Source: Streptomyces umbrinus
GTDB lineage: Bacteria > Actinomycetota > Actinomycetes > Streptomycetales > Streptomycetaceae
Direction of reading: 5' to 3'
NCBI RefSeq assembly: GCF_030817415.1
Contig: NZ_JAUSZI010000002.1
Coordinates: forward strand, 10,577,501-10,641,500
DNA: 64,000 nt
Shown: in pieces, positions 1 to 64,000 of the stretch
How the letters are laid out: every line of letters begins with the position of its first letter
Numbering within the stretch: the stretch's first letter is position 1
Position numbers and translations under genes: made by a program
Notes under the pieces: generated by a model
Database searches by the model: none
The model's input: only the letters and a program-made list of their open reading frames with translations
Told to the model about the DNA's origin: nothing

Positions 1-2
1 CG

Positions 3-1649
3 GGAGTGCTCCACCGTGACGTGAAGCCCGGCAACATCCTGCTCGACCGCTCCGGCCGGGTCGTCCTCACCGACTTCGGCATCGCGACGATGGACGACCC
101 GGGCGACGGCTCCGCCACCCATCTCACCCGCAGCGGCGAACTGGTCGGTTCCCTGGACTACCTGGCACCCGAGCGGGCGCAGGGCCATGAACCGGGTCCC
201 GCCTCCGACATCTGGGCCCTGGGCGCCACGCTGTATGCGGCCGTCGAGGGGGCCTCGCCGTTCCGGCGTACGTCGACCTGGTCCACGCTCACGGCGATCG
301 TGGTCGAACCGCTGCCGGAGCCGCAGCGCGCCGGACCGCTCGGTCCCGTCCTGCAGCAACTGATGCACAAGCAGCCGGAGTCCCGCCCGGACGCCGACGA
401 AGCGAGCCGCCTGCTGCAAGCGGTGGCGGACGCCACCACCAGCCCCGACTCGGCGACCACGGGCCTGCGCCCGCCCGCGCCCCGGCCGCGCGAGGCGACC
501 GAGCGGAGCGTGCCGGCGGTGCCGCCGGGCTTCGGCCCGCCGGAGTCGGGCGGCGCGGGCTTCGGACCCGCGGGCGAGCACAGGGCGGAAGCCGGGTCGT
601 TCGGCGGCTCCGCGCCCGGCGCTCCGGCGACGGGTCACTCAGGCTTCGGCGCCCCGGAACCGGCCGGGGCCGCGGGCCCGGGTGCAGGAGCAGCCGCGTT
701 CGGCGCAGCGGGCGTCGGCGGGACCGGGCCCGGAGCCTCCGGAGCCGGAGGAGGCCAGCCGGGGCCCGCAGGTCCGGCGACGGACGGGACGGGCGCCTCG
801 GCATCGCCTTCCGCGGCGAGCGGTTCCGGGCCCGGATTCCCGGACGCGGGCCCGACAGCACCCGGGGCCCAGCAGGCAGGCGGCCACGGCACCCCCTCGG
901 CCGTGGGCTCCTCCGCGCCACCCCCGATGGCCGGGCCGGGCTTCGGTCCGCCCGAGTCGATGGCTCAGCCCGCCGTTCCGGCCGGCCTCCGGCGCCATAA
1001 GGGCCGGGTCCTTCTCGCCGCCGCCGCGGTCACCGTCGTGCTGGCCGCGACCGGCGTCACCGTCGCTCTCATGAACGGCGGCGACGAGTCGAAGTCCACC
1101 GCCGGGCCCAGGGCCTCCCAGGGCGGCGACGCCACCCCGTCAGAGGGCGCGAGCCGTGGCTCGATCGACCTGTCGGACGACACCAAGCCCACGGAGCAGG
1201 GCGACAAGAAGGAGTCGGCGAAGCCGAGCGAGAAGCCGGATCGCACCGAGGACACCAAGCCCACGGACAAGGCATCGACTCCCTCGCCCGAGCCCAGCAA
1301 CGGCGGTACGACGGGCGGTGGTTCGGACGGCGGCACGACCGGTGGAGGCGGCGAGTCCAGCCCCGCCCCGGTCTGCCACGCCATCGGCGGCGGCAAGTAC
1401 AACTGCGAGGTCTGGAAGACGTCCAAGTCCTACACCGCGGCCGGCGCCGAGGCGGGCACTCTCAACGCGGGCACCAACTACTTCTACTGCCAGCAGAACC
1501 TCGGCCGCCGTGAGACCTACGGCGAGTGGACGAACGTCTGGTGGGCGAAGACCGACGACGACAGCGGCAACACGAACGTCTTCGTCAGCGACGTCTACAT
1601 CAAGGGCGGCGACAACGACGCGCCGGTCCCGGGGCTGCCGGTCTGCTGA
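3..1649 (+). CDS. Membrane serine/threonine protein kinase, 5'-truncated by window edge
   Basis: This is the C-terminal part of a eukaryotic-type Ser/Thr kinase; the N-lobe lies left of the window. The reading frame is already open at base 3 and enters the catalytic loop at once (HRDVKPGN), followed by the DFG motif and the APE-type motif in YLAPERAQG. After the kinase domain comes a long Ala/Gly/Pro-rich linker of about 170 residues, one hydrophobic membrane segment (LLAAAAVTVVLAATGVTVAL), a Lys/Glu/Thr/Ser-rich stalk and a C-terminal domain of about 90 residues with four cysteines (VCHAIGGGKYNCEVW, FYCQQN, final VC). By analogy with other Streptomyces receptor kinases the kinase is cytoplasmic and the tail is extracellular and senses an unknown ligand. 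No PASTA repeats are present. The 3' end overlaps the convergent gene by 55 bp. Confidence 0.93.
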   Translation, partial: GVLHRDVKPGNILLDRSGRVVLTDFGIATMDDPGDGSATHLTRSGELVGSLDYLAPERAQGHEPGPASDIWALGATLYAAVEGASPFRRTSTWSTLTAIVVEPLPEPQRAGPLGPVLQQLMHKQPESRPDADEASRLLQAVADATTSPDSATTGLRPPAPRPREATERSVPAVPPGFGPPESGGAGFGPAGEHRAEAGSFGGSAPGAPATGHSGFGAPEPAGAAGPGAGAAAFGAAGVGGTGPGASGAGGGQPGPAGPATDGTGASASPSAASGSGPGFPDAGPTAPGAQQAGGHGTPSAVGSSAPPPMAGPGFGPPESMAQPAVPAGLRRHKGRVLLAAAAVTVVLAATGVTVALMNGGDESKSTAGPRASQGGDATPSEGASRGSIDLSDDTKPTEQGDKKESAKPSEKPDRTEDTKPTDKASTPSPEPSNGGTTGGGSDGGTTGGGGESSPAPVCHAIGGGKYNCEVWKTSKSYTAAGAEAGTLNAGTNYFYCQQNLGRRETYGEWTNVWWAKTDDDSGNTNVFVSDVYIKGGDNDAPVPGLPVC

Positions 1650-2407
1650 CCGGGCAGGTACTTCTCCAGTCCGGAGGCCGTTGTCCACCCCTCCTCGGCG
1701 AACAGCCGGGTGCCCGCGGTGCACAGCCGCAGATCGCCGCGCGCCCGGGCACAGAACTCCTCGGGCGTGGCGCCGAACAGGTCCCGCAACCGCGGTGACC
1801 GGCCGAGGAGTTGGGTGAGCAGCGGCCGCTCGCCGGGATGCCTCAGCGGCGTCCCCGTACCGTCGTGGAGGACTCCGCGCCGGTTGACGTAGAGGTGGGC
1901 GCCGTCGAGCGCGGCGCCCGACTCCAACTCGATCCGGACGTCGGAGGCGGGCAGCGACACACGGTCGTACGCCCCCGCCGGCGCCGTGACGCCCTCGCTC
2001 GCGTCGACCGCCGCGAGTTGTGCGGGGTCCAGCCAGGTGATGAACAGCTCGCGGGTGTGCCCGGGTGCGCAGAAGGGCGACGCGGACACGTACCCCATCG
2101 CGCTGACGTGCGCCGAGACGCCCACCTCCAACCCGGTGACCCGCGCCTTCACCAGCGGGATCGGGGACGACAGCTCGTAATCCCGCATCTTGTGCCGGAG
2201 TTGCGCGGGGCAGGCGTTGGAGCCGACCGCGAGGACCGGGACGCGGCCCGGGAACGTGTGGCCGGTGAGGGGCAACAGCCGGTCCCCGTCCAGGAGTCCG
2301 GATTCCTCGGGCCAGGCGCCCGGATACGTCAGCGGACGGTCGCGTGGCGCCTCGGCCAGGCCGAGGGCTTCCAGCGTGCGGGCGGCGTACGGGTCGCGGG
2401 CCGTCAT
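1595..2407 (-). CDS. Conserved hypothetical protein, possible gamma-glutamylcyclotransferase-like fold
   Basis: A 270-residue protein of unknown function. The segment VPVLAVGSNACPAQL resembles the N-terminal YGSN turn of the gamma-glutamylcyclotransferase (BtrG/AIG2) fold, but I cannot see the usual catalytic glutamate with certainty, so this is only a fold suggestion. There is no signal peptide and no membrane segment. The ATG at 2407 starts right after the stop of the upstream LacI gene (2411), so the two are probably co-transcribed leftward. Its last 55 bases overlap the end of the convergent kinase gene; the final PG/S-rich residues may therefore be poorly conserved. Confidence 0.75.
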   Translation of the reverse strand: MTARDPYAARTLEALGLAEAPRDRPLTYPGAWPEESGLLDGDRLLPLTGHTFPGRVPVLAVGSNACPAQLRHKMRDYELSSPIPLVKARVTGLEVGVSAHVSAMGYVSASPFCAPGHTRELFITWLDPAQLAAVDASEGVTAPAGAYDRVSLPASDVRIELESGAALDGAHLYVNRRGVLHDGTGTPLRHPGERPLLTQLLGRSPRLRDLFGATPEEFCARARGDLRLCTAGTRLFAEEGWTTASGLEKYLPGQQTGSPGTGASLSPPLM

Positions 2408-2410
2408 GTG

Positions 2411-3475
2411 TCAGCCCGAGGGCGGCAGTTCGCCCGAGCCGCGGGTGATCAGACGCGTCGGGAGTTCGATGCGTTCGGGAAGGACGAGCGAGCCGTCGAG
2501 CTGACGGAAGAGGCGCTCCGCGGCGGTGCGGCCGAGCTGCGCGGCGTCCTGGGCGACGACGGTGACCCCGGGCTGGAGGAGGTCGGCGAGCTCGATGTCG
2601 TCGAAACCGACCAGGGCCACCGGGCGGGAACCCTCGGCGATGACGCGCACGGCCGTGACCGTCACACGGTTGTTGCCCGCGAAGATCGCCGTGACGGGGG
2701 AGGGGCCAGAAAGCATGTCCTCGGCCGCCTTGCGCACCCGCTGCGGGTCGGTGACGCCCAGGGACATCCAGGCGTCCTCCACCGGAATACCGGCGTCCTC
2801 CATGGCGGCGCGATAGCCGCGCAGACGCTCGGCGGAGGTGTGGATGCGCGGCATGTCACCGATGAACCCGATCCGGCGGTGGCCGTGCGCGATGAGGTGG
2901 GCGACGCCGTCGCGCGCACCGCCGAAGCTGTCGGAGAGCACGACGTCCGCGTCGATCTGTCCGGCGGGGCGGTCCACGAAGACCGTGGCGACACCCGCCT
3001 TTATCTCGGGCTCCAGATAGCGGTGGTCGTCACCGGCCGGGATGATCACGAGCCCGTCCACGCGACGCGCGCACAGCGCGAGGACCAGCTCCTGCTCGCG
3101 GTCCGGGTCCTCGGCGCTGGAGCCGTTGATCAACAGGGCGCCATGGGCGCGGGCCACTTCCTCGACCGCCCGGCTCAGCGGGCCGTAGAACGGGTCCGCC
3201 AGATCCTCCAGTACGAGGCCGATGCTCGCCGTACGCCCCTTGCGGAGCACCCGAGCGCTGTCGTTGCGCCGGAAGCCCAGCGCGTCGATCGCCTCCTGCA
3301 CCCGGCGCTCGGTGTCCGGGGTGACTCCTGGCTCGCCGTTGACTACACGCGATACCGTCTTCAGGCCGACTCCGGCACGCGCCGCGACGTCCTTCATCGT
3401 GGGACGGTTGCCGTAGCGGCTCTCGGTTCGGCGGGCGGTCTCGGCCACGATGCGCTGTCCTGTCCTGTAGTCCAT
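2411..3475 (-). CDS. LacI-family transcriptional regulator
   Basis: A 354-residue sugar-responsive repressor. The N-terminal HTH and hinge are clear (MKDVAARAGVGLKTVSRVVN, about residues 27-46), followed by a periplasmic-binding-protein-like effector domain with the usual GLVLEDLADPFYGPL start and the VDGLVIIP and VALVGFDDIELADLL motifs. I chose the ATG at 3475 (MDYRTGQR) because the frame upstream of it lacks family similarity. It is divergent from a ROK kinase gene 195 bp away, and a perfect LacI-type palindrome lies between them, so autoregulation and control of the kinase are likely. The neighbouring alpha-galactosidase gene could be a further target, but I found no clear copy of the operator in front of it. 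Confidence 0.93.
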   Translation of the reverse strand: MDYRTGQRIVAETARRTESRYGNRPTMKDVAARAGVGLKTVSRVVNGEPGVTPDTERRVQEAIDALGFRRNDSARVLRKGRTASIGLVLEDLADPFYGPLSRAVEEVARAHGALLINGSSAEDPDREQELVLALCARRVDGLVIIPAGDDHRYLEPEIKAGVATVFVDRPAGQIDADVVLSDSFGGARDGVAHLIAHGHRRIGFIGDMPRIHTSAERLRGYRAAMEDAGIPVEDAWMSLGVTDPQRVRKAAEDMLSGPSPVTAIFAGNNRVTVTAVRVIAEGSRPVALVGFDDIELADLLQPGVTVVAQDAAQLGRTAAERLFRQLDGSLVLPERIELPTRLITRGSGELPPSG

Positions 3476-3545
3476 GGGGCTGCGTCGGTCCTGAGGATGC
3501 TCGGTTGGTCGCCAGATCGGGGTGTGGCGTCGAGCATAGAGCCTG

Positions 3546-3557
3546 GACAACGTTGTC
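3546..3557. promoter_or_regulatory. LacI-family operator palindrome
   Basis: The perfect 12-bp palindrome GACAACGTTGTC, with the central CG typical of LacI/GalR operators, lies in the 195-bp gap between the divergent LacI and ROK genes. It is 70 bp before the LacI start and 112 bp before the ROK start. Binding by the adjacent LacI protein is inference. Confidence 0.75.
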
Positions 3558-3669
3558 AGATGCGGGAGAGACTGTCCATCGCAATCTCCGGCCTACCCTT
3601 CCTCACTGCGAGACCGGCCTGCCCTTTTCTCATGGTCCAAATGGGATCCAAACGGGAGAACTCACACTG

Positions 3670-4629
3670 ATGCACACCGACCTCGTGGCCGCGCTCGACA
3701 TCGGCGGCACCAAGATCGCCGGAGCGCTGGTGGACGGCCACGGCCGGATCCTGCTGCGCGCCCAGCGGCCGACGCCCGCGCAGGAGGGCGGCGAGACCGT
3801 CATGGCGGCCGTCGACGCCGTGCTCGGCGAACTGACCGTCTCGCCGCTGTGGAGCCGCGCCACGGCCATCGGCATCGGCAGCGCGGGCCCGGTGGACGCC
3901 TCGGCGGGCACCGTGAGCCCTGTGAACGTGCCCGGCTGGCGCGACTACCCCCTCGTCGAGCGGGTCCGGGCCGCCACGGCAGGGCTGCCCGTCGAGCTGA
4001 TCGGCGACGGAGTGGCGATCACCGCGGCCGAGCACTGGCAGGGCGCGGCCCGCGGACACGACAACGCGCTCTGCATGGTCGTCTCGACCGGTGTCGGAGG
4101 CGGTCTCGTCCTGGGCGGACAGCTGCACCCCGGACCCACCGGCAACGCCGGTCACATCGGCCACATCAGCGTGGAGCTCAACGGCGACCGCTGCCCGTGC
4201 GGGTCCCGCGGCTGTGTCGAGCGCATCGCGAGCGGCCCGAACATCGCGCGCCGCGCCATCGAGGGCGGCTGGCAGCCCGGGGTGGAGGGCGACACCTCGG
4301 CGGCCGCCGTGGCCGCCGCCGCCCGCGCCGGCGATCCCGTCGCGGTGGCGTCCTTCGAGCGTGCCGCCCAGGCCCTGGCCGCCGGAATCGCGGCGACCGC
4401 GACGCTGGTGGAGATCGACATCGCGGTGATTGGCGGGGGAGTGGGGAAGGCGGGTGACGTCCTGTTCACGCCGCTGCGTGCCGCGTTGCGCGACTACGCA
4501 ACCTTGTCGTTCGTGCAGCGGCTCACTGTGACGCCTGCGCAGATGGGGACGGATGCGGGGCTTGTGGGTGCGGCGGCCGCTGCGCTCAGCCGTAGGTCGA
4601 GCGCCACCACGGCGGTGGTTGGCGGCTGA
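3670..4629 (+). CDS. ROK-family sugar kinase / glucokinase-like
   Basis: A 319-residue cytoplasmic sugar kinase. The N-terminal ATP-binding motif DIGGTKIAG (about residues 9-17), the catalytic region around NVPGWRDYPL, and the ROK zinc motif CPCGSRGCVE followed by RIASG are all present. The family phosphorylates glucose, N-acetylglucosamine or N-acetylmannosamine; the substrate here cannot be read from sequence. The ATG at 3670 is chosen because homology begins there and GGGAG lies shortly upstream; the open frame further upstream is promoter DNA containing the LacI operator. It is divergent from the LacI gene and convergent with the alpha-galactosidase, so a galactoside or hexose utilisation role is plausible. 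Confidence 0.92.
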   Translation: MHTDLVAALDIGGTKIAGALVDGHGRILLRAQRPTPAQEGGETVMAAVDAVLGELTVSPLWSRATAIGIGSAGPVDASAGTVSPVNVPGWRDYPLVERVRAATAGLPVELIGDGVAITAAEHWQGAARGHDNALCMVVSTGVGGGLVLGGQLHPGPTGNAGHIGHISVELNGDRCPCGSRGCVERIASGPNIARRAIEGGWQPGVEGDTSAAAVAAAARAGDPVAVASFERAAQALAAGIAATATLVEIDIAVIGGGVGKAGDVLFTPLRAALRDYATLSFVQRLTVTPAQMGTDAGLVGAAAAALSRRSSATTAVVGG

Positions 4630-4681
4630 GCCGCCCCCTGTGGTTCGGGTGGGGATTCGATCCGAGCGTTGTTGTGTGGCG

Positions 4682-4764
4682 GCCGGTGGGGGCTTGTCGC
4701 GCAGTTCCCCGCGCCCCCAGGTGTCTCGGGGCGCGGGGAAGCTGATTGGTCGGCCCCCACCGGC
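4682..4764. terminator. Streptomyces-type palindromic bidirectional terminator
   Basis: A nested stem lies between the convergent ROK and GH27 genes. The outer arms GCCGGTGGGGGC (4682-4693) and GCCCCCACCGGC (4753-4764) match perfectly, and the inner arms CAGTTCCCCGCGCCCC (about 4702-4717) and GGGGCGCGGGGAAGCTG (about 4728-4744) are near perfect. The inner element (GCAGTTCCCCGCGCCCC) is a very common intergenic palindrome of Streptomyces chromosomes. Confidence 0.85.
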
Positions 4765-4785
4765 CCGCAGTGGGGTGGGCTGGTG

Positions 4786-6852
4786 TCAGCAGGTGAGTCG
4801 GGTGTCTGCCCAGTCGCCGTGGTCCGAGGTGATTCCGTCTCCGCCGTCCGTGACGACGAGGCGGATGACCTGGGCGCCGCTCACGTCGGCCGAAAGGGCC
4901 TGTACTGGCTGGGCGTTGGTGAGGACGCCGGTCGAGGCCACCTTTGTGCCGTCGGCCCAGATCTCGAAGGCGACGGACCCGTCCGTGCCCTCCTCGTCGT
5001 CCACACCGACCTTCGCGGTGACGGTCTCGCAGGCCTTGCCCGTGTAGTACTCGACGGTGCTCTCCGCATGGACGCCGAGCCCGGTGGCGTAGACGACGCC
5101 GTTGATCGTGATCGGGGTGCCGTCGCCCGCATCGCTCTCGCCGTTGCTGGTGTTGCGCTCGACGGGCCCCCAGCCGTTGGTCGTCGAGAGCCAGGGGAGG
5201 TCACCGAGGTTCGAAGCGCCCGAGGGCGGGGCCACCACGACGGACGCCGTCAGCGGCAGCACGCTCTCGGCCCGCACCCCGTTCGGCGAGCGGTAAGTCG
5301 CCTTCAGCGTCAGCTCGTACGACCCCGCGGGCGTGCTCGCCGGCGCGGTCACCGTCCACTTGGTGCGCAGCGCCCTGCCGGTCGGGAGGGAGCCGGTCGT
5401 GGTGGGCGACTTGGCCTTCACCTTCCAGCCCTGGGGTCCGCTCACGGAGACGGAGACGCGCTTCGCGGGGGTGCGGCCCAGGTCGGTGACCGAGGTCGTC
5501 AGGGCGGTCGGCGTGCCCGCCTCGATCAACGTGCTGCCGTCCAGGCCGAGTTCGACGGCGGGCGGGTACTTGGCCCAGCGGCCGTCCGTCGAGACGCGTA
5601 CGAGGACCGTGCCGTGGGGCGGGACGGTCGCCGAGATCGCGCCCGCCGTGTTGTAGCTCTTGTGCTGCCACAGGTCGCGCAGCGTGTAGGCGTCCGCCTC
5701 GGGCAGTCCGACGGCCTTCGCGGTCGTGGCGATGCGCTGGGCGCTGCCGGTCTCGTTGAAGAGGGCGACCGTGCGGCTGCCGTCCTTCATCTCCTTGGCG
5801 ACGACCCAGCGGCCGCCCTCGGAGGAGAGCACCGCGCCCTGCTTGCCGAGCGGGTCCTGGTCGACCGCGATGACCTCCTTGTTGCCGAGGATGTCGAAGG
5901 TCTCCTCGGGGACGGAGCGCAGGTCCGAGCCGATGAGCAGCGGCGCGGCCATGATCGACCACATCGAGAAGTGTGTGCGGTACTCGGTGTCCGTCATGCC
6001 GCCGTTGCCGACCTCCAGCATGTCGGGGTCGTTCCAGCGCCCGGGACCCGCGTACTGCGTGAGCGGCAGGTTCTGCTTCATGATCGAGAGCATCGAGCCC
6101 CAGTTGTCGCTGATGTCCCCGGTCGTACGCCACAGTTGGCCGACGTCGGCCGCCCACTCCCAGGGCTTGTTCTCGCCCCACTCGCAGATGCTGTAGACGA
6201 TGGGGCGGCCGGTCGACTCGGAGGCGGCCTTCAGGGCGTCACGCATCGTCGTGTACCGCTGCTTGGCGTCCACGCCCTGGTTGTTGCAGTTGTCGTACTT
6301 CAGGTAGTCGACACCCCAGTCCGCGAACTGCTGGGCGTCGCTGTACTCGTGGCCGAGCGCACCCGGGAAGCCGGCGTCGTTGCACGTCTTCGTGCCCGCG
6401 CTGGTGTAGATGCCGAGCTTGAGTCCCTTGCCGTGCACGTAGTCCGCGACCGCCTTGATCCCGCCCGGGAATCGGACCGGGTCGGGCACCAGCTTGCCGT
6501 TCGCGTCACGGGCGGGCAGCGCCCAGCAGTCGTCCAGGTTGACGTACTCGTATCCGGCCTCCTTGAGCCCCTTGGCTACGAAGATGTCCGCGATCCCCTT
6601 GACCATCTCCTCGTTGAACTCCGCACGGCAGTGCGTGGAGTTCCAGTTGTTGAAGCCCATGGGCGGGGTGAGGGCGAGACCTTCGGCCGGGGCGGGTGCG
6701 GCCGGTGCTGCCGGAGTTCCGGCCGAGGTTCCGGCCGGTGTCTGCGCGTTGGCGGCCGGGGCCGGCCCGGTCAGCCCCAAGGTGCCGAGCAGCCCTGCGG
6801 TGAGCGCTCCGACCACTCTTCGGCGAGTCGTGCGGGTGAGAAAGTGACGCAT
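4786..6852 (-). CDS. Secreted GH27 alpha-galactosidase with C-terminal NPCBM domain
   Basis: A 688-residue extracellular glycosidase. The N-terminus has an Arg-rich stretch (RTTRRRVVGALTAG) and a hydrophobic core ending near APAANA, which fits a Tat- or Sec-type signal peptide. The catalytic GH27 barrel starts at LTPPMGFNNWN (about residue 61). The nucleophile motif YLKYDNC puts Asp at about 187, and the acid/base motif is RWNDPDML (about 272-279). A beta-sandwich domain follows, then an NEW3-like stalk (SVSGPQGWKVKAKSPTT) and an NPCBM carbohydrate-binding domain (GLGVHAESTVEYYTG to the end). It should hydrolyse terminal alpha-galactosides. It is convergent with the ROK kinase and separated from it by a strong terminator. 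Confidence 0.95.
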   Translation of the reverse strand: MRHFLTRTTRRRVVGALTAGLLGTLGLTGPAPAANAQTPAGTSAGTPAAPAAPAPAEGLALTPPMGFNNWNSTHCRAEFNEEMVKGIADIFVAKGLKEAGYEYVNLDDCWALPARDANGKLVPDPVRFPGGIKAVADYVHGKGLKLGIYTSAGTKTCNDAGFPGALGHEYSDAQQFADWGVDYLKYDNCNNQGVDAKQRYTTMRDALKAASESTGRPIVYSICEWGENKPWEWAADVGQLWRTTGDISDNWGSMLSIMKQNLPLTQYAGPGRWNDPDMLEVGNGGMTDTEYRTHFSMWSIMAAPLLIGSDLRSVPEETFDILGNKEVIAVDQDPLGKQGAVLSSEGGRWVVAKEMKDGSRTVALFNETGSAQRIATTAKAVGLPEADAYTLRDLWQHKSYNTAGAISATVPPHGTVLVRVSTDGRWAKYPPAVELGLDGSTLIEAGTPTALTTSVTDLGRTPAKRVSVSVSGPQGWKVKAKSPTTTGSLPTGRALRTKWTVTAPASTPAGSYELTLKATYRSPNGVRAESVLPLTASVVVAPPSGASNLGDLPWLSTTNGWGPVERNTSNGESDAGDGTPITINGVVYATGLGVHAESTVEYYTGKACETVTAKVGVDDEEGTDGSVAFEIWADGTKVASTGVLTNAQPVQALSADVSGAQVIRLVVTDGGDGITSDHGDWADTRLTC

Positions 6853-7213
6853 CGTTACGTCCTCCGTACTCGCGAAAGGTTGGATGTCTTCATGTCCGCG
6901 TCATCCGTGCGCGTTTACGGTAGGACCTGTCGCACTGTGGTGGAAGAGGTGCGGTAACGTTTGTTCGATATCCCGTCAAAACCCTAGACGATGCTCTCAC
7001 TAGGGAATGGGATTCAAGCCTCGCGTGTGTTTGTGTTGAGTTGTGCCCCACGGCGGGAGTGGCGGCATGGCTATCGCTCAAGGAGCCCGTGGTGCCCGGA
7101 AGTGCGGCGGGACATCGGATGTCCCCGCGAAATCTCCTGTGTGGCGCGGCCGTGCCGCGGAACGACGGAAAGGCCGACCGTGACCCATGGGCGGGTCGGC
7201 AGTTGAACCGGGC
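6853..7213. promoter_or_regulatory. Intergenic region upstream of alpha-galactosidase
   Basis: This 361-bp gap holds the promoters of the divergent alpha-galactosidase and small secreted protein genes. On the minus strand a TTGACG hexamer (6979-6974) with a 17-bp spacer leads to a poor -10 hexamer TACCGC (6956-6951). An inverted repeat CCCTAG/CTAGGG is at 6982-6987 and 7000-7005 and could be an operator. No convincing ORF or RNA gene is visible. Confidence 0.35.
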
Positions 7214-7411
7214 ATGAAGAAGCGCAGCATGCTCGCCATCGCCTCCCTCGCCGCCGGATTCGTGGTCGCGGCCGTCACGCCGTCCCACTCCGCGGAGGGT
7301 GGCGACGCCCTCGGCAGCCTCGACGTACAGAACACGCTCAGCAGCCTCGACCAGACGATCAGCGACGGCAGTCTGGCCACGGACGACAAGCCCGAGGAGC
7401 AGCGGGGCTGA
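7214..7411 (+). CDS. Small secreted protein, function unknown
   Basis: A 65-residue protein starting at the ATG in MKKRSMLAIASL. A signal peptide is obvious: two lysines and an arginine, the hydrophobic core MLAIASLAAGFVVAAV, and a likely cleavage site after THPSHSA-like residues (TPSHSA). The mature part is only about 40 residues, acidic, and ends in DDKPEEQRG. I do not recognise a family. The upstream GTG/ATG codons in the same frame (from 7187) would place charged residues in front of the signal and are less likely. A strong hairpin terminator follows within 30 bp, which supports this being a real monocistronic gene. Confidence 0.7.
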   Translation: MKKRSMLAIASLAAGFVVAAVTPSHSAEGGDALGSLDVQNTLSSLDQTISDGSLATDDKPEEQRG

Positions 7412-7440
7412 CCCACGAGTCAGGACCGTCCCGACCATCA

Positions 7441-7463
7441 GCCCGGCCCGTCGAGGGCCGGGC
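7441..7463 (+). terminator. Rho-independent-type hairpin terminator
   Basis: A perfect 9-bp GC stem, GCCCGGCCC (7441-7449) and GGGCCGGGC (7455-7463), with a 5-nt loop is followed by TTT. It sits 30 bp after the stop of the small secreted protein gene and before the kinase/NUDIX gene. Confidence 0.8.
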
Positions 7464-7566
7464 TTTCGCATGCGTCCGACCCGTCGAACGCGACCTCTTC
7501 AGGGCCTGGTTTCCGTGGCAGGGTGGAGCGGGCAAGCCTCAGGGGGCCAACAGCAGAGGGGGAACC

Positions 7567-8607
7567 GTGATCGTTTGGATCAACGGTGCGTTCGGTGCGG
7601 GGAAGACCACCACCGCACGGGAACTGATCGACCTGATCCCGAACAGCACACTCTTCGACCCCGAGCTCATCGGCGCCGGGCTGACGCGGCTCCTGCCCGC
7701 CAAGCGCCTCGCCGAGGTCGGCGACTTCCAGGACCTGCCGATCTGGCGACGGCTCGTGGTCGACACCGCGGCCGCGATGCTCGCCGAGCTCGGGGGCGTA
7801 CTCGTGGTCCCCATGACGCTGCTCCGCCAGGACTACCGTGACGAGATTTTCGGCGGACTCGCATCCCGCAGGATCGCGGTACGCCATGTGCTTCTCGCCC
7901 CGGCGGAAACGATCCTGCGCGAGCGAATAGCCGACCGGGAGGTCCCGCCGGACCTCCCCGACGGGGAGATACGGGTGCGGCAGTGGTCGTACGACCACAT
8001 CGAGCCGTACCACGCCGCCCTCGCCGGCTGGCTCACCGCCGACGCCCACCCGGTCGACACCAGCGCGCTCACCCCGTACGAGGCCGCCGTGCGCATCGCC
8101 GGGGCCGTGAGCGGCGGAACCGTCCCCGTCTGCGACATCGTGCAGACCCCCGAGCCCACCTCGGAGACCGTCGCCGCGGGCGTACTCCTCTTCGACGAGC
8201 AGGACCGGGTGCTGCTCGTCGACCCGACCTACAAGGCCGGCTGGGAGTTCCCGGGCGGCGTCGTCGAATCCGGCGAGGCGCCCGCGCGCGCGGGCATCCG
8301 CGAGGTCGCCGAGGAGACGGGCATCCAACTCGTCGACGTACCCAGCCTGTTGGTCGTCGACTGGGAGCCACCGGTACCTCCCGCCTACGGCGGACTGCGT
8401 CTCCTCTACGACGGCGGCCGGCTCGACGGCGACGAGGCCCGGCGGATGCTGCTGCCGGGCCCCGAACTGCGCGCCTGGCGCTTCGTCACCGAGGAGGAGG
8501 CGGCCGGACTGCTGCCGCCCGTCCGCTACGAGCGCCTGCGCTGGGCACTACGCGCACGGGAGCGGGGAGCCGCGCTGTACCTGGAGGCCGGGGTGCCCAA
8601 GGGGTAG
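7567..8607 (+). CDS. P-loop AAA/shikimate-kinase-like domain fused to NUDIX hydrolase
   Basis: A 346-residue two-domain protein. Residues 1-180 form a P-loop NTPase of the small-kinase type: Walker A GAFGAGKTT at residues 7-15, and a Walker B-like strand GVLVVPM, with an Arg-rich lid REVPPD. From about residue 200 a NUDIX domain follows, with a good Nudix box GGVVESGEAPARAGIREVAE plus ETGI. NUDIX domains hydrolyse nucleoside diphosphates linked to X; the N-terminal domain probably phosphorylates a small molecule. The fusion suggests that both act on the same nucleotide-like metabolite. It starts with GTG at 7567 after an AGAGGGGG Shine-Dalgarno sequence. It is convergent with the M20 peptidase and has a shared terminator. 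Confidence 0.88.
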   Translation: MIVWINGAFGAGKTTTARELIDLIPNSTLFDPELIGAGLTRLLPAKRLAEVGDFQDLPIWRRLVVDTAAAMLAELGGVLVVPMTLLRQDYRDEIFGGLASRRIAVRHVLLAPAETILRERIADREVPPDLPDGEIRVRQWSYDHIEPYHAALAGWLTADAHPVDTSALTPYEAAVRIAGAVSGGTVPVCDIVQTPEPTSETVAAGVLLFDEQDRVLLVDPTYKAGWEFPGGVVESGEAPARAGIREVAEETGIQLVDVPSLLVVDWEPPVPPAYGGLRLLYDGGRLDGDEARRMLLPGPELRAWRFVTEEEAAGLLPPVRYERLRWALRARERGAALYLEAGVPKG

Positions 8608-8648
8608 CTGTCCCGGCGACGGTGGGGGGGCGAAGGGCGTACGAGGGA

Positions 8649-8688
8649 CGACTGGCGTGCCCCGGTTGTGTGTGGGGCACGCCAGTCG
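8649..8688. terminator. Bidirectional hairpin terminator
   Basis: Perfect 15-bp arms, CGACTGGCGTGCCCC (8649-8663) and GGGGCACGCCAGTCG (8674-8688), with a 10-nt loop lie between the convergent NUDIX-fusion and M20 genes. Confidence 0.85.
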
Positions 8689-8699
8689 GACCGACTCGC

Positions 8700-10055
8700 C
8701 TAGTTCGCCGCGTAGTTGCGCAGGAACAGCGCCTCCGCGACGGACAGCCGCTCCAGCTCCTCGGGTGACACGCTCTCGTTCACGGCGTGGATCTGCGCCT
8801 CCGGCTCGCTCAGCCCGATGAGCAGGATCTCCGCCTGCGGATACAGCGACGCGAGGGTGTTGCACAGCGGGATGGAGCCGCCCTGACCGGCGTACTGCAT
8901 CTCCGCCCCGTCGTACGCGACGCTCATCGCCTGCGCCATCGCCGCGTACGCCGGACTGGTCGTGTCGGCCCGGAACGGCTGGCCCTGGCCGATCTGTTCG
9001 AGCTGCACGCGCGCGCCCCACGGGGTGTGCGCCTCCAGGTGGGCCTGGAGCAGCTTGGTCGCCTCGACCGTGTCCACGCCCGGCGGCACCCGCAGGCTGA
9101 CCAGCGCGCGGGCGCCCGCCTGCACGGACGGGGTGGCGCCGACCACCGGCGGGCAGTCGATGCCCAGCACGGTCACGGCCGGTCGCGCCCAGATGCGGTC
9201 GGCGACCGTCCCCGAACCGATCAGCTCCACACCGTCGAGCACCTTCGCGTCCTTGCGGAACTGCGCCTCGTCGTACTGCAGGCCGTCCCAACGGGAGGTG
9301 CCCGTCAGCCCGTCGACCGTCGTCGAGCCGTCCTCGGCGCGCAGCGAGTCCAGTACGCGGATCAGCGCGCCCAGTGCGTCGGGGGCGGCGCCGCCGAACT
9401 GGCCGGAGTGCAGGTTGCCTTCGAGGGTGTCGACCCGGACGCGGACGAGCGTCATGCCGCGCAGCGCGGTCGTCACCGTGGGGACGCCGACCCGGAAGTT
9501 GCCCGCGTCGCCGATGATGATCGTGTCGGCGGCCAGCAGCTCGGGATGCTCCTCGGCGTACCGCTCAAGGCCGCCCGTGCCCTGCTCCTCGGAACCCTCC
9601 GCGATCACCTTGACGTTGACCGGGACCCCGCCGTTGGCCTTGAGCGCGCGCAGCGCCAGCAGGTGCATGACCAGGCCGCCCTTGCAGTCGGCGGACCCGC
9701 GCCCGTACCAGCGGCCGTCCCGCTCCGTCAGCTCGAACGGCGGGGTCGCCCAGCCGGTCTCGTCGAGCGGCGGCTGCACGTCGTAGTGCGCGTACAGGAG
9801 GACGGTCTTCGCGCCCTCGGGGCCAGGCAGGCTGCCGTACACCGACTGTGTGCCGTCGGGGGTGTCGAGCAGCGCGACGTCCTGGAAGCCCTCGGCGCGC
9901 AGTGCGTCGGCCACCCAGTTCGCGGCGCCCTCGCTCTCGCTCCTGGGGAACTGGTCGAAGTCCGCCACCGACTTGAAGGCCACCAGCTCGGTGAGCTCCG
10001 CCTTCGCCCGCGGCATCAACGAGGCGACGGTCTCGGCGACCGGATTCGACGACAT
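8700..10055 (-). CDS. M20-family metallopeptidase (dipeptidase)
   Basis: A 451-residue zinc aminoacyl-dipeptidase of the M20 family. Metal ligands and catalytic residues are visible in order: AHYDVQPP (His and Asp), GRGSADCKG (bridging Asp), EGSEEQGTGG (catalytic Glu-Glu), GDAGNF (Asp) and QIHAVNESV (His near the C-terminus). An inserted dimerisation domain lies in the middle (NLHSGQFGGAAPDA). The ATG at 10055 (MSSNPVAET) is chosen because GAGGAG lies 8-10 bases upstream and homology starts there; the open frame continues 68 codons upstream without similarity. The protein is cytoplasmic, with no signal peptide. It is divergent from the FAD reductase gene. Confidence 0.93.
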   Translation of the reverse strand: MSSNPVAETVASLMPRAKAELTELVAFKSVADFDQFPRSESEGAANWVADALRAEGFQDVALLDTPDGTQSVYGSLPGPEGAKTVLLYAHYDVQPPLDETGWATPPFELTERDGRWYGRGSADCKGGLVMHLLALRALKANGGVPVNVKVIAEGSEEQGTGGLERYAEEHPELLAADTIIIGDAGNFRVGVPTVTTALRGMTLVRVRVDTLEGNLHSGQFGGAAPDALGALIRVLDSLRAEDGSTTVDGLTGTSRWDGLQYDEAQFRKDAKVLDGVELIGSGTVADRIWARPAVTVLGIDCPPVVGATPSVQAGARALVSLRVPPGVDTVEATKLLQAHLEAHTPWGARVQLEQIGQGQPFRADTTSPAYAAMAQAMSVAYDGAEMQYAGQGGSIPLCNTLASLYPQAEILLIGLSEPEAQIHAVNESVSPEELERLSVAEALFLRNYAAN

Positions 10056-10228
10056 GGGCACGCTCCTCGTGGGTGCGACGTTATACGGATGGGTACGTCT
10101 GCGATGCGCGCATACGGGTGTGCGCGCTGCATTCGCTGCAGATCCTCCCACAGCGGTCCTGGCCGGACGTCGCCGTAGGATGCGTGGAGTAGGTGCGGCA
10201 GGCGGCTGGATCGGAGCAGCAGACCATC

Positions 10229-11431
10229 GTGAGCAGCGAGAACTCTTCGGACGACGCACAGCGGGTGTGGGACGTCGTCGTGGTCGGCGCGGGGCCTGCG
10301 GGCGCCTCGGCCGCCTATGCGGCAGCGGTCGCGGGGCGCAGCGTCCTGTTGCTGGAGAAAGCGGAGCTCCCCCGTTACAAGACGTGCGGCGGCGGCATCA
10401 TCGGACCGACCCGTGACGCGTTGCCGCCCGGCTTCGAGCTGCCGTTCCAGGACCGGGTGCACGCGGTCACGTTCTCGCTCGACGGCAGGTTCACGCGCAC
10501 CCGCCGCTCCAAGCAGATGCTCTTCGGGCTCATCAACCGGCCCGAGTTCGACCAGCAGCTCGTCGAGCATGCCCAGAAGGCGGGCGCCGAACTGCGTACG
10601 GGCGTCACGGTCTCGCGGGTGGAGCAGCACGGCTCGGCCGTCCCCGACCGGCGCACGGTGGCCGTCGTCCTCCAGGACGGCGAGACGGTGCTGGCCAGGG
10701 CCGTGGTCGGCGCGGACGGCAGCGCCAGCCGCATAGGGGCACACGTCGGGGTGAAGCTCGACCAGGTCGACCTCGGCCTGGAGGCGGAGATCCCGGTGCC
10801 GGAGACGGTCGCGGAGGACTGGAAGGGACGGGTCCTCATCGACTGGGGCCCCCTTCCCGGCAGTTACGGATGGGTGTTCCCCAAGGGCGACACACTCACC
10901 GTCGGAGTGATCTCGGCGCGGGGCGAAGGCGCCGCCACCAAGCGGTACTTGGAGGACTTCATCGCCCGGCTCGGCCTCGCCGGTTTCGAGCCGAGCATCT
11001 CGTCCGGGCATCTGACGCGCTGCCGTGCCGACGACTCGCCGCTGTCGCGGGGGCGGGTGCTGGTGTGCGGGGACGCGGCGGGGCTCCTGGAACCCTGGAC
11101 CCGCGAGGGCATCTCCTTCGCGCTGCGCTCGGGGCGGCTCGCGGGGGAGTGGGCGGTGCGGATCGCGGAGGCGCACGACGCCGTGGACACGCGACGGCAG
11201 GCGCTGAACTACGCCTTCGCGATCAAGGCGGGACTGGGCGTCGAGATGAGCGTCGGCAAGAGCATGCTCACGATCTTCCAGCGGCGGCCCGGCATGTTCC
11301 ACGCCGCGCTCACCGGTTTCCGGCCCGCCTGGAAGGCGTTCGCGGGCATCACCCGCGGATCCACCTCGCTGGGCGAGCTCGTACGTTCGCATCCGATGGC
11401 GGGGCGCGCCCTGACCGCGCTCGACCGGTGA
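10229..11431 (+). CDS. Geranylgeranyl-reductase-family FAD-dependent oxidoreductase
   Basis: A 400-residue flavoprotein. The Rossmann dinucleotide motif DVVVVGAGPAGASAA is at about residues 15-29, followed by CGGGIIGPT, which is typical of the geranylgeranyl reductase/digeranylglycerophospholipid reductase family. A second FAD motif, VLVCGDAAGLLEPWTREGI, lies near residue 275. The family reduces isoprenoid double bonds or hydroxylates aromatics; the substrate here is unknown. In Streptomyces this family member usually sits outside gene clusters and is often linked to menaquinone or carotenoid metabolism. The start is a GTG at 10229; the upstream in-frame codons lie in the divergent promoter. 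The end is 9 bp from the convergent nitroreductase gene, leaving no room for a terminator. Confidence 0.9.
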   Translation: MSSENSSDDAQRVWDVVVVGAGPAGASAAYAAAVAGRSVLLLEKAELPRYKTCGGGIIGPTRDALPPGFELPFQDRVHAVTFSLDGRFTRTRRSKQMLFGLINRPEFDQQLVEHAQKAGAELRTGVTVSRVEQHGSAVPDRRTVAVVLQDGETVLARAVVGADGSASRIGAHVGVKLDQVDLGLEAEIPVPETVAEDWKGRVLIDWGPLPGSYGWVFPKGDTLTVGVISARGEGAATKRYLEDFIARLGLAGFEPSISSGHLTRCRADDSPLSRGRVLVCGDAAGLLEPWTREGISFALRSGRLAGEWAVRIAEAHDAVDTRRQALNYAFAIKAGLGVEMSVGKSMLTIFQRRPGMFHAALTGFRPAWKAFAGITRGSTSLGELVRSHPMAGRALTALDR

Positions 11432-11440
11432 CCTGAGGGC

Positions 11441-11896
11441 TCAGCTCTTGACGGTGATCCGGAAGACCGGGTGGTCGGGGGCGATGCGCCGCAGCTCCTC
11501 GTTGGACGAGTCGGGGCCGACGCCGTTGAAGAACACGCCGACCTCGGCCTTCCACCGCTTGAGGTAGGCGCGCAGCAGCGGGACCTTGTCGTCGTCGGCG
11601 ACCTCCACGGCGGTGAACACGTCCACCTTCTTGCCGAGGTGCAGCTCGCCGCCGCCCGCGACCCGCATGTTGTGCGTCCACTGGACGTGGCCGCGCGGGG
11701 CGACGAGGTACTGCGTGCCGTCCACGGTCAGCAGGTTGACGGGGGTGGTGCGCCACTCGCCGCTCTTGCGGCCGCGGACGGCCAGGACCCGGGAGCCCCA
11801 GACGCTGAGGCCGCGGCGGGTCATCCAGGCGATGGTCCTGTTGAAGACCTTCACGGTGAACCAGCCGGGCTTCTTCACGTGCGTGGACGTGGTCAT
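11441..11896 (-). CDS. Deazaflavin (F420)-dependent nitroreductase-family protein
   Basis: A 151-residue split-barrel protein of the Ddn/nitroreductase-related family (DUF385). Typical features are the start TVKVFNRTIAWMTRRG, the strand VLAVRGRKSGEWRTTPVNLL (phosphate-binding GRKSG) and the segment GTQYLVAPRG. Relatives use F420H2 or FMN to reduce quinones or nitro compounds. The ATG at 11896 has an excellent Shine-Dalgarno (AGGAGG, 7 bp spacer). It is divergent from a TetR gene, and the intergenic repeats described separately make it a likely target of that TetR. Confidence 0.9.
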   Translation of the reverse strand: MTTSTHVKKPGWFTVKVFNRTIAWMTRRGLSVWGSRVLAVRGRKSGEWRTTPVNLLTVDGTQYLVAPRGHVQWTHNMRVAGGGELHLGKKVDVFTAVEVADDDKVPLLRAYLKRWKAEVGVFFNGVGPDSSNEELRRIAPDHPVFRITVKS

Positions 11897-11927
11897 GGTG
11901 ACTTCCTCCTGAAGCGGAAAGTGTGAG

Positions 11928-12052
11928 CACTGCTCTCGCTTGAGAGCAGTGTGCACGAGATCGGTGATCCAAAGCAAGAGCAGTGCTCTCGTAGTGGTTC
12001 ACTGCTCACGTTTGCGTGCACCGCTCTCGTTTGTGTGCACTGCTCTGGAAAT
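11928..12052. promoter_or_regulatory. Cluster of TetR-operator-like repeats (CACTGCTCTC)
   Basis: The gap between the divergent nitroreductase and TetR genes carries repeated CACTGCTCTC motifs. A perfect inverted repeat CACTGCTCTC/GAGAGCAGTG is at 11928-11937 and 11942-11951. A 13-bp palindrome AGAGCAGTGCTCT is at 11977-11989. Two further direct copies, GTGCACCGCTCTCGTTTG and GTGCACTGCTCT, are at about 12017-12052. This is the expected layout for an autoregulated TetR pair. Confidence 0.8.
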
Positions 12053-12069
12053 ATGGAACACTGGCGTGC

Positions 12070-12804
12070 ATGAGTACCGCCAAAGGAGCCCGCGCCCGAG
12101 CCCGGATCGAGGTCACCGCGGCCATCAAGGACGAGGCGCGCAGACAGCTCGCCGAGGACGGCGCGGCCAAGCTCTCCCTGCGGGCCGTGGCCCGCGAGCT
12201 CGGCATGGTCTCCTCCGCGCTGTACCGCTACTTCCCCAGCCGCGACGACCTGCTGACCGCGCTCATCATCGACGCCTACGACTCGCTCGGCGCCGCCGCC
12301 GAAACGGCGCACGCCGAGGTGGCCGACGCCGGACCGGTCCGCCGCTGGACCGCGGTGTGCGAGGCGGTGCGCGAGTGGGCTCTGGGGCACCCGCACGAGT
12401 ACGCGCTGATCTACGGATCGCCCGTGCCCGGGTACGTCGCACCCGCCACCACCGTGCCGGCGGCGTCCCGCGTCGGGCTGCTCCTCATCGGCATCCTCCG
12501 GGACGCGCAACAGGGCGCAGGCGTCGCCCTTCCTCCGCTGCCCGCCGAACTCGGGCCCGAGGCGCGGAGGTTGGCCGATGACCTGGCCCCCGACCTGCCG
12601 CCCGCGGTGGTCACCGCGCTCGTCGCGGCCTGGGCGCAGCTCTACGGACTCGTCGGCTTCGAGCTGTTCGGGCAGTTCAACCGAGTCGTGGAGGACCGCG
12701 AGCCGTTCTTCCGGCACGCCGTCGCCCAACTCGGTCATGGTGTGGGCCTCGTGTTCCCTCAGGACACCGGCACGGGCGGCCGGGGCAGCAGGGCGGGATC
12801 CTGA
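12070..12804 (+). CDS. TetR-family transcriptional regulator
   Basis: A 244-residue repressor. The N-terminal HTH is clear (LSLRAVARELGMVSSALYRY, about residues 38-57, then FPSRDDLLTALI). The C-terminal half resembles the TetR_C_13/WHG ligand domain. The ATG at 12070 (MSTAKGARARARIE) is chosen because the DNA-binding domain begins shortly after; the frame further upstream runs through the operator repeats. It is divergent from the nitroreductase, which it probably represses. Its last 46 bases overlap the 3' end of the convergent SARP gene. Confidence 0.93.
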   Translation: MSTAKGARARARIEVTAAIKDEARRQLAEDGAAKLSLRAVARELGMVSSALYRYFPSRDDLLTALIIDAYDSLGAAAETAHAEVADAGPVRRWTAVCEAVREWALGHPHEYALIYGSPVPGYVAPATTVPAASRVGLLLIGILRDAQQGAGVALPPLPAELGPEARRLADDLAPDLPPAVVTALVAAWAQLYGLVGFELFGQFNRVVEDREPFFRHAVAQLGHGVGLVFPQDTGTGGRGSRAGS

Positions 12805-13589
12805 CGGAGGATCCGCGCGTGCAGTGACCGGAGCGGCGGCCCCGGGTCCGCGCCCAGCGCCTCGGCGAGCCGCTGCCGTGCGGCCTCGTAGGCGGTCAGC
12901 GCGTCCGAGGAGCGGCCCGTCCGGTACAGCGCGAGCATCAGCAGCTCCACGAGCCGTTCCCGCAGCGGGTGAGCGGCTACGAGCCGGACCAGCTCATGGA
13001 CGTACTCGAAGGACCTGCCGAGTTCGATCTCGCCGGCCAGCCGGGCCTCCAGCACCGTGAGTCGCTTCTCGGCCCAGCGCAGCCGTTCCGCCGCCAGATA
13101 GGGCGCCTGCAGCCCCTCGGCGAACTCGCCGCGCCACAACTCCTCGGCGCGCTCGACCAGTTCGCCGGCTCGCCGCAGCTCACCCGCGTCGCGCGCCGCG
13201 AGTGCCTCGTCCACCCACCGCCGACGCTCGCGCAGGTCGTCGGCGTCCGCGCCGGTGAGCCGGTAGCCGCTGCCCGTCCACACCAACTCCGCGGCGCCGC
13301 CCAGGGCTCGGCGCAGCCCGGAGACGTACTTCTGCACGAGGTTGCGTACATGCAGGGGCGGGGCCCCTCCCCACACGGCCTCGACCAGGGCGTCGTACGA
13401 GATGGAGCGCCCCTCCTGGAGGAGCAGTACGGCGAGTACGGCGCGCTGCTTCGGCGGGCCGAGCGGTATCTCGACGCCGTCGCGCAATGCCCTGAGCGGG
13501 CCGAGCAGTTCGAAGCGCAGGCCGTCGGACGCCCCCTCGGCCTCGGCCGAACCGCTCTCGCGCAAGCCCCTCGGTGTCCCCTCACCCAT
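12759..13589 (-). CDS. SARP/AfsR-type regulator (BTAD domain, no ATPase)
   Basis: A 276-residue Streptomyces antibiotic regulatory protein. It has the OmpR-like winged helix (FELLGPLRALRDGVEIPLGP through VWGGAPPLHVRNLVQKYVSG) followed by the bacterial transcriptional activation domain (ALGADPGPPLRSLHARIL near the C-terminus). It lacks the NB-ARC and TPR parts of AfsR, so it is a small SARP. Such proteins activate secondary-metabolism genes through heptameric direct repeats. No biosynthetic genes adjoin it; the divergent neighbour is an MMPL exporter, which is a possible target. The ATG at 13589 (MGEGTPRG) is preferred over the next one upstream. Confidence 0.92.
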   Translation of the reverse strand: MGEGTPRGLRESGSAEAEGASDGLRFELLGPLRALRDGVEIPLGPPKQRAVLAVLLLQEGRSISYDALVEAVWGGAPPLHVRNLVQKYVSGLRRALGGAAELVWTGSGYRLTGADADDLRERRRWVDEALAARDAGELRRAGELVERAEELWRGEFAEGLQAPYLAAERLRWAEKRLTVLEARLAGEIELGRSFEYVHELVRLVAAHPLRERLVELLMLALYRTGRSSDALTAYEAARQRLAEALGADPGPPLRSLHARILRQDPALLPRPPVPVS

Positions 13590-13696
13590 GCGTCGAGAGT
13601 ATCCCGGCACCGGCGTTCCAGTGGATCTTCCAGCGGACGGTCAGCGGCGCCGACGACCGTGGCCGCGACGGATCCCCGGCGAAAGGCCACACCACG

Positions 13697-15913
13697 ATGC
13701 TCACCCGGCTCGGCCGCCTGGCGGTGCGGCGCAGCCGCGCCGTCCTCATCGGCGTACTCCTCACCTTCCTCGGCCTCGCCGCCTACGGGGCCGGCGCCCA
13801 GAACGACCTGGACCTCGCGCGCTGGAGCTCGCCCGGCACGGAGTCGGTGCGCGCGGGGGACGTACTGCGCGAGGAGTTCGGCACCGGTAATCCCAACCTG
13901 GCACTGCTCGTCACGGCACGCGACGGCGACGTGGACAGCGCCCGCACACGGGAGGCGGCCCGCGCGCTCGCCCAGGAGGTGGAGCGGCTGCCCCTGGTCA
14001 CCGACGTCACCTCGTACTGGGACGCCGACAGCCTCGCCCTGCGCGGCACCGACGGCCGTCGCGCGCTCGTCCTCGTCCGCCTCGAAGCAAGCGCCACGGA
14101 AGCACGCGAACAACTCGCCACACTCTCACCACGGTTGACGCGCACGACACCCGAGCTCACCGTCCAGGTGGGCGGCCAGGAGGAGATCTCGCGCCAGGTC
14201 GGCGAACAGGCCCGCACCGACTTCCTGCGCGCCGAACTCTTCGCACTGCCCGCCGTCCTGCTCCTCCTCGTCCTGGTCTACCGACGCACCACGGCAGCCC
14301 TGTTGACGGTCGCGGTCGGTCTGCTGTCCGTCCTCGGAACCCTCGCCGGGCTGCGCGCGATCGCGCAGTTCACCGAGGTGTCGACCTTCGCGGCGAACCT
14401 CGCCCTCGTCCTGGGCCTCGGACTCGGCGTCGACTACAGCCTGTTCGTCATCAGCCGGTACCGCGAGGAACGCGCGGCCGGGCGCCCGGGGCCCGACGCC
14501 GTCGTTCGGGCGACCGCGGTCGCCGGGCGCACGGTGGTGTTCAGCGGAGTGACGGTGGCGGTGTCGCTGAGCGCTCTGCTGGTGTTCCCGTTCTTCTTCC
14601 TCAGCTCGTTCGCGTACGCGGGTGTCCTCGTCGTGGTGACGGCGGTGGCCGGAGCGGTGGTCTTCCTGCCGGCTGCCCTGGCCCGCTGGGGCCACCGGGT
14701 CGAACGGCCCGCAGCCCGCACGTCGTCCGGCTTCTGGCACCGCACGGCACTGGCGGCCATGCGCCGCCCACTGCTCGCCGGCGCCGGAGTGCTCACCGTC
14801 CTGCTCCTCGCCGCCTCGCCCCTCCTCGGGCTGCGCTTCGGACTCCCCGACGAGCGGGCCCTCCCCGACGGGACCTCCTCGCGCACCACCTCCGAGATCG
14901 TGCACGAGGAGTTCCCCGCCGAGGCCACCGACACCATCCAGGTCGTCCTCACGAAACCGATCACGAAATCACTCACGGGTGCGCCCACCGAGGCGCCCAC
15001 GACCACGGCCGCCACGCGCGCCTACGCCACCGAACTCTCCTCGATCCAGGGCGTGTTCCAGGTCGACGCCCCCTCCGGCACCTACCGAGACGGGCAGCGG
15101 ACCGGAGCGCCGGGCCAGGACCGGCTGACGGCGCCCGACGGCCGCGTACGGCTGGCGCTGGTGCCCACTCAGGAGACGATGCGCGGAGACGTACCGGCGC
15201 TCGTCGAACGCGTCCGTGACGTCCCCGCACCCGCCGGCGTACTGGTCGGCGGCTACCCGGGCGAGACCACCGACTTCCGAGCCACGCTCCTCGACCGGCT
15301 GCCGCTCGCCGCCGGGCTCGTCCTCGGGGCGACGTACCTGATCCTCTTCCTGATGACCGGCAGCGTGCTGCTCCCCCTGAAGGCGACCGTCCTGAACCTG
15401 CTCAGCCTGTCCGTGATGTTCGGCTGCCTGGTGTGGGTCTTCCAGGACGGGAACCTCTCCGGAGTGCTCGGCTTCACGCCGACCGGTTCGATCGAGCCGA
15501 GCATCCCGGTGCTGATGTTCTGCGTGGCCTACGGCCTGTCCATGGACTACGAGGTGTTCCTGCTGTCCCGCATCAAGGAGGAACACGACCGCACCGGCGA
15601 CACCGGGCGCGCGGTCGCCGAGGGCATCCGGCGCAGCGCCCCGCTGATCACGGCGGCGGCCGGCATCCTCGCGCTGTCCTTCCTGTCGTACGCGACCGGA
15701 GGCGTCGTCTTCCTGAAGGAGCTCGGCATCGGCACGGCCCTGACGATCCTCGTCGACGCGACCCTCATCCGGGTGGTCCTGCTGCCGGTGACGATGCGGC
15801 TCGCGGGGCGCGCGAACTGGTGGGCGCCGAAGCCGCTGCGCCGCTTCCGGATCAAGGAGGCGCCCGAGCCCGAGCCCGAGCCGGAGCGGGTACTCCGCCG
15901 GGAGTACGTGTGA
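13697..15913 (+). CDS. MMPL-family RND transporter
   Basis: A 738-residue membrane exporter with the two-fold MMPL layout: one N-terminal helix (AVLIGVLLTFLGLAAYG), an extracellular domain, a block of five helices beginning at LFALPAVLLLLVLVY, then a repeat of the same after PLLAGAGVLTVLLLAA. The proton-relay type motifs GLGVDYSLFVISRYREE and GLSMDYEVFLLSRIKEEH, characteristic of MMPL/HpnN proteins, occur in the two halves. It exports lipids or amphiphilic metabolites by proton motive force. The ATG at 13697 (MLTRLGRL) is preceded by GAAAGG. It is divergent from the SARP gene. Confidence 0.92.
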   Translation: MLTRLGRLAVRRSRAVLIGVLLTFLGLAAYGAGAQNDLDLARWSSPGTESVRAGDVLREEFGTGNPNLALLVTARDGDVDSARTREAARALAQEVERLPLVTDVTSYWDADSLALRGTDGRRALVLVRLEASATEAREQLATLSPRLTRTTPELTVQVGGQEEISRQVGEQARTDFLRAELFALPAVLLLLVLVYRRTTAALLTVAVGLLSVLGTLAGLRAIAQFTEVSTFAANLALVLGLGLGVDYSLFVISRYREERAAGRPGPDAVVRATAVAGRTVVFSGVTVAVSLSALLVFPFFFLSSFAYAGVLVVVTAVAGAVVFLPAALARWGHRVERPAARTSSGFWHRTALAAMRRPLLAGAGVLTVLLLAASPLLGLRFGLPDERALPDGTSSRTTSEIVHEEFPAEATDTIQVVLTKPITKSLTGAPTEAPTTTAATRAYATELSSIQGVFQVDAPSGTYRDGQRTGAPGQDRLTAPDGRVRLALVPTQETMRGDVPALVERVRDVPAPAGVLVGGYPGETTDFRATLLDRLPLAAGLVLGATYLILFLMTGSVLLPLKATVLNLLSLSVMFGCLVWVFQDGNLSGVLGFTPTGSIEPSIPVLMFCVAYGLSMDYEVFLLSRIKEEHDRTGDTGRAVAEGIRRSAPLITAAAGILALSFLSYATGGVVFLKELGIGTALTILVDATLIRVVLLPVTMRLAGRANWWAPKPLRRFRIKEAPEPEPEPERVLRREYV

Positions 15914-15966
15914 TCACCACGCTCGGCTGACGCCTCCGGCGACCCGCGGCGTCTAGCGTGGCAGGC

Positions 15967-17292
15967 ATGGAAGAGCAGCGCACACGCCGGTGGGGTGGAC
16001 CCCCCTGGGCCGGGGGCGGCCCGCCGCGGGGCCGGTGGCACGGACCCCCGTGGTGGAACCGCCGCGACGAGGAGGAAGAGGGCGGCGGCCGTCCGCGTTG
16101 GCCGTGGCGTTCGACGCTGCTCCTCACCGTGTTCGTCCTCGTCGGCAGCAACTTCGCCGCGGAGCAACAGCCCGATCGGGAAGAGCTCGACGTCCTCGCG
16201 CGGATCCTCCTCTTCGGGGGCGCCGCTCTGCTTCTGTGGCGGCAGCGGTATCCCGTGGCCGTGGTGTTCGGCACCGCGGCCACGGCGCTCGTCTACTTCA
16301 GCGCCGGATATCCGTACGGGCCGATCTTCCTTACGGTGGCGCTCGCGTGCTTCAGCGCGATCGTCGCGGGGCAGCGCTGGGCGGCCTGGACCGCGCTCGG
16401 CACGCTGTGGGTGGTCCATCTCCTGGTGGGGCACTGGCTCTACCGGTGGCTGCCGCCGAAGGGCGACCCGGTCTCCTCGTGGGGCGAGGAGGTTGCCATC
16501 GCCGCCTGGATGATCGCCATCCTCGCGGTCTCCGAACTCGCCCGGGTACGCCGTGAGCAGTGGGACCGCGACCGGGCGGAGCGTCGGCAGGCGGCCAAGC
16601 GGCGCGCCGACGAGGAGCGGCTGCGGATCGCCCGGGAACTGCACGACGTCCTGGCGCACAGCATCTCCGTCATCAACGTCCAGGCGGGTGTCGGCCTCGC
16701 GCTGCTCGACTCCGACCCCGAACAGGCGCGCACCGCGCTCACCACCATCAAGGCCGCGAGCAAGGAGGCCCTGGGGGAGGTGCGCCAGGTCCTCGACACG
16801 CTCCGTACGTCCGGAGACGCGCCGCGCGCGCCCGCGCCCGGCCTCGACCGGCTCCCCGAACTCGTCGAGCAGGCCGCGGGTGCCGGACTGACCGTCGACG
16901 TCGAGAGCGGGGGCGACCGCAGGGCCCTGCCGCCGGGTGCCGACCTCGCCGCCTTCCGCGTCATCCAGGAGGCGCTGACCAACGTCGTACGGCACTCCGG
17001 ATCACGGCACGCCCGCGTGCGGGTCGACTACGCGCGCGACGCGTTGACGCTGCGTATCGACGACGACGGACCCGCGACGGGCGAGGACGCGGGCGGCAGC
17101 GGCAACGGGCTGGCCGGAATGCGGGAGCGGGCCGCGGCCCTGGGTGGCACGATCGAGGCCGGACCGCGCGAGGACGGAGGCTTCCGGGTGCTGGCCCTGC
17201 TGCCGCTCAAGAACTCGCGCGGGACGTCAGGGGCGTCGGCCGGGACGTCCGAGAGGTCCGAGGAATCCCTCAAGCTCAAGGAGGACCGGTGA
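15967..17292 (+). CDS. Two-component sensor histidine kinase (NarL/DesK type)
   Basis: A 441-residue membrane histidine kinase. A Pro/Gly/Trp-rich N-terminus is followed by about five hydrophobic helices (residues 45-190). The HisKA_3 dimerisation box with the phospho-acceptor is ARELHDVLAHSISVINVQAG, and the HATPase_c domain includes VIQEALTNVVRHS and GNGLAGMRERAAALGG. A TAGCGT hexamer (15953-15958) ends 8 bases before the ATG, so a leaderless transcript is possible. Its stop overlaps the start of the response regulator gene (GTGA), so the two are translationally coupled. The signal is unknown. Confidence 0.93.
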   Translation: MEEQRTRRWGGPPWAGGGPPRGRWHGPPWWNRRDEEEEGGGRPRWPWRSTLLLTVFVLVGSNFAAEQQPDREELDVLARILLFGGAALLLWRQRYPVAVVFGTAATALVYFSAGYPYGPIFLTVALACFSAIVAGQRWAAWTALGTLWVVHLLVGHWLYRWLPPKGDPVSSWGEEVAIAAWMIAILAVSELARVRREQWDRDRAERRQAAKRRADEERLRIARELHDVLAHSISVINVQAGVGLALLDSDPEQARTALTTIKAASKEALGEVRQVLDTLRTSGDAPRAPAPGLDRLPELVEQAAGAGLTVDVESGGDRRALPPGADLAAFRVIQEALTNVVRHSGSRHARVRVDYARDALTLRIDDDGPATGEDAGGSGNGLAGMRERAAALGGTIEAGPREDGGFRVLALLPLKNSRGTSGASAGTSERSEESLKLKEDR

Positions 17293-17954
17293 TCCGCGTA
17301 CTGCTCGCCGACGACCAGTCACTGGTCCGCGCAGGCTTCAAGGCACTCCTCGACGCACAGCCGGACATCGAGGTGGCCGGAGAGGCCGCCGACGGCGAGG
17401 AGGCGCTGCGCGCGGTGCGCGAACTGCGGCCGGACGTCGTCCTGATGGACATCCGCATGCCCCTGCTCGACGGCCTCGCCGCGACCCGCCGCATCACCGA
17501 CGACGACGGCCTGAACGACGTCAAGGTGGTCATGCTCACCACCTTCGAGCTGGACGAGTACGTCTTCGAGGCCATCCGCTCCGGAGCGTCCGGCTTCCTC
17601 GTCAAGGACACCGAACCGGAGGAACTCCTGCGCGCCGTGCGGGCGGTGGTCGAGGGTGACGCACTGCTGTCGCCGGGTGTGACCCGTCGGCTGATCGCAG
17701 AGTTCGCGGCGCGCTCCAAGGAGCCCGCGGCCGCCGGGGCGCTGGCCGAACTCACCGAGCGGGAGCGGGAGGTGATGGCGCTGGTCGGCATCGGACTGTC
17801 GAACGACGAGATCGCGCGCCGGCTGGTCGTCAGCCCGCTGACCGCGAAGACCCACGTCAGCCGGACCATGGTGAAGCTGGGCGCCCGCGACAGGGCCCAA
17901 CTGGTCGTGCTGGCCTATGAGTCGGGCCTGGTGCGGCCGGGCTGGTTGGGCTGA
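17289..17954 (+). CDS. NarL/LuxR-type response regulator
   Basis: A 221-residue partner of the upstream kinase. The receiver domain has the acidic pair LLADD at residues 6-9, the phospho-acceptor Asp54 in VLMDIRMP and the conserved Lys in GFLVKD. The C-terminal LuxR HTH reads LTEREREVMALVGIGLSNDE and continues IARRLVVSPLTAKTHVSR. It starts with GTG overlapping the kinase stop codon. It probably activates transcription after phosphorylation; the neighbouring MMPL gene is a plausible target. The 3' end overlaps the convergent DUF6332-like gene by 40 bp. Confidence 0.94.
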   Translation: MIRVLLADDQSLVRAGFKALLDAQPDIEVAGEAADGEEALRAVRELRPDVVLMDIRMPLLDGLAATRRITDDDGLNDVKVVMLTTFELDEYVFEAIRSGASGFLVKDTEPEELLRAVRAVVEGDALLSPGVTRRLIAEFAARSKEPAAAGALAELTEREREVMALVGIGLSNDEIARRLVVSPLTAKTHVSRTMVKLGARDRAQLVVLAYESGLVRPGWLG

Positions 17955-18199
17955 GGCGGCTGCCGGAAACGGACCAGCACACTGGCCACCCGGAAGACGA
18001 AGAGCACGGCCGCGAGTGAGGTCCCGGCCGCGAGCTGGATCTTCTCGATGGTGACCGGCAGGTCGAAGAGCAGTGCGGGTCCGGCCAGGGCTCCGAACGC
18101 CACCGCCGCGGCGAACGCGGCGCTGAACAACGCGTATCCGATCTCGACGGTCATCTCGTCCCGCTCGGACTGAGTCCGCCGCCCCCTGGTCTGTCCCAT
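17915..18199 (-). CDS. Small two-helix membrane protein (DUF6332-like)
   Basis: A 94-residue protein with a charged N-terminus (MGQTRGRRTQSERDEMTVE), two hydrophobic segments (IGYALFSAAFAAAVAFGALA and GTSLAAVLFVFRVASVL) and a polar Pro-rich tail. The pattern matches the small Streptomyces membrane family I recall as DUF6332; the assignment is from memory of the motif and is not certain. No function is known. The ATG at 18199 is chosen because the family start is MGQxRGRRTQ; the frame is open further upstream but repetitive. Confidence 0.75.
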   Translation of the reverse strand: MGQTRGRRTQSERDEMTVEIGYALFSAAFAAAVAFGALAGPALLFDLPVTIEKIQLAAGTSLAAVLFVFRVASVLVRFRQPPQPNQPGRTRPDS

Positions 18200-18243
18200 A
18201 CGGGCAGTCTCACAGGGGACCGCCCGGCGGGGCAAGGAAAGGC

Positions 18244-18275
18244 GCGCCCGGCGGGCAAGGAAGGCCGCCGGGCGC
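18244..18275 (-). terminator. Hairpin terminator after MFS gene
   Basis: Perfect 11-bp arms, GCGCCCGGCGG (18244-18254) and CCGCCGGGCGC (18265-18275), with a 10-nt loop lie 54 bp beyond the stop of the leftward MFS gene and upstream of the DUF6332-like gene. Confidence 0.7.
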
Positions 18276-18328
18276 ACGTCGTCGTGAGGGAAGGCCCCCG
18301 CCGGGGCGCGTAGTCGCGTTGGAGGGTG

Positions 18329-19855
18329 TCAGTCGCGGGCCGCGACCCGCGCGTCCTCCTGCTCCCCCGCGTCCTCCTGCACCCGCTCGTCCTCCCGCAC
18401 GTCGTCGGACTTGGCGACCAGGATCGTCGTCTGCCGCGTCCGCTGCCCGCGCAGTCCGGTGGCCGTGATGAGCAGGCCCGCCACGGCGATCGCGGTGACG
18501 ACGACCAGACCGGGACGGTAGCTGTCGAGGACAGCTTGGGGCGAGGAGCTCTCGGAGGAGTTCGCGGTCACCACGGCCGTCACGATCGCGAGGAAGATCG
18601 CGCCGCCCACCTGCACCGAGGTGTTGAGCAGACCCGAGACCATGCCCTGCTCGTGGTCGTCCACGCCGTTGGTGGCCTGGATGTTGAGCGAGGGGAAGAC
18701 CAGTGCGCAGGCCGCGCCGATCAGCAGCATCGACGGAAGGATCACCGCCGCGTACACGGGGTCCAGGTCGACCCGCAGGAACAGCGCGTAGCCGACGACC
18801 ATCAGGGCGAAGCCGGCCACGATGAGCCGCGGAGTGCCGAACCGGTCGACGATCGCCCCCATCTTCGTCGCGGACAGCGCCACCAGCGCGCCCGCGGGCA
18901 GGAAGGCCAGCGCGGTGTGCAGCGCCGACCAGCCGAGCAGCGACTGCATGTAGAGCGTCACCAGGAACTGGAAGCCCACGTACGAGCCGAAGAACGCCAT
19001 GGCGCCCAACTGCGCCCGGACCTGGTTGCCGGAGCGCAGTACCCCGAGCCGGATCAGCGGGCTGGGGCTGCGCTGCTCGACGCGTACGAACACGGTCAGC
19101 AGGACGGCCACCGCGAGGAACGACAGCAGCGTACGGGCCGTCGTCCAGCCCACCTCGGGTGCCTGGACGACGGTGAAGACGAGCAGCAGCATCGAGGTGG
19201 TGCCGATGATGGCGCCGGGGATGTCGTAGCCGCGGTGGGTCCGGTCGCGCTCGCTGCGCGGGATGAGCTTGAGGCCGGCGATCAGGGCGATGACCGCGAT
19301 GGGCGCGGGCAGCAGCATGGTGAGGCGCCAGCTGGCCTCGGTGAGCAGCCCGGACAGGACGAGACCCATCGAGAAGCCGGTCGCGGCGCAGGTGGTGTAG
19401 ATGGAGAGCGCGCGGTTGCGCAGCGGGCCCTCCGGGAACGTCGTGGTGATGATCGACAGGCCGGCGGGAGCGGTGAACGCGGCGCTCAGGCCCTTGATGA
19501 ACCGGCTCGCGATGAGCAGCGGGCCCGAGTCGACGAGCCCGCCCAGCAGCGAGGCGAGCGCGAAGACGCCCAGCGCGACCAGGAAGACCTGACGGCGGCC
19601 GAGGAGATCGGCGGTGCGTCCGCCGAGGAGCAACAGGCCGCCGTAGCCGAGGATGTAGCCGCTGACGATCCACTGCAGGGTCGAGGTGGAGAGATCGAGT
19701 TCGGAACCGATGGACGGCAGGGCGACGCCGACCATCGACACGTCCAGCGCGTCCAGGAACATCGCGGCGCAGAGCACCAGGAGGGTGCCCCACAGGCGAG
19801 GCGTCCAGCGAACCGTCGAGGACGGTGCCGCGGAGGGGGTGAGCGGAGAGGTCAT
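18329..19855 (-). CDS. MFS multidrug exporter (DHA2/EmrB-QacA type, 14 TMS)
   Basis: A 508-residue drug:H+ antiporter. Typical motifs are the motif C-like DALDVSMVGVALPSIGSEL in helix 1, WIVSGYILGYGGLLLLGGRT in helix 2, and motif A RTADLLGRRQVFLVAL. About 14 hydrophobic helices are visible, with a charged C-terminal tail (DDVREDERVQEDAGEQ). The ATG at 19855 (MTSPLTPS) is chosen over an in-frame codon 30 bp upstream that falls in the operator. It is divergent from a MarR gene with paired palindromes between them, so MarR very likely represses this exporter. Confidence 0.93.
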   Translation of the reverse strand: MTSPLTPSAAPSSTVRWTPRLWGTLLVLCAAMFLDALDVSMVGVALPSIGSELDLSTSTLQWIVSGYILGYGGLLLLGGRTADLLGRRQVFLVALGVFALASLLGGLVDSGPLLIASRFIKGLSAAFTAPAGLSIITTTFPEGPLRNRALSIYTTCAATGFSMGLVLSGLLTEASWRLTMLLPAPIAVIALIAGLKLIPRSERDRTHRGYDIPGAIIGTTSMLLLVFTVVQAPEVGWTTARTLLSFLAVAVLLTVFVRVEQRSPSPLIRLGVLRSGNQVRAQLGAMAFFGSYVGFQFLVTLYMQSLLGWSALHTALAFLPAGALVALSATKMGAIVDRFGTPRLIVAGFALMVVGYALFLRVDLDPVYAAVILPSMLLIGAACALVFPSLNIQATNGVDDHEQGMVSGLLNTSVQVGGAIFLAIVTAVVTANSSESSSPQAVLDSYRPGLVVVTAIAVAGLLITATGLRGQRTRQTTILVAKSDDVREDERVQEDAGEQEDARVAARD

Positions 19856-19876
19856 GCGCCACACAGTACATGCGCA

Positions 19877-19904
19877 TGCATTCAATGCAAGCGCATTTAA
19901 TGCG
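19877..19904. promoter_or_regulatory. Tandem MarR operator palindromes
   Basis: Two perfect 13-bp palindromes lie side by side between the divergent MFS and MarR genes: TGCATTCAATGCA (19877-19889) and CGCATTTAATGCG (19892-19904), centres 15 bp apart. Shared core GCATTnAATGC. This fits a dimeric MarR repressor binding two adjacent sites. Confidence 0.85.
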
Positions 19905-19941
19905 GATGCAACAAAGGTGGTTTTTTGCTAGGGTGCGGGCC

Positions 19942-20352
19942 ATGGCGGCTGTCGAGAAGGCCGAGCAGGGCCTCGTTGACCAGTGGCGCGACATCCTCGC
20001 GGTGCACGCGCGCACACTCTGCGAACTGGACCGGACTCTGCACCAACACGGCCTGGGTGCAAGCGACTTCGAGGTCCTGGACGTGCTGGCCGCGACCGCG
20101 CCGGCCGACGGCGGTGACATCTCCTACCGCGTCCAGGAGATCGCCGAGCGGGTTCATCTGAGCCAGAGCGCGCTCTCCCGGCTGATCGGTCGCCTGGAGA
20201 AGGACGGCCTCGTGGAGCGCTGCATGTGCCCGGAGGACCGGCGAGGCGTCCGGGTCGCCCTCACACCGAAGGGGCGCGCGCTGCACGGCGAGGTGCTGCC
20301 GGTGCAGCGCGCGGTGCTGGGGCGGATGCTGGCGGGTGGCTCCGCCGGGTGA
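19942..20352 (+). CDS. MarR-family transcriptional regulator
   Basis: A 136-residue winged-helix repressor. The recognition region reads IAERVHLSQSALSRLIGRLE, followed by the wing KDGLVERCMCPEDRRGVRVA and LTPKGR. MarR proteins respond to phenolic or antibiotic ligands and typically control a divergent exporter, as here. The ATG at 19942 (MAAVEKAEQ) is chosen because the upstream frame contains the two operator palindromes. A G/C-rich stretch with short tandem repeats follows the gene. Confidence 0.93.
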   Translation: MAAVEKAEQGLVDQWRDILAVHARTLCELDRTLHQHGLGASDFEVLDVLAATAPADGGDISYRVQEIAERVHLSQSALSRLIGRLEKDGLVERCMCPEDRRGVRVALTPKGRALHGEVLPVQRAVLGRMLAGGSAG

Positions 20353-20415
20353 GGCGGTCCGGCCGGGCTGGGCCAACGACTGGGCTGGGAGCCCGGCCGG
20401 GTCGCGAGATCGGCC

Positions 20416-20450
20416 GGGCGGGGTGAACTGGCTGGGCGGGGCGAACTGGC
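20416..20450. repeat. Two-copy 18-bp tandem repeat
   Basis: GGGCGGGGTGAACTGGC (20416-20432) and GGGCGGGGCGAACTGGC (20434-20450) differ at one base and lie between the MarR gene and the convergent mycothiol-isomerase-like gene. No function is evident. Confidence 0.6.
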
Positions 20451-20509
20451 CGGGCCGGTTGAGTCGCTGATGCGGCCCGCCCGCCGCCGCTGTTGTCGCG
20501 TGCCGCCCC

Positions 20510-21247
20510 TCAGCTCCAGGTGACCGCCGACTTCTCCCGCCACAGTGTCGCGATCGACGAGTCTCCCGTCACACCCGGGAACGGGCCGCGGTTCCACAGC
20601 GCCAGATAGAGCTGAGCTGCCGTCCCCACCAACTCGCAGTCCGCGTCCGCCACTTCGCCCCGCTCGGCCGCCGGGGGTTCGGCCGACAGCCGTACGCTCC
20701 ACACGGCGTCCGAGTCCGAGGCCCGCACCCTCAGGACGCGCGGCTCGTCCGTCCGTACCCTGCTCCTGCTGCGGGCGTGGAAGCCGAGCAGCAGTTCGTC
20801 GATGCCGTCGACCGCGAAGTCCACCGGGACCGCGGTCGGGGCGCCACCGCGTGCGGACTCCGCGTCCACCCGGTGCACGGTCGTCTCGTGGGCCTGCCGC
20901 CGAGCCCAGAAGGCGAGCGGCGAAGGGGCGGGCAGGAAACTCCAGCACTCCACGTCGGGAGGGGCGGAGGCGAGCGTGTCGACGAGCCTGCGGTGCCCCT
21001 CCCGGAACCAGGTCAGCAACTCCGTGCCGTCCAGCCCGGGCAGGCCGCCGTCGGGATGGTACGAGGTGTGCCCCTCGGCCACGAACGCCGTGGCCCAGCG
21101 GTGCACCATGCCGGTGTGCCGCAATAGGTCCCGGACCTGCCACTCCGGGCAGGTGGGCACCTTGGCGTCGGCCCCGGCCGCCTCCGCGGCCTCGGCCAGC
21201 AACCCGCCTTCCCGGTCCAGGCTTCGAACGAACTCGGCAGTCTCCAT
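20510..21247 (-). CDS. Maleylpyruvate-isomerase-family mycothiol-dependent enzyme
   Basis: A 245-residue protein of the DinB-like mycothiol-dependent family. The N-terminal four-helix part shows the usual start (DREGGLLAEAAEAAGADAKV, then PTCPEWQVRDLLRHTGMVH), where the His in LLRHTGMVH, a Glu/Asp and the His in RQAHETTVHRVDAE are the expected metal ligands. The C-terminal half is the SCP2-like MDMPI_C domain. Members use mycothiol as a cofactor for isomerisation or thiol transfer; the substrate is unknown. It starts with ATG at 21247. The promoter region upstream carries three copies of GTCrTCGGGTAC. Confidence 0.9.
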   Translation of the reverse strand: METAEFVRSLDREGGLLAEAAEAAGADAKVPTCPEWQVRDLLRHTGMVHRWATAFVAEGHTSYHPDGGLPGLDGTELLTWFREGHRRLVDTLASAPPDVECWSFLPAPSPLAFWARRQAHETTVHRVDAESARGGAPTAVPVDFAVDGIDELLLGFHARSRSRVRTDEPRVLRVRASDSDAVWSVRLSAEPPAAERGEVADADCELVGTAAQLYLALWNRGPFPGVTGDSSIATLWREKSAVTWS

Positions 21248-21345
21248 GCAGGCGAGTGTGCCGGATGGGGCGGGCTCCAGGAGGGACGGCGGGCGACTCG
21301 CTTCCGCCTCTGACCCGGGTGGTGCGGCCCGCCGCTCGGAGCGTT

Positions 21346-21404
21346 GTACCCGACGACGTGGCCTGTCATCGGGTACTGCGACACTGTCATCGGGTACGAC
21401 GACA
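21346..21404. promoter_or_regulatory. Triple GTCrTCGGGTAC operator-like repeats
   Basis: Upstream of the mycothiol-isomerase-like gene, an inverted copy GTACCCGACGAC (21346-21357) faces two direct copies with a 21-bp period: CTGTCATCGGGTACTGCGAC (from 21363) and CTGTCATCGGGTACGACGAC (from 21384). The spacing equals two helical turns, which is typical of cooperative regulator binding. Confidence 0.6.
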
Positions 21405-21452
21405 CCGAGTGCGGCCCGCTCGGCATGAGGCGGCGCGCGTCCAACTCCGCGG

Positions 21453-22352
21453 TCAGCCCCCGGCGTTCGCGTCCTTCTCGTCGAAGCTCGCGAAGTACGC
21501 GGCGGCCATGTCCTCGTCCGCGTGGCCCTGGGCGGCGGCGCGGGCGAAGCGTTCGGCGCTCGCGGCGGCGACGTCGAGACGGAGGCCGTGCCGCTCGCCC
21601 GCCTCGACGATCAGACGGGCGTCCTTGGCGGCGGTGCCCACGGCGAAGGCGGCCGGTGAAAGCTGGTCGTTGAGGATGAGCCCCGCCTTGGCGCGCAGAT
21701 AGCCCATGTCCAGCGGGCCGCCTGCGATGGCGTCGAAGAAGCTCTGCGGGTCCACGTCCAGAGCCTTGGCCAGGGCCAGCACCTCACCGGTCGCGTTGGT
21801 GACGGAGAGGACCCAGCTGTTGGCCACGAGCTTGAGGCGGGTGGCGCTGCCCGCCGCACCGTCCTCACCCGTCCACACCGTACGGGCACCGACGGCGTCG
21901 AAGACCGGGGTCACGGCCTCCCTGCCGTCGACCGGACCGGCGGCCAGGACGAGCAACTGACCGGCCTCGGCGGGCTGTCGGGTGCCGAGAACCGGCGCGT
22001 CGTAGAAGACCAGGCCCTTCTCGCGGGCGAAGTCGGCCAGTTCGACGACGGCCTCGATCCCGGCGGTCGTCGACTGCACCCACGCGGTGCCGGCACGCAG
22101 GGCGGGCGCGGCCTGCCGCATCACGTCCAGCGCGGAGGGACCGTCGTACAGCATGGTGAGGACGACATCGGCGCCCTCGACCGCCTCCAGGGGGGTGTCG
22201 ACGACGTGTGCGCCGTCGGCGGCGAGAGGCTCGGCCTTGTCGCGGGAGCGGTTCCAGGCCCGGACGGTGTGTCCGGCGCGGACGAGGTTGCGGGCCATCG
22301 CGGCGCCCATGATCCCGGTGCCGAGGACACTGACGGTGAGCTTGTCGGTCAT
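21453..22352 (-). CDS. NAD(P)-dependent oxidoreductase, 3-hydroxyisobutyrate dehydrogenase family
   Basis: A 299-residue beta-hydroxyacid dehydrogenase. The N-terminal Rossmann motif is VLGTGIMGAAMARNLVRAGH (GxGxMG). The signature near AWVQSTTAGIEAV and the catalytic lysine in RLKLVANSWVLS are present. The C-terminal helical domain includes DMGYLRAKAGLI. The family oxidises 3-hydroxyisobutyrate, tartronate semialdehyde or reduces imines. The ATG at 22352 has the upstream sequence AGGAAAG at good spacing. It follows the MFS gene with 150 bp between, so it may be its operon partner. Confidence 0.92.
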   Translation of the reverse strand: MTDKLTVSVLGTGIMGAAMARNLVRAGHTVRAWNRSRDKAEPLAADGAHVVDTPLEAVEGADVVLTMLYDGPSALDVMRQAAPALRAGTAWVQSTTAGIEAVVELADFAREKGLVFYDAPVLGTRQPAEAGQLLVLAAGPVDGREAVTPVFDAVGARTVWTGEDGAAGSATRLKLVANSWVLSVTNATGEVLALAKALDVDPQSFFDAIAGGPLDMGYLRAKAGLILNDQLSPAAFAVGTAAKDARLIVEAGERHGLRLDVAAASAERFARAAAQGHADEDMAAAYFASFDEKDANAGG

Positions 22353-22396
22353 GACATCAACTTTCCTGATCCGTATGGTGCGTCGATTACCACTGT

Positions 22397-22437
22397 GCCC
22401 TGCCCTGCCCTGCTGTGGCGTGCTGTGCTGTGCTGTG
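22397..22437. repeat. Short pentanucleotide tandem repeats
   Basis: CCCTG is repeated three times (22397-22411) and GTGCT three times (22420-22434), in the leader between the MFS and dehydrogenase genes. They look like slippage repeats. Confidence 0.6.
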
Positions 22438-22502
22438 TGCCGTGGCGATGTCGGGCCGGGCGCGCCGCGCACCGGGTCCCGGTGGCGGCTCCGACGAAGC
22501 CG

Positions 22503-23711
22503 TCAGTCGGCCGTCGCCCGCCGCGTCCCGTATCCGATGACGGCGGCCACCGCGGCCAGGGTCGCCACGCTGGTGAGGGCGATGGGCAGGGAGAGCCAGT
22601 CGGCCATGAAGCCGATGGCGGGCGGCCCGAGGAGCATGCCGCCGTAGCCGAAGGTGGAGGCGACGGCGACGCCGCTGGGGCCGGCCAGGGCACCGGCCCG
22701 CTCGACGGCGATCGGGAAGATATTGGCGAGGCCGATCCCGGTGACGGCGAAGCCGACGAGGGCCGCCCACACGGAGGGGGCGAGCGATCCGACGAGCATG
22801 CCGACAGCCGCCATGGTGCCGCCCGCGACCACTGTCCGGGTCCGCCCGAGCCGCTCCAGGAGCGTGGTCCCGCAGAGCCGGCCGATCGTCATGGCGAGCG
22901 CGAAACACGAGTAGCCCGCGGCCGCGATGCCCGGGTGCGCGTCCAGGTCCTGCTCCAGGTGCAAGGTGCCCCAGTCGGCCAGGGCCCCCTCTCCGTAGGC
23001 CGTACAGAGGGCGATCAGACCGAAGACGACGACCAGCCGGCGCGTACGGGGGTCCGGTCTGCGCGGCGCATGTTCCTCGGGCTGTCCGGGAGCCGGCTGC
23101 GGTGCGGGGGACTTGTGCCGCAGCAGGGCGCGTCCCGCGACAGCCGTCACCAGCAGGCCGATCACGGTCAGGCCCAGCAGATGCCGCGTCGGCGACAGCG
23201 AGCCCGCGACCAGTCCGCCGAGACCGGCGCCGATCATCCCGCCCAGGCTGAAGGCCGCGTGGAAACTGGGCATGATCGGCCGCCGCAGTACGGCCACCAG
23301 GTCGACGGCGGCGCTGTTGAAGGCAACGTTGATCCCGCCGTACGCGGCGCCGAAGATCAGCAGGACCGTGCCGAGTGTCCAGGTGGAGTGGGTGAGGGGT
23401 GGCAGTGCGACGCTGAGGGAGAGCAGGATGCCGCAGACGACGGTGACGGGGTGGCTGCCGTAGCGGCGGCAGAGCCTGCCGGTGAACATCATCGTGACGA
23501 CGGCTCCGGCGGAGACGCCGAGGAGGGCGAGTCCCAGTGTGCTGGCGGAGGCGCCGGTCTGTTCCTTGATGGCGGGAATGCGGACGACCCACCCGGCGAA
23601 GATGAAGCCGTCGAGGGCGAAGAAGGTGGTGAGGGCGATGCGGAGCCGGGTGAGGTCCTTGCTGTGGCCCGGCACGTCTTTGTGCGTTCGGGATTTGTTT
23701 ATTAGCGGCAC
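22503..23711 (-). CDS. MFS transporter (YbjJ/FucP-like)
   Basis: A 402-residue, 12-helix major facilitator. Helix 1 is preceded by a short polar N-terminus and reads LTTFFALDGFIFAGWVVRIP. The helix 2-3 loop has FTGRLCRRYGSHP, a motif A variant, and there is a cytoplasmic loop rich in Pro/Glu between helices 6 and 7 (KSPAPQPAPGQPEEHAPRRP). It resembles the inner-membrane YbjJ/MdfA-like group with no proven substrate. It starts with ATG at 23711. The region upstream up to 24084 belongs to a different transcription unit. Confidence 0.9.
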   Translation of the reverse strand: MPLINKSRTHKDVPGHSKDLTRLRIALTTFFALDGFIFAGWVVRIPAIKEQTGASASTLGLALLGVSAGAVVTMMFTGRLCRRYGSHPVTVVCGILLSLSVALPPLTHSTWTLGTVLLIFGAAYGGINVAFNSAAVDLVAVLRRPIMPSFHAAFSLGGMIGAGLGGLVAGSLSPTRHLLGLTVIGLLVTAVAGRALLRHKSPAPQPAPGQPEEHAPRRPDPRTRRLVVVFGLIALCTAYGEGALADWGTLHLEQDLDAHPGIAAAGYSCFALAMTIGRLCGTTLLERLGRTRTVVAGGTMAAVGMLVGSLAPSVWAALVGFAVTGIGLANIFPIAVERAGALAGPSGVAVASTFGYGGMLLGPPAIGFMADWLSLPIALTSVATLAAVAAVIGYGTRRATAD

Positions 23712-24084
23712 AAACTCAGGCTAGGCGGGAGCCGGGGGCTGGGCAAGGGCGTATTCGGTGCCTGGTCGCCAGGGGCTTGGGGTGCCGGAAGGAAACGTCT
23801 CTGCGGTCAATGGAGCCCAGCCGCACGGAGCTGACGACCTAGGCAGTCGTCGCGGGCTCCTGTCGCCTCCCGGGGGCTGTTCGTCCCGATTGGATGGGCA
23901 GCGCGGCGCACCGGGCGACCGGCCGGGGGACTGGTGCGGTTTCTGAACGTGGCTTCCGCCGCTCTGGCGGAGGATGGCCTCAACCTCTAGCGAACCCGGC
24001 GCGGACACGCCGCTCTCTGGTAGGAAGTCACCCCGGGGAGGGGTCAACGCCCCCCTCTTGCCGGTGCAGAAGGGAAACGACGTC
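23712..24084. other. 373-bp intergenic region
   Basis: No convincing gene is seen. It holds the promoters of the leftward MFS and rightward HTH genes. A G-rich/C-rich stretch GAGGGGTCAACGCCCCCCTC (24038-24057) just before the HTH start can fold into a short hairpin and might act on its translation. Confidence 0.4.
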
Positions 24085-24357
24085 ATGACTGAGCAGGCTG
24101 GAGCTCCGGGGTGGGCTGACGGCACGGTCCCGCCGCCGGCCCGCCCCACGGCCGACACGCCCCACCTTCAGCTAGCCCCGCTGGACGTCGAAATTCTCCG
24201 CTTGATGGGTCAGGACGAGTCCATCGCCAACGTCGGGGCCGGAGTGGGTGTCTCGCGCCGTACCATCTCGCGCCGGATTGAGCGGCTCATGACAATTCTG
24301 GGGGCCGTCGACCGCGGGGAGTTGGCGGCCAAGGCCGCGCAACAGGGGCTGATCTAG
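24085..24357 (+). CDS. Small stand-alone LuxR-type HTH protein
   Basis: A 90-residue protein. Its last 60 residues form a LuxR/sigma-like HTH: LAPLDVEILRLMGQDESIAN, then VGAGVGVSRRTISRRIERLM. There is no sensing domain, only a Pro-rich N-terminus of about 30 residues. The ATG at 24085 has AAGGGA upstream. Such orphan HTH proteins occur as small regulators in streptomycetes. Directly downstream is the remnant of a membrane protein, so part of a larger operon may have been lost. Confidence 0.75.
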   Translation: MTEQAGAPGWADGTVPPPARPTADTPHLQLAPLDVEILRLMGQDESIANVGAGVGVSRRTISRRIERLMTILGAVDRGELAAKAAQQGLI

Positions 24358-24522
24358 GGCCTGCACTCATTACGGCAGCCGCTCTGCATTGCTCACGGCA
24401 CCCCCGCCATCATCGCGGGGGCGCTCGCCGCGTTCGCTGGACCGCAAGCTTCTTACGCCCTGCTCGCCGTTGTGTCGGGAACCGCCGCCGTCCTCACGGT
24501 CGGCACGCGATCGCGTCGGTGA
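24358..24522 (+). pseudogene. Remnant of a multi-helix membrane protein C-terminus
   Basis: The frame after the HTH stop encodes IAHGTPAIIAGALAAFAGPQ and continues ASYALLAVVSGTAAVLTVGT then RSRR and a stop at 24520-24522. This looks like the last two membrane helices and basic tail of a transporter, with no start codon or Shine-Dalgarno. It is probably a decayed gene end. The following 24523-24733 holds nothing recognisable. Confidence 0.4.
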
Positions 24523-24751
24523 TCCTGGACGCCGTCCTCATCGCCATGCTGATCGAAGGTCGCTGCTCGGGGCTTTGGGCCGTGCCCGCGTAACACCAGC
24601 AGAGCACGCCTAGTTGGCGCTTGATGACCGCTTCGACCGCCAACCGTCCTCCCGGGGCTTGCCGTCGTGGGAGAGCATTGGTAGGCATATACCCCACCGG
24701 GGTATCCAATCCGGTTGGTGACGAGCCGAAGCCATGAAGGGAGCGGGCACG

Positions 24752-25846
24752 ATGGACGTCGAGGGGTTTGCCGGGGACGGATACGGCGAGGTGCGCAAGG
24801 TCTTTCAGCGACTGGTGGACGATGGTCTGGAAACGGGGGCCGGCCTGTCGGTCTGGCGGGAAGGGCGTGAGGTCGTCCGGTTGAACGCCGGGTGGGCCGA
24901 TGCCGGTCGAAGCCGGCCCTGGCGCAGCGACACCTTGGTCCAGCCCTACTCGTTGTCGAAGGCGTTCGTCACGCTCGCCGTCCTGGTGGTGGTCCGTGAC
25001 GGCGCGTTGGCGCTGGACGAACCGATCGCCCGGTACTGGGGCGCGTACGGGGGCCAGGGCAAGGAGCGGACCACCCTGAGACAGGTGCTCACGCACCGGG
25101 CGGGCCAGCCGCGTTTCGCGCCCGAAGCCGCGGGGCTCGACCTGCTGGACGACAGCGGGCTGCGGGAGAGCCTGGCGCAGGCGGCTCCGGAGTACGTTCC
25201 CGGGACGTCGCTCGGAGAACACGCCCTGACCTACGGCCACTTGGTCGACGGCATCCTGCGCGCGGGCGCCGGGACGACGCTGGGGGAGATGTTCAACGAC
25301 GTGGTGCGGCCCGCGCTCGGGCTCGACGCCTGGTTCGGCGTGCCGGATCAGGCGCTGGACCGCGTCGCCGACCTCGAGTACGCGAACCCGGACTGGCCGC
25401 GGCAGCTCCACGCGGCACCCTGGCTCCAGATCCCCGCCGGTGTTCTGGACACGGAGCGCGCCAACTCCCGGGCCTGGCGGCAGTCGGTTTTCGGAGCGGT
25501 CAACCTGCACACCACCGCAACCGCGATGGCGGCGTTCTTCTCCCGTCTCACCAGCGAGGACGGACCAGTACGAGAACTGCTGGGGCCGCAGCTGCACACC
25601 GAGCTCCTCACCTCCCAAGTCACCGACTACGACGAGGTGTTCGGCACCAGGATCACCTGGACGCTGGGTTTCGTACGAGACAAGGGAAAGATCGCCAAGG
25701 GCGGGATCGGCGGCTCGGCCGCCTGGTGGTCGCTCCGGCACCAACATGGCTGCGCCTATCTGACGCGTCGCTTGGACGACCACTCCAGGGCTGCCCAGAT
25801 CGCCGCGGCCTTGGACGACGACCTGACCGTCGTGGGCGAGGACTGA
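24752..25846 (+). CDS. Serine hydrolase, class C beta-lactamase / esterase family
   Basis: A 364-residue cytoplasmic serine hydrolase of the penicillin-binding/EstB type. The SxxK nucleophile motif is in QPYSLSKAFVTLA, the second motif is represented by TYGHLVDGIL (Tyr general base) and the third by KGGIGGSAAWW near the C-terminus. There is no signal peptide, which argues for an intracellular esterase or amidase rather than a beta-lactamase. Two ATGs compete: the first (24734) is followed at once by AAGGGAG, which is the Shine-Dalgarno for the second (24752, MDVEGFAG), so I chose the second. It is convergent with a LuxR gene. Confidence 0.88.
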   Translation: MDVEGFAGDGYGEVRKVFQRLVDDGLETGAGLSVWREGREVVRLNAGWADAGRSRPWRSDTLVQPYSLSKAFVTLAVLVVVRDGALALDEPIARYWGAYGGQGKERTTLRQVLTHRAGQPRFAPEAAGLDLLDDSGLRESLAQAAPEYVPGTSLGEHALTYGHLVDGILRAGAGTTLGEMFNDVVRPALGLDAWFGVPDQALDRVADLEYANPDWPRQLHAAPWLQIPAGVLDTERANSRAWRQSVFGAVNLHTTATAMAAFFSRLTSEDGPVRELLGPQLHTELLTSQVTDYDEVFGTRITWTLGFVRDKGKIAKGGIGGSAAWWSLRHQHGCAYLTRRLDDHSRAAQIAAALDDDLTVVGED

Positions 25847-25887
25847 GCAGCCCCGAGCCCAGAGCGGAGACCGCACCAGCCTGGGCA

Positions 25888-26607
25888 TCACCGACTTTGT
25901 GTGGGCCGATACGGCACCAGACCTGTTCGGAGGGCCACGGCCACGGCGGTTGTGCGGTTACGGCAGTTCAGCTTGGCGAAGATGTGAGCGACGTGGCGTT
26001 TGACCCCGTGCTCCGATATGCCCATGTCGCGAGCGATCTGACGGTTGCTCATGCCCGCCGCCATGCCGCTTAGCGTTTCCACCTCCCGCGCGGTGAGCGA
26101 AGGTGCGGAGATTTCCGAGGCGGCCGAGTTGCCGGCCAGATGGAGCAGTTGGCGAACAGCGTGCCGGGAGACCGCGACCGTCTCGTCGGCTCGGTGGGCC
26201 AGGGCTTCGGCCACCGCCGGGCCGCGAAGATCCTCGCTATGCACGACGGCGTCCAGGGGAAAGCCCAGCAGATCCTCGAATCGTTCGCGCGTCTGCATAC
26301 GCAGGATCATGACGACGTGCGTGTCCTGCCGGGTCAGCAAGTCCACGAGGGGCGCTACATCGTGATGGTTGACCTCGGAGGAGACGACCAGGGTCAGTGG
26401 AGCGCCCAGACCGCCGACGGGAATGCTCGCCGAGGTAGCGACCGATGTCACTGGTGCGGATGGGCTGGTTTCCTCCAGGGCCCGTCGGATCAGGATCCGG
26501 GAGGTGGGGTCGGGATCGATCAGAAGGATGTGGCCGTCCGAGCGGTTCTTCGCTGGTGGGCCGTACTGCTCGGACGTTGTGTTGCGGCCCCCCGTGGCCG
26601 CAGTCAT
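25888..26607 (-). CDS. LuxR/NarL-type regulator with pseudo-receiver domain
   Basis: A 239-residue regulator. The N-terminal half folds like a receiver (HILLIDPDPTSRILIRRALE), but the position of the phospho-acceptor Asp is occupied by Ser in LTLVVSSEVN, so it is probably not phosphorylated in the usual way. The C-terminal HTH is complete: LTAREVETLSGMAAGMSNRQ, then IARDMGISEHGVKRHVAHIF. No kinase gene is adjacent. The start is uncertain: ATG at 26607 is used, but a TTG as far upstream as 26679 keeps the frame open. It may respond to a ligand or protein partner. Confidence 0.85.
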   Translation of the reverse strand: MTAATGGRNTTSEQYGPPAKNRSDGHILLIDPDPTSRILIRRALEETSPSAPVTSVATSASIPVGGLGAPLTLVVSSEVNHHDVAPLVDLLTRQDTHVVMILRMQTRERFEDLLGFPLDAVVHSEDLRGPAVAEALAHRADETVAVSRHAVRQLLHLAGNSAASEISAPSLTAREVETLSGMAAGMSNRQIARDMGISEHGVKRHVAHIFAKLNCRNRTTAVAVALRTGLVPYRPTQSR

Positions 26608-26744
26608 AAGCACTGTGCCTGACGACAACAGGAACGGTCTTCCCCCACGACGATGTCCCTCCCGATAGACAACGAACAATGCTTGTCATCGGAAAGTACT
26701 ATCGATCGCCGTATTTACATAGTCAAGCAGTTTGAAGCGACCCG

Positions 26745-26778
26745 CCACCCGGCCGCCTCGGGGGAAACGGCCGGGTGG
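26745..26778 (-). terminator. Hairpin downstream of MFS gene
   Basis: Perfect 10-bp arms, CCACCCGGCC (26745-26754) and GGCCGGGTGG (26769-26778), with a 14-nt loop lie about 70 bp beyond the stop of the leftward MFS gene and before the LuxR promoter. Confidence 0.65.
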
Positions 26779-26845
26779 TGGGCGTTGCGTGGGCGTCTGA
26801 TGAACGCCGCTTGACCTGGAGCGCCAGATGGCAGGCAGTGCCGGG

Positions 26846-28339
26846 TCAGTGTGCGAAGACCGGTCCTTGCGACGGGTCGGGGCGCCCACGCGGGAGTAGC
26901 AGCGCGCCGGCGACAGCGGCGCCCAGTGAGATCACCGCGCAGGCCAGGAACGCGCTGTCGAAACCGCTCACCGACGGGGCCGAATTCCCTCCGGTTTCCA
27001 GACTCGCGCCCGCGACCGCGGCCACCACGGCCACGCCCAGGGCGGCGCCCATCTCATGACAGGTGTTCACCAGGCCCGAGGCGAGCCCCATGTCCTCGTG
27101 CGGCAGGTCGCTCATCGCGCTGGTGGTGGCTGAAACGAACCCGGCGCCCAGGCCGATCGCGACGAGCAGGAAGCCGGGGAGCACCTGGGTCCATGCGCTC
27201 CCGCTCTCCTCGACCCGGGACAGCAGCAGGCTGCCAGCGGCGCCGAGCACGAACCCGGTGGTCGCCACGGGGCGCCAGCCGAACCTACCGATCGCCTGCG
27301 AACTCAGGTGCGCGGCGAGCGTGATGGCGACCGCCACAGGAAGGAAGACCAGCCCGGTCTTGAGGGCGCTCAGCCCCAGGACGTGCTGCAGGTAGAGCGA
27401 GCAGAGGAAGAACATGGAGATCAGGACGCCTGATGCGGCGAGCATGACCACGCTGCCGCCGACCAGGTTGCGGCGCGTCAGCACGGAGAGCCGGACGAGC
27501 GGGGCGCGGACCGACTTCTCCACCGCCACGAACACCCCCGCACAGACCAGCGCGCCTGCCAGGGGCAGCAGGCTCGAGGCCGAGCCGAAACCGTGGTCGC
27601 GGGCCTGGACGAGTCCGTAGATCAGCAGACCGGGCGCGGCAGTCATGGTGAGTGCGCCGGCCAGGTCGATGCCTCCGGGGGAGTCCCGGCGGTGGCCCTC
27701 GGGGCTCTCCGCGTTCTCCTTGAGCACGATGGCGACACAGACGAAGACCGCCGCCCCGATCGGGACGTTGATGAAGAACACCCACTCCCAGCCCAGGCTG
27801 GTGGTCAGCAGACCTCCGAGCAGTACTCCGAAGGCGGCACCACTGCCTCCGATGGCTGCCCACACGCCGAGCGCGCGATTGCGCTCGGCGCCATGGAACA
27901 TCGACGTGATGATCGCCATCGCGGCGGGCGACAGCATGGCTGCGCCCACACCCTGAGCGGCGCGGGCGGCGATCAGGGTTCCGCCGTCCTCGGCCAGACC
28001 GGACGCCAGGGACGCAGCGGTGAAGACGAGCAGTCCGGCGAGGAACATCCGTTTGCGGCCTACGGTGTCACCGGCGCGGCCGCCGAGCAGCAGCAGACTG
28101 CCGAAGCACAGGGTGTACGCGGTCACAGCCCAGGTCAGTTGGCCGGCAGTCAGGGCGAGTTCGTCGCCGACCGTGGGCAGGGCGACGTTGATGACGGTGA
28201 CGTCCACGATGAGCAGGAACTGAGCCATGCACAGCAGAGCCAGCGTCGCCCAGCGGCGCGGGACAGGCGGGTGGATTTCGTGCTCATGGTGCTGCGCTCC
28301 TGCGTGGGCGGGGCCGTGGGGTGGGCTCTCCTGGGTCAC
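26846..28339 (-). CDS. MFS multidrug exporter (DHA2 family, 14 TMS)
   Basis: A 497-residue drug exporter. Its first helix region reads LALLCMAQFLLIVDVTVINV, followed by ALPTVGDEL (motif D/C type) and motif A RAGDTVGRKRMFLAGL. Fourteen hydrophobic helices are visible. The His/Pro-rich N-terminus (HGPAHAGAQHHEHEIHPP) could bind metal but may be incidental. It starts with GTG at 28339 behind AGGAG. Direct repeats of AACAGTnnTGTAA upstream and a divergent TetR gene suggest repression by a TetR protein. Confidence 0.93.
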   Translation of the reverse strand: MTQESPPHGPAHAGAQHHEHEIHPPVPRRWATLALLCMAQFLLIVDVTVINVALPTVGDELALTAGQLTWAVTAYTLCFGSLLLLGGRAGDTVGRKRMFLAGLLVFTAASLASGLAEDGGTLIAARAAQGVGAAMLSPAAMAIITSMFHGAERNRALGVWAAIGGSGAAFGVLLGGLLTTSLGWEWVFFINVPIGAAVFVCVAIVLKENAESPEGHRRDSPGGIDLAGALTMTAAPGLLIYGLVQARDHGFGSASSLLPLAGALVCAGVFVAVEKSVRAPLVRLSVLTRRNLVGGSVVMLAASGVLISMFFLCSLYLQHVLGLSALKTGLVFLPVAVAITLAAHLSSQAIGRFGWRPVATTGFVLGAAGSLLLSRVEESGSAWTQVLPGFLLVAIGLGAGFVSATTSAMSDLPHEDMGLASGLVNTCHEMGAALGVAVVAAVAGASLETGGNSAPSVSGFDSAFLACAVISLGAAVAGALLLPRGRPDPSQGPVFAH

Positions 28340-28355
28340 CGGTGCTCCTGATCTC

Positions 28356-28415
28356 TAACAGTTCTGTAAGGGTTACCGTAGCGAGGTCGACTCCTAAAGT
28401 GAACAGTGATGTAAA
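28356..28415. promoter_or_regulatory. Paired AACAGTnnTGTAA operator-like repeats
   Basis: TAACAGTTCTGTAA (28356-28369; core ACAGTTCTGT is palindromic) and GAACAGTGATGTAAA (28401-28415) lie just upstream of the leftward MFS gene. The two share AACAGTnnTGTAA. A TetR-family repressor is the likely ligand. Confidence 0.55.
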
Positions 28416-28506
28416 GATTCCTCCGGCTGTCGTGCCGGGTTGATGCCGTCCTGGTCGCCGGCATCCGCGACCGCTTGCCGGCGTGCATGGTGTTGCGTCC
28501 CGCCTT

Positions 28507-28545
28507 GGGCAAGGTCGGCCTTGCCCGTTTCAAGCGACCGTTTTA
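28507..28545. promoter_or_regulatory. Inverted repeat plus TTCAAGCGAcCGTTT operator in front of tetR
   Basis: A perfect inverted repeat GGGCAAGG/CCTTGCCC (28507-28526, 4-nt loop) abuts GTTTCAAGCGACCGTTTTA (28527-28545), which ends 10 bp before the TetR start. The second element recurs almost unchanged at 29781-29797 in front of the next MFS exporter. Confidence 0.75.
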
Positions 28546-28555
28546 GATTGAGGTC

Positions 28556-29209
28556 ATGACTGAGAAGGGCGCGGCCACGCCTCCGGGCACCAGGGACCGG
28601 ATTCTCGATGTCGCTGAGCGGCTGTTCGGTGAGCGTGGTTACGCGGCGACCTCGACTCGCGCGGTGACCGAAGCCGCCGGCGCCAACGTGGCCGCGGTCA
28701 ACTACCACTTCGGGTCGAAAGAAGGCCTGCTGCGTGCGGTGGTCGGACGGGCCATGCGGCCGGTCAACGAGGAGCGGCAGCGCCTGTTGGACGATTTCCT
28801 CGCCGGCGAAGCCAAGCCCGAAGTGGCCGACCTCGTCGGTGCCTTCGTTCGTACGGGCGCAAACCTGACGCGGCAACGGAGGGACGGAACGCCGGCTGTC
28901 GTACGCCTCCTCGGTCGCGTGATGGTGGAACCGGACCCGGAGGTCCGGCACTTGTTCGCCCAGGAAGTCGAAACGGTGGAAGGCCGCTATCTGGAGGAGT
29001 TGATCCGAGCCCTGCCCGCGTTGTCGCCGGACGAGGTCACCTTCCGCTACCGCGTCATGGTCGGTCTCCTCGCCCTGCATCAGGCGGGTGCGCTCGCCGA
29101 CCTCGCTCCGCACGGTGCTGCCGCGCGGTCCGCTCCCGAGCCGACGGAGCCGGACAGGGAAACGGAGCGACTCGTGGGCGCTGTGCTGGCGGTCTTTCAA
29201 GGCGAGTAG
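28556..29209 (+). CDS. TetR-family regulator (CerR-like C-terminus)
   Basis: A 217-residue repressor. The HTH region is RDRILDVAERLFGERGYAAT followed by STRAVTEAAGANVAAVNYHF and GSKEGLLRAVV, which is very typical of the CerR/TetR_C_7 subgroup. The ATG at 28556 is followed directly by the family start. It is divergent from the DHA2 exporter on its left and faces the SnoaL/MFS pair on its right. The shared element TTCAAGCGAyCGTTT suggests that it controls itself and the exporter starting at 29861. Confidence 0.93.
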   Translation: MTEKGAATPPGTRDRILDVAERLFGERGYAATSTRAVTEAAGANVAAVNYHFGSKEGLLRAVVGRAMRPVNEERQRLLDDFLAGEAKPEVADLVGAFVRTGANLTRQRRDGTPAVVRLLGRVMVEPDPEVRHLFAQEVETVEGRYLEELIRALPALSPDEVTFRYRVMVGLLALHQAGALADLAPHGAAARSAPEPTEPDRETERLVGAVLAVFQGE

Positions 29210-29266
29210 AGCGGTACGGGCCCAGCGTGTTGGTGTCGCGTCCTGTCGTACCGCGCCCGATTTTCG

Positions 29267-29710
29267 TCAGAGGTCGAGCGAATGGCCTGCTTCGACTGCT
29301 CCCGCCATGATTTTCGCCGCGTAGTCGGTATCCGTGTACTCCCTGATGGACGCTATGCGGTCCCCTCGGACCTCGTACACGTGCGAGTACTGGTTGTTGT
29401 AGACCGCGCCGTGGAGCAGTCGGCCGTGGCTGACCGCCTCCGCACAGACGACATCGCCTTCGGCGACGATGCGGGTGATTTCTGTCCGAGGCTCGCCCGC
29501 TTCGAAGATCGCGAGCATGGTCGGGAGAATCCGCTCCAGGACCACCTTCTTCTCGTGTGAGCCGGCTCCCGGAATATCGCGTGCGCACACCGTCCATGTC
29601 GCGTCATCCGCGAGGAGCGCATCCAGCCCGGCGAGGTCCTGACGATTGAGCGCGTCGATGAAAGCGCGAACCGTTTCCTTGTTCTTCTCGATGTTGCCCT
29701 GCGGAGTCAA
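29267..29710 (-). CDS. SnoaL-like / nuclear transport factor 2-family protein
   Basis: A 147-residue protein with the cone-shaped NTF2 fold pattern: VRAFIDALNRQDLAGLDALL, then ADDATWTV, and later GAVYNNQYSHVYEVRGDRIA followed by SIREYTDTDYA. The family includes polyketide cyclases, ketosteroid isomerases and ligand-binding proteins; the role here is unknown. The start is an unusual TTG at 29710, supported by a strong Shine-Dalgarno (GGGAGG, 8 bp spacer). It is divergent from the MFS gene and shares the operator region with it, so it may be part of the same response. Confidence 0.88.
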   Translation of the reverse strand: MTPQGNIEKNKETVRAFIDALNRQDLAGLDALLADDATWTVCARDIPGAGSHEKKVVLERILPTMLAIFEAGEPRTEITRIVAEGDVVCAEAVSHGRLLHGAVYNNQYSHVYEVRGDRIASIREYTDTDYAAKIMAGAVEAGHSLDL

Positions 29711-29780
29711 GGCGATTACCTCCCGTGGTCGTTGGTGCTGCGCACCTGGTTGCGGCGCTCGACGCGCCTCCCGTACGGTA

Positions 29781-29811
29781 GTTCAAGCGATCGTTTCAAT
29801 CAATCGTTTAC
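29781..29811. promoter_or_regulatory. TetR operator-like element between snoaL-like and MFS genes
   Basis: GTTCAAGCGATCGTTTCA (29781-29798) is an imperfect palindrome centred on CGATCG and is followed by a half-site CAATCGTTTAC (29801-29811). It matches the element at 28527-28545 in 15 of 17 core positions. It lies in the divergent promoter of the SnoaL-like gene and the MFS exporter. Confidence 0.8.
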
Positions 29812-29860
29812 ATCGGCAGGCCGCCGCCTCACTCGGGCATGGCCGCGCAAGGAGCGAAAC

Positions 29861-31429
29861 ATGGAGAAAGCGCAGGGGACGACTCCGTCTCCCGTAGCGA
29901 GCGCGCCGCCCGGACTGGCGCGACGGCGGTTCGTTCTGGCCGTCATGTGTGTGGCCCTGATGATGATCGTCAGCATGGTCGTCGGGCTCACCGTGGCGCT
30001 GCCGGGCATTGCCGGAGACACCGGAGCCAGTCAGGCCGAGTTGCTGTGGATCATGAATTCCTACGGTCTCGTCTTCGCCGGATTCCTGCTGCCCGCCGGA
30101 GCCTTGGGCGATCGATACGGTCGCAAGGGCATGCTGCTGGCCGGTGTGCTCGTCTTCGGAGCGGCGTCGGCGGCGGCCATGTGGGTGGACGATCCGAGCG
30201 TGCTCATCCTCTTACGGGTGGTGGCCGGTGTGGGATCAGCCATGATCATGCCGATGACGCTCTCGATCGTCACCACCATCTTTCCGTCGGAAGAGCGGGC
30301 GGGGGCCGTGGCGATCTGGTCGGCGGTGGCCGCAGGCGGCGCGCTGATGGGTCTGTTGATCTCCGGAGCTCTGCTGGAGGCGTTTTCCTGGAGGTCGACC
30401 TTCGGGGTGAGCGCCGGACTCGCAGTCGTGTCCGGGGTTCTCGTTCTCGCGGCCGTTCCGACCTCGAAGGATCCGGACGAGACCCCCGTGGATGTGGTCG
30501 GCGCACTGCTGTCGGTCGTCGGGCTCGTGGCCATCGTGTACGCGATCATCGAAGGCCCCGAGCGCGGCTGGACCGATATCGCCGTCGTGGTGGCGGCGGT
30601 CGGTGGTGCCGCGGCTCTGTTGGCCTTCGTGCTGTGGGAGCTGCGTGTCGAACATCCGTTGCTCGACCCCCGGTTCTTCCGTATCGGAGCCTTCGCCGCC
30701 GGTTCGGTCGTGATCGTCATGGCGAGCGTGGCAATCTTCGGCCTGTTCTATGTGATGCTGCAGTACCTGCAGTGGATCAAGGGCTATTCGCCGCTGGTCG
30801 CGGGCCTTGCCCTGATGCCCATGACCGTCGCTGTCGCTGTGGTCTCGCCCGCCGCTCCCGTTCTCGTACGGCGCTTGGGCCTGCGGGTCGTGATGACGGT
30901 GGCCATGACGATCATGGCCGGGGGTATGGGAGTTCTGGCCACTCTGGACAAGGACTCCACCTACCTTCCCGTGCTGTTGGGCACGTCGGTCGTCGGTGCG
31001 GGGATCGCCATGTGTCTGGCCCCGGCCACCGACTCGATCGTCGCCTCCCTTCCGGCCTCGAAGCAGGGCGTGGCGTCCGCGGTGAACGATGTCACCCGCG
31101 AAGTGGGCGGAGCATTGGGCATCGCAATCCTCGGCAGCGCTTTCAACAGTGGTTACCGTTCCGGTGTCGGTGAACGCAGCGACTCGATCCCTTCGGAGTC
31201 GCTGGCTGTGGTGCGTAACTCCATTGATGCCGCGCTGGCCATCGCGGAGCGGATCGGCGGAAGCGCCGGCGCCCGGGTGGCTGACGCGGCCGGTTATGCC
31301 TTCGCCGACGGGCTGGATCGGGCGATGCTCGTTGCCGCGGCGTTCGTGGCGGTCGGTGCGGTGGCCGTCCTGCTCCTTGCTCCCGGCAGGGCGGAGAGTA
31401 TTCGCCTCCAGGAGAAGCAGCCCGGCTGA
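29861..31429 (+). CDS. MFS exporter (DHA2/EmrB-QacA type, 14 TMS)
   Basis: A 522-residue drug:H+ antiporter. It has helix 1 LAVMCVALMMIVSMVVGLTV, ALPGIAGDTG, and helix 2 LLWIMNSYGLVFAGFLLPAG with motif A ALGDRYGRKGMLLAGV. About 14 helices are present. The ATG at 29861 has AAGGAG 7 bp upstream. It is the nearest exporter to the biosynthetic cluster, ending 49 bp before its first convergent gene, so it is a reasonable candidate for product export or self-protection, under control of the TetR at 28556. Confidence 0.93.
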   Translation: MEKAQGTTPSPVASAPPGLARRRFVLAVMCVALMMIVSMVVGLTVALPGIAGDTGASQAELLWIMNSYGLVFAGFLLPAGALGDRYGRKGMLLAGVLVFGAASAAAMWVDDPSVLILLRVVAGVGSAMIMPMTLSIVTTIFPSEERAGAVAIWSAVAAGGALMGLLISGALLEAFSWRSTFGVSAGLAVVSGVLVLAAVPTSKDPDETPVDVVGALLSVVGLVAIVYAIIEGPERGWTDIAVVVAAVGGAAALLAFVLWELRVEHPLLDPRFFRIGAFAAGSVVIVMASVAIFGLFYVMLQYLQWIKGYSPLVAGLALMPMTVAVAVVSPAAPVLVRRLGLRVVMTVAMTIMAGGMGVLATLDKDSTYLPVLLGTSVVGAGIAMCLAPATDSIVASLPASKQGVASAVNDVTREVGGALGIAILGSAFNSGYRSGVGERSDSIPSESLAVVRNSIDAALAIAERIGGSAGARVADAAGYAFADGLDRAMLVAAAFVAVGAVAVLLLAPGRAESIRLQEKQPG

Positions 31430-31478
31430 CCGACAGCGTTCGATGATGGCCTACCTCGTCGGCGGCCAGGATCCGGAG

Positions 31479-32216
31479 TCAGATCGACATCCCGCCGTCG
31501 ACAGGGAGCACAGTGCCTGTCACATAGCCGGCCTGATCGGATGCGAGATACGCCAAGGCCCAGGATATTTCGGCTGCGGGGGCGAAGTATCCCGCTGGAA
31601 TGATGTCCTGGAGTCGTTCGCGCTGCTCATCGGGCAGGGCTGTGATCATTCGGGTTTCGGCCACGGGAGATATCGCATTGACGGTGACACCGAATCGCAC
31701 CAGTTCTTTCGCCACCGTCTTGGTGAGACCGATGATCCCCGACTTCGCGGCGGAGTAGGCCGTCTGACCGACGTTGCCGTGCATGCCGGCGTACGACGTC
31801 ACGTTCACCACACGGCCCCAGCCTTGCCGACGGAAGTGCGGAACGCTGGCACGAATGAAGCGGAAGGGACCTCCGAGGTGCACTGCGAGCACCGAGTCCC
31901 AGTCCTCGTCGGCAAGGTTCCAGATCATCCTGTCCCGGAGAATTCCTGCATTGTTGATCAGGATGTCGATCCGGCCGGTGTCCGAGATGACATCCGACAC
32001 GACGGTGTCGACCTCCTGTGTGCGAGTGACGTCGACTTCCGCGAAACGGGCACCGTCCAGGCTGTCGGCCGCTTCCTTGAGCCGGGCCCCGTCACGGCCG
32101 ACGAGCCATACGACGGCTCCCGCGGAGTGGAAGAACCGGGCCGCGGCCAGGCCGATGCCCCGGCCGGCGCCGGTGATGAGCACCGTCCGTCCGGTGAAGT
32201 CATAGGTGACGTGCAA
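31479..32216 (-). CDS. SDR oxidoreductase, 3-oxoacyl-ACP reductase (FabG-like)
   Basis: A 245-residue short-chain dehydrogenase. The NADP-binding motif is TVLITGAGRGIGLAAARFF, then LINNAGILRD (NNAG), the catalytic Ser-Tyr-Lys in VVNVTSYAGMHGNVGQTAYS and AAKSGIIGL, and the C-terminal GTVLPVDGGMSI. It should reduce a 3-oxoacyl thioester. The start is uncertain: TTG at 32216 has AAGGAG at ideal spacing, while GTG at 32210 (VTYDFTGR) fits the family start better; the track frame also overlaps the FabH gene. It is the last gene of a leftward operon with FabH-like and MDR genes, which could make a starter or priming acyl unit. Confidence 0.92.
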   Translation of the reverse strand: MHVTYDFTGRTVLITGAGRGIGLAAARFFHSAGAVVWLVGRDGARLKEAADSLDGARFAEVDVTRTQEVDTVVSDVISDTGRIDILINNAGILRDRMIWNLADEDWDSVLAVHLGGPFRFIRASVPHFRRQGWGRVVNVTSYAGMHGNVGQTAYSAAKSGIIGLTKTVAKELVRFGVTVNAISPVAETRMITALPDEQRERLQDIIPAGYFAPAAEISWALAYLASDQAGYVTGTVLPVDGGMSI

Positions 32217-32241
32217 GAGTTGTCTCCTTGCCGGGTGAGGA

Positions 32242-33294
32242 TCACGTCTCTTGGATGACGAAGTCTTCTGGCCCACACCAACGGACCAGGGCGGCCCCGT
32301 AGTTGAGTCCGCCGCCGAACGCAGTCAGCAACGCGAGTTGGCCTGCAAGCAGCCGGCCCGAGTCGACCGCCTCCCGCAGGACGAGAGGAACGGACGCGCC
32401 GGAGGTGTTGCCGATGCGCTCGATGTTCGTCAGTGTCTTGTCGCGCGGTTGGCCGAGCGCGTCAACGATTCCGTGCACCAGATTTCGGTTGGCCTGGTGC
32501 AGGGCGAAGAAGTCGATGTCGTCGAGCTCCAGACCGGCCTTCAGCACGAACTCTCGGATGAAGTCAGGTATGACGCCGAGGACGAACTCCTTGATGTCGT
32601 TTCCCCGCATGGTCGTGAAGTTGTCCCCGAACGCGGACTTCTTCGGCAGCCCGTTCCGGTCCGTGCGTAACTCGCGGGCTGCGTACACCGACGAGTAGTG
32701 ATCGGGGTCACTGCGAAGGAGGACGTCCCTCATCCCCTTTCCTGGGAGCGTCGGCTCCAGGATGTAGCAGGCCGCCGCGTCGCCGAAGATGACGCCGACC
32801 GTGCGATCCTCCGGGTCGAAGAGCTTCGATCCCACATCCGTGAGCACTACGGCAACACGCGGATAACCACCGGAGGAGACGTACTTCGCACCGATGTCGA
32901 GTGCGAATACTGCTCCAGGACACCCTCCGCTGTTCACGTCGAAACCTGGAGTGGGCGGCATACCGGCCTTGTGCATGATCGCGGCCGCGGTATTGGGCAG
33001 CATATGGTCGGGCGTGTAGGTGCTGCAGATGACCAGGTCCACGTCGCGGACGTTGATGTTCATCTGGTGGCAGGCGTCGGCAAGGGCTTTCGCTCCCAGA
33101 TCGGACGACCACTCGTCGGGCGCGGAGAAGCGGCGTTCCTCGATACCTATTCGTTCGCGAATCCATTCATCGTTCGTCGGAAGTGTCCGCGCCAGCTCGG
33201 CGTTGGTGACGACACGGGCCGGGAGGTAGCGGCCGATCGCTCTGATTCCCACCCCTGGCTGGCTCTCCGTTTCGTACAGTGAATGCCTCGCCAT
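32242..33294 (-). CDS. 3-oxoacyl-ACP synthase III (FabH-like)
   Basis: A 350-residue KASIII homologue. The catalytic triad is complete: Cys125 in VNSGGCPGAVFALD, His266 in FFALHQANRNLVH and Asn296 in RIGNTSGASVP. The C-terminal GGGLNYGAALVRW is typical. The loop around the active cysteine (SGGCPGA instead of NAACAGF) differs from housekeeping FabH, suggesting another acyl substrate. Housekeeping FabH starts fatty acids from acetyl-CoA; cluster versions make short starter units or act as acyltransferases. The ATG at 33294 follows the MDR gene by 42 bp on the same strand, so the three genes form an operon. Confidence 0.93.
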   Translation of the reverse strand: MARHSLYETESQPGVGIRAIGRYLPARVVTNAELARTLPTNDEWIRERIGIEERRFSAPDEWSSDLGAKALADACHQMNINVRDVDLVICSTYTPDHMLPNTAAAIMHKAGMPPTPGFDVNSGGCPGAVFALDIGAKYVSSGGYPRVAVVLTDVGSKLFDPEDRTVGVIFGDAAACYILEPTLPGKGMRDVLLRSDPDHYSSVYAARELRTDRNGLPKKSAFGDNFTTMRGNDIKEFVLGVIPDFIREFVLKAGLELDDIDFFALHQANRNLVHGIVDALGQPRDKTLTNIERIGNTSGASVPLVLREAVDSGRLLAGQLALLTAFGGGLNYGAALVRWCGPEDFVIQET

Positions 33295-33336
33295 GGAGTA
33301 ATTTCCTTTCCCGAGCGGGTATCGTGCGACAAGTCA

Positions 33337-34500
33337 TCAGGTCTGGTGCACGCGATAGAGCGGAAAGTAGGATTCGACCCTTCCTTTTGAGTAGTCCCCA
33401 GCGAGCTGCTCGACGTCGTCGAAGTCGTAGATTCCGGCCGGATCGACCGAGGGAATCCAGTCCGTGCGCTCCTGCTGGTCGCGTATGGTCGCGCAGTCGT
33501 CGTATCGCCAGACATGTGTGTTCACGTGGAGGTGCCGATTGATGCACTCGCTTGCCCGCAGATTGTAGGTTCGCATCCCCTGCTTCCAGCCGACGGTGGT
33601 GATGACTCCTTGCCTAGCCATGGCCTTGACCGTTGCCTTGTACAGCGGTGCCCCCATGTTGTCGACGAATATGGCCACGCCGGCCCCGTCGCTGAGTGCG
33701 TTGATCGTTCTCAGAAATTCCTTCTCGGACGTGCGGTAACTCGCCACTGAGGCGGGATCGCTCGGCGGGTTGTCAGGATCGTTGGTCAGATGAGGGAAGA
33801 GCCGCCGGTCCACTCCGGTGATGCCGAGCCTGTCGAGTTCGGCCAGCCGGGCATTGCTCCCGGCGGTCATGGCGACCCGGAACCCGGCGCGCTTGGCCAG
33901 TTGCAGCTCGGCGAGCACGACGCCGCCGCCCCACCCGAAAACCAGGTGGTCGCCGGGGTCCTGGCCTTCCATCTGTGTCGACCAGCAGCGGTGGGCGATG
34001 CGCCAGTTGTCCCAAGCGGTGAAGTAGCGCGCGTATGCCGCCCACTGCGGGAGCGAGTACTTGCTGTCCTCGGGAATGGGCAGGAGGAGTTCGGAGTCTA
34101 TCTTTGTGCGCTTCGCCAGGAGCCCAACGGTCCGGGGCGCCTCATAGGCGTAGACAAGTTCCGCATAGCCATAGCGGTCGCGCTTAGAGAAGGGCATCAC
34201 CATGCAGATGTCTCCTTCTTGGAGGGAAGCAGACGTGCCCGGGTTCAGGATCCTCACAATGCCGAGGTTTCCCAGAACCACCTTTTCCTCGTGCCGGAGA
34301 CGGCAGACATCGATCGGCCTTCGCGACCTGGCATGCTCAATGTTCGCTTCCCATGATCCGTACAGGGGCTCGACCAATGCTTCGTGGTCTCTCGGTTCGA
34401 CGAAGGAAAACGACTCTCGGTGTAGAGTCCCGGTCGGTCGAGTCTCCGCGTCGGCGGTCTCCGGACCGGCATGGAGCACCCAAGCATCAGTGTGGATCAC
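33337..34500 (-). CDS. MDR-superfamily zinc-type dehydrogenase/reductase
   Basis: A 387-residue medium-chain dehydrogenase/reductase, of the broad quinone oxidoreductase/crotonyl-CoA reductase type. The Rossmann site is HLVFGWGGGVVLAELQLAKR (GxGGGV), and the partner segment GAGVAIFVDNMGAP follows. The N-terminal half has GLLAKRTKIDSELLLPIPED. I cannot see a full catalytic zinc site, so it may be a zinc-free enoyl or ketone reductase. The start is the GTG at 34500, with GAGGAGG 6 bp upstream; the frame is open for 22 more codons into the promoter. It is the first gene of the leftward operon with FabH-like and SDR genes, and divergent from the main rightward operon. Confidence 0.88.
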   Translation of the reverse strand: MIHTDAWVLHAGPETADAETRPTGTLHRESFSFVEPRDHEALVEPLYGSWEANIEHARSRRPIDVCRLRHEEKVVLGNLGIVRILNPGTSASLQEGDICMVMPFSKRDRYGYAELVYAYEAPRTVGLLAKRTKIDSELLLPIPEDSKYSLPQWAAYARYFTAWDNWRIAHRCWSTQMEGQDPGDHLVFGWGGGVVLAELQLAKRAGFRVAMTAGSNARLAELDRLGITGVDRRLFPHLTNDPDNPPSDPASVASYRTSEKEFLRTINALSDGAGVAIFVDNMGAPLYKATVKAMARQGVITTVGWKQGMRTYNLRASECINRHLHVNTHVWRYDDCATIRDQQERTDWIPSVDPAGIYDFDDVEQLAGDYSKGRVESYFPLYRVHQT

Positions 34501-34571
34501 GTTCGCCTCCTCGTCTCCTGAAATGACCGTAGCGATGAATGCGTGACAGAAGCAACAGGTCCTCAAATTTT

Positions 34572-34603
34572 CTACGACGTTGTAGTTCTACGAATTCGTA
34601 GAA
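34572..34603. promoter_or_regulatory. Tandem palindromic operator in the divergent cluster promoter
   Basis: Two adjacent palindromes lie between the divergent MDR and methyltransferase genes: CTACGACGTTGTAG (34572-34585, one mismatch) and the perfect 18-bp TTCTACGAATTCGTAGAA (34586-34603). Both have the arm CTACGA and their centres are 16 bp apart. This region must hold the promoters of both arms of the polyketide part of the cluster, so a cluster-specific regulator, perhaps the TetR at 59839, is the obvious candidate. Confidence 0.8.
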
Positions 34604-34654
34604 ATTCATCTGCCTATTGCGGCGGTTCAGACCTCGGGACTAGAGTCGCCAGGC

Positions 34655-35284
34655 ATGGGAAACGGTCGCGTATCTCAAGTGCTCGCCCGACAATACGATC
34701 GCATTTCTGAAAGACTTGAAAGAGGCATCGGTGGGCCCCAACTGCGCACCACTCTCGTGGGTGATTTGACCGGTCGGGTGGTGGAAATAGGTGCGGGCAC
34801 CGGACGTAATCTTCCGTACTACAGCAAGGCTGACCACGTCGTTGCCGTCGAGCCGTCCTCCGGGATGCGCTCGCAATTGATGGGGAAAATAGACAGCGCG
34901 GCACCAGCGGTCGAAGTCATCGATGCGACGGGCGAACGTCTCCCCTTTGAGGACGAGGAATTCGACGCCGCCGTCTCCTTTCTGCTTCTGTGCGTGGTGG
35001 ACGATCTCGACGGCGTGCTGACCGAAATTCACCGAGTCCTGAAGCCTGGAGGAAGGTTGTCCTTCTTCGAGCATGTCCGTGACGTCGGCAGACGCGGCCG
35101 GACCCAGGACCTGACCAGCCCGCTGCTCCGGCGCGTGCAGTTCGGCTGCCGTCCCAACCGGCGGTCGATCGAGCGCATGCAGGCCCTGGGATTCGAGGTG
35201 CAGGTTTCCGATCCGCCGGTGCCGATCAAGCCCAGGCCCCCCTTCAGCGGGCCCTACTTCACCGGAACGGCGATCCGCCGGTGA
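34655..35284 (+). CDS. Class I SAM-dependent methyltransferase
   Basis: A 209-residue methyltransferase. SAM motif I is RVVEIGAGTGRNLPYYS (about residues 41-57), the acidic residue after strand 2 is in VVAVEPSSGM, and motif II/III appear in EFDAAVSFLLLCVVDD and VLKPGGRLSFFEHV. The family methylates small-molecule O, N or C atoms; the acceptor is unknown. It is the first gene of a rightward operon of eight genes; its stop overlaps the GTG of the next gene, so translation is coupled. The ATG at 34655 is preceded by a weak ribosome binding site (CCAGGC). Confidence 0.9.
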   Translation: MGNGRVSQVLARQYDRISERLERGIGGPQLRTTLVGDLTGRVVEIGAGTGRNLPYYSKADHVVAVEPSSGMRSQLMGKIDSAAPAVEVIDATGERLPFEDEEFDAAVSFLLLCVVDDLDGVLTEIHRVLKPGGRLSFFEHVRDVGRRGRTQDLTSPLLRRVQFGCRPNRRSIERMQALGFEVQVSDPPVPIKPRPPFSGPYFTGTAIRR

Positions 35285-36141
35285 CGGGGGCGTCAGTCTT
35301 CTCGAAAGCGCTGGCCGAGGTGCAGTTCCGAGTGCCGTACAGCAGTGCGTCCTCCTATCACGAGTACTACGGGAAAGGGGCGCCGCCGTGGCGTCTGGGC
35401 CGCGGCTGCGGCTGGCAGACCTTCGAGGTCGCGCGACTCGTGGAGGAGCGGTGCGGCGCTCGCCCGACGCATCTGTATGCGGGAGGCCACTCGCCGGCGA
35501 TGTACTTCGGAGAGGGGGAGATCACAGTCCTCGACCCCTATCTGCCCCATCTCGAACCGCTCCGACTGCGCCGCGCGGACACGGTGTCCGGAACGGTGCG
35601 GGCAGGTACGGACGCCTATCCGCTCAGGGTCCGCGCCGACGGGACGCCCGCGCCGTCACGGTTGAGCGCGACGTGGTGGGTGGGCGACGGGGTCTTCCTC
35701 CTCGAGTACTCCCGATACAGCCCCCGACGATCCGCCATGGTGACGCATCGTGCATTCACCTTTCATCTGGGCACCGAACTTCCGGCGTTCCCAGTGCCGT
35801 CGGGGTTCGCACGACGACTTCTGCTGGAGCCCATGCAGAACAACCTCTCCATCCGCGCCCTGCACCGTCAGGAACTCAGGATGGGCGAGCTCGTCCTGCC
35901 GTTCGGCGGACGACCGCGGGACCAACTGGTGGACCCCGCCTTCCTGATCGCCAAGGACAACCAGGGCCGGGTGAGCAGAGCCGGGACACCCGCGTTCGAC
36001 CGCGTACTGGAGCTGATCGCCGACGCGGTGAAGGGCACACCTGCCGAGGTCACGGAGTTCGTCATGGATGCCGCGGCGATCTACCACCGGGTCGTACCGC
36101 TCGACCAGAAGTGGCCCGAATACTCAGCGGAGGACGAGTGA
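35281..36141 (+). CDS. Unknown biosynthetic protein with NAT/transglutaminase-like Cys-His-Asp triad
   Basis: A 286-residue protein that I cannot place in a named family. The N-terminal third has Cys43 in LGRGCGWQTFEVARL, His70 in LYAGGHSPAMYFGEGE and Asp85 in ITVLDPYLPHLEPL. The order and the 15-residue His-to-Asp distance match arylamine N-acetyltransferases, which include the RifF-type amide synthases that release and cyclise polyketide chains. A link to NATs is inference from this spacing only. The GTG at 35281 overlaps the preceding stop codon, and its own stop overlaps the next GTG, so it belongs firmly to the operon. As the cluster lacks a terminal thioesterase domain, it could act in chain transfer or release. 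Confidence 0.85.
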   Translation: MTGASVFSKALAEVQFRVPYSSASSYHEYYGKGAPPWRLGRGCGWQTFEVARLVEERCGARPTHLYAGGHSPAMYFGEGEITVLDPYLPHLEPLRLRRADTVSGTVRAGTDAYPLRVRADGTPAPSRLSATWWVGDGVFLLEYSRYSPRRSAMVTHRAFTFHLGTELPAFPVPSGFARRLLLEPMQNNLSIRALHRQELRMGELVLPFGGRPRDQLVDPAFLIAKDNQGRVSRAGTPAFDRVLELIADAVKGTPAEVTEFVMDAAAIYHRVVPLDQKWPEYSAEDE

Positions 36142-36650
36142 CAACGAGCTTTTTCCTGGCCGGCGTCATGCAGGGAAGCCGCCGCGACATCGATGCCGCC
36201 GACCAGTCCTACCGTCTCCTGCTGCGCAGGATGATCGAAAGACTCCGCCCCTCCGCCGTGGTGCACGACCCCCATGAACTGGTGTTGCGGCGCTACGGCG
36301 ACCGCGTAACCGAGATCCGAGGGGCACTCGCGGCCGCCACCGACGCCCCTGTCATCGTCCGCGAGCACCTCGATCCCGAGGTGCTCGAACTCCTCGACGT
36401 GTTCCACGAGATGGCCCGGCTCGCCTCGGCCAGCGACATCTGCGTCGTCTGGCTGCCCGGACACGAACCGAGCATGGGCACCGCCGCCGAAATGTACGGC
36501 GCCTTCCAGGCGGGACGGACCGTCGTCACGATCACGGAGATGCGCTACAACGTGGCCGTTCTTTCGTGCTCGACGGTGATCCTTCCCGACCTGGCAGCGT
36601 TCTCCAACTGGCTTGCGAAGGACGGTGACTCGTTGTGCACGACATCGTGA
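36138..36650 (+). CDS. Nucleoside 2-deoxyribosyltransferase-like protein
   Basis: A 170-residue Rossmann-like protein. The N-terminal strand FFLAGVMQGSRRDIDAADQS, the strand DICVVWLPGHEPSMGTAAEM and the following YGAFQAGRTVVTIT resemble the nucleoside 2-deoxyribosyltransferase superfamily. In that family the Glu of the GTxxE motif (here GTAAEM) is the nucleophile or general base. Relatives in nucleoside-antibiotic clusters (MilB, BlsM) are CMP N-glycosidases. Whether this one is a catalyst is unknown. It starts with GTG at 36138 overlapping the preceding stop and overlaps the FAAL gene by 16 bp. Together with the PurF paralogue at 49279 it hints at ribosyl chemistry. Confidence 0.82.
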   Translation: MTTSFFLAGVMQGSRRDIDAADQSYRLLLRRMIERLRPSAVVHDPHELVLRRYGDRVTEIRGALAAATDAPVIVREHLDPEVLELLDVFHEMARLASASDICVVWLPGHEPSMGTAAEMYGAFQAGRTVVTITEMRYNVAVLSCSTVILPDLAAFSNWLAKDGDSLCTTS

Positions 36651-38404
36651 CGTCGGCTTTGCGGGAGGAACTCTCCGCACTGAACGGCGGATTCGCCCCA
36701 GCCGTGCGGGAACTCGCCAGGAAACGCCCCGATGCGGTCGCCATGACGTTCCTCGACTACGAAACCGACTGGGCGGGCCGGACGACGCGATTGACCCGCG
36801 GTGATCTCGACAGCAGAGCGACCGCGATGGCCGGACTGCTGCAGAAGCTGGCGAGTCCAGGTGACCGGGTGGCCATTCTCTGTCCCAACGGACCCGAGTA
36901 CGTGGCGGCCTTCATGGGCTGCCTGTACGCCGGGCTGTTGCCCGTAACCCTGCTGCCGCCCGAGCTCCAGCGCCGCACCGAGCGGCTGGCCCCCACCCTC
37001 GCGGACTGCGCACCCGCGGTGGTCGTCACGATCAGCCGGCATCAGGACTCGGTCGCGGAGGCACTCGCCACGGTCGGCGGCTCAACATCTCGTGCGCATA
37101 TCGTCCTCGCCGACCAAGTGGACGATGCGCACGCGGCCTCGTGGATCCCTGTGGACACGGATCTCTCCGGCACCGCCTACCTCCAGTACACCTCCGGCTC
37201 GACGAGGAATCCGGGCGGCGTCGAGGTCACGCATCAGAACATCGCGGTGTCGGTCGCCCAGCACGTCGACCGCCAACGGGTCGACGAGCACTCGACGATC
37301 GTGAGCTGGCTCCCGTTCTTCCACGACATGGGGCTCGTTTTCGCGTTGATCCTTCCGCTGGGTGTCGGGATTCCCGCGGTGCAGATGACCCCGTACGCCT
37401 TCATCCAGCAACCGCTGCGCTGGCTAGGGCTCTTCGGCGAGTACCGCGGGACACACACGATGATTCCCAACTTCGGCCTGGACGTGTGCGTGGACGCGAT
37501 CCCCGAGGAGGACAGGCCGGGCCTCGACCTCTCGTCCATACGGTATTTCGGCAACGCCTCCGAACCTGTCCGGGCGCAATCGCTGGAGCGCTTCACCGAG
37601 GCGTACGCCCCGCACGGTTTCCGGCATACCGCCCACTCGCCCTGCTGGGGTCTGGCCGAGGCCACTCTGATCGTGACCGGGATCAGCGCAGAGGCCGAGC
37701 CGGTGGTGAGCAGCTTCGACCGTACGGCACTGGCCGCAGGCCGCGTCGAACCGTGTGCAGACACCGACCCGGCGGCACGCCCTCTCGTGGGATGTGGCGA
37801 GGCCTTCCAGGGACAGGACGTCCGCGTCGTTCATCCCGCCACGGGGCAGGAGGTACCCGTCGGCGAGGTGGGCGAACTGCTCGTCCGCGGCGGCAATGTG
37901 TGCCAGGGGTACTGGCAGCGCGCGGACAGCGACGAGACGTTCCGCAACGTCCTCGACGGCGAGGCCCACTGGCTGCGCACCGGCGACCTCGGCTTCTTCC
38001 ACGGCGCCGAACTGTTCATCGCCGGCCGGACGAAGGACATCGTGATCGTCGACGGACGCAACCACCACGCGATCGACATCGAGGTGACGGTCGAGCAGGT
38101 CAGCCCTGCGGTGCGGCGGGGGCATGTCGCCGCCTTCCCGGTCGAGACGGGGGAGCGTGAACTGGCCGTCGTGGTCGCCGAGTTGCGTCCCGATGCCACC
38201 GTCGACCCGGAGGACCTGCGCACCGCGATCCGCGCCGCTGTGGCGGACGCGCACCACATCGATCTGCACGACGTCGCTCTCGTCACCCGCGGCACCATTC
38301 CCAAGACCTCCAGCGGCAAGCTCCGCCGCCGTGTCTGCCGGGACATGTACACCGGCGGGGAGCTCGCAGCGCAGATCGTGGCTGCCGATCGGACGCCTTC
38401 ATGA
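36635..38404 (+). CDS. Fatty-acyl-AMP ligase (FAAL)
   Basis: A 589-residue adenylating enzyme that activates a carboxylic acid as acyl-AMP and transfers it to a carrier protein. The P-loop AYLQYTSGSTRNPGGVEVTH, SWLPFFHDMGLV (typical FAAL HDMGL), the A5 region SPCWGLAEATLIVTG and the A8 region WLRTGDLGFFHGAELFIAGR with KDIVIVDGRN are all FAAL-like. The A10 lysine is in IPKTSSGKLRRRV. FAALs carry an insertion that blocks CoA use. It starts with GTG at 36635 inside the previous gene, and its stop (ATGA) overlaps the start of the ACP-KS gene, so the acyl-AMP is very probably loaded on that ACP. The acyl substrate may come from fatty acid metabolism or from the FabH/SDR/MDR operon. Confidence 0.94.
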   Translation: MHDIVTSALREELSALNGGFAPAVRELARKRPDAVAMTFLDYETDWAGRTTRLTRGDLDSRATAMAGLLQKLASPGDRVAILCPNGPEYVAAFMGCLYAGLLPVTLLPPELQRRTERLAPTLADCAPAVVVTISRHQDSVAEALATVGGSTSRAHIVLADQVDDAHAASWIPVDTDLSGTAYLQYTSGSTRNPGGVEVTHQNIAVSVAQHVDRQRVDEHSTIVSWLPFFHDMGLVFALILPLGVGIPAVQMTPYAFIQQPLRWLGLFGEYRGTHTMIPNFGLDVCVDAIPEEDRPGLDLSSIRYFGNASEPVRAQSLERFTEAYAPHGFRHTAHSPCWGLAEATLIVTGISAEAEPVVSSFDRTALAAGRVEPCADTDPAARPLVGCGEAFQGQDVRVVHPATGQEVPVGEVGELLVRGGNVCQGYWQRADSDETFRNVLDGEAHWLRTGDLGFFHGAELFIAGRTKDIVIVDGRNHHAIDIEVTVEQVSPAVRRGHVAAFPVETGERELAVVVAELRPDATVDPEDLRTAIRAAVADAHHIDLHDVALVTRGTIPKTSSGKLRRRVCRDMYTGGELAAQIVAADRTPS

Positions 38405-39993
38405 CGGAACTGCGGCAGTGGCTGGTGGAGCGGCTCGCCCGGCTGTGCGCCACCGAGGCCGACCGGATCGATGTCGACCGGCCGTTTCGGGAGTACGGAC
38501 TGACGTCGAGGAACCTGGTCGCCCTGTCCGGCCAGCTGGCACAGTTCCTCGGCAGGGCCGTCGCCCCGACGATCATCTGGGAACACCCGACGGTACGTCG
38601 GCTGACCGACCACCTGGACGGCACCGCGCAGCCTGCGTCGAAGCTCCGGCACGGCGAAGCGGCCACCACCGTCCGCCCCGGCGAGACTGCCGATCGTGCT
38701 CTCGCCGTGGTCGGTATCGGTTGTCGGCTGCCGGGCGGAATCTCCACACCCGACGGGCTCTGGGAGTTCCTCCGAGCCGGTGGTGACGCAGTCCGTCGGG
38801 TACCGGAGGACCGATGGGAGGCATACCGCCTGGCATCCCCGGCACATGCCACGGTGCTCGACCGCACTACCCAATTCGGCGGCTTCCTCGACGACATCGA
38901 TGGATTCGATGCGGAGTTCTTCGGCATCTCTCCCGCGGAGTCCGCCGAGATGGACCCGCAGCAGCGGATGTTTCTGGAGGTCGCCTGGGAGTCCCTGGAA
39001 CATGCGGGGATCCCGGCGGACACCCTGGCGGGCAGCCGCACGGGGGTGTTCGTCGGCGCGAGCGGGGACGACTTCGCGCGTCGACGCATGGAGGACCTTC
39101 AGGGCATCAACGGCTGGTCGCTGCCGGGCACGACCCTCAGCGTGATCGCCAACAGGCTGTCCTACGTTCTTGACCTGTGCGGCCCGAGCCTCACCGTGGA
39201 CACCGCCTGCTCGTCCTCGCTCGTCGCTCTGCACCTGGCGGCCCAGAGCCTGCTCACGGGCGAGAGCGAACTCGCGATCGTCGGTGGCGTCAATGTGCTG
39301 CTCTCGCCCGGTGGAACGGTGTACGCCGACCAGGCGTCGGCGTCCTCACCCACCGGACGCTGCCGCCCGTTCGACGCGGACGCGGACGGGATCGTACGCG
39401 GCGAAGGCTGCGTGAGCGTCGTACTCAAACGGTACGGCGACGCGGTGCGGGACGGCGACCGGGTGCTGTCCCTGGTACGCGCCACCGCCATGAACCAGGA
39501 CGGCCGGTCGAACGGACTGACAGCGCCCAGCCCCGCAGCGCAGGAAGCTCTGCTCGCTCAGGTGTACGCCAGTGCCGGCATCCCGTCGACCGCGGTGGCT
39601 TATGTGGAAGCGCACGGCACCGGCACCCGCCTCGGCGACCCCATCGAAGCCGGTGCCCTGGGAAACGTCCTGGGGCGTGACCGGCCGCAAGCCGCCCCCT
39701 TGCTGATCGGATCGGTCAAATCCAACCTCGGCCATCTCGAAGCCGCCGCCGGTCTCGTGGGCCTGGTGAAGAACATCCTGGCGCTGCACCACGGACGGAT
39801 TCCCCCCACTCTCCACTACACGCGGCCCAACCCCGCCATCGAACTGACCGGCCTGGGGATGGAAGTGGTCTCGCGACTGACCGAATGGCCCGCGGGCGAC
39901 GGCGAACGCGTGGCCGGTGTCAGTTCCTTCGGCATCGGCGGGACCAACGCGCACGCCGTTCTCTCCGACCTGCCCCGACCCGTACGCCCGTGA
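38401..39993 (+). CDS. Polyketide synthase subunit ACP-KS
   Basis: A 530-residue didomain protein. Residues 1-75 are an acyl carrier protein with the pantetheine serine Ser36 in [14 protein letters not shown] (Thr instead of the common Asp before Ser). Residues 98-525 form a complete ketosynthase: Cys270 in TVDTACSSS, His405 in VEAHGTGT and His445 in [11 protein letters not shown]. No acyltransferase follows; the protein ends right after the KS ([13 protein letters not shown]). The AT and the rest of the module are on the polypeptide two genes downstream. The ACP receives the FAAL-activated acyl group and the KS performs the first condensation. The ATG overlaps the FAAL stop; GTGTTCATG of the next gene begins 13 bp after the stop. 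Confidence 0.94.
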
Positions 39994-40006
39994 CTGCGAG
40001 GTGTTC

Positions 40007-40854
40007 ATGAAGTTCGGACTGCTTTCCGTCATCACCGACTTCTCCATCGACCCGAGAGAACTCGGACGCCAGGCGGAGGAGCGCGGCTTCGACTCCCTCT
40101 TCGTACCGGAGCACACGCACATGCCCGTACACATCGAAAGCCGGCGGCCGGACGGCGGACCGGTCGTCCCCGAAGCGATGCAGGGCCTCGACCCCTTCAC
40201 GGCGCTGTCCGCGATCGCCGCCTCGACCTCCCGACTGCTCATCGGCACCGGGATCTGCGAGGTCCCGACCCGCGATCCGATCATCCTGGCCAAGCAGGTT
40301 GCCAGCCTCGACGTGCTCTCCCAGGGCCGGTTCCTGTTCGGCGTCGGGACCGGCTGGGTACGCGAAGAACTGCTCAACCACGGGGTGGACCCCGCCACCC
40401 GGACCGCGCGCCTCATGGAATACCTGGAGGTCATGCGGACCATCTGGGCCGACCACGAGGCCTCGTTCGCCGGAGAGTTCGTCAAGTTCGATCCCATCGT
40501 CTCGCTGCCGAAGCCGGTGCAACGACCGCATCCGCCGATCCTGATGGGGCTGACCGGAACCAGGGCACTGGATCGCGTGACAGCGGCCCGGGCGGAATGG
40601 ATGCCCATGTACGGCCTGGAAGGCGAGGGCCTGGCCGAGCGGATCGCCCAGCTCAACGAGCAGGCCGCCGAGTTGGGGCTCGGACAGGTTCCGGTCACGG
40701 TCGTGGAGGTTCCGCCGGAGGAAGAGGCGGTCGCCCGGTGCATGGAGGCGGGCGTCAGCCGGTGCGTCTTCACGCTGCCTCCCGGCGAGAGGGAGGACGT
40801 GCTGCCACTCCTCGACTGGTACACGGAACTGAGCGAACAGGCCGAGTACCTGTG

Positions 40855-40855
<1 letters not shown>
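40007..40855 (+). CDS. Luciferase-like (LLM) F420/flavin-dependent oxidoreductase
   Basis: A 282-residue TIM-barrel oxidoreductase. Typical motifs are MKFGLLSVITDFSIDPRELG, then GFDSLFVPEHTHMP, LIGTGICEVPTRDPIILAKQ, and LSQGRFLFGVGTGWVREEL, which match the F420-dependent LLM class. Such enzymes hydroxylate, reduce or perform Baeyer-Villiger reactions, and some act on carrier-bound polyketides. The ATG at 40007 has GAGGTG upstream; the long frame before it is within the KS gene. The stop overlaps the start of the next PKS gene (TGATG). Its position inside a split PKS module suggests it acts on the growing chain. Confidence 0.92.
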
Positions 40856-44861
<4,006 letters not shown>

Positions 44862-44865
<4 letters not shown>

Positions 44866-47800
44866 ACGTCGGACCCGCGCAGGATATGGACATGGCGGAA
44901 GAACCGCTTGAGGGCATCGCGGTCATCGGAATGGCTGGACGTTTCCCGATGGCGGGCACGGTCGCCGAGTTCTGGCGCAACCTGCGAGAGGGCAGGGAAT
45001 GCCTGGAGACCCTGGACGATGAGGAACTCCGTCGCCAGGGCGTACCCGACTCCGTGCTGAGCGATCCCACCTATATGCGGCGTGCCGGAACACTTGAGGG
45101 GATCGAGGAGTTCGACGCTGAGTTCTTCGGTTTCGCACCGAGCCTCGCGGCCACGATGGACCCGCAGCAGAAGCTGCTGCTCGAATGCTCCTGGCACGCG
45201 CTGGAGGACGCCGGGTGCGATCCGGCACGCCACGGGGGCTCCATCGGGGTGTTCGTCTCCGGATCCGCCTGCGGCTACTACCCGTATCACGTACTGTCCC
45301 GGCACAATCTGCGCACGCTGCTGGGCGCGGGTTCGTCGTCGGCCCAAATGTCCTTGTGGTCGGCGAACGACGTCAATTTCTACGCGACACGTATCGCCCA
45401 TGCCTTCGACCTGCACGGCCCGGCACTGAGTGTGCAGACCGCGTGTTCCAGCGCACTCACCGCCGTCCATCTCGCCTGCCAGAGTCTGCTGTGCGGCGAG
45501 TCCGACATGGCGCTGGCGGGCGGTATGTCCGTCAAGGTGCCGCACCGCGTCGGCTACCTCCGAGATCTCGACTCGGTGATGTCGCCGGACGGTCACTGCC
45601 GGCCGTTCGACGCGAAGTCCGGTGGGACGGTCTTCACCAGTGGTGGGGGAGTGGTCGCACTCAAGAGGCTGAGCGACGCGCTCGCCGATGGTGACGACAT
45701 CCGGGCCGTCATCCGGGGTTCCGCGGTCAACAACGACGGCTCCCTCAAGATGGGGTACACCGCCCCCAGCGTCGAAATGCAGGCGGCCGTGGTCCGCGAA
45801 GCTCTCGCCGTGGCCGGGGTGGACCCGCGCGACGTGGGATACGTGGAGGCGCACGGTACCGGCACCGCGCTCGGCGACCCCGTGGAAGTCGCCGCCCTGC
45901 GCAGGGCGTTCGGCGAGCAGCCCGACGGGCCCTGGTGCGCGCTCGGCTCGGTGAAGGGCAACGTCGGGCACTGTGAGACGGCGGCCGGAGTCGTCGGCCT
46001 CATCAAGGCCGTCCTGTGTCTCGAGAACCAGACCCTGGTGCCCACACTCCACTTCACCGAGGCCAATCCCGAACTCGAGCTGGCAGGAGGCCCGTTCCGC
46101 ATACAGGCCGAGTTGGCCGACTGGCCCGGCCACCGGCCGCGGCTTGCCGGCGTGACCTCGCTGGGTGCGGGCGGTACCAATGTGCACGTGGTGCTGGAGG
46201 AAGCGCCGAAGCGCGATGTCTCGTCCGCGCACTCCGAACCACAGGTACTGGTGCTGAGCGCGCGTACCGAACGAGCCCTCGCCGAGTCGGGTGAGCGTCT
46301 CGCGGCACACCTTGGTCAGCGGCCCGTCGCCGACCTGGCCGACACAGCGCTGACTCTCGCGGACGGCCGCCGGGCGTTTCGCTACCGCCGAGCCGTCGTC
46401 GCACGTGACGGACAGGAAGCTGCGACCGCGCTCCGGACCGCACACCCGGTCGCCGACAGTCAGGCGACCGGCGAAGCACCAGCCGTGCTGCTGCTGTTCT
46501 CGGGAGCGGTGGAGAGCCACGCGCCAACGGCATCGGGATTGTACGAGGTTGATCCACTGTTCGCGGAACCCTTCGACCGTTGCGCGGAGTTGTTCGCCAC
46601 AGAGCTCGGCGCCGAGTTCGGGGACGCTCTCCGTCCGGACTCAGTGGGATCGTCGCAGTACCCACGGGCAGCCGAGGCACGCACGTTCTGCGTGGAATAC
46701 GCGATGGCCCGCGCCCTGGAGGGATGGGGGGTGCACCCGACCGCGGTCGCCGGCGGAGGCGTCGGTGAGTACGTCGCAGCCGAACTGGCGGGAGTGATGA
46801 GCCTCCCTGATGCTGTGCGGCTCGTCGCCGGGCGAGAACCTGCGGACCTGACACTGGCGGCGCCCACGCTGCCTCTCCTCTCGGCGGAGACCGGCAAATG
46901 GCTGTCCCCGGACGAGGCGACAGATGCCGGACGGTGGTCGAAGACTCCCGGCGCGCCTGTGCGCTGGGACGTGGTACTGGACACCGCCTTGGCCGACAGG
47001 AAGTACCTGCTCGTCGATGCGGGACCTCAACACCGGGGGCGTGCAGATCTGCACCTCGTACGCGGCCGTGATGAGGATGCCGACGACGCCGCGGTCTTCC
47101 TGGGCGCCCTGGGGGGACTGTGGGCGCACGGAGCGCCGGTGGACTGGGCGCCGATGCGTCCCGGACGTCGCCGGACCCCTCTCCCCGGATATCCCTTCCA
47201 GCGGTCGCGGCACTGGCTGGACTCGACGTACGCCGAAACACAAGCGGCGATCCAAGGGGACACGACGAACGGCGGCGCCCCGGTGAGCGCGGAGCCCGAC
47301 CTCGTGGCGGGTACGACGGAACAGGTCCTGTCCGCCCTCTGGTCCGATGTTCTCGGAATCGACTCGGTCAACCCCGACGACGACTTCTTCCTGCTCGGCG
47401 GCGACTCGGTGATGGCCGCGCAGATTGCCGGCCGCGCGCGCTCGGCCGGACTGCGGTTCAGCCCTCGGGCAATGTTCCAGCACCCCACGCTGCGGTCCTT
47501 GAGTGATGCGGTGGACCCAGACGCGACCGGTTCGACGCCCCAGGTGACCGCCGCCTCTAGCCGCCCACCGGTGTCCGGGACTGAAGAACTCCCCCTGACG
47601 CCAGCCCAGTTGGAGTTGACGGCTGACTCCTCCGTCCTGCCGGACCTGGACGTTCCCCTGGTGTTCCGCGTCGGTGACGAGGTTGCCCCGGAGGTGCTCG
47701 ACGAAGCCGTGCTGCGGGCGGTGGGCCATCACGAAGCGCTTCGGGTGGAGTTGGTCGAGCGGTCCGGGATGTGGGAGCACCGCAGGGCGGCCCTGGACGG

Positions 47801-48896
47801 CCCCCTGCTGACCGTCATGTCGTGGGAAGAGAACGGCCCTACGGGTCCTGCCGCGATGGTCGACGCCGCCGCTGCCGAGGCTCGGCGCCGTCGCATTCCC
47901 GGGAGGCGCGCCGCCGTGGAGGCTGTACTCGTCGACGGAGGGACGGAGAGGGGTCGTCACCTCGTGCTCCTGGTTCACGCCACGGCGATCGACCTCACCG
48001 CACAGCGCCTGCTCGCCGAGGACGTGACCACCGCCTGCCGCCAGCTCCTTGCAGGACGGCCGGTCAACCTGCCAGCCGTCAGCACCACCTGGCAGACCTG
48101 GTCCGACTGTCTGACGACCTGGGCGCTCGACGACGCCGTGCTGCTTGAGCGCCCGTTCTGGCTGGACCTGATGCGCCGCGCGGGCGCACGGCCGGCGCTT
48201 GCGTCCGGAGACGGCAACGCCCCAGGTGCACCGGGAGCCCGAGGACCCGTACACCTACTGCGCAGCACGGTCGACGCGTCACTGACGGGTTCGCTTCGGG
48301 CCGTGCAGAGGCGGGAGCGCCTGGGATCCGCCACGCTGGTGCTCGCGGCCGTGTCCGCGGCGCTCGCCGACGAGGCGGGTGGCGAGGGTGTACTGATCGA
48401 CGTCATGGACAGTGCGAGGAACGGCGAGTTCCCGGGTATCGATCTCAGCCGGACCGTGGGCCGCTGCACCTCCGTGCACCCGCTCGTCGTCGGCGCGAAC
48501 CGCGACGACCGGACGCGCCTGCTGAGCGATACGCGCGAGGCGCTGGACAGCATCCCGTTCCACGGCGTGCACTACGGCGTGCTGCGTCATCTTCACCCGC
48601 AGACAGCCGAGGCCCTGCGACAGCTGTCCGCTGCGGACGTGACCTTCGGTGACGGCGGAGTGCGAAAGGAGGGGACGGCCACCACCCGCCGGACGCCACT
48701 ACAAGCCGTACCACTGGGTGACCTCCCCCTCGGCGAGCCCGCCCTGGCTCGTGGCCACGCGCTCGATGTGCGCACCTACCGGCAGTCCGGCAGGATCCAC
48801 ATCGACTGGTGGTGGGACGGCGCGTGCTGCGAAGAGGAGACCGTGCAGCGCCTGCGTGACCACACTCTCGCGACGCTAGGAGGGCTCGCTCAGTAG
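44862..48896 (+). CDS. PKS/NRPS subunit KS-AT(inactive)-carrier-C(degenerate)
   Basis: A 1344-residue hybrid protein. KS (about 17-445) is complete: Cys195 in VQTACSSALTA, His331 in EAHGTGT, His370 in GNVGHCETAAG, with the NNDGSLKMGYTAPSVEMQ segment common in NRPS/PKS hybrids. The AT region (about 540-720) is truncated and dead: the GHSxG motif reads GGGVGE (Gly633 for Ser), and the central part with the catalytic His is missing. The carrier domain is PCP-like (Ser849 in FFLLGGDSVMAAQ). Residues 908-1344 form a condensation-type domain whose HHxxxDG motif is HATAIDL (1039-1045): the catalytic second His is Ala. It starts with GTG overlapping the previous stop, after GGAGG. It ends the rightward operon and overlaps the convergent BlaI gene by 21 bp. 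Confidence 0.93.
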
Positions 48897-49241
48897 CGCC
48901 GATCCGTCGACGGCCAGGCGTAGTTCCGCCCGCAGTGCGGGGTCGGCATACGCCTGGTCGACGAAGTGGGCGACCGCGTCGGTCCCGAAACTGGTGAGCA
49001 CTTTTCGTACGGCCAGGCCCACCTCGTCTCGGCATGTGGCGTGGTAGACGTAATGCCGCCCGTTGCGGTGGCGGGCGGCGGCGCCGTTGCTGACCAGCCT
49101 GGTCAGCACGGTCAGGACCGTGGTGTAGGCGAGCCGGTCCTCCCGTTCCTTGTTGAGCTGCTCCTGAACCTCGCGCCCTTGCATCGGGCGTCCGGCCGCT
49201 GAGAGGAGATTGAGGACTCGGATCTGCAGTGAAGTACTCAT
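48876..49241 (-). CDS. BlaI/MecI-type transcriptional repressor
   Basis: A 121-residue winged-helix protein of the BlaI/MecI/CopY family. The recognition helix and wing are visible: DRLAYTTVLTVLTRLVSNGA, then AARHRNGRHYVYHATCRDEV. BlaI proteins bind TACA/TGTA-like palindromes and are usually inactivated by proteolysis triggered by an M56 membrane peptidase. It is the last gene of the leftward NRPS operon, 37 bp after the PurF paralogue. A BlaI/M56 pair lies at the other end of the NRPS part (60560-61845), so a shared sensory circuit is possible. The ATG at 49241 has GGAGGG at good spacing. Confidence 0.9.
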   Translation of the reverse strand: MSTSLQIRVLNLLSAAGRPMQGREVQEQLNKEREDRLAYTTVLTVLTRLVSNGAAARHRNGRHYVYHATCRDEVGLAVRKVLTSFGTDAVAHFVDQAYADPALRAELRLAVDGSALLSEPS

Positions 49242-49278
49242 CGGTTCCCTCCGGTTGGCCGGTGCGGCACAAGTCGTG

Positions 49279-50694
49279 TCATCGCTGCTGCTGTAGGAAA
49301 GCCCCGTCTCGGAGGTCCACCGCGGTGGGGAACCGGCCGTCGAGACAGGCGGTGCAGTAGGTGTCCGGATCTCCGCCGACCGCGTTGAGCAGGGACTCCA
49401 GCGGCAGGAACTCCGCGCTGTCGCAGCCGAGATGCCCGGCCAGCCGGTCCAGAGGAACCTGTGCGCCGAGCAGCGCGTCCCCGCGCCCGGTGTCGATGCC
49501 GTAGAAGCACGGCCAGCGGTGCGGTGGGGACGCGATCCGCAGATGGACGCCGCGCGCTCCGGCCGTCCGGAGCATGGCCACCACGGCTGTCATGGTGGTG
49601 CCCCGGACGAGCGAGTCGTCGACGAGGACGACCTCGCGTCCCGCGACGGCGGCAGGCACGGCGGACAGCTTCTGACGGACGGCGGCCTCGCGGCCCGCCG
49701 GGTCGCCGGTGATGAAGGAGCGGCCCACGCCTTCGTGCCGCAACAGCCCCTGTACGGCGGGAAGTCCGGCGTGCCAGGCATATCCGTCGGCCGCGACCCG
49801 GGCCGTATCGGGCACGGCCACCACCACGTCCGAGGACGGCGGTGGAGGAGCGTACGCTGCCAGCTCCCGCCCGGCCGCGTACCGCGCCTCGTACACGCTC
49901 CGGCCGCCGATACGGGAGTCGGCGCGGGCGAAGTACACATGCTCGAACAGGCACGAGGCGCGCCGAGCCCCCGGCACGTCGAGACGGCTGCTGTGAATGC
50001 CGTCGGCATCGGCCTCCAGGACCTCGCCCGGCTCCAGCTCGCGGACGAATGTTGCGCCGACCGCGGCGATGGCGGCGGACTCCGAGGCCAGCAGCCAGGT
50101 GTCCTCGAGTTGGCCCAGGCACAGGGGCCGAAACGCCTGGGGATCGCGGACCCCGTACATCCGACGGCCGTCAGTGAGCACGAGCGAGTAGGCGCCGGTG
50201 ACCTGCGGCAGTACCTCGTGGAGTGCCTGGGACAAGGTCATGCCGGCGTTCTCCATGACCGCCGTGAGCAGCCGACCGAGGACGGCGGTGTCGGTGGCAT
50301 CGGTGGAGATACCCAGTCCCGCACGGGCCTCGTCGGTATTCACGAGCGTGCCGTTGTGCGCCAGGGCGAGAGTGCTGTTCGTGCCGGCCTGCATCACGAT
50401 GGGCTGAGCCAGCTCGTCGTCGGGCCCTTCGCCGCCCGAAGTCGCGTACCGCACATGTCCGATGGCCCCCGCCCCGCCCTGCAGTGCACGTGCCTCGGGG
50501 TTCGGGAAGACGTCCGTCACCCGGCCGGATCCGGTCCGGCAGTCGATGCCGGAGTTTCGGCAGATGGCGATGCCGGCGCTCTGCTGCCCGCGGTGCTGGA
50601 GGGCGATGAGCATGGTGCGCACGGCCGGCGTGGCCGGGCCCCAGGCGCCGACGACACCGCACGCCTCGCGGGGTTTGGCGAGCGGATCGTTCAC
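49279..50694 (-). CDS. PurF-like glutamine amidophosphoribosyltransferase paralogue
   Basis: A 471-residue homologue of PurF, which makes 5-phosphoribosylamine from PRPP and glutamine. The Ntn glutaminase Cys is in PREACGVVGAWG (processing would expose it), with LQHRGQQSAGIA and IGHVRYATSGG. The PRPP loop is VVLVDDSLVRGTTM. The FeS-type cysteines are partly visible (ASCLFEHVYFARADS, DTYCTACLDGRFPT). Differences from housekeeping PurF are the flexible loop RHEGVGRSFITGDPAG and GIDTGRGDALLGA where GIDTP is usual. It sits between TEII and BlaI in the NRPS operon, so it is either a biosynthetic enzyme or a resistant second copy of a target. The start GTG (50694) overlaps the stop of a 15-codon upstream ORF. 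Confidence 0.92.
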   Translation of the reverse strand: MNDPLAKPREACGVVGAWGPATPAVRTMLIALQHRGQQSAGIAICRNSGIDCRTGSGRVTDVFPNPEARALQGGAGAIGHVRYATSGGEGPDDELAQPIVMQAGTNSTLALAHNGTLVNTDEARAGLGISTDATDTAVLGRLLTAVMENAGMTLSQALHEVLPQVTGAYSLVLTDGRRMYGVRDPQAFRPLCLGQLEDTWLLASESAAIAAVGATFVRELEPGEVLEADADGIHSSRLDVPGARRASCLFEHVYFARADSRIGGRSVYEARYAAGRELAAYAPPPPSSDVVVAVPDTARVAADGYAWHAGLPAVQGLLRHEGVGRSFITGDPAGREAAVRQKLSAVPAAVAGREVVLVDDSLVRGTTMTAVVAMLRTAGARGVHLRIASPPHRWPCFYGIDTGRGDALLGAQVPLDRLAGHLGCDSAEFLPLESLLNAVGGDPDTYCTACLDGRFPTAVDLRDGAFLQQQR

Positions 50695-50738
50695 CGGGAA
50701 CCGCCCTCGGGCATGTGTCCGTTGTCGAGCCCGCTCAC
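50691..50738 (-). CDS. 15-codon upstream ORF coupled to the PurF paralogue
   Basis: GTG at 50738, preceded by a strong GGAGGA Shine-Dalgarno at 5-bp spacing, opens a 15-residue frame (VSGLDNGHMPEGGSR) whose TGA overlaps the GTG start of the PurF-like gene. The PurF-like gene itself has a weaker ribosome site, so this ORF may serve translational coupling. An alternative is that it is chance and the PurF-like protein starts further upstream (ATG at 50772). Confidence 0.35.
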   Translation of the reverse strand: MSGLDNGHMPEGGSR

Positions 50739-50800
50739 GTGTCCTCCATGAAGTGGTCCGGTTCTCGGGCATGGGCTGAATACGGTGAGCGTGGTCCGGA

Positions 50801-51601
50801 TCACGGGGTCGAGGCGTGGCCGCCTCCGTGGCCGCCCCGCATTCCGAGGGCGGTGAGCAGGTAGGCGATCAGTTCGGACCTGCGCTCGGTCAGGTAGAAG
50901 TGGCCGCCAGGCATGACGCGCAGCGTGAAGGTGCCGGTGGTGGCCGCCTGCCACCCCTCGGCCAGACGGTTCGGCACTTCCGGGTCATGGCTCCCCACCA
51001 CGGCTGTGGTGGCGCAGGTGAGCGGTGGGCCCGCCCGGTAGCGGTAGCCCTCGATCAGCCGGTAGTCCCCGCGGATGGCGGGCAGGAGCGTGGCACGTAT
51101 CTCGGGATCGTCGAACAGCGTTGAGTCCGTCCCGCCGAGCCGGGCCAGTTCCCGGACCAGGGTGTCGTCGTCACGTTGCTGTGCGAGAGCGGGATCGGAG
51201 GAGAAGGGGGCCGGCCGTGCCGAGACGAACAAGTGGCGTACGAGATCGGGAGACCGACTGTCGAGACGGCGTGCCACTTCGAAGGCCACGGATGCACCCA
51301 TGCTGTGTCCGAACAGCACCAGCGGTACGTCGGCGACCTCGGCGACGGCCTCGGCGAGCGGGTCGGTCAGCAGGTCCATCCGGTCGAGCACGGGCTCGTC
51401 GAGGCGATCGTCGCGTCCTGGGTACTGAACTGCCAGCAGCTCGACTGCCACAGGGAGTTCACGCAGCCACGGGTAGAAGAAACGGGCCGATCCCCCCGCG
51501 TGCGGAAAGCAGACAAGGCGCAGTCGCGGGCGGCGTCGCGGCCGTGGGTTGCGCAGCCACTCCTGGGCGAGGCCGGTGACCCCGGGTATCGTCCGGTTCA
51601 C
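50801..51601 (-). CDS. Type II thioesterase (TEII)
   Basis: A 266-residue alpha/beta hydrolase. The start RLRLVCFPHAGGSARFFYPW is typical of editing thioesterases, the nucleophile is Ser in LVLFGHSMGASVAFEVAR (GHSMG), and the Asp and His are in VVGSHDPEVPN and VMPGGHFYLTERR. TEIIs remove blocked acyl groups from carrier domains; in pyochelin-type and related clusters they also help release product. There is no TE domain in any multidomain protein here, so this enzyme may be the releasing enzyme. Its ATG overlaps the stop of the NRPS gene (TGA/ATG), so the two are coupled. Confidence 0.94.
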   Translation of the reverse strand: MNRTIPGVTGLAQEWLRNPRPRRRPRLRLVCFPHAGGSARFFYPWLRELPVAVELLAVQYPGRDDRLDEPVLDRMDLLTDPLAEAVAEVADVPLVLFGHSMGASVAFEVARRLDSRSPDLVRHLFVSARPAPFSSDPALAQQRDDDTLVRELARLGGTDSTLFDDPEIRATLLPAIRGDYRLIEGYRYRAGPPLTCATTAVVGSHDPEVPNRLAEGWQAATTGTFTLRVMPGGHFYLTERRSELIAYLLTALGMRGGHGGGHASTP

Positions 51602-54600
51602 CGGTCCGCCACCTTTCCGTCCATCTGACGCAGCCGTTCGGCGACCGCGGCGAGAGTGGGCCGGCGCACCATGGTCCGCAGCAGTTCGTCGAAGGACAGC
51701 GCCGCGGCCGCCGACAGCTCCCGGCGAAGCCGTCCGATGAACTGGGCGACGAGCAGGGAGTCCCCGCCGAGGTCGTAGAAGTTGTCGTCACGGGCGACCG
51801 AGCGTACGGAGAGCAGTTCCGCCCACATGCCGGCCAGGAGCCGTTCCAGCTCGTCCAACGGGGGCGCCGAGCGAACCGCGTCCTCCTTGCGGCCCTCGGT
51901 GACCCAGGAGAGCACGGACTTGCGGTCGACCTTGCCGTTCGAGCTGAGAGGCAGGGCCTCGACCGTCTCGATGTGGGCAGGAACCATGTATTCGGGGAGC
52001 TGTTCGGACAGATGCTCGCGCAGGTCCTCCAGATCGATGCCGGCCCGGTCCCGCTTGAAGGTGGCCGCGATCAGATGCTGTCCGAACAGGGCGAGTTCGG
52101 CACCGTCCTCCGGGAGTACCACCACGGCCTGCGCCCCGGCCTCGGCGAGCAGCGTGCGCCACTCGTCCACGCCGAAGAAGGTCTGGTCGCGCCCACGCCG
52201 CCGGTCCTCGAAGTCTCCCTCCGCGTCCGGTGCCGTACCGTCGAGCTGGATGAGGAACTCCATCCAGGTCATCAAGTCGGGCCGGTCCACGGTGAGTTCG
52301 GTGAAGACCAGCCAGCCACCGGGAGCGAGCAGTTCCCTGAGCCTGCCGAGCACCGCGTCGATGTCACGGGCGTTGTGCAGCGCGTTGGCGATCACGATCA
52401 TGTCGAAGCTCTGCGGCCGGAGACCCTGGCCGCGGTAGTCGGCGTTGAAGTCGAACAGGCCGTAGTGCAGCCACGGATGGGCGGCGAACCTGCTGCGTGC
52501 CTCGTTGAGGAAGAAGTGCGACACGTCGGTGAAGAGGTAGTCGGGCTCCATCCCCGGAGCCCCTGCGGCCCCGGGCAGCACTGAGATCATCTGGTCGGTC
52601 GTCGCCCCGACCCCGGCTCCGGCTTCGAGTATGCGCAGGGGGCGTCCGGGGTCGGCGCCGGCGGCAAGGTGCGCGGCGAGGCCCGCGGTGGCACGGTTGA
52701 GGTACCGCATGATCGCGTTGTCCGCGTAGAGCGCCCGAGCGGCCTCCGACTCTCCGTCGGGGAACAGCAGCCGGACCTGATCCAGTTCACCGCGCAGCAG
52801 TTCGGGAAGCCGCCGCATACTCGCCGTGAGCAGTTGGAGGACGGGTGCGGTCCACATGGGCTCGCAGCCCTCGGTCTCCAGCCGGTACAGCTCCTCGGCG
52901 AGGAGCGCGTCGTCGGCCGGCATCAGGTCCCGATAGCGTCCCGTGTCCGGGTCGCGGTGCACCAGGCCTTCACTTTCCAACACCGCGAGCCAACGGCGCA
53001 CGACGCGGTGGAAGCGAAGCGGCACCCCCGCGCGTCGCAGCACCTGCTCCGCCGTCGGCGGCTCGGCACCGGGTGGGAAGGCACCGAGGCTGCGCAGGGC
53101 CGCCGCCATGGCGGTGAACGCCGTTTGGTTCAGCCGGTGCTGCGCCGCCTCGACATGCGTGAGTGCCGTCCGTCCGGCTGCTCGCGCGCCCGCGGAGTGG
53201 GCGGCCCCGGCCAGCACGCGGGCCTCTTCGGCAGCGGTGGTGGGCTCCTTGTGGCGGCTGCCGGTCACCGCTGCGGCGATCCGTCGGTTCGCGGAGTTCG
53301 TGCCGTCGACGACGACAGCCGTGGCTGCGACGTCCGGGTGCGCGAGCAACGCCGCCTCGATCTCAGCCAGTTCGATCCGGTGCCCGCGCACCTTCACCTG
53401 GGTGTCCTCACGGCCGAGGAACTCGATGCTGCCGTCCGGGAGGTAGCGGCCCATGTCGCCGGTGCGGTAGAGGCGTTCCCCGGTGGCGGGGTGGGTGACG
53501 AACCGCTCGGCGGTGCGCTGTTCGTCACCCAGGTAGCCCATGGCGACGCCGACACCTCCGATCCACAGTTCGCCCGGTACGAGTTCGGGGCGGGGTCGCA
53601 GAGCCGCGTCCAGCACGTGGAAGGTCTGGTTGGCGAGCGGTGTGCCGTACGGGATGCTGCGCCAGGTGGCGGGTACCTCACCGATGGGGTGGTAGATCGA
53701 CCAGATCGCCGCTTCCGTGGCACCGCCGAGGCTGATGAGTTCGAGACCTGGACAGCGCCGGCGCACGGCATCGGGGAGGGTCACCGGTATCCAGTCCCCG
53801 GACATCAGGGCGAGCCGGAGTGAGGCCAGGTCTGGCGTCGGCTCGCTCTCCGCGTAGTGCTGAAGCATCTGGAGCTGGGCCGGTACGGAGTTCCACACGG
53901 TGACGCAGTGACGGTCGATGAGTTCCGCCCAGTGCGAGGGATCGCCGCGGCGCTCCGGATCCGGCAGGACGAGGCAGCCGCCGACACCCAAGAGGCCGAA
54001 TACGTCGTACACGGACAGGTCGAATCCCAGGGCGGCGAGGGCGAGCCCACGGTCCTCGGCGGTGACCTTGAACCGGTGGTTGATGTCCGTGACGGTGTTG
54101 ACCGCGCTCCGATGGCTGATCATCACGCCCTTGGGGCGACCGGTCGAGCCCGAGGTGTAGATGACGTACGCGAGATCGTCGCCACTCGCCGTCGGCTCGG
54201 GCAGTTCCGTGCCGGGGGCAGCGGGGGTGAGGGTGTCGACCTCGACGGAATGCAGTGGGGTGGGGAGTTCCTCGAAGGCCGCCGACCGGGAGTGGACAAG
54301 GACCTCACGCACTCCGGCGTCCGCGAGCATGACGTTCCGGCGGGCCGGCGGCTGATTGGTGTCCACAGGCAGATAGGCGCCGCCTGCGAGCAGGATGCCG
54401 AGGACTGCGACGATCTGCTCCCAGCCCTTGTCCAGGATGACAGCGACCGGCTCGGCGGCCCGCAGTTCCCGGGCACGGAGTTCGTGGGCCACGGCCAGGG
54501 CGCGGCGCAGGAGTTCGTCGTAGCTCATCTGCCCGTCGGCACCCCAGCGCAGCGCGATGTGCCGGCCGTGACACTGCGCCGCCTGGACGACGGCGTCGTG

Positions 54601-56301
54601 CAACAACTGTCCTGTCTCGGGCGCGCCGGTGTCGTTGACGCGCTCACGGGTGGCGCGTTGCTGAGCGGGCAGGAGCCCGGTGACGGGGGAGGACCAGGCA
54701 TTGTCCGTGGTGGCGAGGGCTTCGACGAGTTGCTCGTATGCGCTGAACATGGCGTCCAGCAGGCCGTCAGGGAACAGCTCCTCGGCCGCGTCCCAGGCGA
54801 GGAGCAACCCCTCGGCATCCTCGTACAGCTGATGGTCGAGCCACACCTGCGGGGTCTGGGAAATCATCCAGCCGAACTCACCCAGTGTGTTCCGGAAGCG
54901 TTCGTCGACGAACTCGGAACCGAGATTGCTGGCGAACACGACGGGGGCGGATGCCCGTTCCCCGGGCCGGGCACGCGCCAGGTCGCGCAACACCTCGACC
55001 GCCGAGTACTCGGCATGTGCCACATCGCTCTGGAACTGCGCCTGCAGCCGTCGGGCGTGAGCGATGAAAGGCCCTCCGTCCGAGGTGTCGGCGGTCACCA
55101 GGACGAGATTGGTGAAGTCGGCGACCAGGCTGCCCACGTCGGGGTGCACGGGCTGCCGGTCGAAGAGGGGGAGATTCAGTACGAAGCGCTGCTGGGCGCT
55201 CCAGGCACCGAGTACCTCGGCGTAGGCGGCGGCCAGGGCCATGGCAGGCGTGACTCCGTGTGCTCGGGCCCGCTCGGTGAAACTCTGCCAGGCATCGGGT
55301 GCCAGTCGCGCACGACGGCGGGTGAACCTCGGCCGCTCCACCGGCTCGGGATCCACGGCCAGCGGCAGCGCGGGGCCGCCCGGAAGCTCGGGGAGCCGGT
55401 CCTGCCAGTAGGCGCGGGCCTTCTCCCTGGGCGAACTCCGCTGCCCGGCGAGGTCGGTGAGGTAGCGGGGGAAGGAGTACGCGGGCTCGGCCGGCGGATT
55501 GCTGGATGCCTCCGGCTGCTCGGCGTAGTACAGGGCCATCTCGGCGAGCAGGTGCTGGATACTGAGGACGTCGGCGACGAGCAGATCGATCCCGAAGTGG
55601 ATGCGTGTGGCACCGTCTGGACACAGGGAGAGCTGGACGTCGAAGACATGACCGGCGGCCACGTCGAACCGCCGGTGCGAGAGCTGTTCGCGGACGCGGC
55701 TGAGGGCTTCGTCCGCCTCTGCCCGGGGCAACGTCCGCACGTCGTGCACGGTCAGCCCCGGCCACGGTGAGGTGGTCGCGACGCGTTGGGTCCCGTCCTC
55801 CAGGAAGCGGGCCCTGAGCATTGCGTGTCGAGCGATGAGGGCCCGCACGGCGGACTCGAGGCGGTCGGCCCGTACGTCCCGGCCGTCGAACTCCATATAC
55901 GCGTGGCAGCCGTTGCCGCCCAGCGACTGGCCGTCCGTCCGCCCGATCCAGTACGCCTGCTGCACCGGTGTCAGGGGGAAGGCGGCCGCCTCGTCCGCCA
56001 CGGTCTCGGCCGGTCCGGGCGGGCCGTCGGTACATCGGTCCACTTCCGCGGTCCCGGTACCGGAGAGTCGTTGCGTCAGCAGCCGTGTCCAGGCGCCGAT
56101 GGTCGGCTCCTGGGCCAGTTCCGCGTAGTCGACCTCGGCTCCGGACGAGCGCCAGCGCCCGACGAGGGCCATGGTGCGGATCGAGTCGAGCCCGTGCGAG
56201 ATCAGGTTGTCCGTCTCCGCCACGGCGTCCGGCGGCAGGCCGAGCACTTCGGACACGGCCTCGCGGATCTGGCGTTCCACAGCGGGTGCGGCGTGTGTCA
56301 T
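51598..56301 (-). CDS. NRPS ArCP-Cy-A(with embedded MT-like domain)-PCP, PchE-like, cysteine-specific
   Basis: A 1567-residue synthetase with the domain order of pyochelin PchE. ArCP: Ser40 in SHGLDSIRTM. Cy (about 107-540): FPLTPVQQAYWIGRTDG and DLLVADVLS (DxxxxDxxS, Asp239/Asp244), so it can cyclise cysteine. A: VIYTSGSTGRPKG; pocket residues from FDLSVYD, VWNSVPA, LALMSGD, SLGGATEAAIW give D-L-Y-N-L-S-L-I-W-K, the cysteine code. Between A8 (YRTGDMGRYLPDGSIEFLGR) and A10 (LPLSSNGKVDRKSVL) is a methyltransferase-like insert (RILEAGAGVGATTDQM; FTDVSHFFLNEARSRF), as in PchE/HMWP2, where it epimerises the thiazoline. PCP: Ser in YDLGGDSLLVAQF. No TE. Expected product: hydroxyphenyl-thiazoline carboxyl thioester. 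ATG at 56301, divergent from the salicylate ligase. Confidence 0.96.
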   Translation of the reverse strand: MTHAAPAVERQIREAVSEVLGLPPDAVAETDNLISHGLDSIRTMALVGRWRSSGAEVDYAELAQEPTIGAWTRLLTQRLSGTGTAEVDRCTDGPPGPAETVADEAAAFPLTPVQQAYWIGRTDGQSLGGNGCHAYMEFDGRDVRADRLESAVRALIARHAMLRARFLEDGTQRVATTSPWPGLTVHDVRTLPRAEADEALSRVREQLSHRRFDVAAGHVFDVQLSLCPDGATRIHFGIDLLVADVLSIQHLLAEMALYYAEQPEASSNPPAEPAYSFPRYLTDLAGQRSSPREKARAYWQDRLPELPGGPALPLAVDPEPVERPRFTRRRARLAPDAWQSFTERARAHGVTPAMALAAAYAEVLGAWSAQQRFVLNLPLFDRQPVHPDVGSLVADFTNLVLVTADTSDGGPFIAHARRLQAQFQSDVAHAEYSAVEVLRDLARARPGERASAPVVFASNLGSEFVDERFRNTLGEFGWMISQTPQVWLDHQLYEDAEGLLLAWDAAEELFPDGLLDAMFSAYEQLVEALATTDNAWSSPVTGLLPAQQRATRERVNDTGAPETGQLLHDAVVQAAQCHGRHIALRWGADGQMSYDELLRRALAVAHELRARELRAAEPVAVILDKGWEQIVAVLGILLAGGAYLPVDTNQPPARRNVMLADAGVREVLVHSRSAAFEELPTPLHSVEVDTLTPAAPGTELPEPTASGDDLAYVIYTSGSTGRPKGVMISHRSAVNTVTDINHRFKVTAEDRGLALAALGFDLSVYDVFGLLGVGGCLVLPDPERRGDPSHWAELIDRHCVTVWNSVPAQLQMLQHYAESEPTPDLASLRLALMSGDWIPVTLPDAVRRRCPGLELISLGGATEAAIWSIYHPIGEVPATWRSIPYGTPLANQTFHVLDAALRPRPELVPGELWIGGVGVAMGYLGDEQRTAERFVTHPATGERLYRTGDMGRYLPDGSIEFLGREDTQVKVRGHRIELAEIEAALLAHPDVAATAVVVDGTNSANRRIAAAVTGSRHKEPTTAAEEARVLAGAAHSAGARAAGRTALTHVEAAQHRLNQTAFTAMAAALRSLGAFPPGAEPPTAEQVLRRAGVPLRFHRVVRRWLAVLESEGLVHRDPDTGRYRDLMPADDALLAEELYRLETEGCEPMWTAPVLQLLTASMRRLPELLRGELDQVRLLFPDGESEAARALYADNAIMRYLNRATAGLAAHLAAGADPGRPLRILEAGAGVGATTDQMISVLPGAAGAPGMEPDYLFTDVSHFFLNEARSRFAAHPWLHYGLFDFNADYRGQGLRPQSFDMIVIANALHNARDIDAVLGRLRELLAPGGWLVFTELTVDRPDLMTWMEFLIQLDGTAPDAEGDFEDRRRGRDQTFFGVDEWRTLLAEAGAQAVVVLPEDGAELALFGQHLIAATFKRDRAGIDLEDLREHLSEQLPEYMVPAHIETVEALPLSSNGKVDRKSVLSWVTEGRKEDAVRSAPPLDELERLLAGMWAELLSVRSVARDDNFYDLGGDSLLVAQFIGRLRRELSAAAALSFDELLRTMVRRPTLAAVAERLRQMDGKVADR

Positions 56302-56660
56302 CGCTGTCCTCTCTCCGGGGCCTCGCCGGCTGGGTTACCGGCGATTTTCTAATGGCGATCGCGGGAAATTCATAGAATTCATGCCGTTGTCCTTGGAGTC
56401 GCTCATGCCGACTCAACGTAAAACACCATGTGCGTCTCCGGGAAGGGAGGTACTCGAAGGAGTAGTACCCGGCGGGGGTATGTCGTAATTGACCGGTTAA
56501 TCCTTTCAAATCCGCCCAAAATGGAGCCGAACTTGACTTTTACTTTACCTATTAGTTGCCATTCATTTATTGACTTGGCTCTTTGGAGGAGACAGATTCT
56601 TTACGGTTCAGTAAGAGTTCGTGGATCCCTGAAAATCTCGATTTGAGGGGTGTGAATCCT
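56302..56660. promoter_or_regulatory. AT-rich divergent promoter region of the salicyl-thiazoline genes
   Basis: The 359-bp gap between the NRPS (leftward) and ligase (rightward) genes is far richer in A+T than its surroundings, particularly 56490-56640. It contains GGTACTCGAAGGAGTAGTACC (21 bp, 56449-56469 approx.), in which TACTC/GAGTA form perfect arms; TACT-AGTA resembles BlaI-type half-sites. A TTGACTTTTACTTTACCTATT stretch at about 56533 could include promoter hexamers. I found no convincing IdeR/DmdR iron box. Confidence 0.55.
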
Positions 56661-58292
56661 GTGGACGTGGTTTCGTGGCCCGCCGAATTCGTCGAACGGT
56701 ATCGCCGTGCCGGATACTGGCGGGGACGACCGCTGGGCGACCTGTTGCGCGATGGAGCGCGCGAGCACCCCGATGCCACTGCGCTGCTCTGCGGTGACCT
56801 GTTGTGGAGCTACGCCGAGCTCGACGAGCGGAGCGACCGGCTCGCCGCCGGACTGGCCGAACTGGGCATCCGCGCCGGGGACCGGGTGGTCGTCCAACTT
56901 CCCAATGTCCCCGAGATGTTGCCGCTGCTCTTCGCCCTGTTTCGCCTGGGCGCTCTCCCCGTGCTGGGGCTGCCCGCCTACCGCAGCAGCGAAGCCGTTC
57001 ACCTGTGCTTGAGCACCGATGCCGTCGCCTACGTCATTCCGGACACGGATCCGGACACCGGCTTCGACTACCGCAGGCTCGCCGAGGAAGTGCGCGCGAA
57101 GGCACCCTCACTGCGCCACGTGCTGGTCGCCGGGGAACCGGGGGCGCACACTCCCTTGCACGAGATCGACGCCGCCCCACGGCCATGGCCCGCGCCCCGG
57201 GCGAGCGACCCGGCATTGCTGCTGGTCTCCGGCGGCACCACGGGGCTGCCCAAGTTGATCCCGCGCACCCACGACGACTACTTCTACAACCTCCGCGCCA
57301 GCGCTGAGGTCTGTGGGCTGGACGAGAACAGCGTCTACCTCGCGGTGCTGCCCATGGGGCACAACTTTCCGCTCGCCTGCCCAGGCGTCCTCGGGGTGCT
57401 CCACGTCGGCGGCGCAGTCGCGCTGTGCCCGTCACCCAGCCCCGAGGTCGCGTTCGCCGCCATCGAACGGTTCAAGGCGACGGTCACCGCGGTCGTGCCA
57501 CCCCTGGCCGCTCTGTGGTCCCAGGCCGTCCAATGGAATACCGCCGACATCAGCAGCCTCGACCTCCTCCAGGTGGGCGGTGCCCGGCTCTCCCCGGACA
57601 CGGCCCGGCTCATCGGCCCGGCCCTCGGCTGCGAACTCCAGCAAGTGTTCGGCATGGCGGAGGGCCTGCTCAGCTATACCCGCCGGGGCGACGACGGGGA
57701 GACCGTCGCGACAACTCAAGGCCTCCCGCTCTGCCCCGACGACGAGATACGGATCGTGGACGAGGCGGACCGAGACGTCCCGCCCGGTGCCGTCGGCAGC
57801 CTGATCACCCGAGGTCCGTACACGCTGCGCGGCTACTACCGCGCGCCCACACACAACCTCCGGGCCTTCACCCCGGACGGCTTCTACCGCACCGGCGATC
57901 TGGTGAGGCTCACCCCGGAAGGTCGACTCGTCGTCGAGGGTCGGGAGAAGGACCTCGTGAACCGAGGCGGAGACAAGGTCTCCGCGGACGAGTTGCAGAA
58001 CCATCTGCGGGCTCACCCCGCGGTCCTCGACGCCGCCGTGGTGCCTGTTCCCGACCCGTATCTCGGCGAGCGAACCTGTGCCTGCCTGCTCCTGCGCGAA
58101 GGGTACGACGACGTGCCCGACATGGCCGCCTTCCTGCACGACCGAGGGCTGGCGGCGTACAAGATCCCCGACGTGGTGAGGATCTGCCACTCCTTCCCTC
58201 TGACCAGCGTGGGCAAGGTCGACAAACGCGAACTTGCCCGGTCCGTCGCGCCCGACCCCGGTGCGACGGCAGCGGACCTCCGCGCCCGGTGA
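56661..58292 (+). CDS. Salicylate / 2,3-dihydroxybenzoate-AMP ligase
   Basis: A 543-residue stand-alone aryl acid-adenylating enzyme of the DhbE/YbtE/MbtA/PchD group. Typical residues are LLLVSGGTTGLPKLIPRTHD and DYFYNLRAS, then LPMGHNFPLACPGVLGVLH (the HNFPLA motif of aryl ligases), VFGMAEGLLSYTR and GFYRTGDLVRLTPEGRLVVE. The C-terminal lysine is in FPLTSVGKVDKREL. It activates salicylate and loads it on the ArCP of the NRPS. The GTG at 56661 is chosen because GAGGGG lies 10 bp upstream; the frame also has an upstream TTG at 56583 with a weak context. It is divergent from the NRPS and precedes the salicylate synthase gene in the same direction. Confidence 0.94.
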   Translation: MDVVSWPAEFVERYRRAGYWRGRPLGDLLRDGAREHPDATALLCGDLLWSYAELDERSDRLAAGLAELGIRAGDRVVVQLPNVPEMLPLLFALFRLGALPVLGLPAYRSSEAVHLCLSTDAVAYVIPDTDPDTGFDYRRLAEEVRAKAPSLRHVLVAGEPGAHTPLHEIDAAPRPWPAPRASDPALLLVSGGTTGLPKLIPRTHDDYFYNLRASAEVCGLDENSVYLAVLPMGHNFPLACPGVLGVLHVGGAVALCPSPSPEVAFAAIERFKATVTAVVPPLAALWSQAVQWNTADISSLDLLQVGGARLSPDTARLIGPALGCELQQVFGMAEGLLSYTRRGDDGETVATTQGLPLCPDDEIRIVDEADRDVPPGAVGSLITRGPYTLRGYYRAPTHNLRAFTPDGFYRTGDLVRLTPEGRLVVEGREKDLVNRGGDKVSADELQNHLRAHPAVLDAAVVPVPDPYLGERTCACLLLREGYDDVPDMAAFLHDRGLAAYKIPDVVRICHSFPLTSVGKVDKRELARSVAPDPGATAADLRAR

Positions 58293-58427
58293 CCCCAGGG
58301 CGGATCCCCGCTCCCGGTGCCTCTGGGATGCATCTCCGCTCCGGCGATCCCGGGGCGGGGCCCGGAGGGATCCCGCCCATCGGCGTGTTCCGGTCCGACC
58401 AGATGACCTTCAACCTTGAGGACACCC

Positions 58428-59810
58428 ATGGCCGAACGGCAGCGCTACTTCGAATTCACCGTGCCGGTTCAGGGCGACCCGATGCTTCACGCCACCCGCC
58501 TCGCCCGCCGCGGACCGTACGAGCAGTACGTGGTGTACGAACGACAGGGAGCCTGGTACTACGCGGGGGGCGCTGAAGCCGAACTCACCGTCTTCCGCGA
58601 CGTCATCGACTTCAGGGCAGGGACGGAACGCTCCTCCGTGCCGTGCGCGCACGAACCGCTACGGCAGGTGCACCAGTTGCTCGGCAGCCTGCCGCTCGAC
58701 GGCTGGCGTGCATTCGGCTGGGCGACGTTCGAGCTCTCATACGCGCTCGCCGACCGGGCAGACGAAGAGGTCCCGGTGGGCGGGGACGCCTTACTGCATC
58801 TCGTCGTACCCGCGGTGGAGGTGCGCCTCCGCTCGGGCGAAGCACTGATCCGATGTACCGACCCCGCGATGGCGGACAAGGTCCGCAGCCTCCTGGCCGG
58901 CGCGGACTCCGACCCGGTGCCCGCGCCTGCGTTCTCCGCGGACATCGTCGACGGCGGACGCGAGCCGTACCAGACGGCGGTGTCCGCCGCGGTTTCGGCC
59001 ATCCGCAACAACGAACTGCACAAGGTCATCCTCTCCCGGACCGTCGAGGTGGAGCAGGAAATAGATCTGGTCGGCACGTATGTGACGGGCCGGCGGGCCA
59101 ACAACCCGGCCCGCTCCTTCCTGTTGCGTCTCGGCGGGATCGAAGCCGCCGGGTTCAGTCCGGAAACCGTCGTGGAGGTCGCCGCCGACGGAACCGTCTC
59201 CACCCAACCGCTTGCCGGCACCCGCGCCCTGACCGGGGACGCGCCCCAGGACGCACAACTACGGATCGAACTGCTCGCAGACGCCAAGGAGGTGTACGAG
59301 CACGCCATATCGGTTCAGGTGGCCTGGAACGAGATGACCGAGGCCTGCGCCCCCGGGTCGGTACGGGTCGAGGAGCTGATGGACGTGAAGCAGCGCGGCA
59401 GTGTCCAGCACATCGCCTCGCGTGTCACCGGTCGCCTCGCCGAGCGCACCGAGGGACCCTGGCCGGCCCTGGCCGCGGTCTTCCCGGCCGTCACCGCGTC
59501 CGGCGTGCCCAAATCGGCCGCGTACGACCTGATCCGCCGTCATGAGCCCGAACCCCGAGGTCTGTACAGCGGCGCGGTCCTGATGGTCAGCAGCGAGGGT
59601 GATCTGGACGCGGCCCTGGTGCTGCGCACCGTGTACCGGAGCCGCGGGCGTACGTGGCTTCGGGCAGGAGCCGGCATCGTCGGCGAATCCCGCCCCGAGC
59701 GTGAATTCGAGGAAACCTGCGAGAAGCTGCGCAGCGTCTCCCGGCATCTCGTCCCGGCGCACGATTCGGCGACCGCGGAGTGTCAGGCCAAGGTCAGCAG
59801 TTCTGGATGA
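58428..59810 (+). CDS. Salicylate synthase (MbtI/Irp9/YbtS-type)
   Basis: A 460-residue chorismate-utilising enzyme that makes salicylate from chorismate in one protein through isochorismate. The chorismate-binding signature runs HKVILSRTVEVEQEIDL, AAGFSPETVVEVAADGTVST then QPLAGTRALTG, KEVYEHAISVQVAWNEM, VKQRGSVQHIASRVTG and GLYSGAVLMVSSEGDLDAAL. These and the length fit MbtI (about 450 residues) better than PchA (which needs a separate lyase PchB); no pchB-like gene is present. The ATG at 58428 has GAGG upstream; the TTG 12 bases earlier is unlikely. It lies 135 bp after the ligase gene and upstream of a TetR gene. Confidence 0.95.
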   Translation: MAERQRYFEFTVPVQGDPMLHATRLARRGPYEQYVVYERQGAWYYAGGAEAELTVFRDVIDFRAGTERSSVPCAHEPLRQVHQLLGSLPLDGWRAFGWATFELSYALADRADEEVPVGGDALLHLVVPAVEVRLRSGEALIRCTDPAMADKVRSLLAGADSDPVPAPAFSADIVDGGREPYQTAVSAAVSAIRNNELHKVILSRTVEVEQEIDLVGTYVTGRRANNPARSFLLRLGGIEAAGFSPETVVEVAADGTVSTQPLAGTRALTGDAPQDAQLRIELLADAKEVYEHAISVQVAWNEMTEACAPGSVRVEELMDVKQRGSVQHIASRVTGRLAERTEGPWPALAAVFPAVTASGVPKSAAYDLIRRHEPEPRGLYSGAVLMVSSEGDLDAALVLRTVYRSRGRTWLRAGAGIVGESRPEREFEETCEKLRSVSRHLVPAHDSATAECQAKVSSSG

Positions 59811-59838
59811 GAAAGGGCCGGTGACGTACCCTCCACCC

Positions 59839-60531
59839 ATGCCTACGACTCCCAGCCGCAACGCGCAGTACGGCGGCGCGGCGCGGACGGCTTCCGGCGC
59901 ATCCGGTGGGGCGCCACGGCGGCGCGCCGACGCCGAGCGCAGCATCGGCTCGATCGTCGCCGCCGGGCTTGAGTGCTTCCGCGAGGACCCGAACGCCAGC
60001 ATGACAGCCGTCGCTCGCGCCGCAGGGGTCAGCCGGGTGACGCTGTACGCCCATTTCCCCTCGCGCGAGGAGTTGTTCGAGGCAGTCCTGGCCTACTCGG
60101 TGAGCGAGGCGGACAAGGCACTCGAAGCGCAGGAGCTGGACAGCGGACCCGCCGACGAGAGCATGGTCCGGATGGTGCGTTCCTGCTGGCGGATCCTGGC
60201 GCAGCACTCCTTTCTGGTGACGGCGTCCGAAGGGCTCGTCGGAGAGCCGCGTCGGCGACGGCAGCACCGCAAGGTGCTGGACCGGGTCGACCGGCTCATC
60301 GCCCGGGGCCAGGAGGAAGGCGTCTTCCGCACCGACCTTCCCCGTCCCTGGCTGGTCACCGTCTTCTACAGTCTGCTGCACGCAGCGGCCGGGGAGACCG
60401 GGGCGCGGCGACTCAAGGCCGGGGAGGCCGCATCCACGCTGGAGCGCACCCTGCTCGCCGTGCTCAAAAAGCCCGAGGCCCAGGAGGAACCGGAGTCCGG
60501 GAGGGAACCGGGCGCGTCTCCGTCGCTATGA
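59839..60531 (+). CDS. TetR-family transcriptional regulator
   Basis: A 230-residue repressor. The N-terminal tail is Ser/Gly/Ala/Arg-rich; the HTH is SMTAVARAAGVSRVTLYAHF, followed by PSREELFEAVLAY. The ligand domain resembles the TetR_C_33-like group. It lies 28 bp after the salicylate synthase in the same direction, so it may be its operon partner and a cluster-specific regulator. ATG 59839 (MPTTPSRN) is used; a GTG at 59821 is an alternative. The palindromes at 34572-34603 are a plausible target. Confidence 0.9.
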   Translation: MPTTPSRNAQYGGAARTASGASGGAPRRRADAERSIGSIVAAGLECFREDPNASMTAVARAAGVSRVTLYAHFPSREELFEAVLAYSVSEADKALEAQELDSGPADESMVRMVRSCWRILAQHSFLVTASEGLVGEPRRRRQHRKVLDRVDRLIARGQEEGVFRTDLPRPWLVTVFYSLLHAAAGETGARRLKAGEAASTLERTLLAVLKKPEAQEEPESGREPGASPSL

Positions 60532-60559
60532 TCGCAGCGCGCGCTGGGGAGGACGGGCG

Positions 60560-60940
60560 ATGTGGAACCTGGGAAGTCTCGAGGCTGAGGTGATGGACCG
60601 GATCTGGTCCAACGAGGAACCGGTCACGGTCCGCGACGTGGCGGGTGAGATCAACTCTGCCAGGGCACAACCGCTCGCGTACACCACGGTCATGACCACG
60701 ATGTACAAGCTGTTCCGCAAGGGCTGGCTGGAGCGCAGCAAGTCCGGCAAGCAGTACTTCTACGCACCCGTCGAGGCTCGGGACGCATGCGTCGCCCGTC
60801 TCATGACGCAGGTGCTCGGAAAGAGCGCCGATCCGGAGGTCGCACTCCTCCACTTCGTCGAAGGACTCGGCTCGGAGGGATCGACAGCGCTGCGCTCCGC
60901 CCTCCACCGGCTCCCCGCCGAAGACGATGCCGACGCATGA
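60560..60940 (+). CDS. BlaI/MecI-type repressor (partner of M56 peptidase)
   Basis: A 126-residue winged-helix repressor. The HTH region is LGSLEAEVMDRIWSNEEPVT then VRDVAGEINSARAQPLAYTT, VMTTMYKLFRKGWLERSKSG and KQYFYAPVEARD, matching BlaI very well. Such a protein is cleaved or released after signalling by a membrane M56 peptidase, and the next gene encodes one; stop and start overlap (ATGA). The pair resembles beta-lactam-sensing or cell-wall-stress circuits. The ATG at 60560 has GGAGG at good spacing. It is the second BlaI in this cluster. Confidence 0.94.
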   Translation: MWNLGSLEAEVMDRIWSNEEPVTVRDVAGEINSARAQPLAYTTVMTTMYKLFRKGWLERSKSGKQYFYAPVEARDACVARLMTQVLGKSADPEVALLHFVEGLGSEGSTALRSALHRLPAEDDADA

Positions 60941-61845
60941 TCCGCCTCACGCTGCTGGCCGGCTATTTGGTGGTGTGCGCGACCTGGGTTCCGTGGCTGC
61001 TGTCCCGGGCCGCATGGGTCTCGCGTTTCCCTCGTGCGGCCATCGCGCTCTGGGCGGGCTTGGTGGTGGCGGTTTCGGCCGGAGCGGTGGCATTTGGAGT
61101 GATGACCGCGCGGCACGTGCGGTGGCATGCCGCCGACCTCGTCTGGGGCTGGACACGGCTCCTTGACGCCTTGGGGGGACACCTGGTGGTCATCCTGTGC
61201 GTGGCGGGTGCGTTGAGCGCCGCGGTGGTCGTCCTGCGAGGCGTCATCGTCGGCACGGGCTCGCTCTGGCGCCTGCGTAGGGGATGGCGCGATCACGTGG
61301 ACGCACTTGACCTGCTGGCCCGTCCGCTGGAGGACTTGCCCGCAGTGGTCCTGGAACACACCGCGCCGGCCGCCTACTGCGTACCGACCAAAGGAGGGCG
61401 CGTGGTGCTCACCTCCAGTGCACTGCGGCGGCTGCCGCCCGGCACGGTGTCCGCCGTCATAGCCCATGAGCAGGCGCACCTGCGTGGTCGGCATCACCTG
61501 ATGGCGGCTCTGGCGGCTTCGCTCGCCCGGGCGTTCCCCTACGTGCCGTTGTTCCACCTGGTCCGCCCTGCGATGGCCCGGCTCATCGAACTGGCCGCGG
61601 ACGACCATGCGTCCCGTCGGTTCCGCTCGGAGACGGTGGCCACGGCATTGTCCGTCCTGGTCGCGATGCCGCTCGGCGCGGGGGCGTTGCAGGCGGGCAC
61701 CGAAGGCGCCAGTGAACGTATCCGCCGATTGAGCAGGGCTCCCGCGAGTGGGGGACGACAGTCTCTGGCGGCCATGGGTGGCTTTCTGTTCACGGTTGCT
61801 TCGTCGGCTCTGATCGCCACTTGGGCGTGGGCGGGCGGGTGTTGA
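60937..61845 (+). CDS. M56-family membrane metallopeptidase (BlaR1-like, no sensor domain)
   Basis: A 302-residue membrane peptidase. Four to five hydrophobic segments are visible (LLAGYLVVCATWVPWLLSRA; AAIALWAGLVVAVSAGAVAF; LVVILCVAGALSAAVVVLRG; near the C-terminus GGFLFTVASSALIATWAWAG). The zinc protease motif is VIAHEQAHLRGRHH (HExxH), and the third ligand region is LIELAADDHASRRF. It is a BlaR1/MecR1 homologue lacking the extracellular penicillin-binding domain. It probably cleaves the upstream BlaI in response to a membrane signal. The ATG overlaps the BlaI stop. Confidence 0.93.
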   Translation: MIRLTLLAGYLVVCATWVPWLLSRAAWVSRFPRAAIALWAGLVVAVSAGAVAFGVMTARHVRWHAADLVWGWTRLLDALGGHLVVILCVAGALSAAVVVLRGVIVGTGSLWRLRRGWRDHVDALDLLARPLEDLPAVVLEHTAPAAYCVPTKGGRVVLTSSALRRLPPGTVSAVIAHEQAHLRGRHHLMAALAASLARAFPYVPLFHLVRPAMARLIELAADDHASRRFRSETVATALSVLVAMPLGAGALQAGTEGASERIRRLSRAPASGGRQSLAAMGGFLFTVASSALIATWAWAGGC

Positions 61846-61897
61846 TGCCGGCTGTACCGCAGGACGGAACCTCGGTTGTAGGGCCGGAAAGCCGGCG

Positions 61898-62500
61898 TCA
61901 CGCCTCGCGGGCAGAGGACTCGATGGCCAGGATGAGCATGGCGATCTCGTCGTCGAAGACCTGCCGGGACGTGATGTCGCGCAGATAGGGACCGGCGGCG
62001 CGGAGACGCGGATACTCGCCGACCTCCTCGGCCAGAGCCGGCAGGCCGGCGGTGCGGTGGTGATCCATGGGATCGCCGAGCAGTTCACGGTGGAGCCGTC
62101 CGAGGACCAGGTCGATGAAGAGCACGTAGTGGCGGACCGCCCGGCGCTCGTCGAGTCCGGCGTCGGCGAGGATGTCCAGCACGGTCTCGACCAGCCGTAG
62201 CGCGCCGGGTCCGTGGTTGGCACGGGTCATGAGGATGTCGACGAGACCGGGATAGGCGGCCAGTTCGCGGCGCATGCCGTCGGCGAGCCGCCGCAGCCGC
62301 TCCTGCCAAGGGCCTTCGTCGATGTCCGGCGGCACGACATCGTGTTCCGCGATGGCGTTCATCACGAGATCGATCAGCCCGTTCTTGTCCGGCACGTGCC
62401 GGTACAGCGCCATACGCGAGGCACCGAGGTCGGACGCGAGCCGCCGGATCGTCAGCGCATGCATGCCTTCATTGCGCGCGATCTCCAGAGCGGCGGCCAC
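61898..62500 (-). CDS. TetR-family regulator, likely 5' frameshift
   Basis: A TetR repressor with the HTH LTIRRLASDLGASRMALYRH then VPDKNGLIDLV, and a TetR_C-type ligand domain. From GTG 62500 the protein begins at VAAALEIARNEG, cutting off the start of helix 1. In-frame codons upstream give GRAQI, the expected helix 1, but no start codon. In the other frame, GTG 62574 opens VTKTPKQQAHLRAAAPGE, which looks like the natural N-terminus. One missing base at about 62519-62523 (GAAGT instead of GAAAGT on the coding strand) would join the two. It is thus either a mutation or a sequence error. A 26-bp perfect palindrome lies just upstream, between it and the divergent gene. Confidence 0.8.
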   Translation of the reverse strand: MAAALEIARNEGMHALTIRRLASDLGASRMALYRHVPDKNGLIDLVMNAIAEHDVVPPDIDEGPWQERLRRLADGMRRELAAYPGLVDILMTRANHGPGALRLVETVLDILADAGLDERRAVRHYVLFIDLVLGRLHRELLGDPMDHHRTAGLPALAEEVGEYPRLRAAGPYLRDITSRQVFDDEIAMLILAIESSAREA

Positions 62501-62607
62501 GATCTGCGCACGGCCAAGACTTCCCCAGGCGCGGCGGCCCGAAGATGTGCCTGCTGCTTCGGGGTCTTCGTCACAGGCAGAACCCGTGCGGGGAACCGTA
62601 CTTGAGT

Positions 62608-62633
62608 ATCTTGTGGACGCGCGTCCACAAGAT
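62608..62633. promoter_or_regulatory. 26-bp perfect palindromic TetR operator
   Basis: The half-site ATCTTGTGGACGC (62608-62620) is followed at once by its exact complement GCGTCCACAAGAT (62621-62633). It lies between the TetR gene and the divergent chimeric ORF, 40 bp before the start of the latter. This is a textbook TetR-family operator and very probably belongs to the adjacent TetR. Confidence 0.88.
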
Positions 62634-62673
62634 TTAGGTTGCCCAACCTGATATCGAGTCAGAGGAGAGATCC

Positions 62674-62849
62674 ATGTCCGCCGAATGGTCGGGGTGGCCT
62701 TTGCTGGAGATCAACGCCGCCGAATTACCGCACGCCGAGGCCCGCTCGCTCGTGGCGCGCACTCTGAGTGAGGCGCTCGACCGAGATCAACCCTTTGCCG
62801 CCCTGGTGCGGATGCCGCCTGATGCTCCGCGCGGTGGGGGCGGGTCGCG
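62674..62849 (+). pseudogene. 5' fragment of an unknown gene, joined to a P-type ATPase remnant
   Basis: An ATG with a strong Shine-Dalgarno (AGAGGAG) starts MSAEWSGWPLLEINAAELPH and continues to LVRMPPDAP (about 50 residues), which looks like the beginning of a real gene. After about codon 52 the frame turns into low-complexity residues and runs on to a stop at 62952 in a frame different from the following CopA fragment. The natural 3' part has been replaced, most likely by a deletion that fused two genes. The operator upstream suggests that the original gene was the TetR target. Confidence 0.6.
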
Positions 62850-63185
62850 ATGGTGGGCGACGGGGTCAACGACGCCGCAGCCCTTGCCCAGGCCGACCTC
62901 GGTCCGGCCATGGACACCGGCACCGATGCGGCCGTCGAGGCCGGCGACCTGACGCTCGTACGCGGCGATCTGCGGGTCGCGGCTGATGCCATCCGGCTCT
63001 CCCGCCGCACCCTGGCCACCATCAAAGGCAACCTTTTCCGGGCCTTCGGCTACAACGTCGCCGCCCTGCCTCTGGCCGCGGCGAGCATGCTGAACCCCAT
63101 GATTACGGGGGCCGCCATGACCTTCTCGTCCGTGTTCGTCGTCGGGAACTCGCTGCGGCTGCGCCGATTCCGCGCAGCCGCCTGA
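62841..63185 (+). pseudogene. 3' fragment of a copper-type P-type ATPase gene
   Basis: The last 115 codons of a P1B-type ATPase: [20 protein letters not shown] (the hinge motif GDGVND), then [20 protein letters not shown] and [20 protein letters not shown] with NSLRLRRFR at the end. About 85% of the pump, including the CPC metal site, the phosphorylation site DKTG and the ATP-binding domain, is absent. The first recognisable residues are VAM at 62844. A start at ATG 62850 (111 codons) is possible but could not make a working pump. It is a recombination or deletion scar. Confidence 0.85.
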
Positions 63186-63193
63186 GCCCCTGG

Positions 63194-63231
63194 TGCAGGC
63201 CCGGTACCGATCGGCGGGTACCGGGCCTGCA
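63194..63231 (+). terminator. Perfect 15-bp hairpin after the ATPase remnant
   Basis: Arms TGCAGGCCCGGTACC (63194-63208) and GGTACCGGGCCTGCA (63217-63231) with an 8-nt loop follow the ATPase stop by 8 bp. It is probably the original terminator of the pump gene. Confidence 0.85.
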
Positions 63232-63277
63232 ACGGCTCTACGATGAACCGCGTCTGCTGCTCCACGGGAGAAAACTC

Positions 63278-63563
63278 ATGTGGCGGCTCGGGTACGTTGA
63301 AGCGGAGCTTGTGAACAGCCTGCGCAGACGGAGACATCCGGTGGCAGCGCGGGGGAGTGACGACGAGTTCGACAGGACCAGAGTGGTCACGTGTGTCACG
63401 GCCATGGCCGTCGGCGACATCACCCAACAGTAAGGGCGTGCTGGTGCGGGAACAGATGCAGAGCCGAGCCGTGCTGCACGAGCCGGTCCACAGCCGCGAG
63501 GACTGCCCCGCGGCTGTCGGACACGGTCCCGTGCGGACCGCGGGGAGGTGCGGCGCCGCATGA
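63278..63563 (+). pseudogene. Frameshifted BlaI-type repressor gene
   Basis: An ATG at 63278 with GGGAG upstream opens MWRLGYVEAELVNSLRRRRH and PVAARGSDDEFDRTRVVTCV TAM, which follows the BlaI pattern (LGxLEAEVMDxLW, PVTVRxV, AYTTVMT). The frame stops at 63431-63433. In another frame the protein resumes as NSKGVLVREQMQSRAVLHEP and VHSREDCPAA, matching the KGWLxRxxxGxxYxYxPVxSRE wing of BlaI, and ends at a TGA (63561-63563) that overlaps the next ATG in the usual BlaI/M56 fashion. A frameshift at about 63420-63430 plus several substitutions (no AYTTV) have inactivated it. Confidence 0.75.
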
Positions 63564-64000
63564 ATGCAGTCCCCGCCCTCATCGGCTACGCGGCCGCCGT
63601 CGGTGTCGCAGTTCCGCGTCTCCTGCTCCGCAGCACGTGGACGCACCGTTCACCTGCCCTTGCCGTCGCGACGTGGCATGCGCTGACCGTGTCCTTCACC
63701 CTGGCGGTCGCGCTGGCTGCCTACCACCTCGCCGTGCCGACGGAGCACCTCCATGCAGGTGTGGTCGGCATCCTCCACACCTGTGGACTGGCTCTCGACA
63801 CCGGCAGCACGCCCAATCCGGACACGGCGGACGCTCTGGCGATCGCCCTGCCCGTCTTGCTGATGGCGCTCCTGCTCGGGTCCTTCGCCTACCAAGTGGT
63901 ACGCGCGCGTCGGGCACGCTCGCGCCATCTGTACATTCTGGACGTCGTCGGCCGCCGCTCGACCTCACTGCGCGCCACCGTCCTGGAACACGACCTGCCC
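63560..64000 (+). CDS. M56-family membrane peptidase, 3'-truncated by window edge
   Basis: An open frame of 147 codons from ATG 63560 to the end of the window without a stop. It encodes hydrophobic segments (ALIGYAAAVGVAVPRLLLRS; AVATWHALTVSFTLAVALAA; ADALAIALPVLLMALLLGSF) and the cytoplasmic stretch QVVRARRARSRHLYILDVVG then RRSTSLRATVLEHDLP, which precedes the protease domain in M56 proteins. The HExxH motif lies beyond the window. The ATG overlaps the stop of the BlaI pseudogene, the standard arrangement of these pairs. It is the second BlaI/M56 unit within 3 kb. Confidence 0.85.
   Translation, partial: MNAVPALIGYAAAVGVAVPRLLLRSTWTHRSPALAVATWHALTVSFTLAVALAAYHLAVPTEHLHAGVVGILHTCGLALDTGSTPNPDTADALAIALPVLLMALLLGSFAYQVVRARRARSRHLYILDVVGRRSTSLRATVLEHDLP

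Follow-up and report, generated by a model that had tools for sequence, protein, structure and literature searches.

Do the two biosynthetic lines that meet in one region of a 12.4-Mb Streptomyces genome belong to one gene cluster, and do they feed one molecule? The original prediction had seen two logics in one locus, a polyketide line with a fatty acyl-AMP ligase (FAAL) and an NRPS line leading to a salicyl-thiazoline. The window, as we use the term here, is the whole stretch of DNA that was analyzed (64,000 nt). Judged from the identity of PKS2 (93%) and salicylate synthase (96%), the genome is probably close to Streptomyces phaeochromogenes/umbrinus.

Extent and conservation of the locus

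Domain and profile searches placed the genes named in that prediction at or close to the coordinates given for them. The features are listed below by position, with percentages giving the identity to Streptomyces pseudovenezuelae GGS1.

25888-26679, minus: LuxR regulator (81% over 115 amino acids, cut by the end of the relative's contig)
26846-28339, minus: MFS exporter of the left flank (83%)
28556-29209, plus: TetR regulator (76%)
29267-29710, minus: SnoaL-like protein (90%)
29732-31429, plus: second MFS exporter (81%)
31479-32276, minus: FabG-like SDR ketoreductase (90%)
32242-33294, minus: KASIII, FabH-like (83%)
33337-34566, minus: MDR reductase, distantly like crotonyl-CoA/acrylyl-CoA reductases (79%)
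34655-35284, plus: SAM methyltransferase (MT), opening the plus-strand operon (81%)
35281-36141, plus: NAT-fold acyltransferase/amide synthase candidate, 286 amino acids, a real gene that was previously unannotated
36138-36650, plus: NDT-like protein with a GHEPSMGTAAE motif, possible N-glycosidase
36635-38404, plus: FAAL
38401-39993, plus: ACP-KS, with the active-site Cys and both His motifs
40007-40855, plus: F420-type luciferase-like (LLM) oxidoreductase, TIGR03619 (91%)
40855-44865, plus: PKS1, AT-DH-KR-ACP without a KS
44862-48896, plus: PKS2, PpsE-like, with KS, vestigial AT, ACP and terminal C domain
48876-49241, minus: BlaI/MecI-type repressor (89%)
49279-50772, minus: PurF, second copy, in a clade apart from housekeeping PurF
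50801-51601, minus: type II thioesterase, TEII (88%)
51598-56301, minus: PchE-like NRPS, ArCP-Cy-A-MT-PCP without a TE
56583-58292, plus: salicylate (2,3-DHB-type) AMP ligase
58416-59810, plus: salicylate synthase
59869-60531, plus: TetR regulator, start codon provisional (89%)
60560-60940, plus: second BlaI-type repressor (BlaI2), at the right edge of collinearity (83%)
60937-61845, plus: M48/M56 BlaR-type peptidase, non-collinear in GGS1

The genes from LuxR to BlaI2 are collinear in S. pseudovenezuelae GGS1 (NZ_JARXVH010000035) at 74-91% identity, and another Streptomyces (G420) carries a rearranged cluster in which genes from both halves are mixed. Because the FAAL-PKS and salicyl-thiazoline halves are conserved together, they are not chance neighbors, a reading that the collinearity in a second species and the G420 cluster rule out, and on the same evidence separate origins of the two halves are unlikely. 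Hence, the claim of two logics in one locus is borne out, and the locus is very probably one Streptomyces biosynthetic gene cluster. By synteny its limits lie near 25.9 and 60.9 kb of the window. Its right edge is the end of collinearity with GGS1 just after BlaI2, and its left edge is provisional because the S. pseudovenezuelae contig ends within LuxR. Of the six matched loci, one (L009) is a cluster relative, and the others share single domains.

The plus-strand operon (34655-48896) runs from the MT through NAT, NDT-like, FAAL, ACP-KS, LLM and PKS1 to PKS2, and its neighboring genes overlap by 1 to 16 bases, except that ACP-KS and LLM are 13 bases apart. Convergent to it lie BlaI, PurF, TEII and the NRPS on the minus strand (48876-56301), and beyond the NRPS the aryl-AMP ligase and salicylate synthase are again on the plus strand (56583-59810). 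At 31479-35284 the SDR, KASIII, MDR and MT are real genes, which corrects the original prediction. The first three (31479-34566, minus) resemble a small gene set of the fatty-acid type and could supply the substrate of the FAAL; in the G420 stretches read, KASIII and MDR had no match and SDR had a weak one (28.7%). The genes named in the original prediction stand, but it overlooked the NAT-fold protein, the LLM that splits a PKS module, the dead AT and the likeness to PpsE, and consequently also the occurrence of a NAT-NDT-(PurF)-FAAL set in other kinds of cluster.

The thiazoline line and the polyketide line

The salicylate synthase scores 435.5 bits against TIGR03494 (cut-off, 325.15), and the aryl-AMP ligase scores 663 bits against the 2,3-DHB ligase model, below the cut-off of 723.55. 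The best PDB match of the NRPS is PchE (7emy; 778 bits), and its MT insert, which matches methyltransferase families, lies outside both stretches aligned with PchE. The DxxxxD motif of the Cy domain is present and is identical to that of S. pseudovenezuelae; the A domain is predicted from the PchE alignment to be Cys specific. Together, the synthase, ligase and NRPS would produce a (probably C-methylated) 2-hydroxyphenyl-thiazoline thioester.

Would this unit serve to bind metal, as the original prediction had suggested? A salicyl-thiazoline is a metal-binding unit, and two MFS exporters are encoded nearby, as might be expected of a lipidated aryl-thiazoline metallophore. However, the window has no match to the Streptomyces iron box at three or fewer mismatches, a weak test, in which the chance expectation is also 0 and weaker boxes would escape. 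Moreover, no siderophore uptake protein was found among the window proteins scanned, and the regulators are of the BlaI, TetR and LuxR types. The metallophore prediction thus finds no support, and we consider it improbable.

In the polyketide line, the FAAL gene lies beside a gene for a fused ACP-KS, an arrangement of genes and domains from which loading is predicted. One PKS module is split, with its KS on ACP-KS, its AT-DH-KR-ACP two genes on and the LLM between them; G420 shows the same KS/AT split, with no LLM match in the stretches compared. PKS2 starts at 44862, while the start of the long open reading frame, 43149, falls inside PKS1. Its domain order, KS-AT-ACP-C, is that of PpsE, but its AT is not an active one: the catalytic Ser of GHSxG is lost in all 10 orthologues and the middle of the domain is deleted, whereas the G420 homologue and all four PpsE-like proteins in the comparison retain the Ser. 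The KS2 Cys is kept in all 15 aligned rows. The HHxxxDG motif of the C domain retains its second His but has another residue in place of the first (10/10 orthologues). Among the 72 proteins listed, nine further matches to PKS2, the S. pseudovenezuelae protein included, have 56-93% identity; beyond its own orthologues, the nearest listed relatives are mostly mycobacterial, and many are annotated as PpsE, the latter sharing 30-32% identity with PKS2.

From this gene content we infer the reactions of the line. The FAAL would load a carboxylic acid onto ACP-KS, and KS1 with the split-off AT-DH-KR-ACP would add one unsaturated C2 unit. Because the AT of PKS2 is dead, KS2-ACP2 would either depend on loading in trans or merely hand the chain on, and the PpsE-like C domain would end the line. 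There is no TE domain in either line of the window.

A recurring NAT-NDT-(PurF)-FAAL set

What, then, might release the chain? A candidate is the 286-amino-acid protein, which has no Pfam or NCBIfam match. In an alignment of 18 of the 26 listed NAT proteins and the window protein, C43, H70 and D85 are invariant (19/19), a statement on residue identity and not on geometry. Its structural model has the arylamine N-acetyltransferase/amide-synthase fold, seen only in a second look with VIA-align; Foldseek alone gave no significant match (best E value, 0.068). The invariant Cys-His-Asp and the fold rule out a non-coding stretch or a plain thioesterase. In the available part of PMC11213898, NAT-type amide synthases of the RifF type are described as releasing the chain by amide formation in ansamycin PKS clusters. 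A class-wide search found the NAT in 3 of 394 genomes, all Streptomyces and one of them partial with a stop, and this search undersamples, since the protein list has members from Actinomadura, Actinokineospora, Nocardiopsis and Krasilnikovia; it gave no match in an Actinomadura genome (L013), where an empty answer is not proof of absence.

The protein named NDT-like in the original prediction is present, but its family label is weak, with all scores below threshold. PF05014 stays below its cut-off in five of six such proteins and is absent in the sixth, the comparison with NDT in the PDB gave an E value of 0.059, and hhalign against one true NDT gave a probability of 1.2% (E value, 0.042). The AlphaFold model, built from a two-sequence input, has a pLDDT of 35, too low for reading a fold.

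The assignment of PurF is firmer (TIGR01134, 390.6 bits versus a cut-off of 350), and its N-terminal Cys and the PRPP loop, VVLVDDSLVRGTT, align with the B. subtilis-type PurF 1gph. In a tree it belongs to an old clade of its own, which rules out a recent duplication. The product of PurF is phosphoribosylamine.

NAT, NDT-like and FAAL genes occur together in all 12 NAT-bearing Streptomyces genomes (392 searched). Nine of the 12 add a PurF of the separate clade, directly after NDT in seven, and each of the nine also has a housekeeping PurF. The set recurs in other kinds of Streptomyces cluster. It is the most interesting part of the locus, and one that the original prediction saw only partly.

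We hypothesize that the NAT-fold enzyme releases the acyl chain from its carrier protein as an amide, for which we see even chances. Given the amide release by NAT enzymes of ansamycin clusters and the product of PurF, acylation of phosphoribosylamine by the NAT is the simplest way to join the facts; that the second PurF supplies this amine is a tentative idea and may well be wrong. The NDT-like enzyme could then cut or transfer at the N-glycosidic bond to leave a primary amide or an N-ribosyl amide, a step that we rate as rather unlikely. One cluster together with this proposed chemistry, taken as a whole, is our best explanation, held at somewhat less than even odds. Several observations weigh against it. 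In three of the 12 genomes the cassette lacks a PurF, the PurF of the window is encoded some 13 kb away from NAT and on the opposite strand, no score for the NDT assignment reaches its threshold, and Foldseek alone does not recognize the NAT model. In addition, flanking genes may be common to related species for non-functional reasons.

Alternatively, the product of the cluster, or an intermediate on the way to it, could inhibit the first step of purine synthesis, with the second PurF as a resistant version of the target that protects the producer. A resistance role, perhaps together with PurM, is a serious rival: a housekeeping PurF accompanies the second copy in every case, PurF is missing from some cassettes, and four of the five type-B relatives carry a second PurM, which fits target-copy resistance as well, PurM also adjoining the housekeeping PurF in these genomes. 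However, the old clade and the position directly after NDT in seven of nine genomes tie the copy to NAT and NDT, not to one product, and the clusters around it vary widely in gene content. We give the resistance role a low probability.

Returning to phosphoribosylamine as the nitrogen donor, NAT, NDT, PurF, FAAL and ACP might form a portable amidation cassette that draws on the opening step of purine synthesis and, once the NDT-like enzyme has removed or exchanged the sugar, yields a primary carboxamide or an N-glycosyl amide in several Streptomyces clusters, with the window as an instance tied to a salicyl-thiazoline. We consider this wider reading unlikely. If amides are indeed made from phosphoribosylamine, the cassette would open a novel way to a widespread functional group and would serve as a searchable marker for uncharacterized clusters.

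One product or two, and comparison with known systems

Do both lines contribute to one molecule? In G420 the order is salicylate synthase and ligase (both minus), TEII, NAT, NDT, PurF, MT, FAAL and ACP-KS, followed by AT-DH-KR-ACP, KS-AT-ACP, MFS, LuxR and NRPS genes, the last including A-MT-PCP, Cy-A-PCP-TE and ArCP-Cy proteins. One NRPS protein thus carries a terminal TE, and there is no C domain on the PKS2 homologue, features that allow for late joining or for two products; because of this TE, the NAT need not be the NRPS release enzyme. The two halves could, then, be co-regulated and yield a small aryl-thiazoline (aerugine/pulicatin-like) and a separate amidated polyketide. Consistent with this, 9 of the 12 cassette genomes have no close salicylate synthase match in the DNA read around the cassette (about 14-40 kb), one of them (G405) having a distant chorismate-enzyme match of 31%. 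The interleaving of TEII, NAT, PurF and FAAL of both halves in G420 and the lack of a TE in the window NRPS speak against two products, as does the co-occurrence on contigs. At least 8 of the 26 NAT proteins apparently share a contig with a listed salicylate synthase (six on contigs below 240 kb), including Actinomadura (92-kb contig) and Krasilnikovia (whole chromosome), and so do at least three of eight PKS2 proteins. A shared contig was assumed from equal contig sizes and not proved, and two of the eight NAT cases are whole chromosomes. The counts are lower bounds because only part of the lists was compared (27 of 120 salicylate synthases, some picked by eye as matching, and 8 of 72 PKS2 proteins, against the 26 NAT proteins). 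We regard two products as the lesser possibility, yet one of substance. Even if the amide idea is false, the locus offers a clean test of whether salicyl-thiazoline and FAAL-polyketide lines feed one molecule.

As judged from titles and the openings of abstracts, we found no description of this gene set in the literature. In the parts of the two sources available, PMC11837247, which lists micacocidin and mycobactin as FAAL products, contains the term PurF zero times, and PMC11213898 contains "phosphoribosyl" zero times.

The window NAT shares its fold and Cys-His-Asp with RifF and GdmF but has no Pfam match and lies in a non-ansamycin cluster. Pyochelin-type systems have the same salicylate supply and ArCP-Cy-A order, whereas the window has one module only, with no PchF-like second Cys module with a TE among the genes scanned; G420 has one.

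Micacocidin and mycobactin each combine a FAAL, PKS and aryl-azoline NRPS within one pathway, and micacocidin uses its own PKS to make its aryl unit. In the window, by contrast, the aryl unit would come from salicylate synthase, and lysine modules are absent. We know of no counterpart of the window NAT, NDT-like protein and PurF in either pathway.

The mycobacterial PDIM line consists of FadD26, PpsA-E and TesA. The window resembles it in its FAAL, its ACP-KS entry, its KS-AT-ACP-C end protein, its F420-type LLM and its TEII, and differs in its single split module, its dead AT and the salicylate-thiazoline line joined on. Outside the mycobacteria, the locus provides a case of a PpsE-like PKS in which a dead AT has become fixed.

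An F420-type gene within a PKS module

The KS and AT genes of one PKS module are separated by an F420-type LLM gene (40007-40855), which is 91% conserved in S. pseudovenezuelae. No LLM counterpart was found in the stretches read of G420, another Streptomyces with a rearranged cluster.

The NAT/NDT/PurF/FAAL cassette in a second cluster type

The same cassette also lies within a different type of cluster, seen at five loci (L051, L046, L047, L052 and L056), four of which have a second PurM. Its genes are:

L051 304-13891 (also L046, L047, L052, L056): FMO, NAT, NDT, PurF, FAAL, ACP, DUF6506, P450, KASIII, GT2, P450, acyl-CoA ligase, epimerase

Additional NDT-like matches lie apart from a NAT, in genomes G193 (C1:968524-968904, L101) and G032 (L100 and L102, one match split into two pieces).

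BlaI/BlaR-type regulators

The NRPS half is bordered by a pair of BlaI-type repressors together with a single M48/M56 BlaR-type peptidase (48876-49241 and 60560-61845). Found along with this set in the window was:

24734-25846: beta-lactamase-family protein

Together with this protein, the two BlaI repressors and the BlaR-type peptidase make an odd regulator set, unusual for such a cluster.
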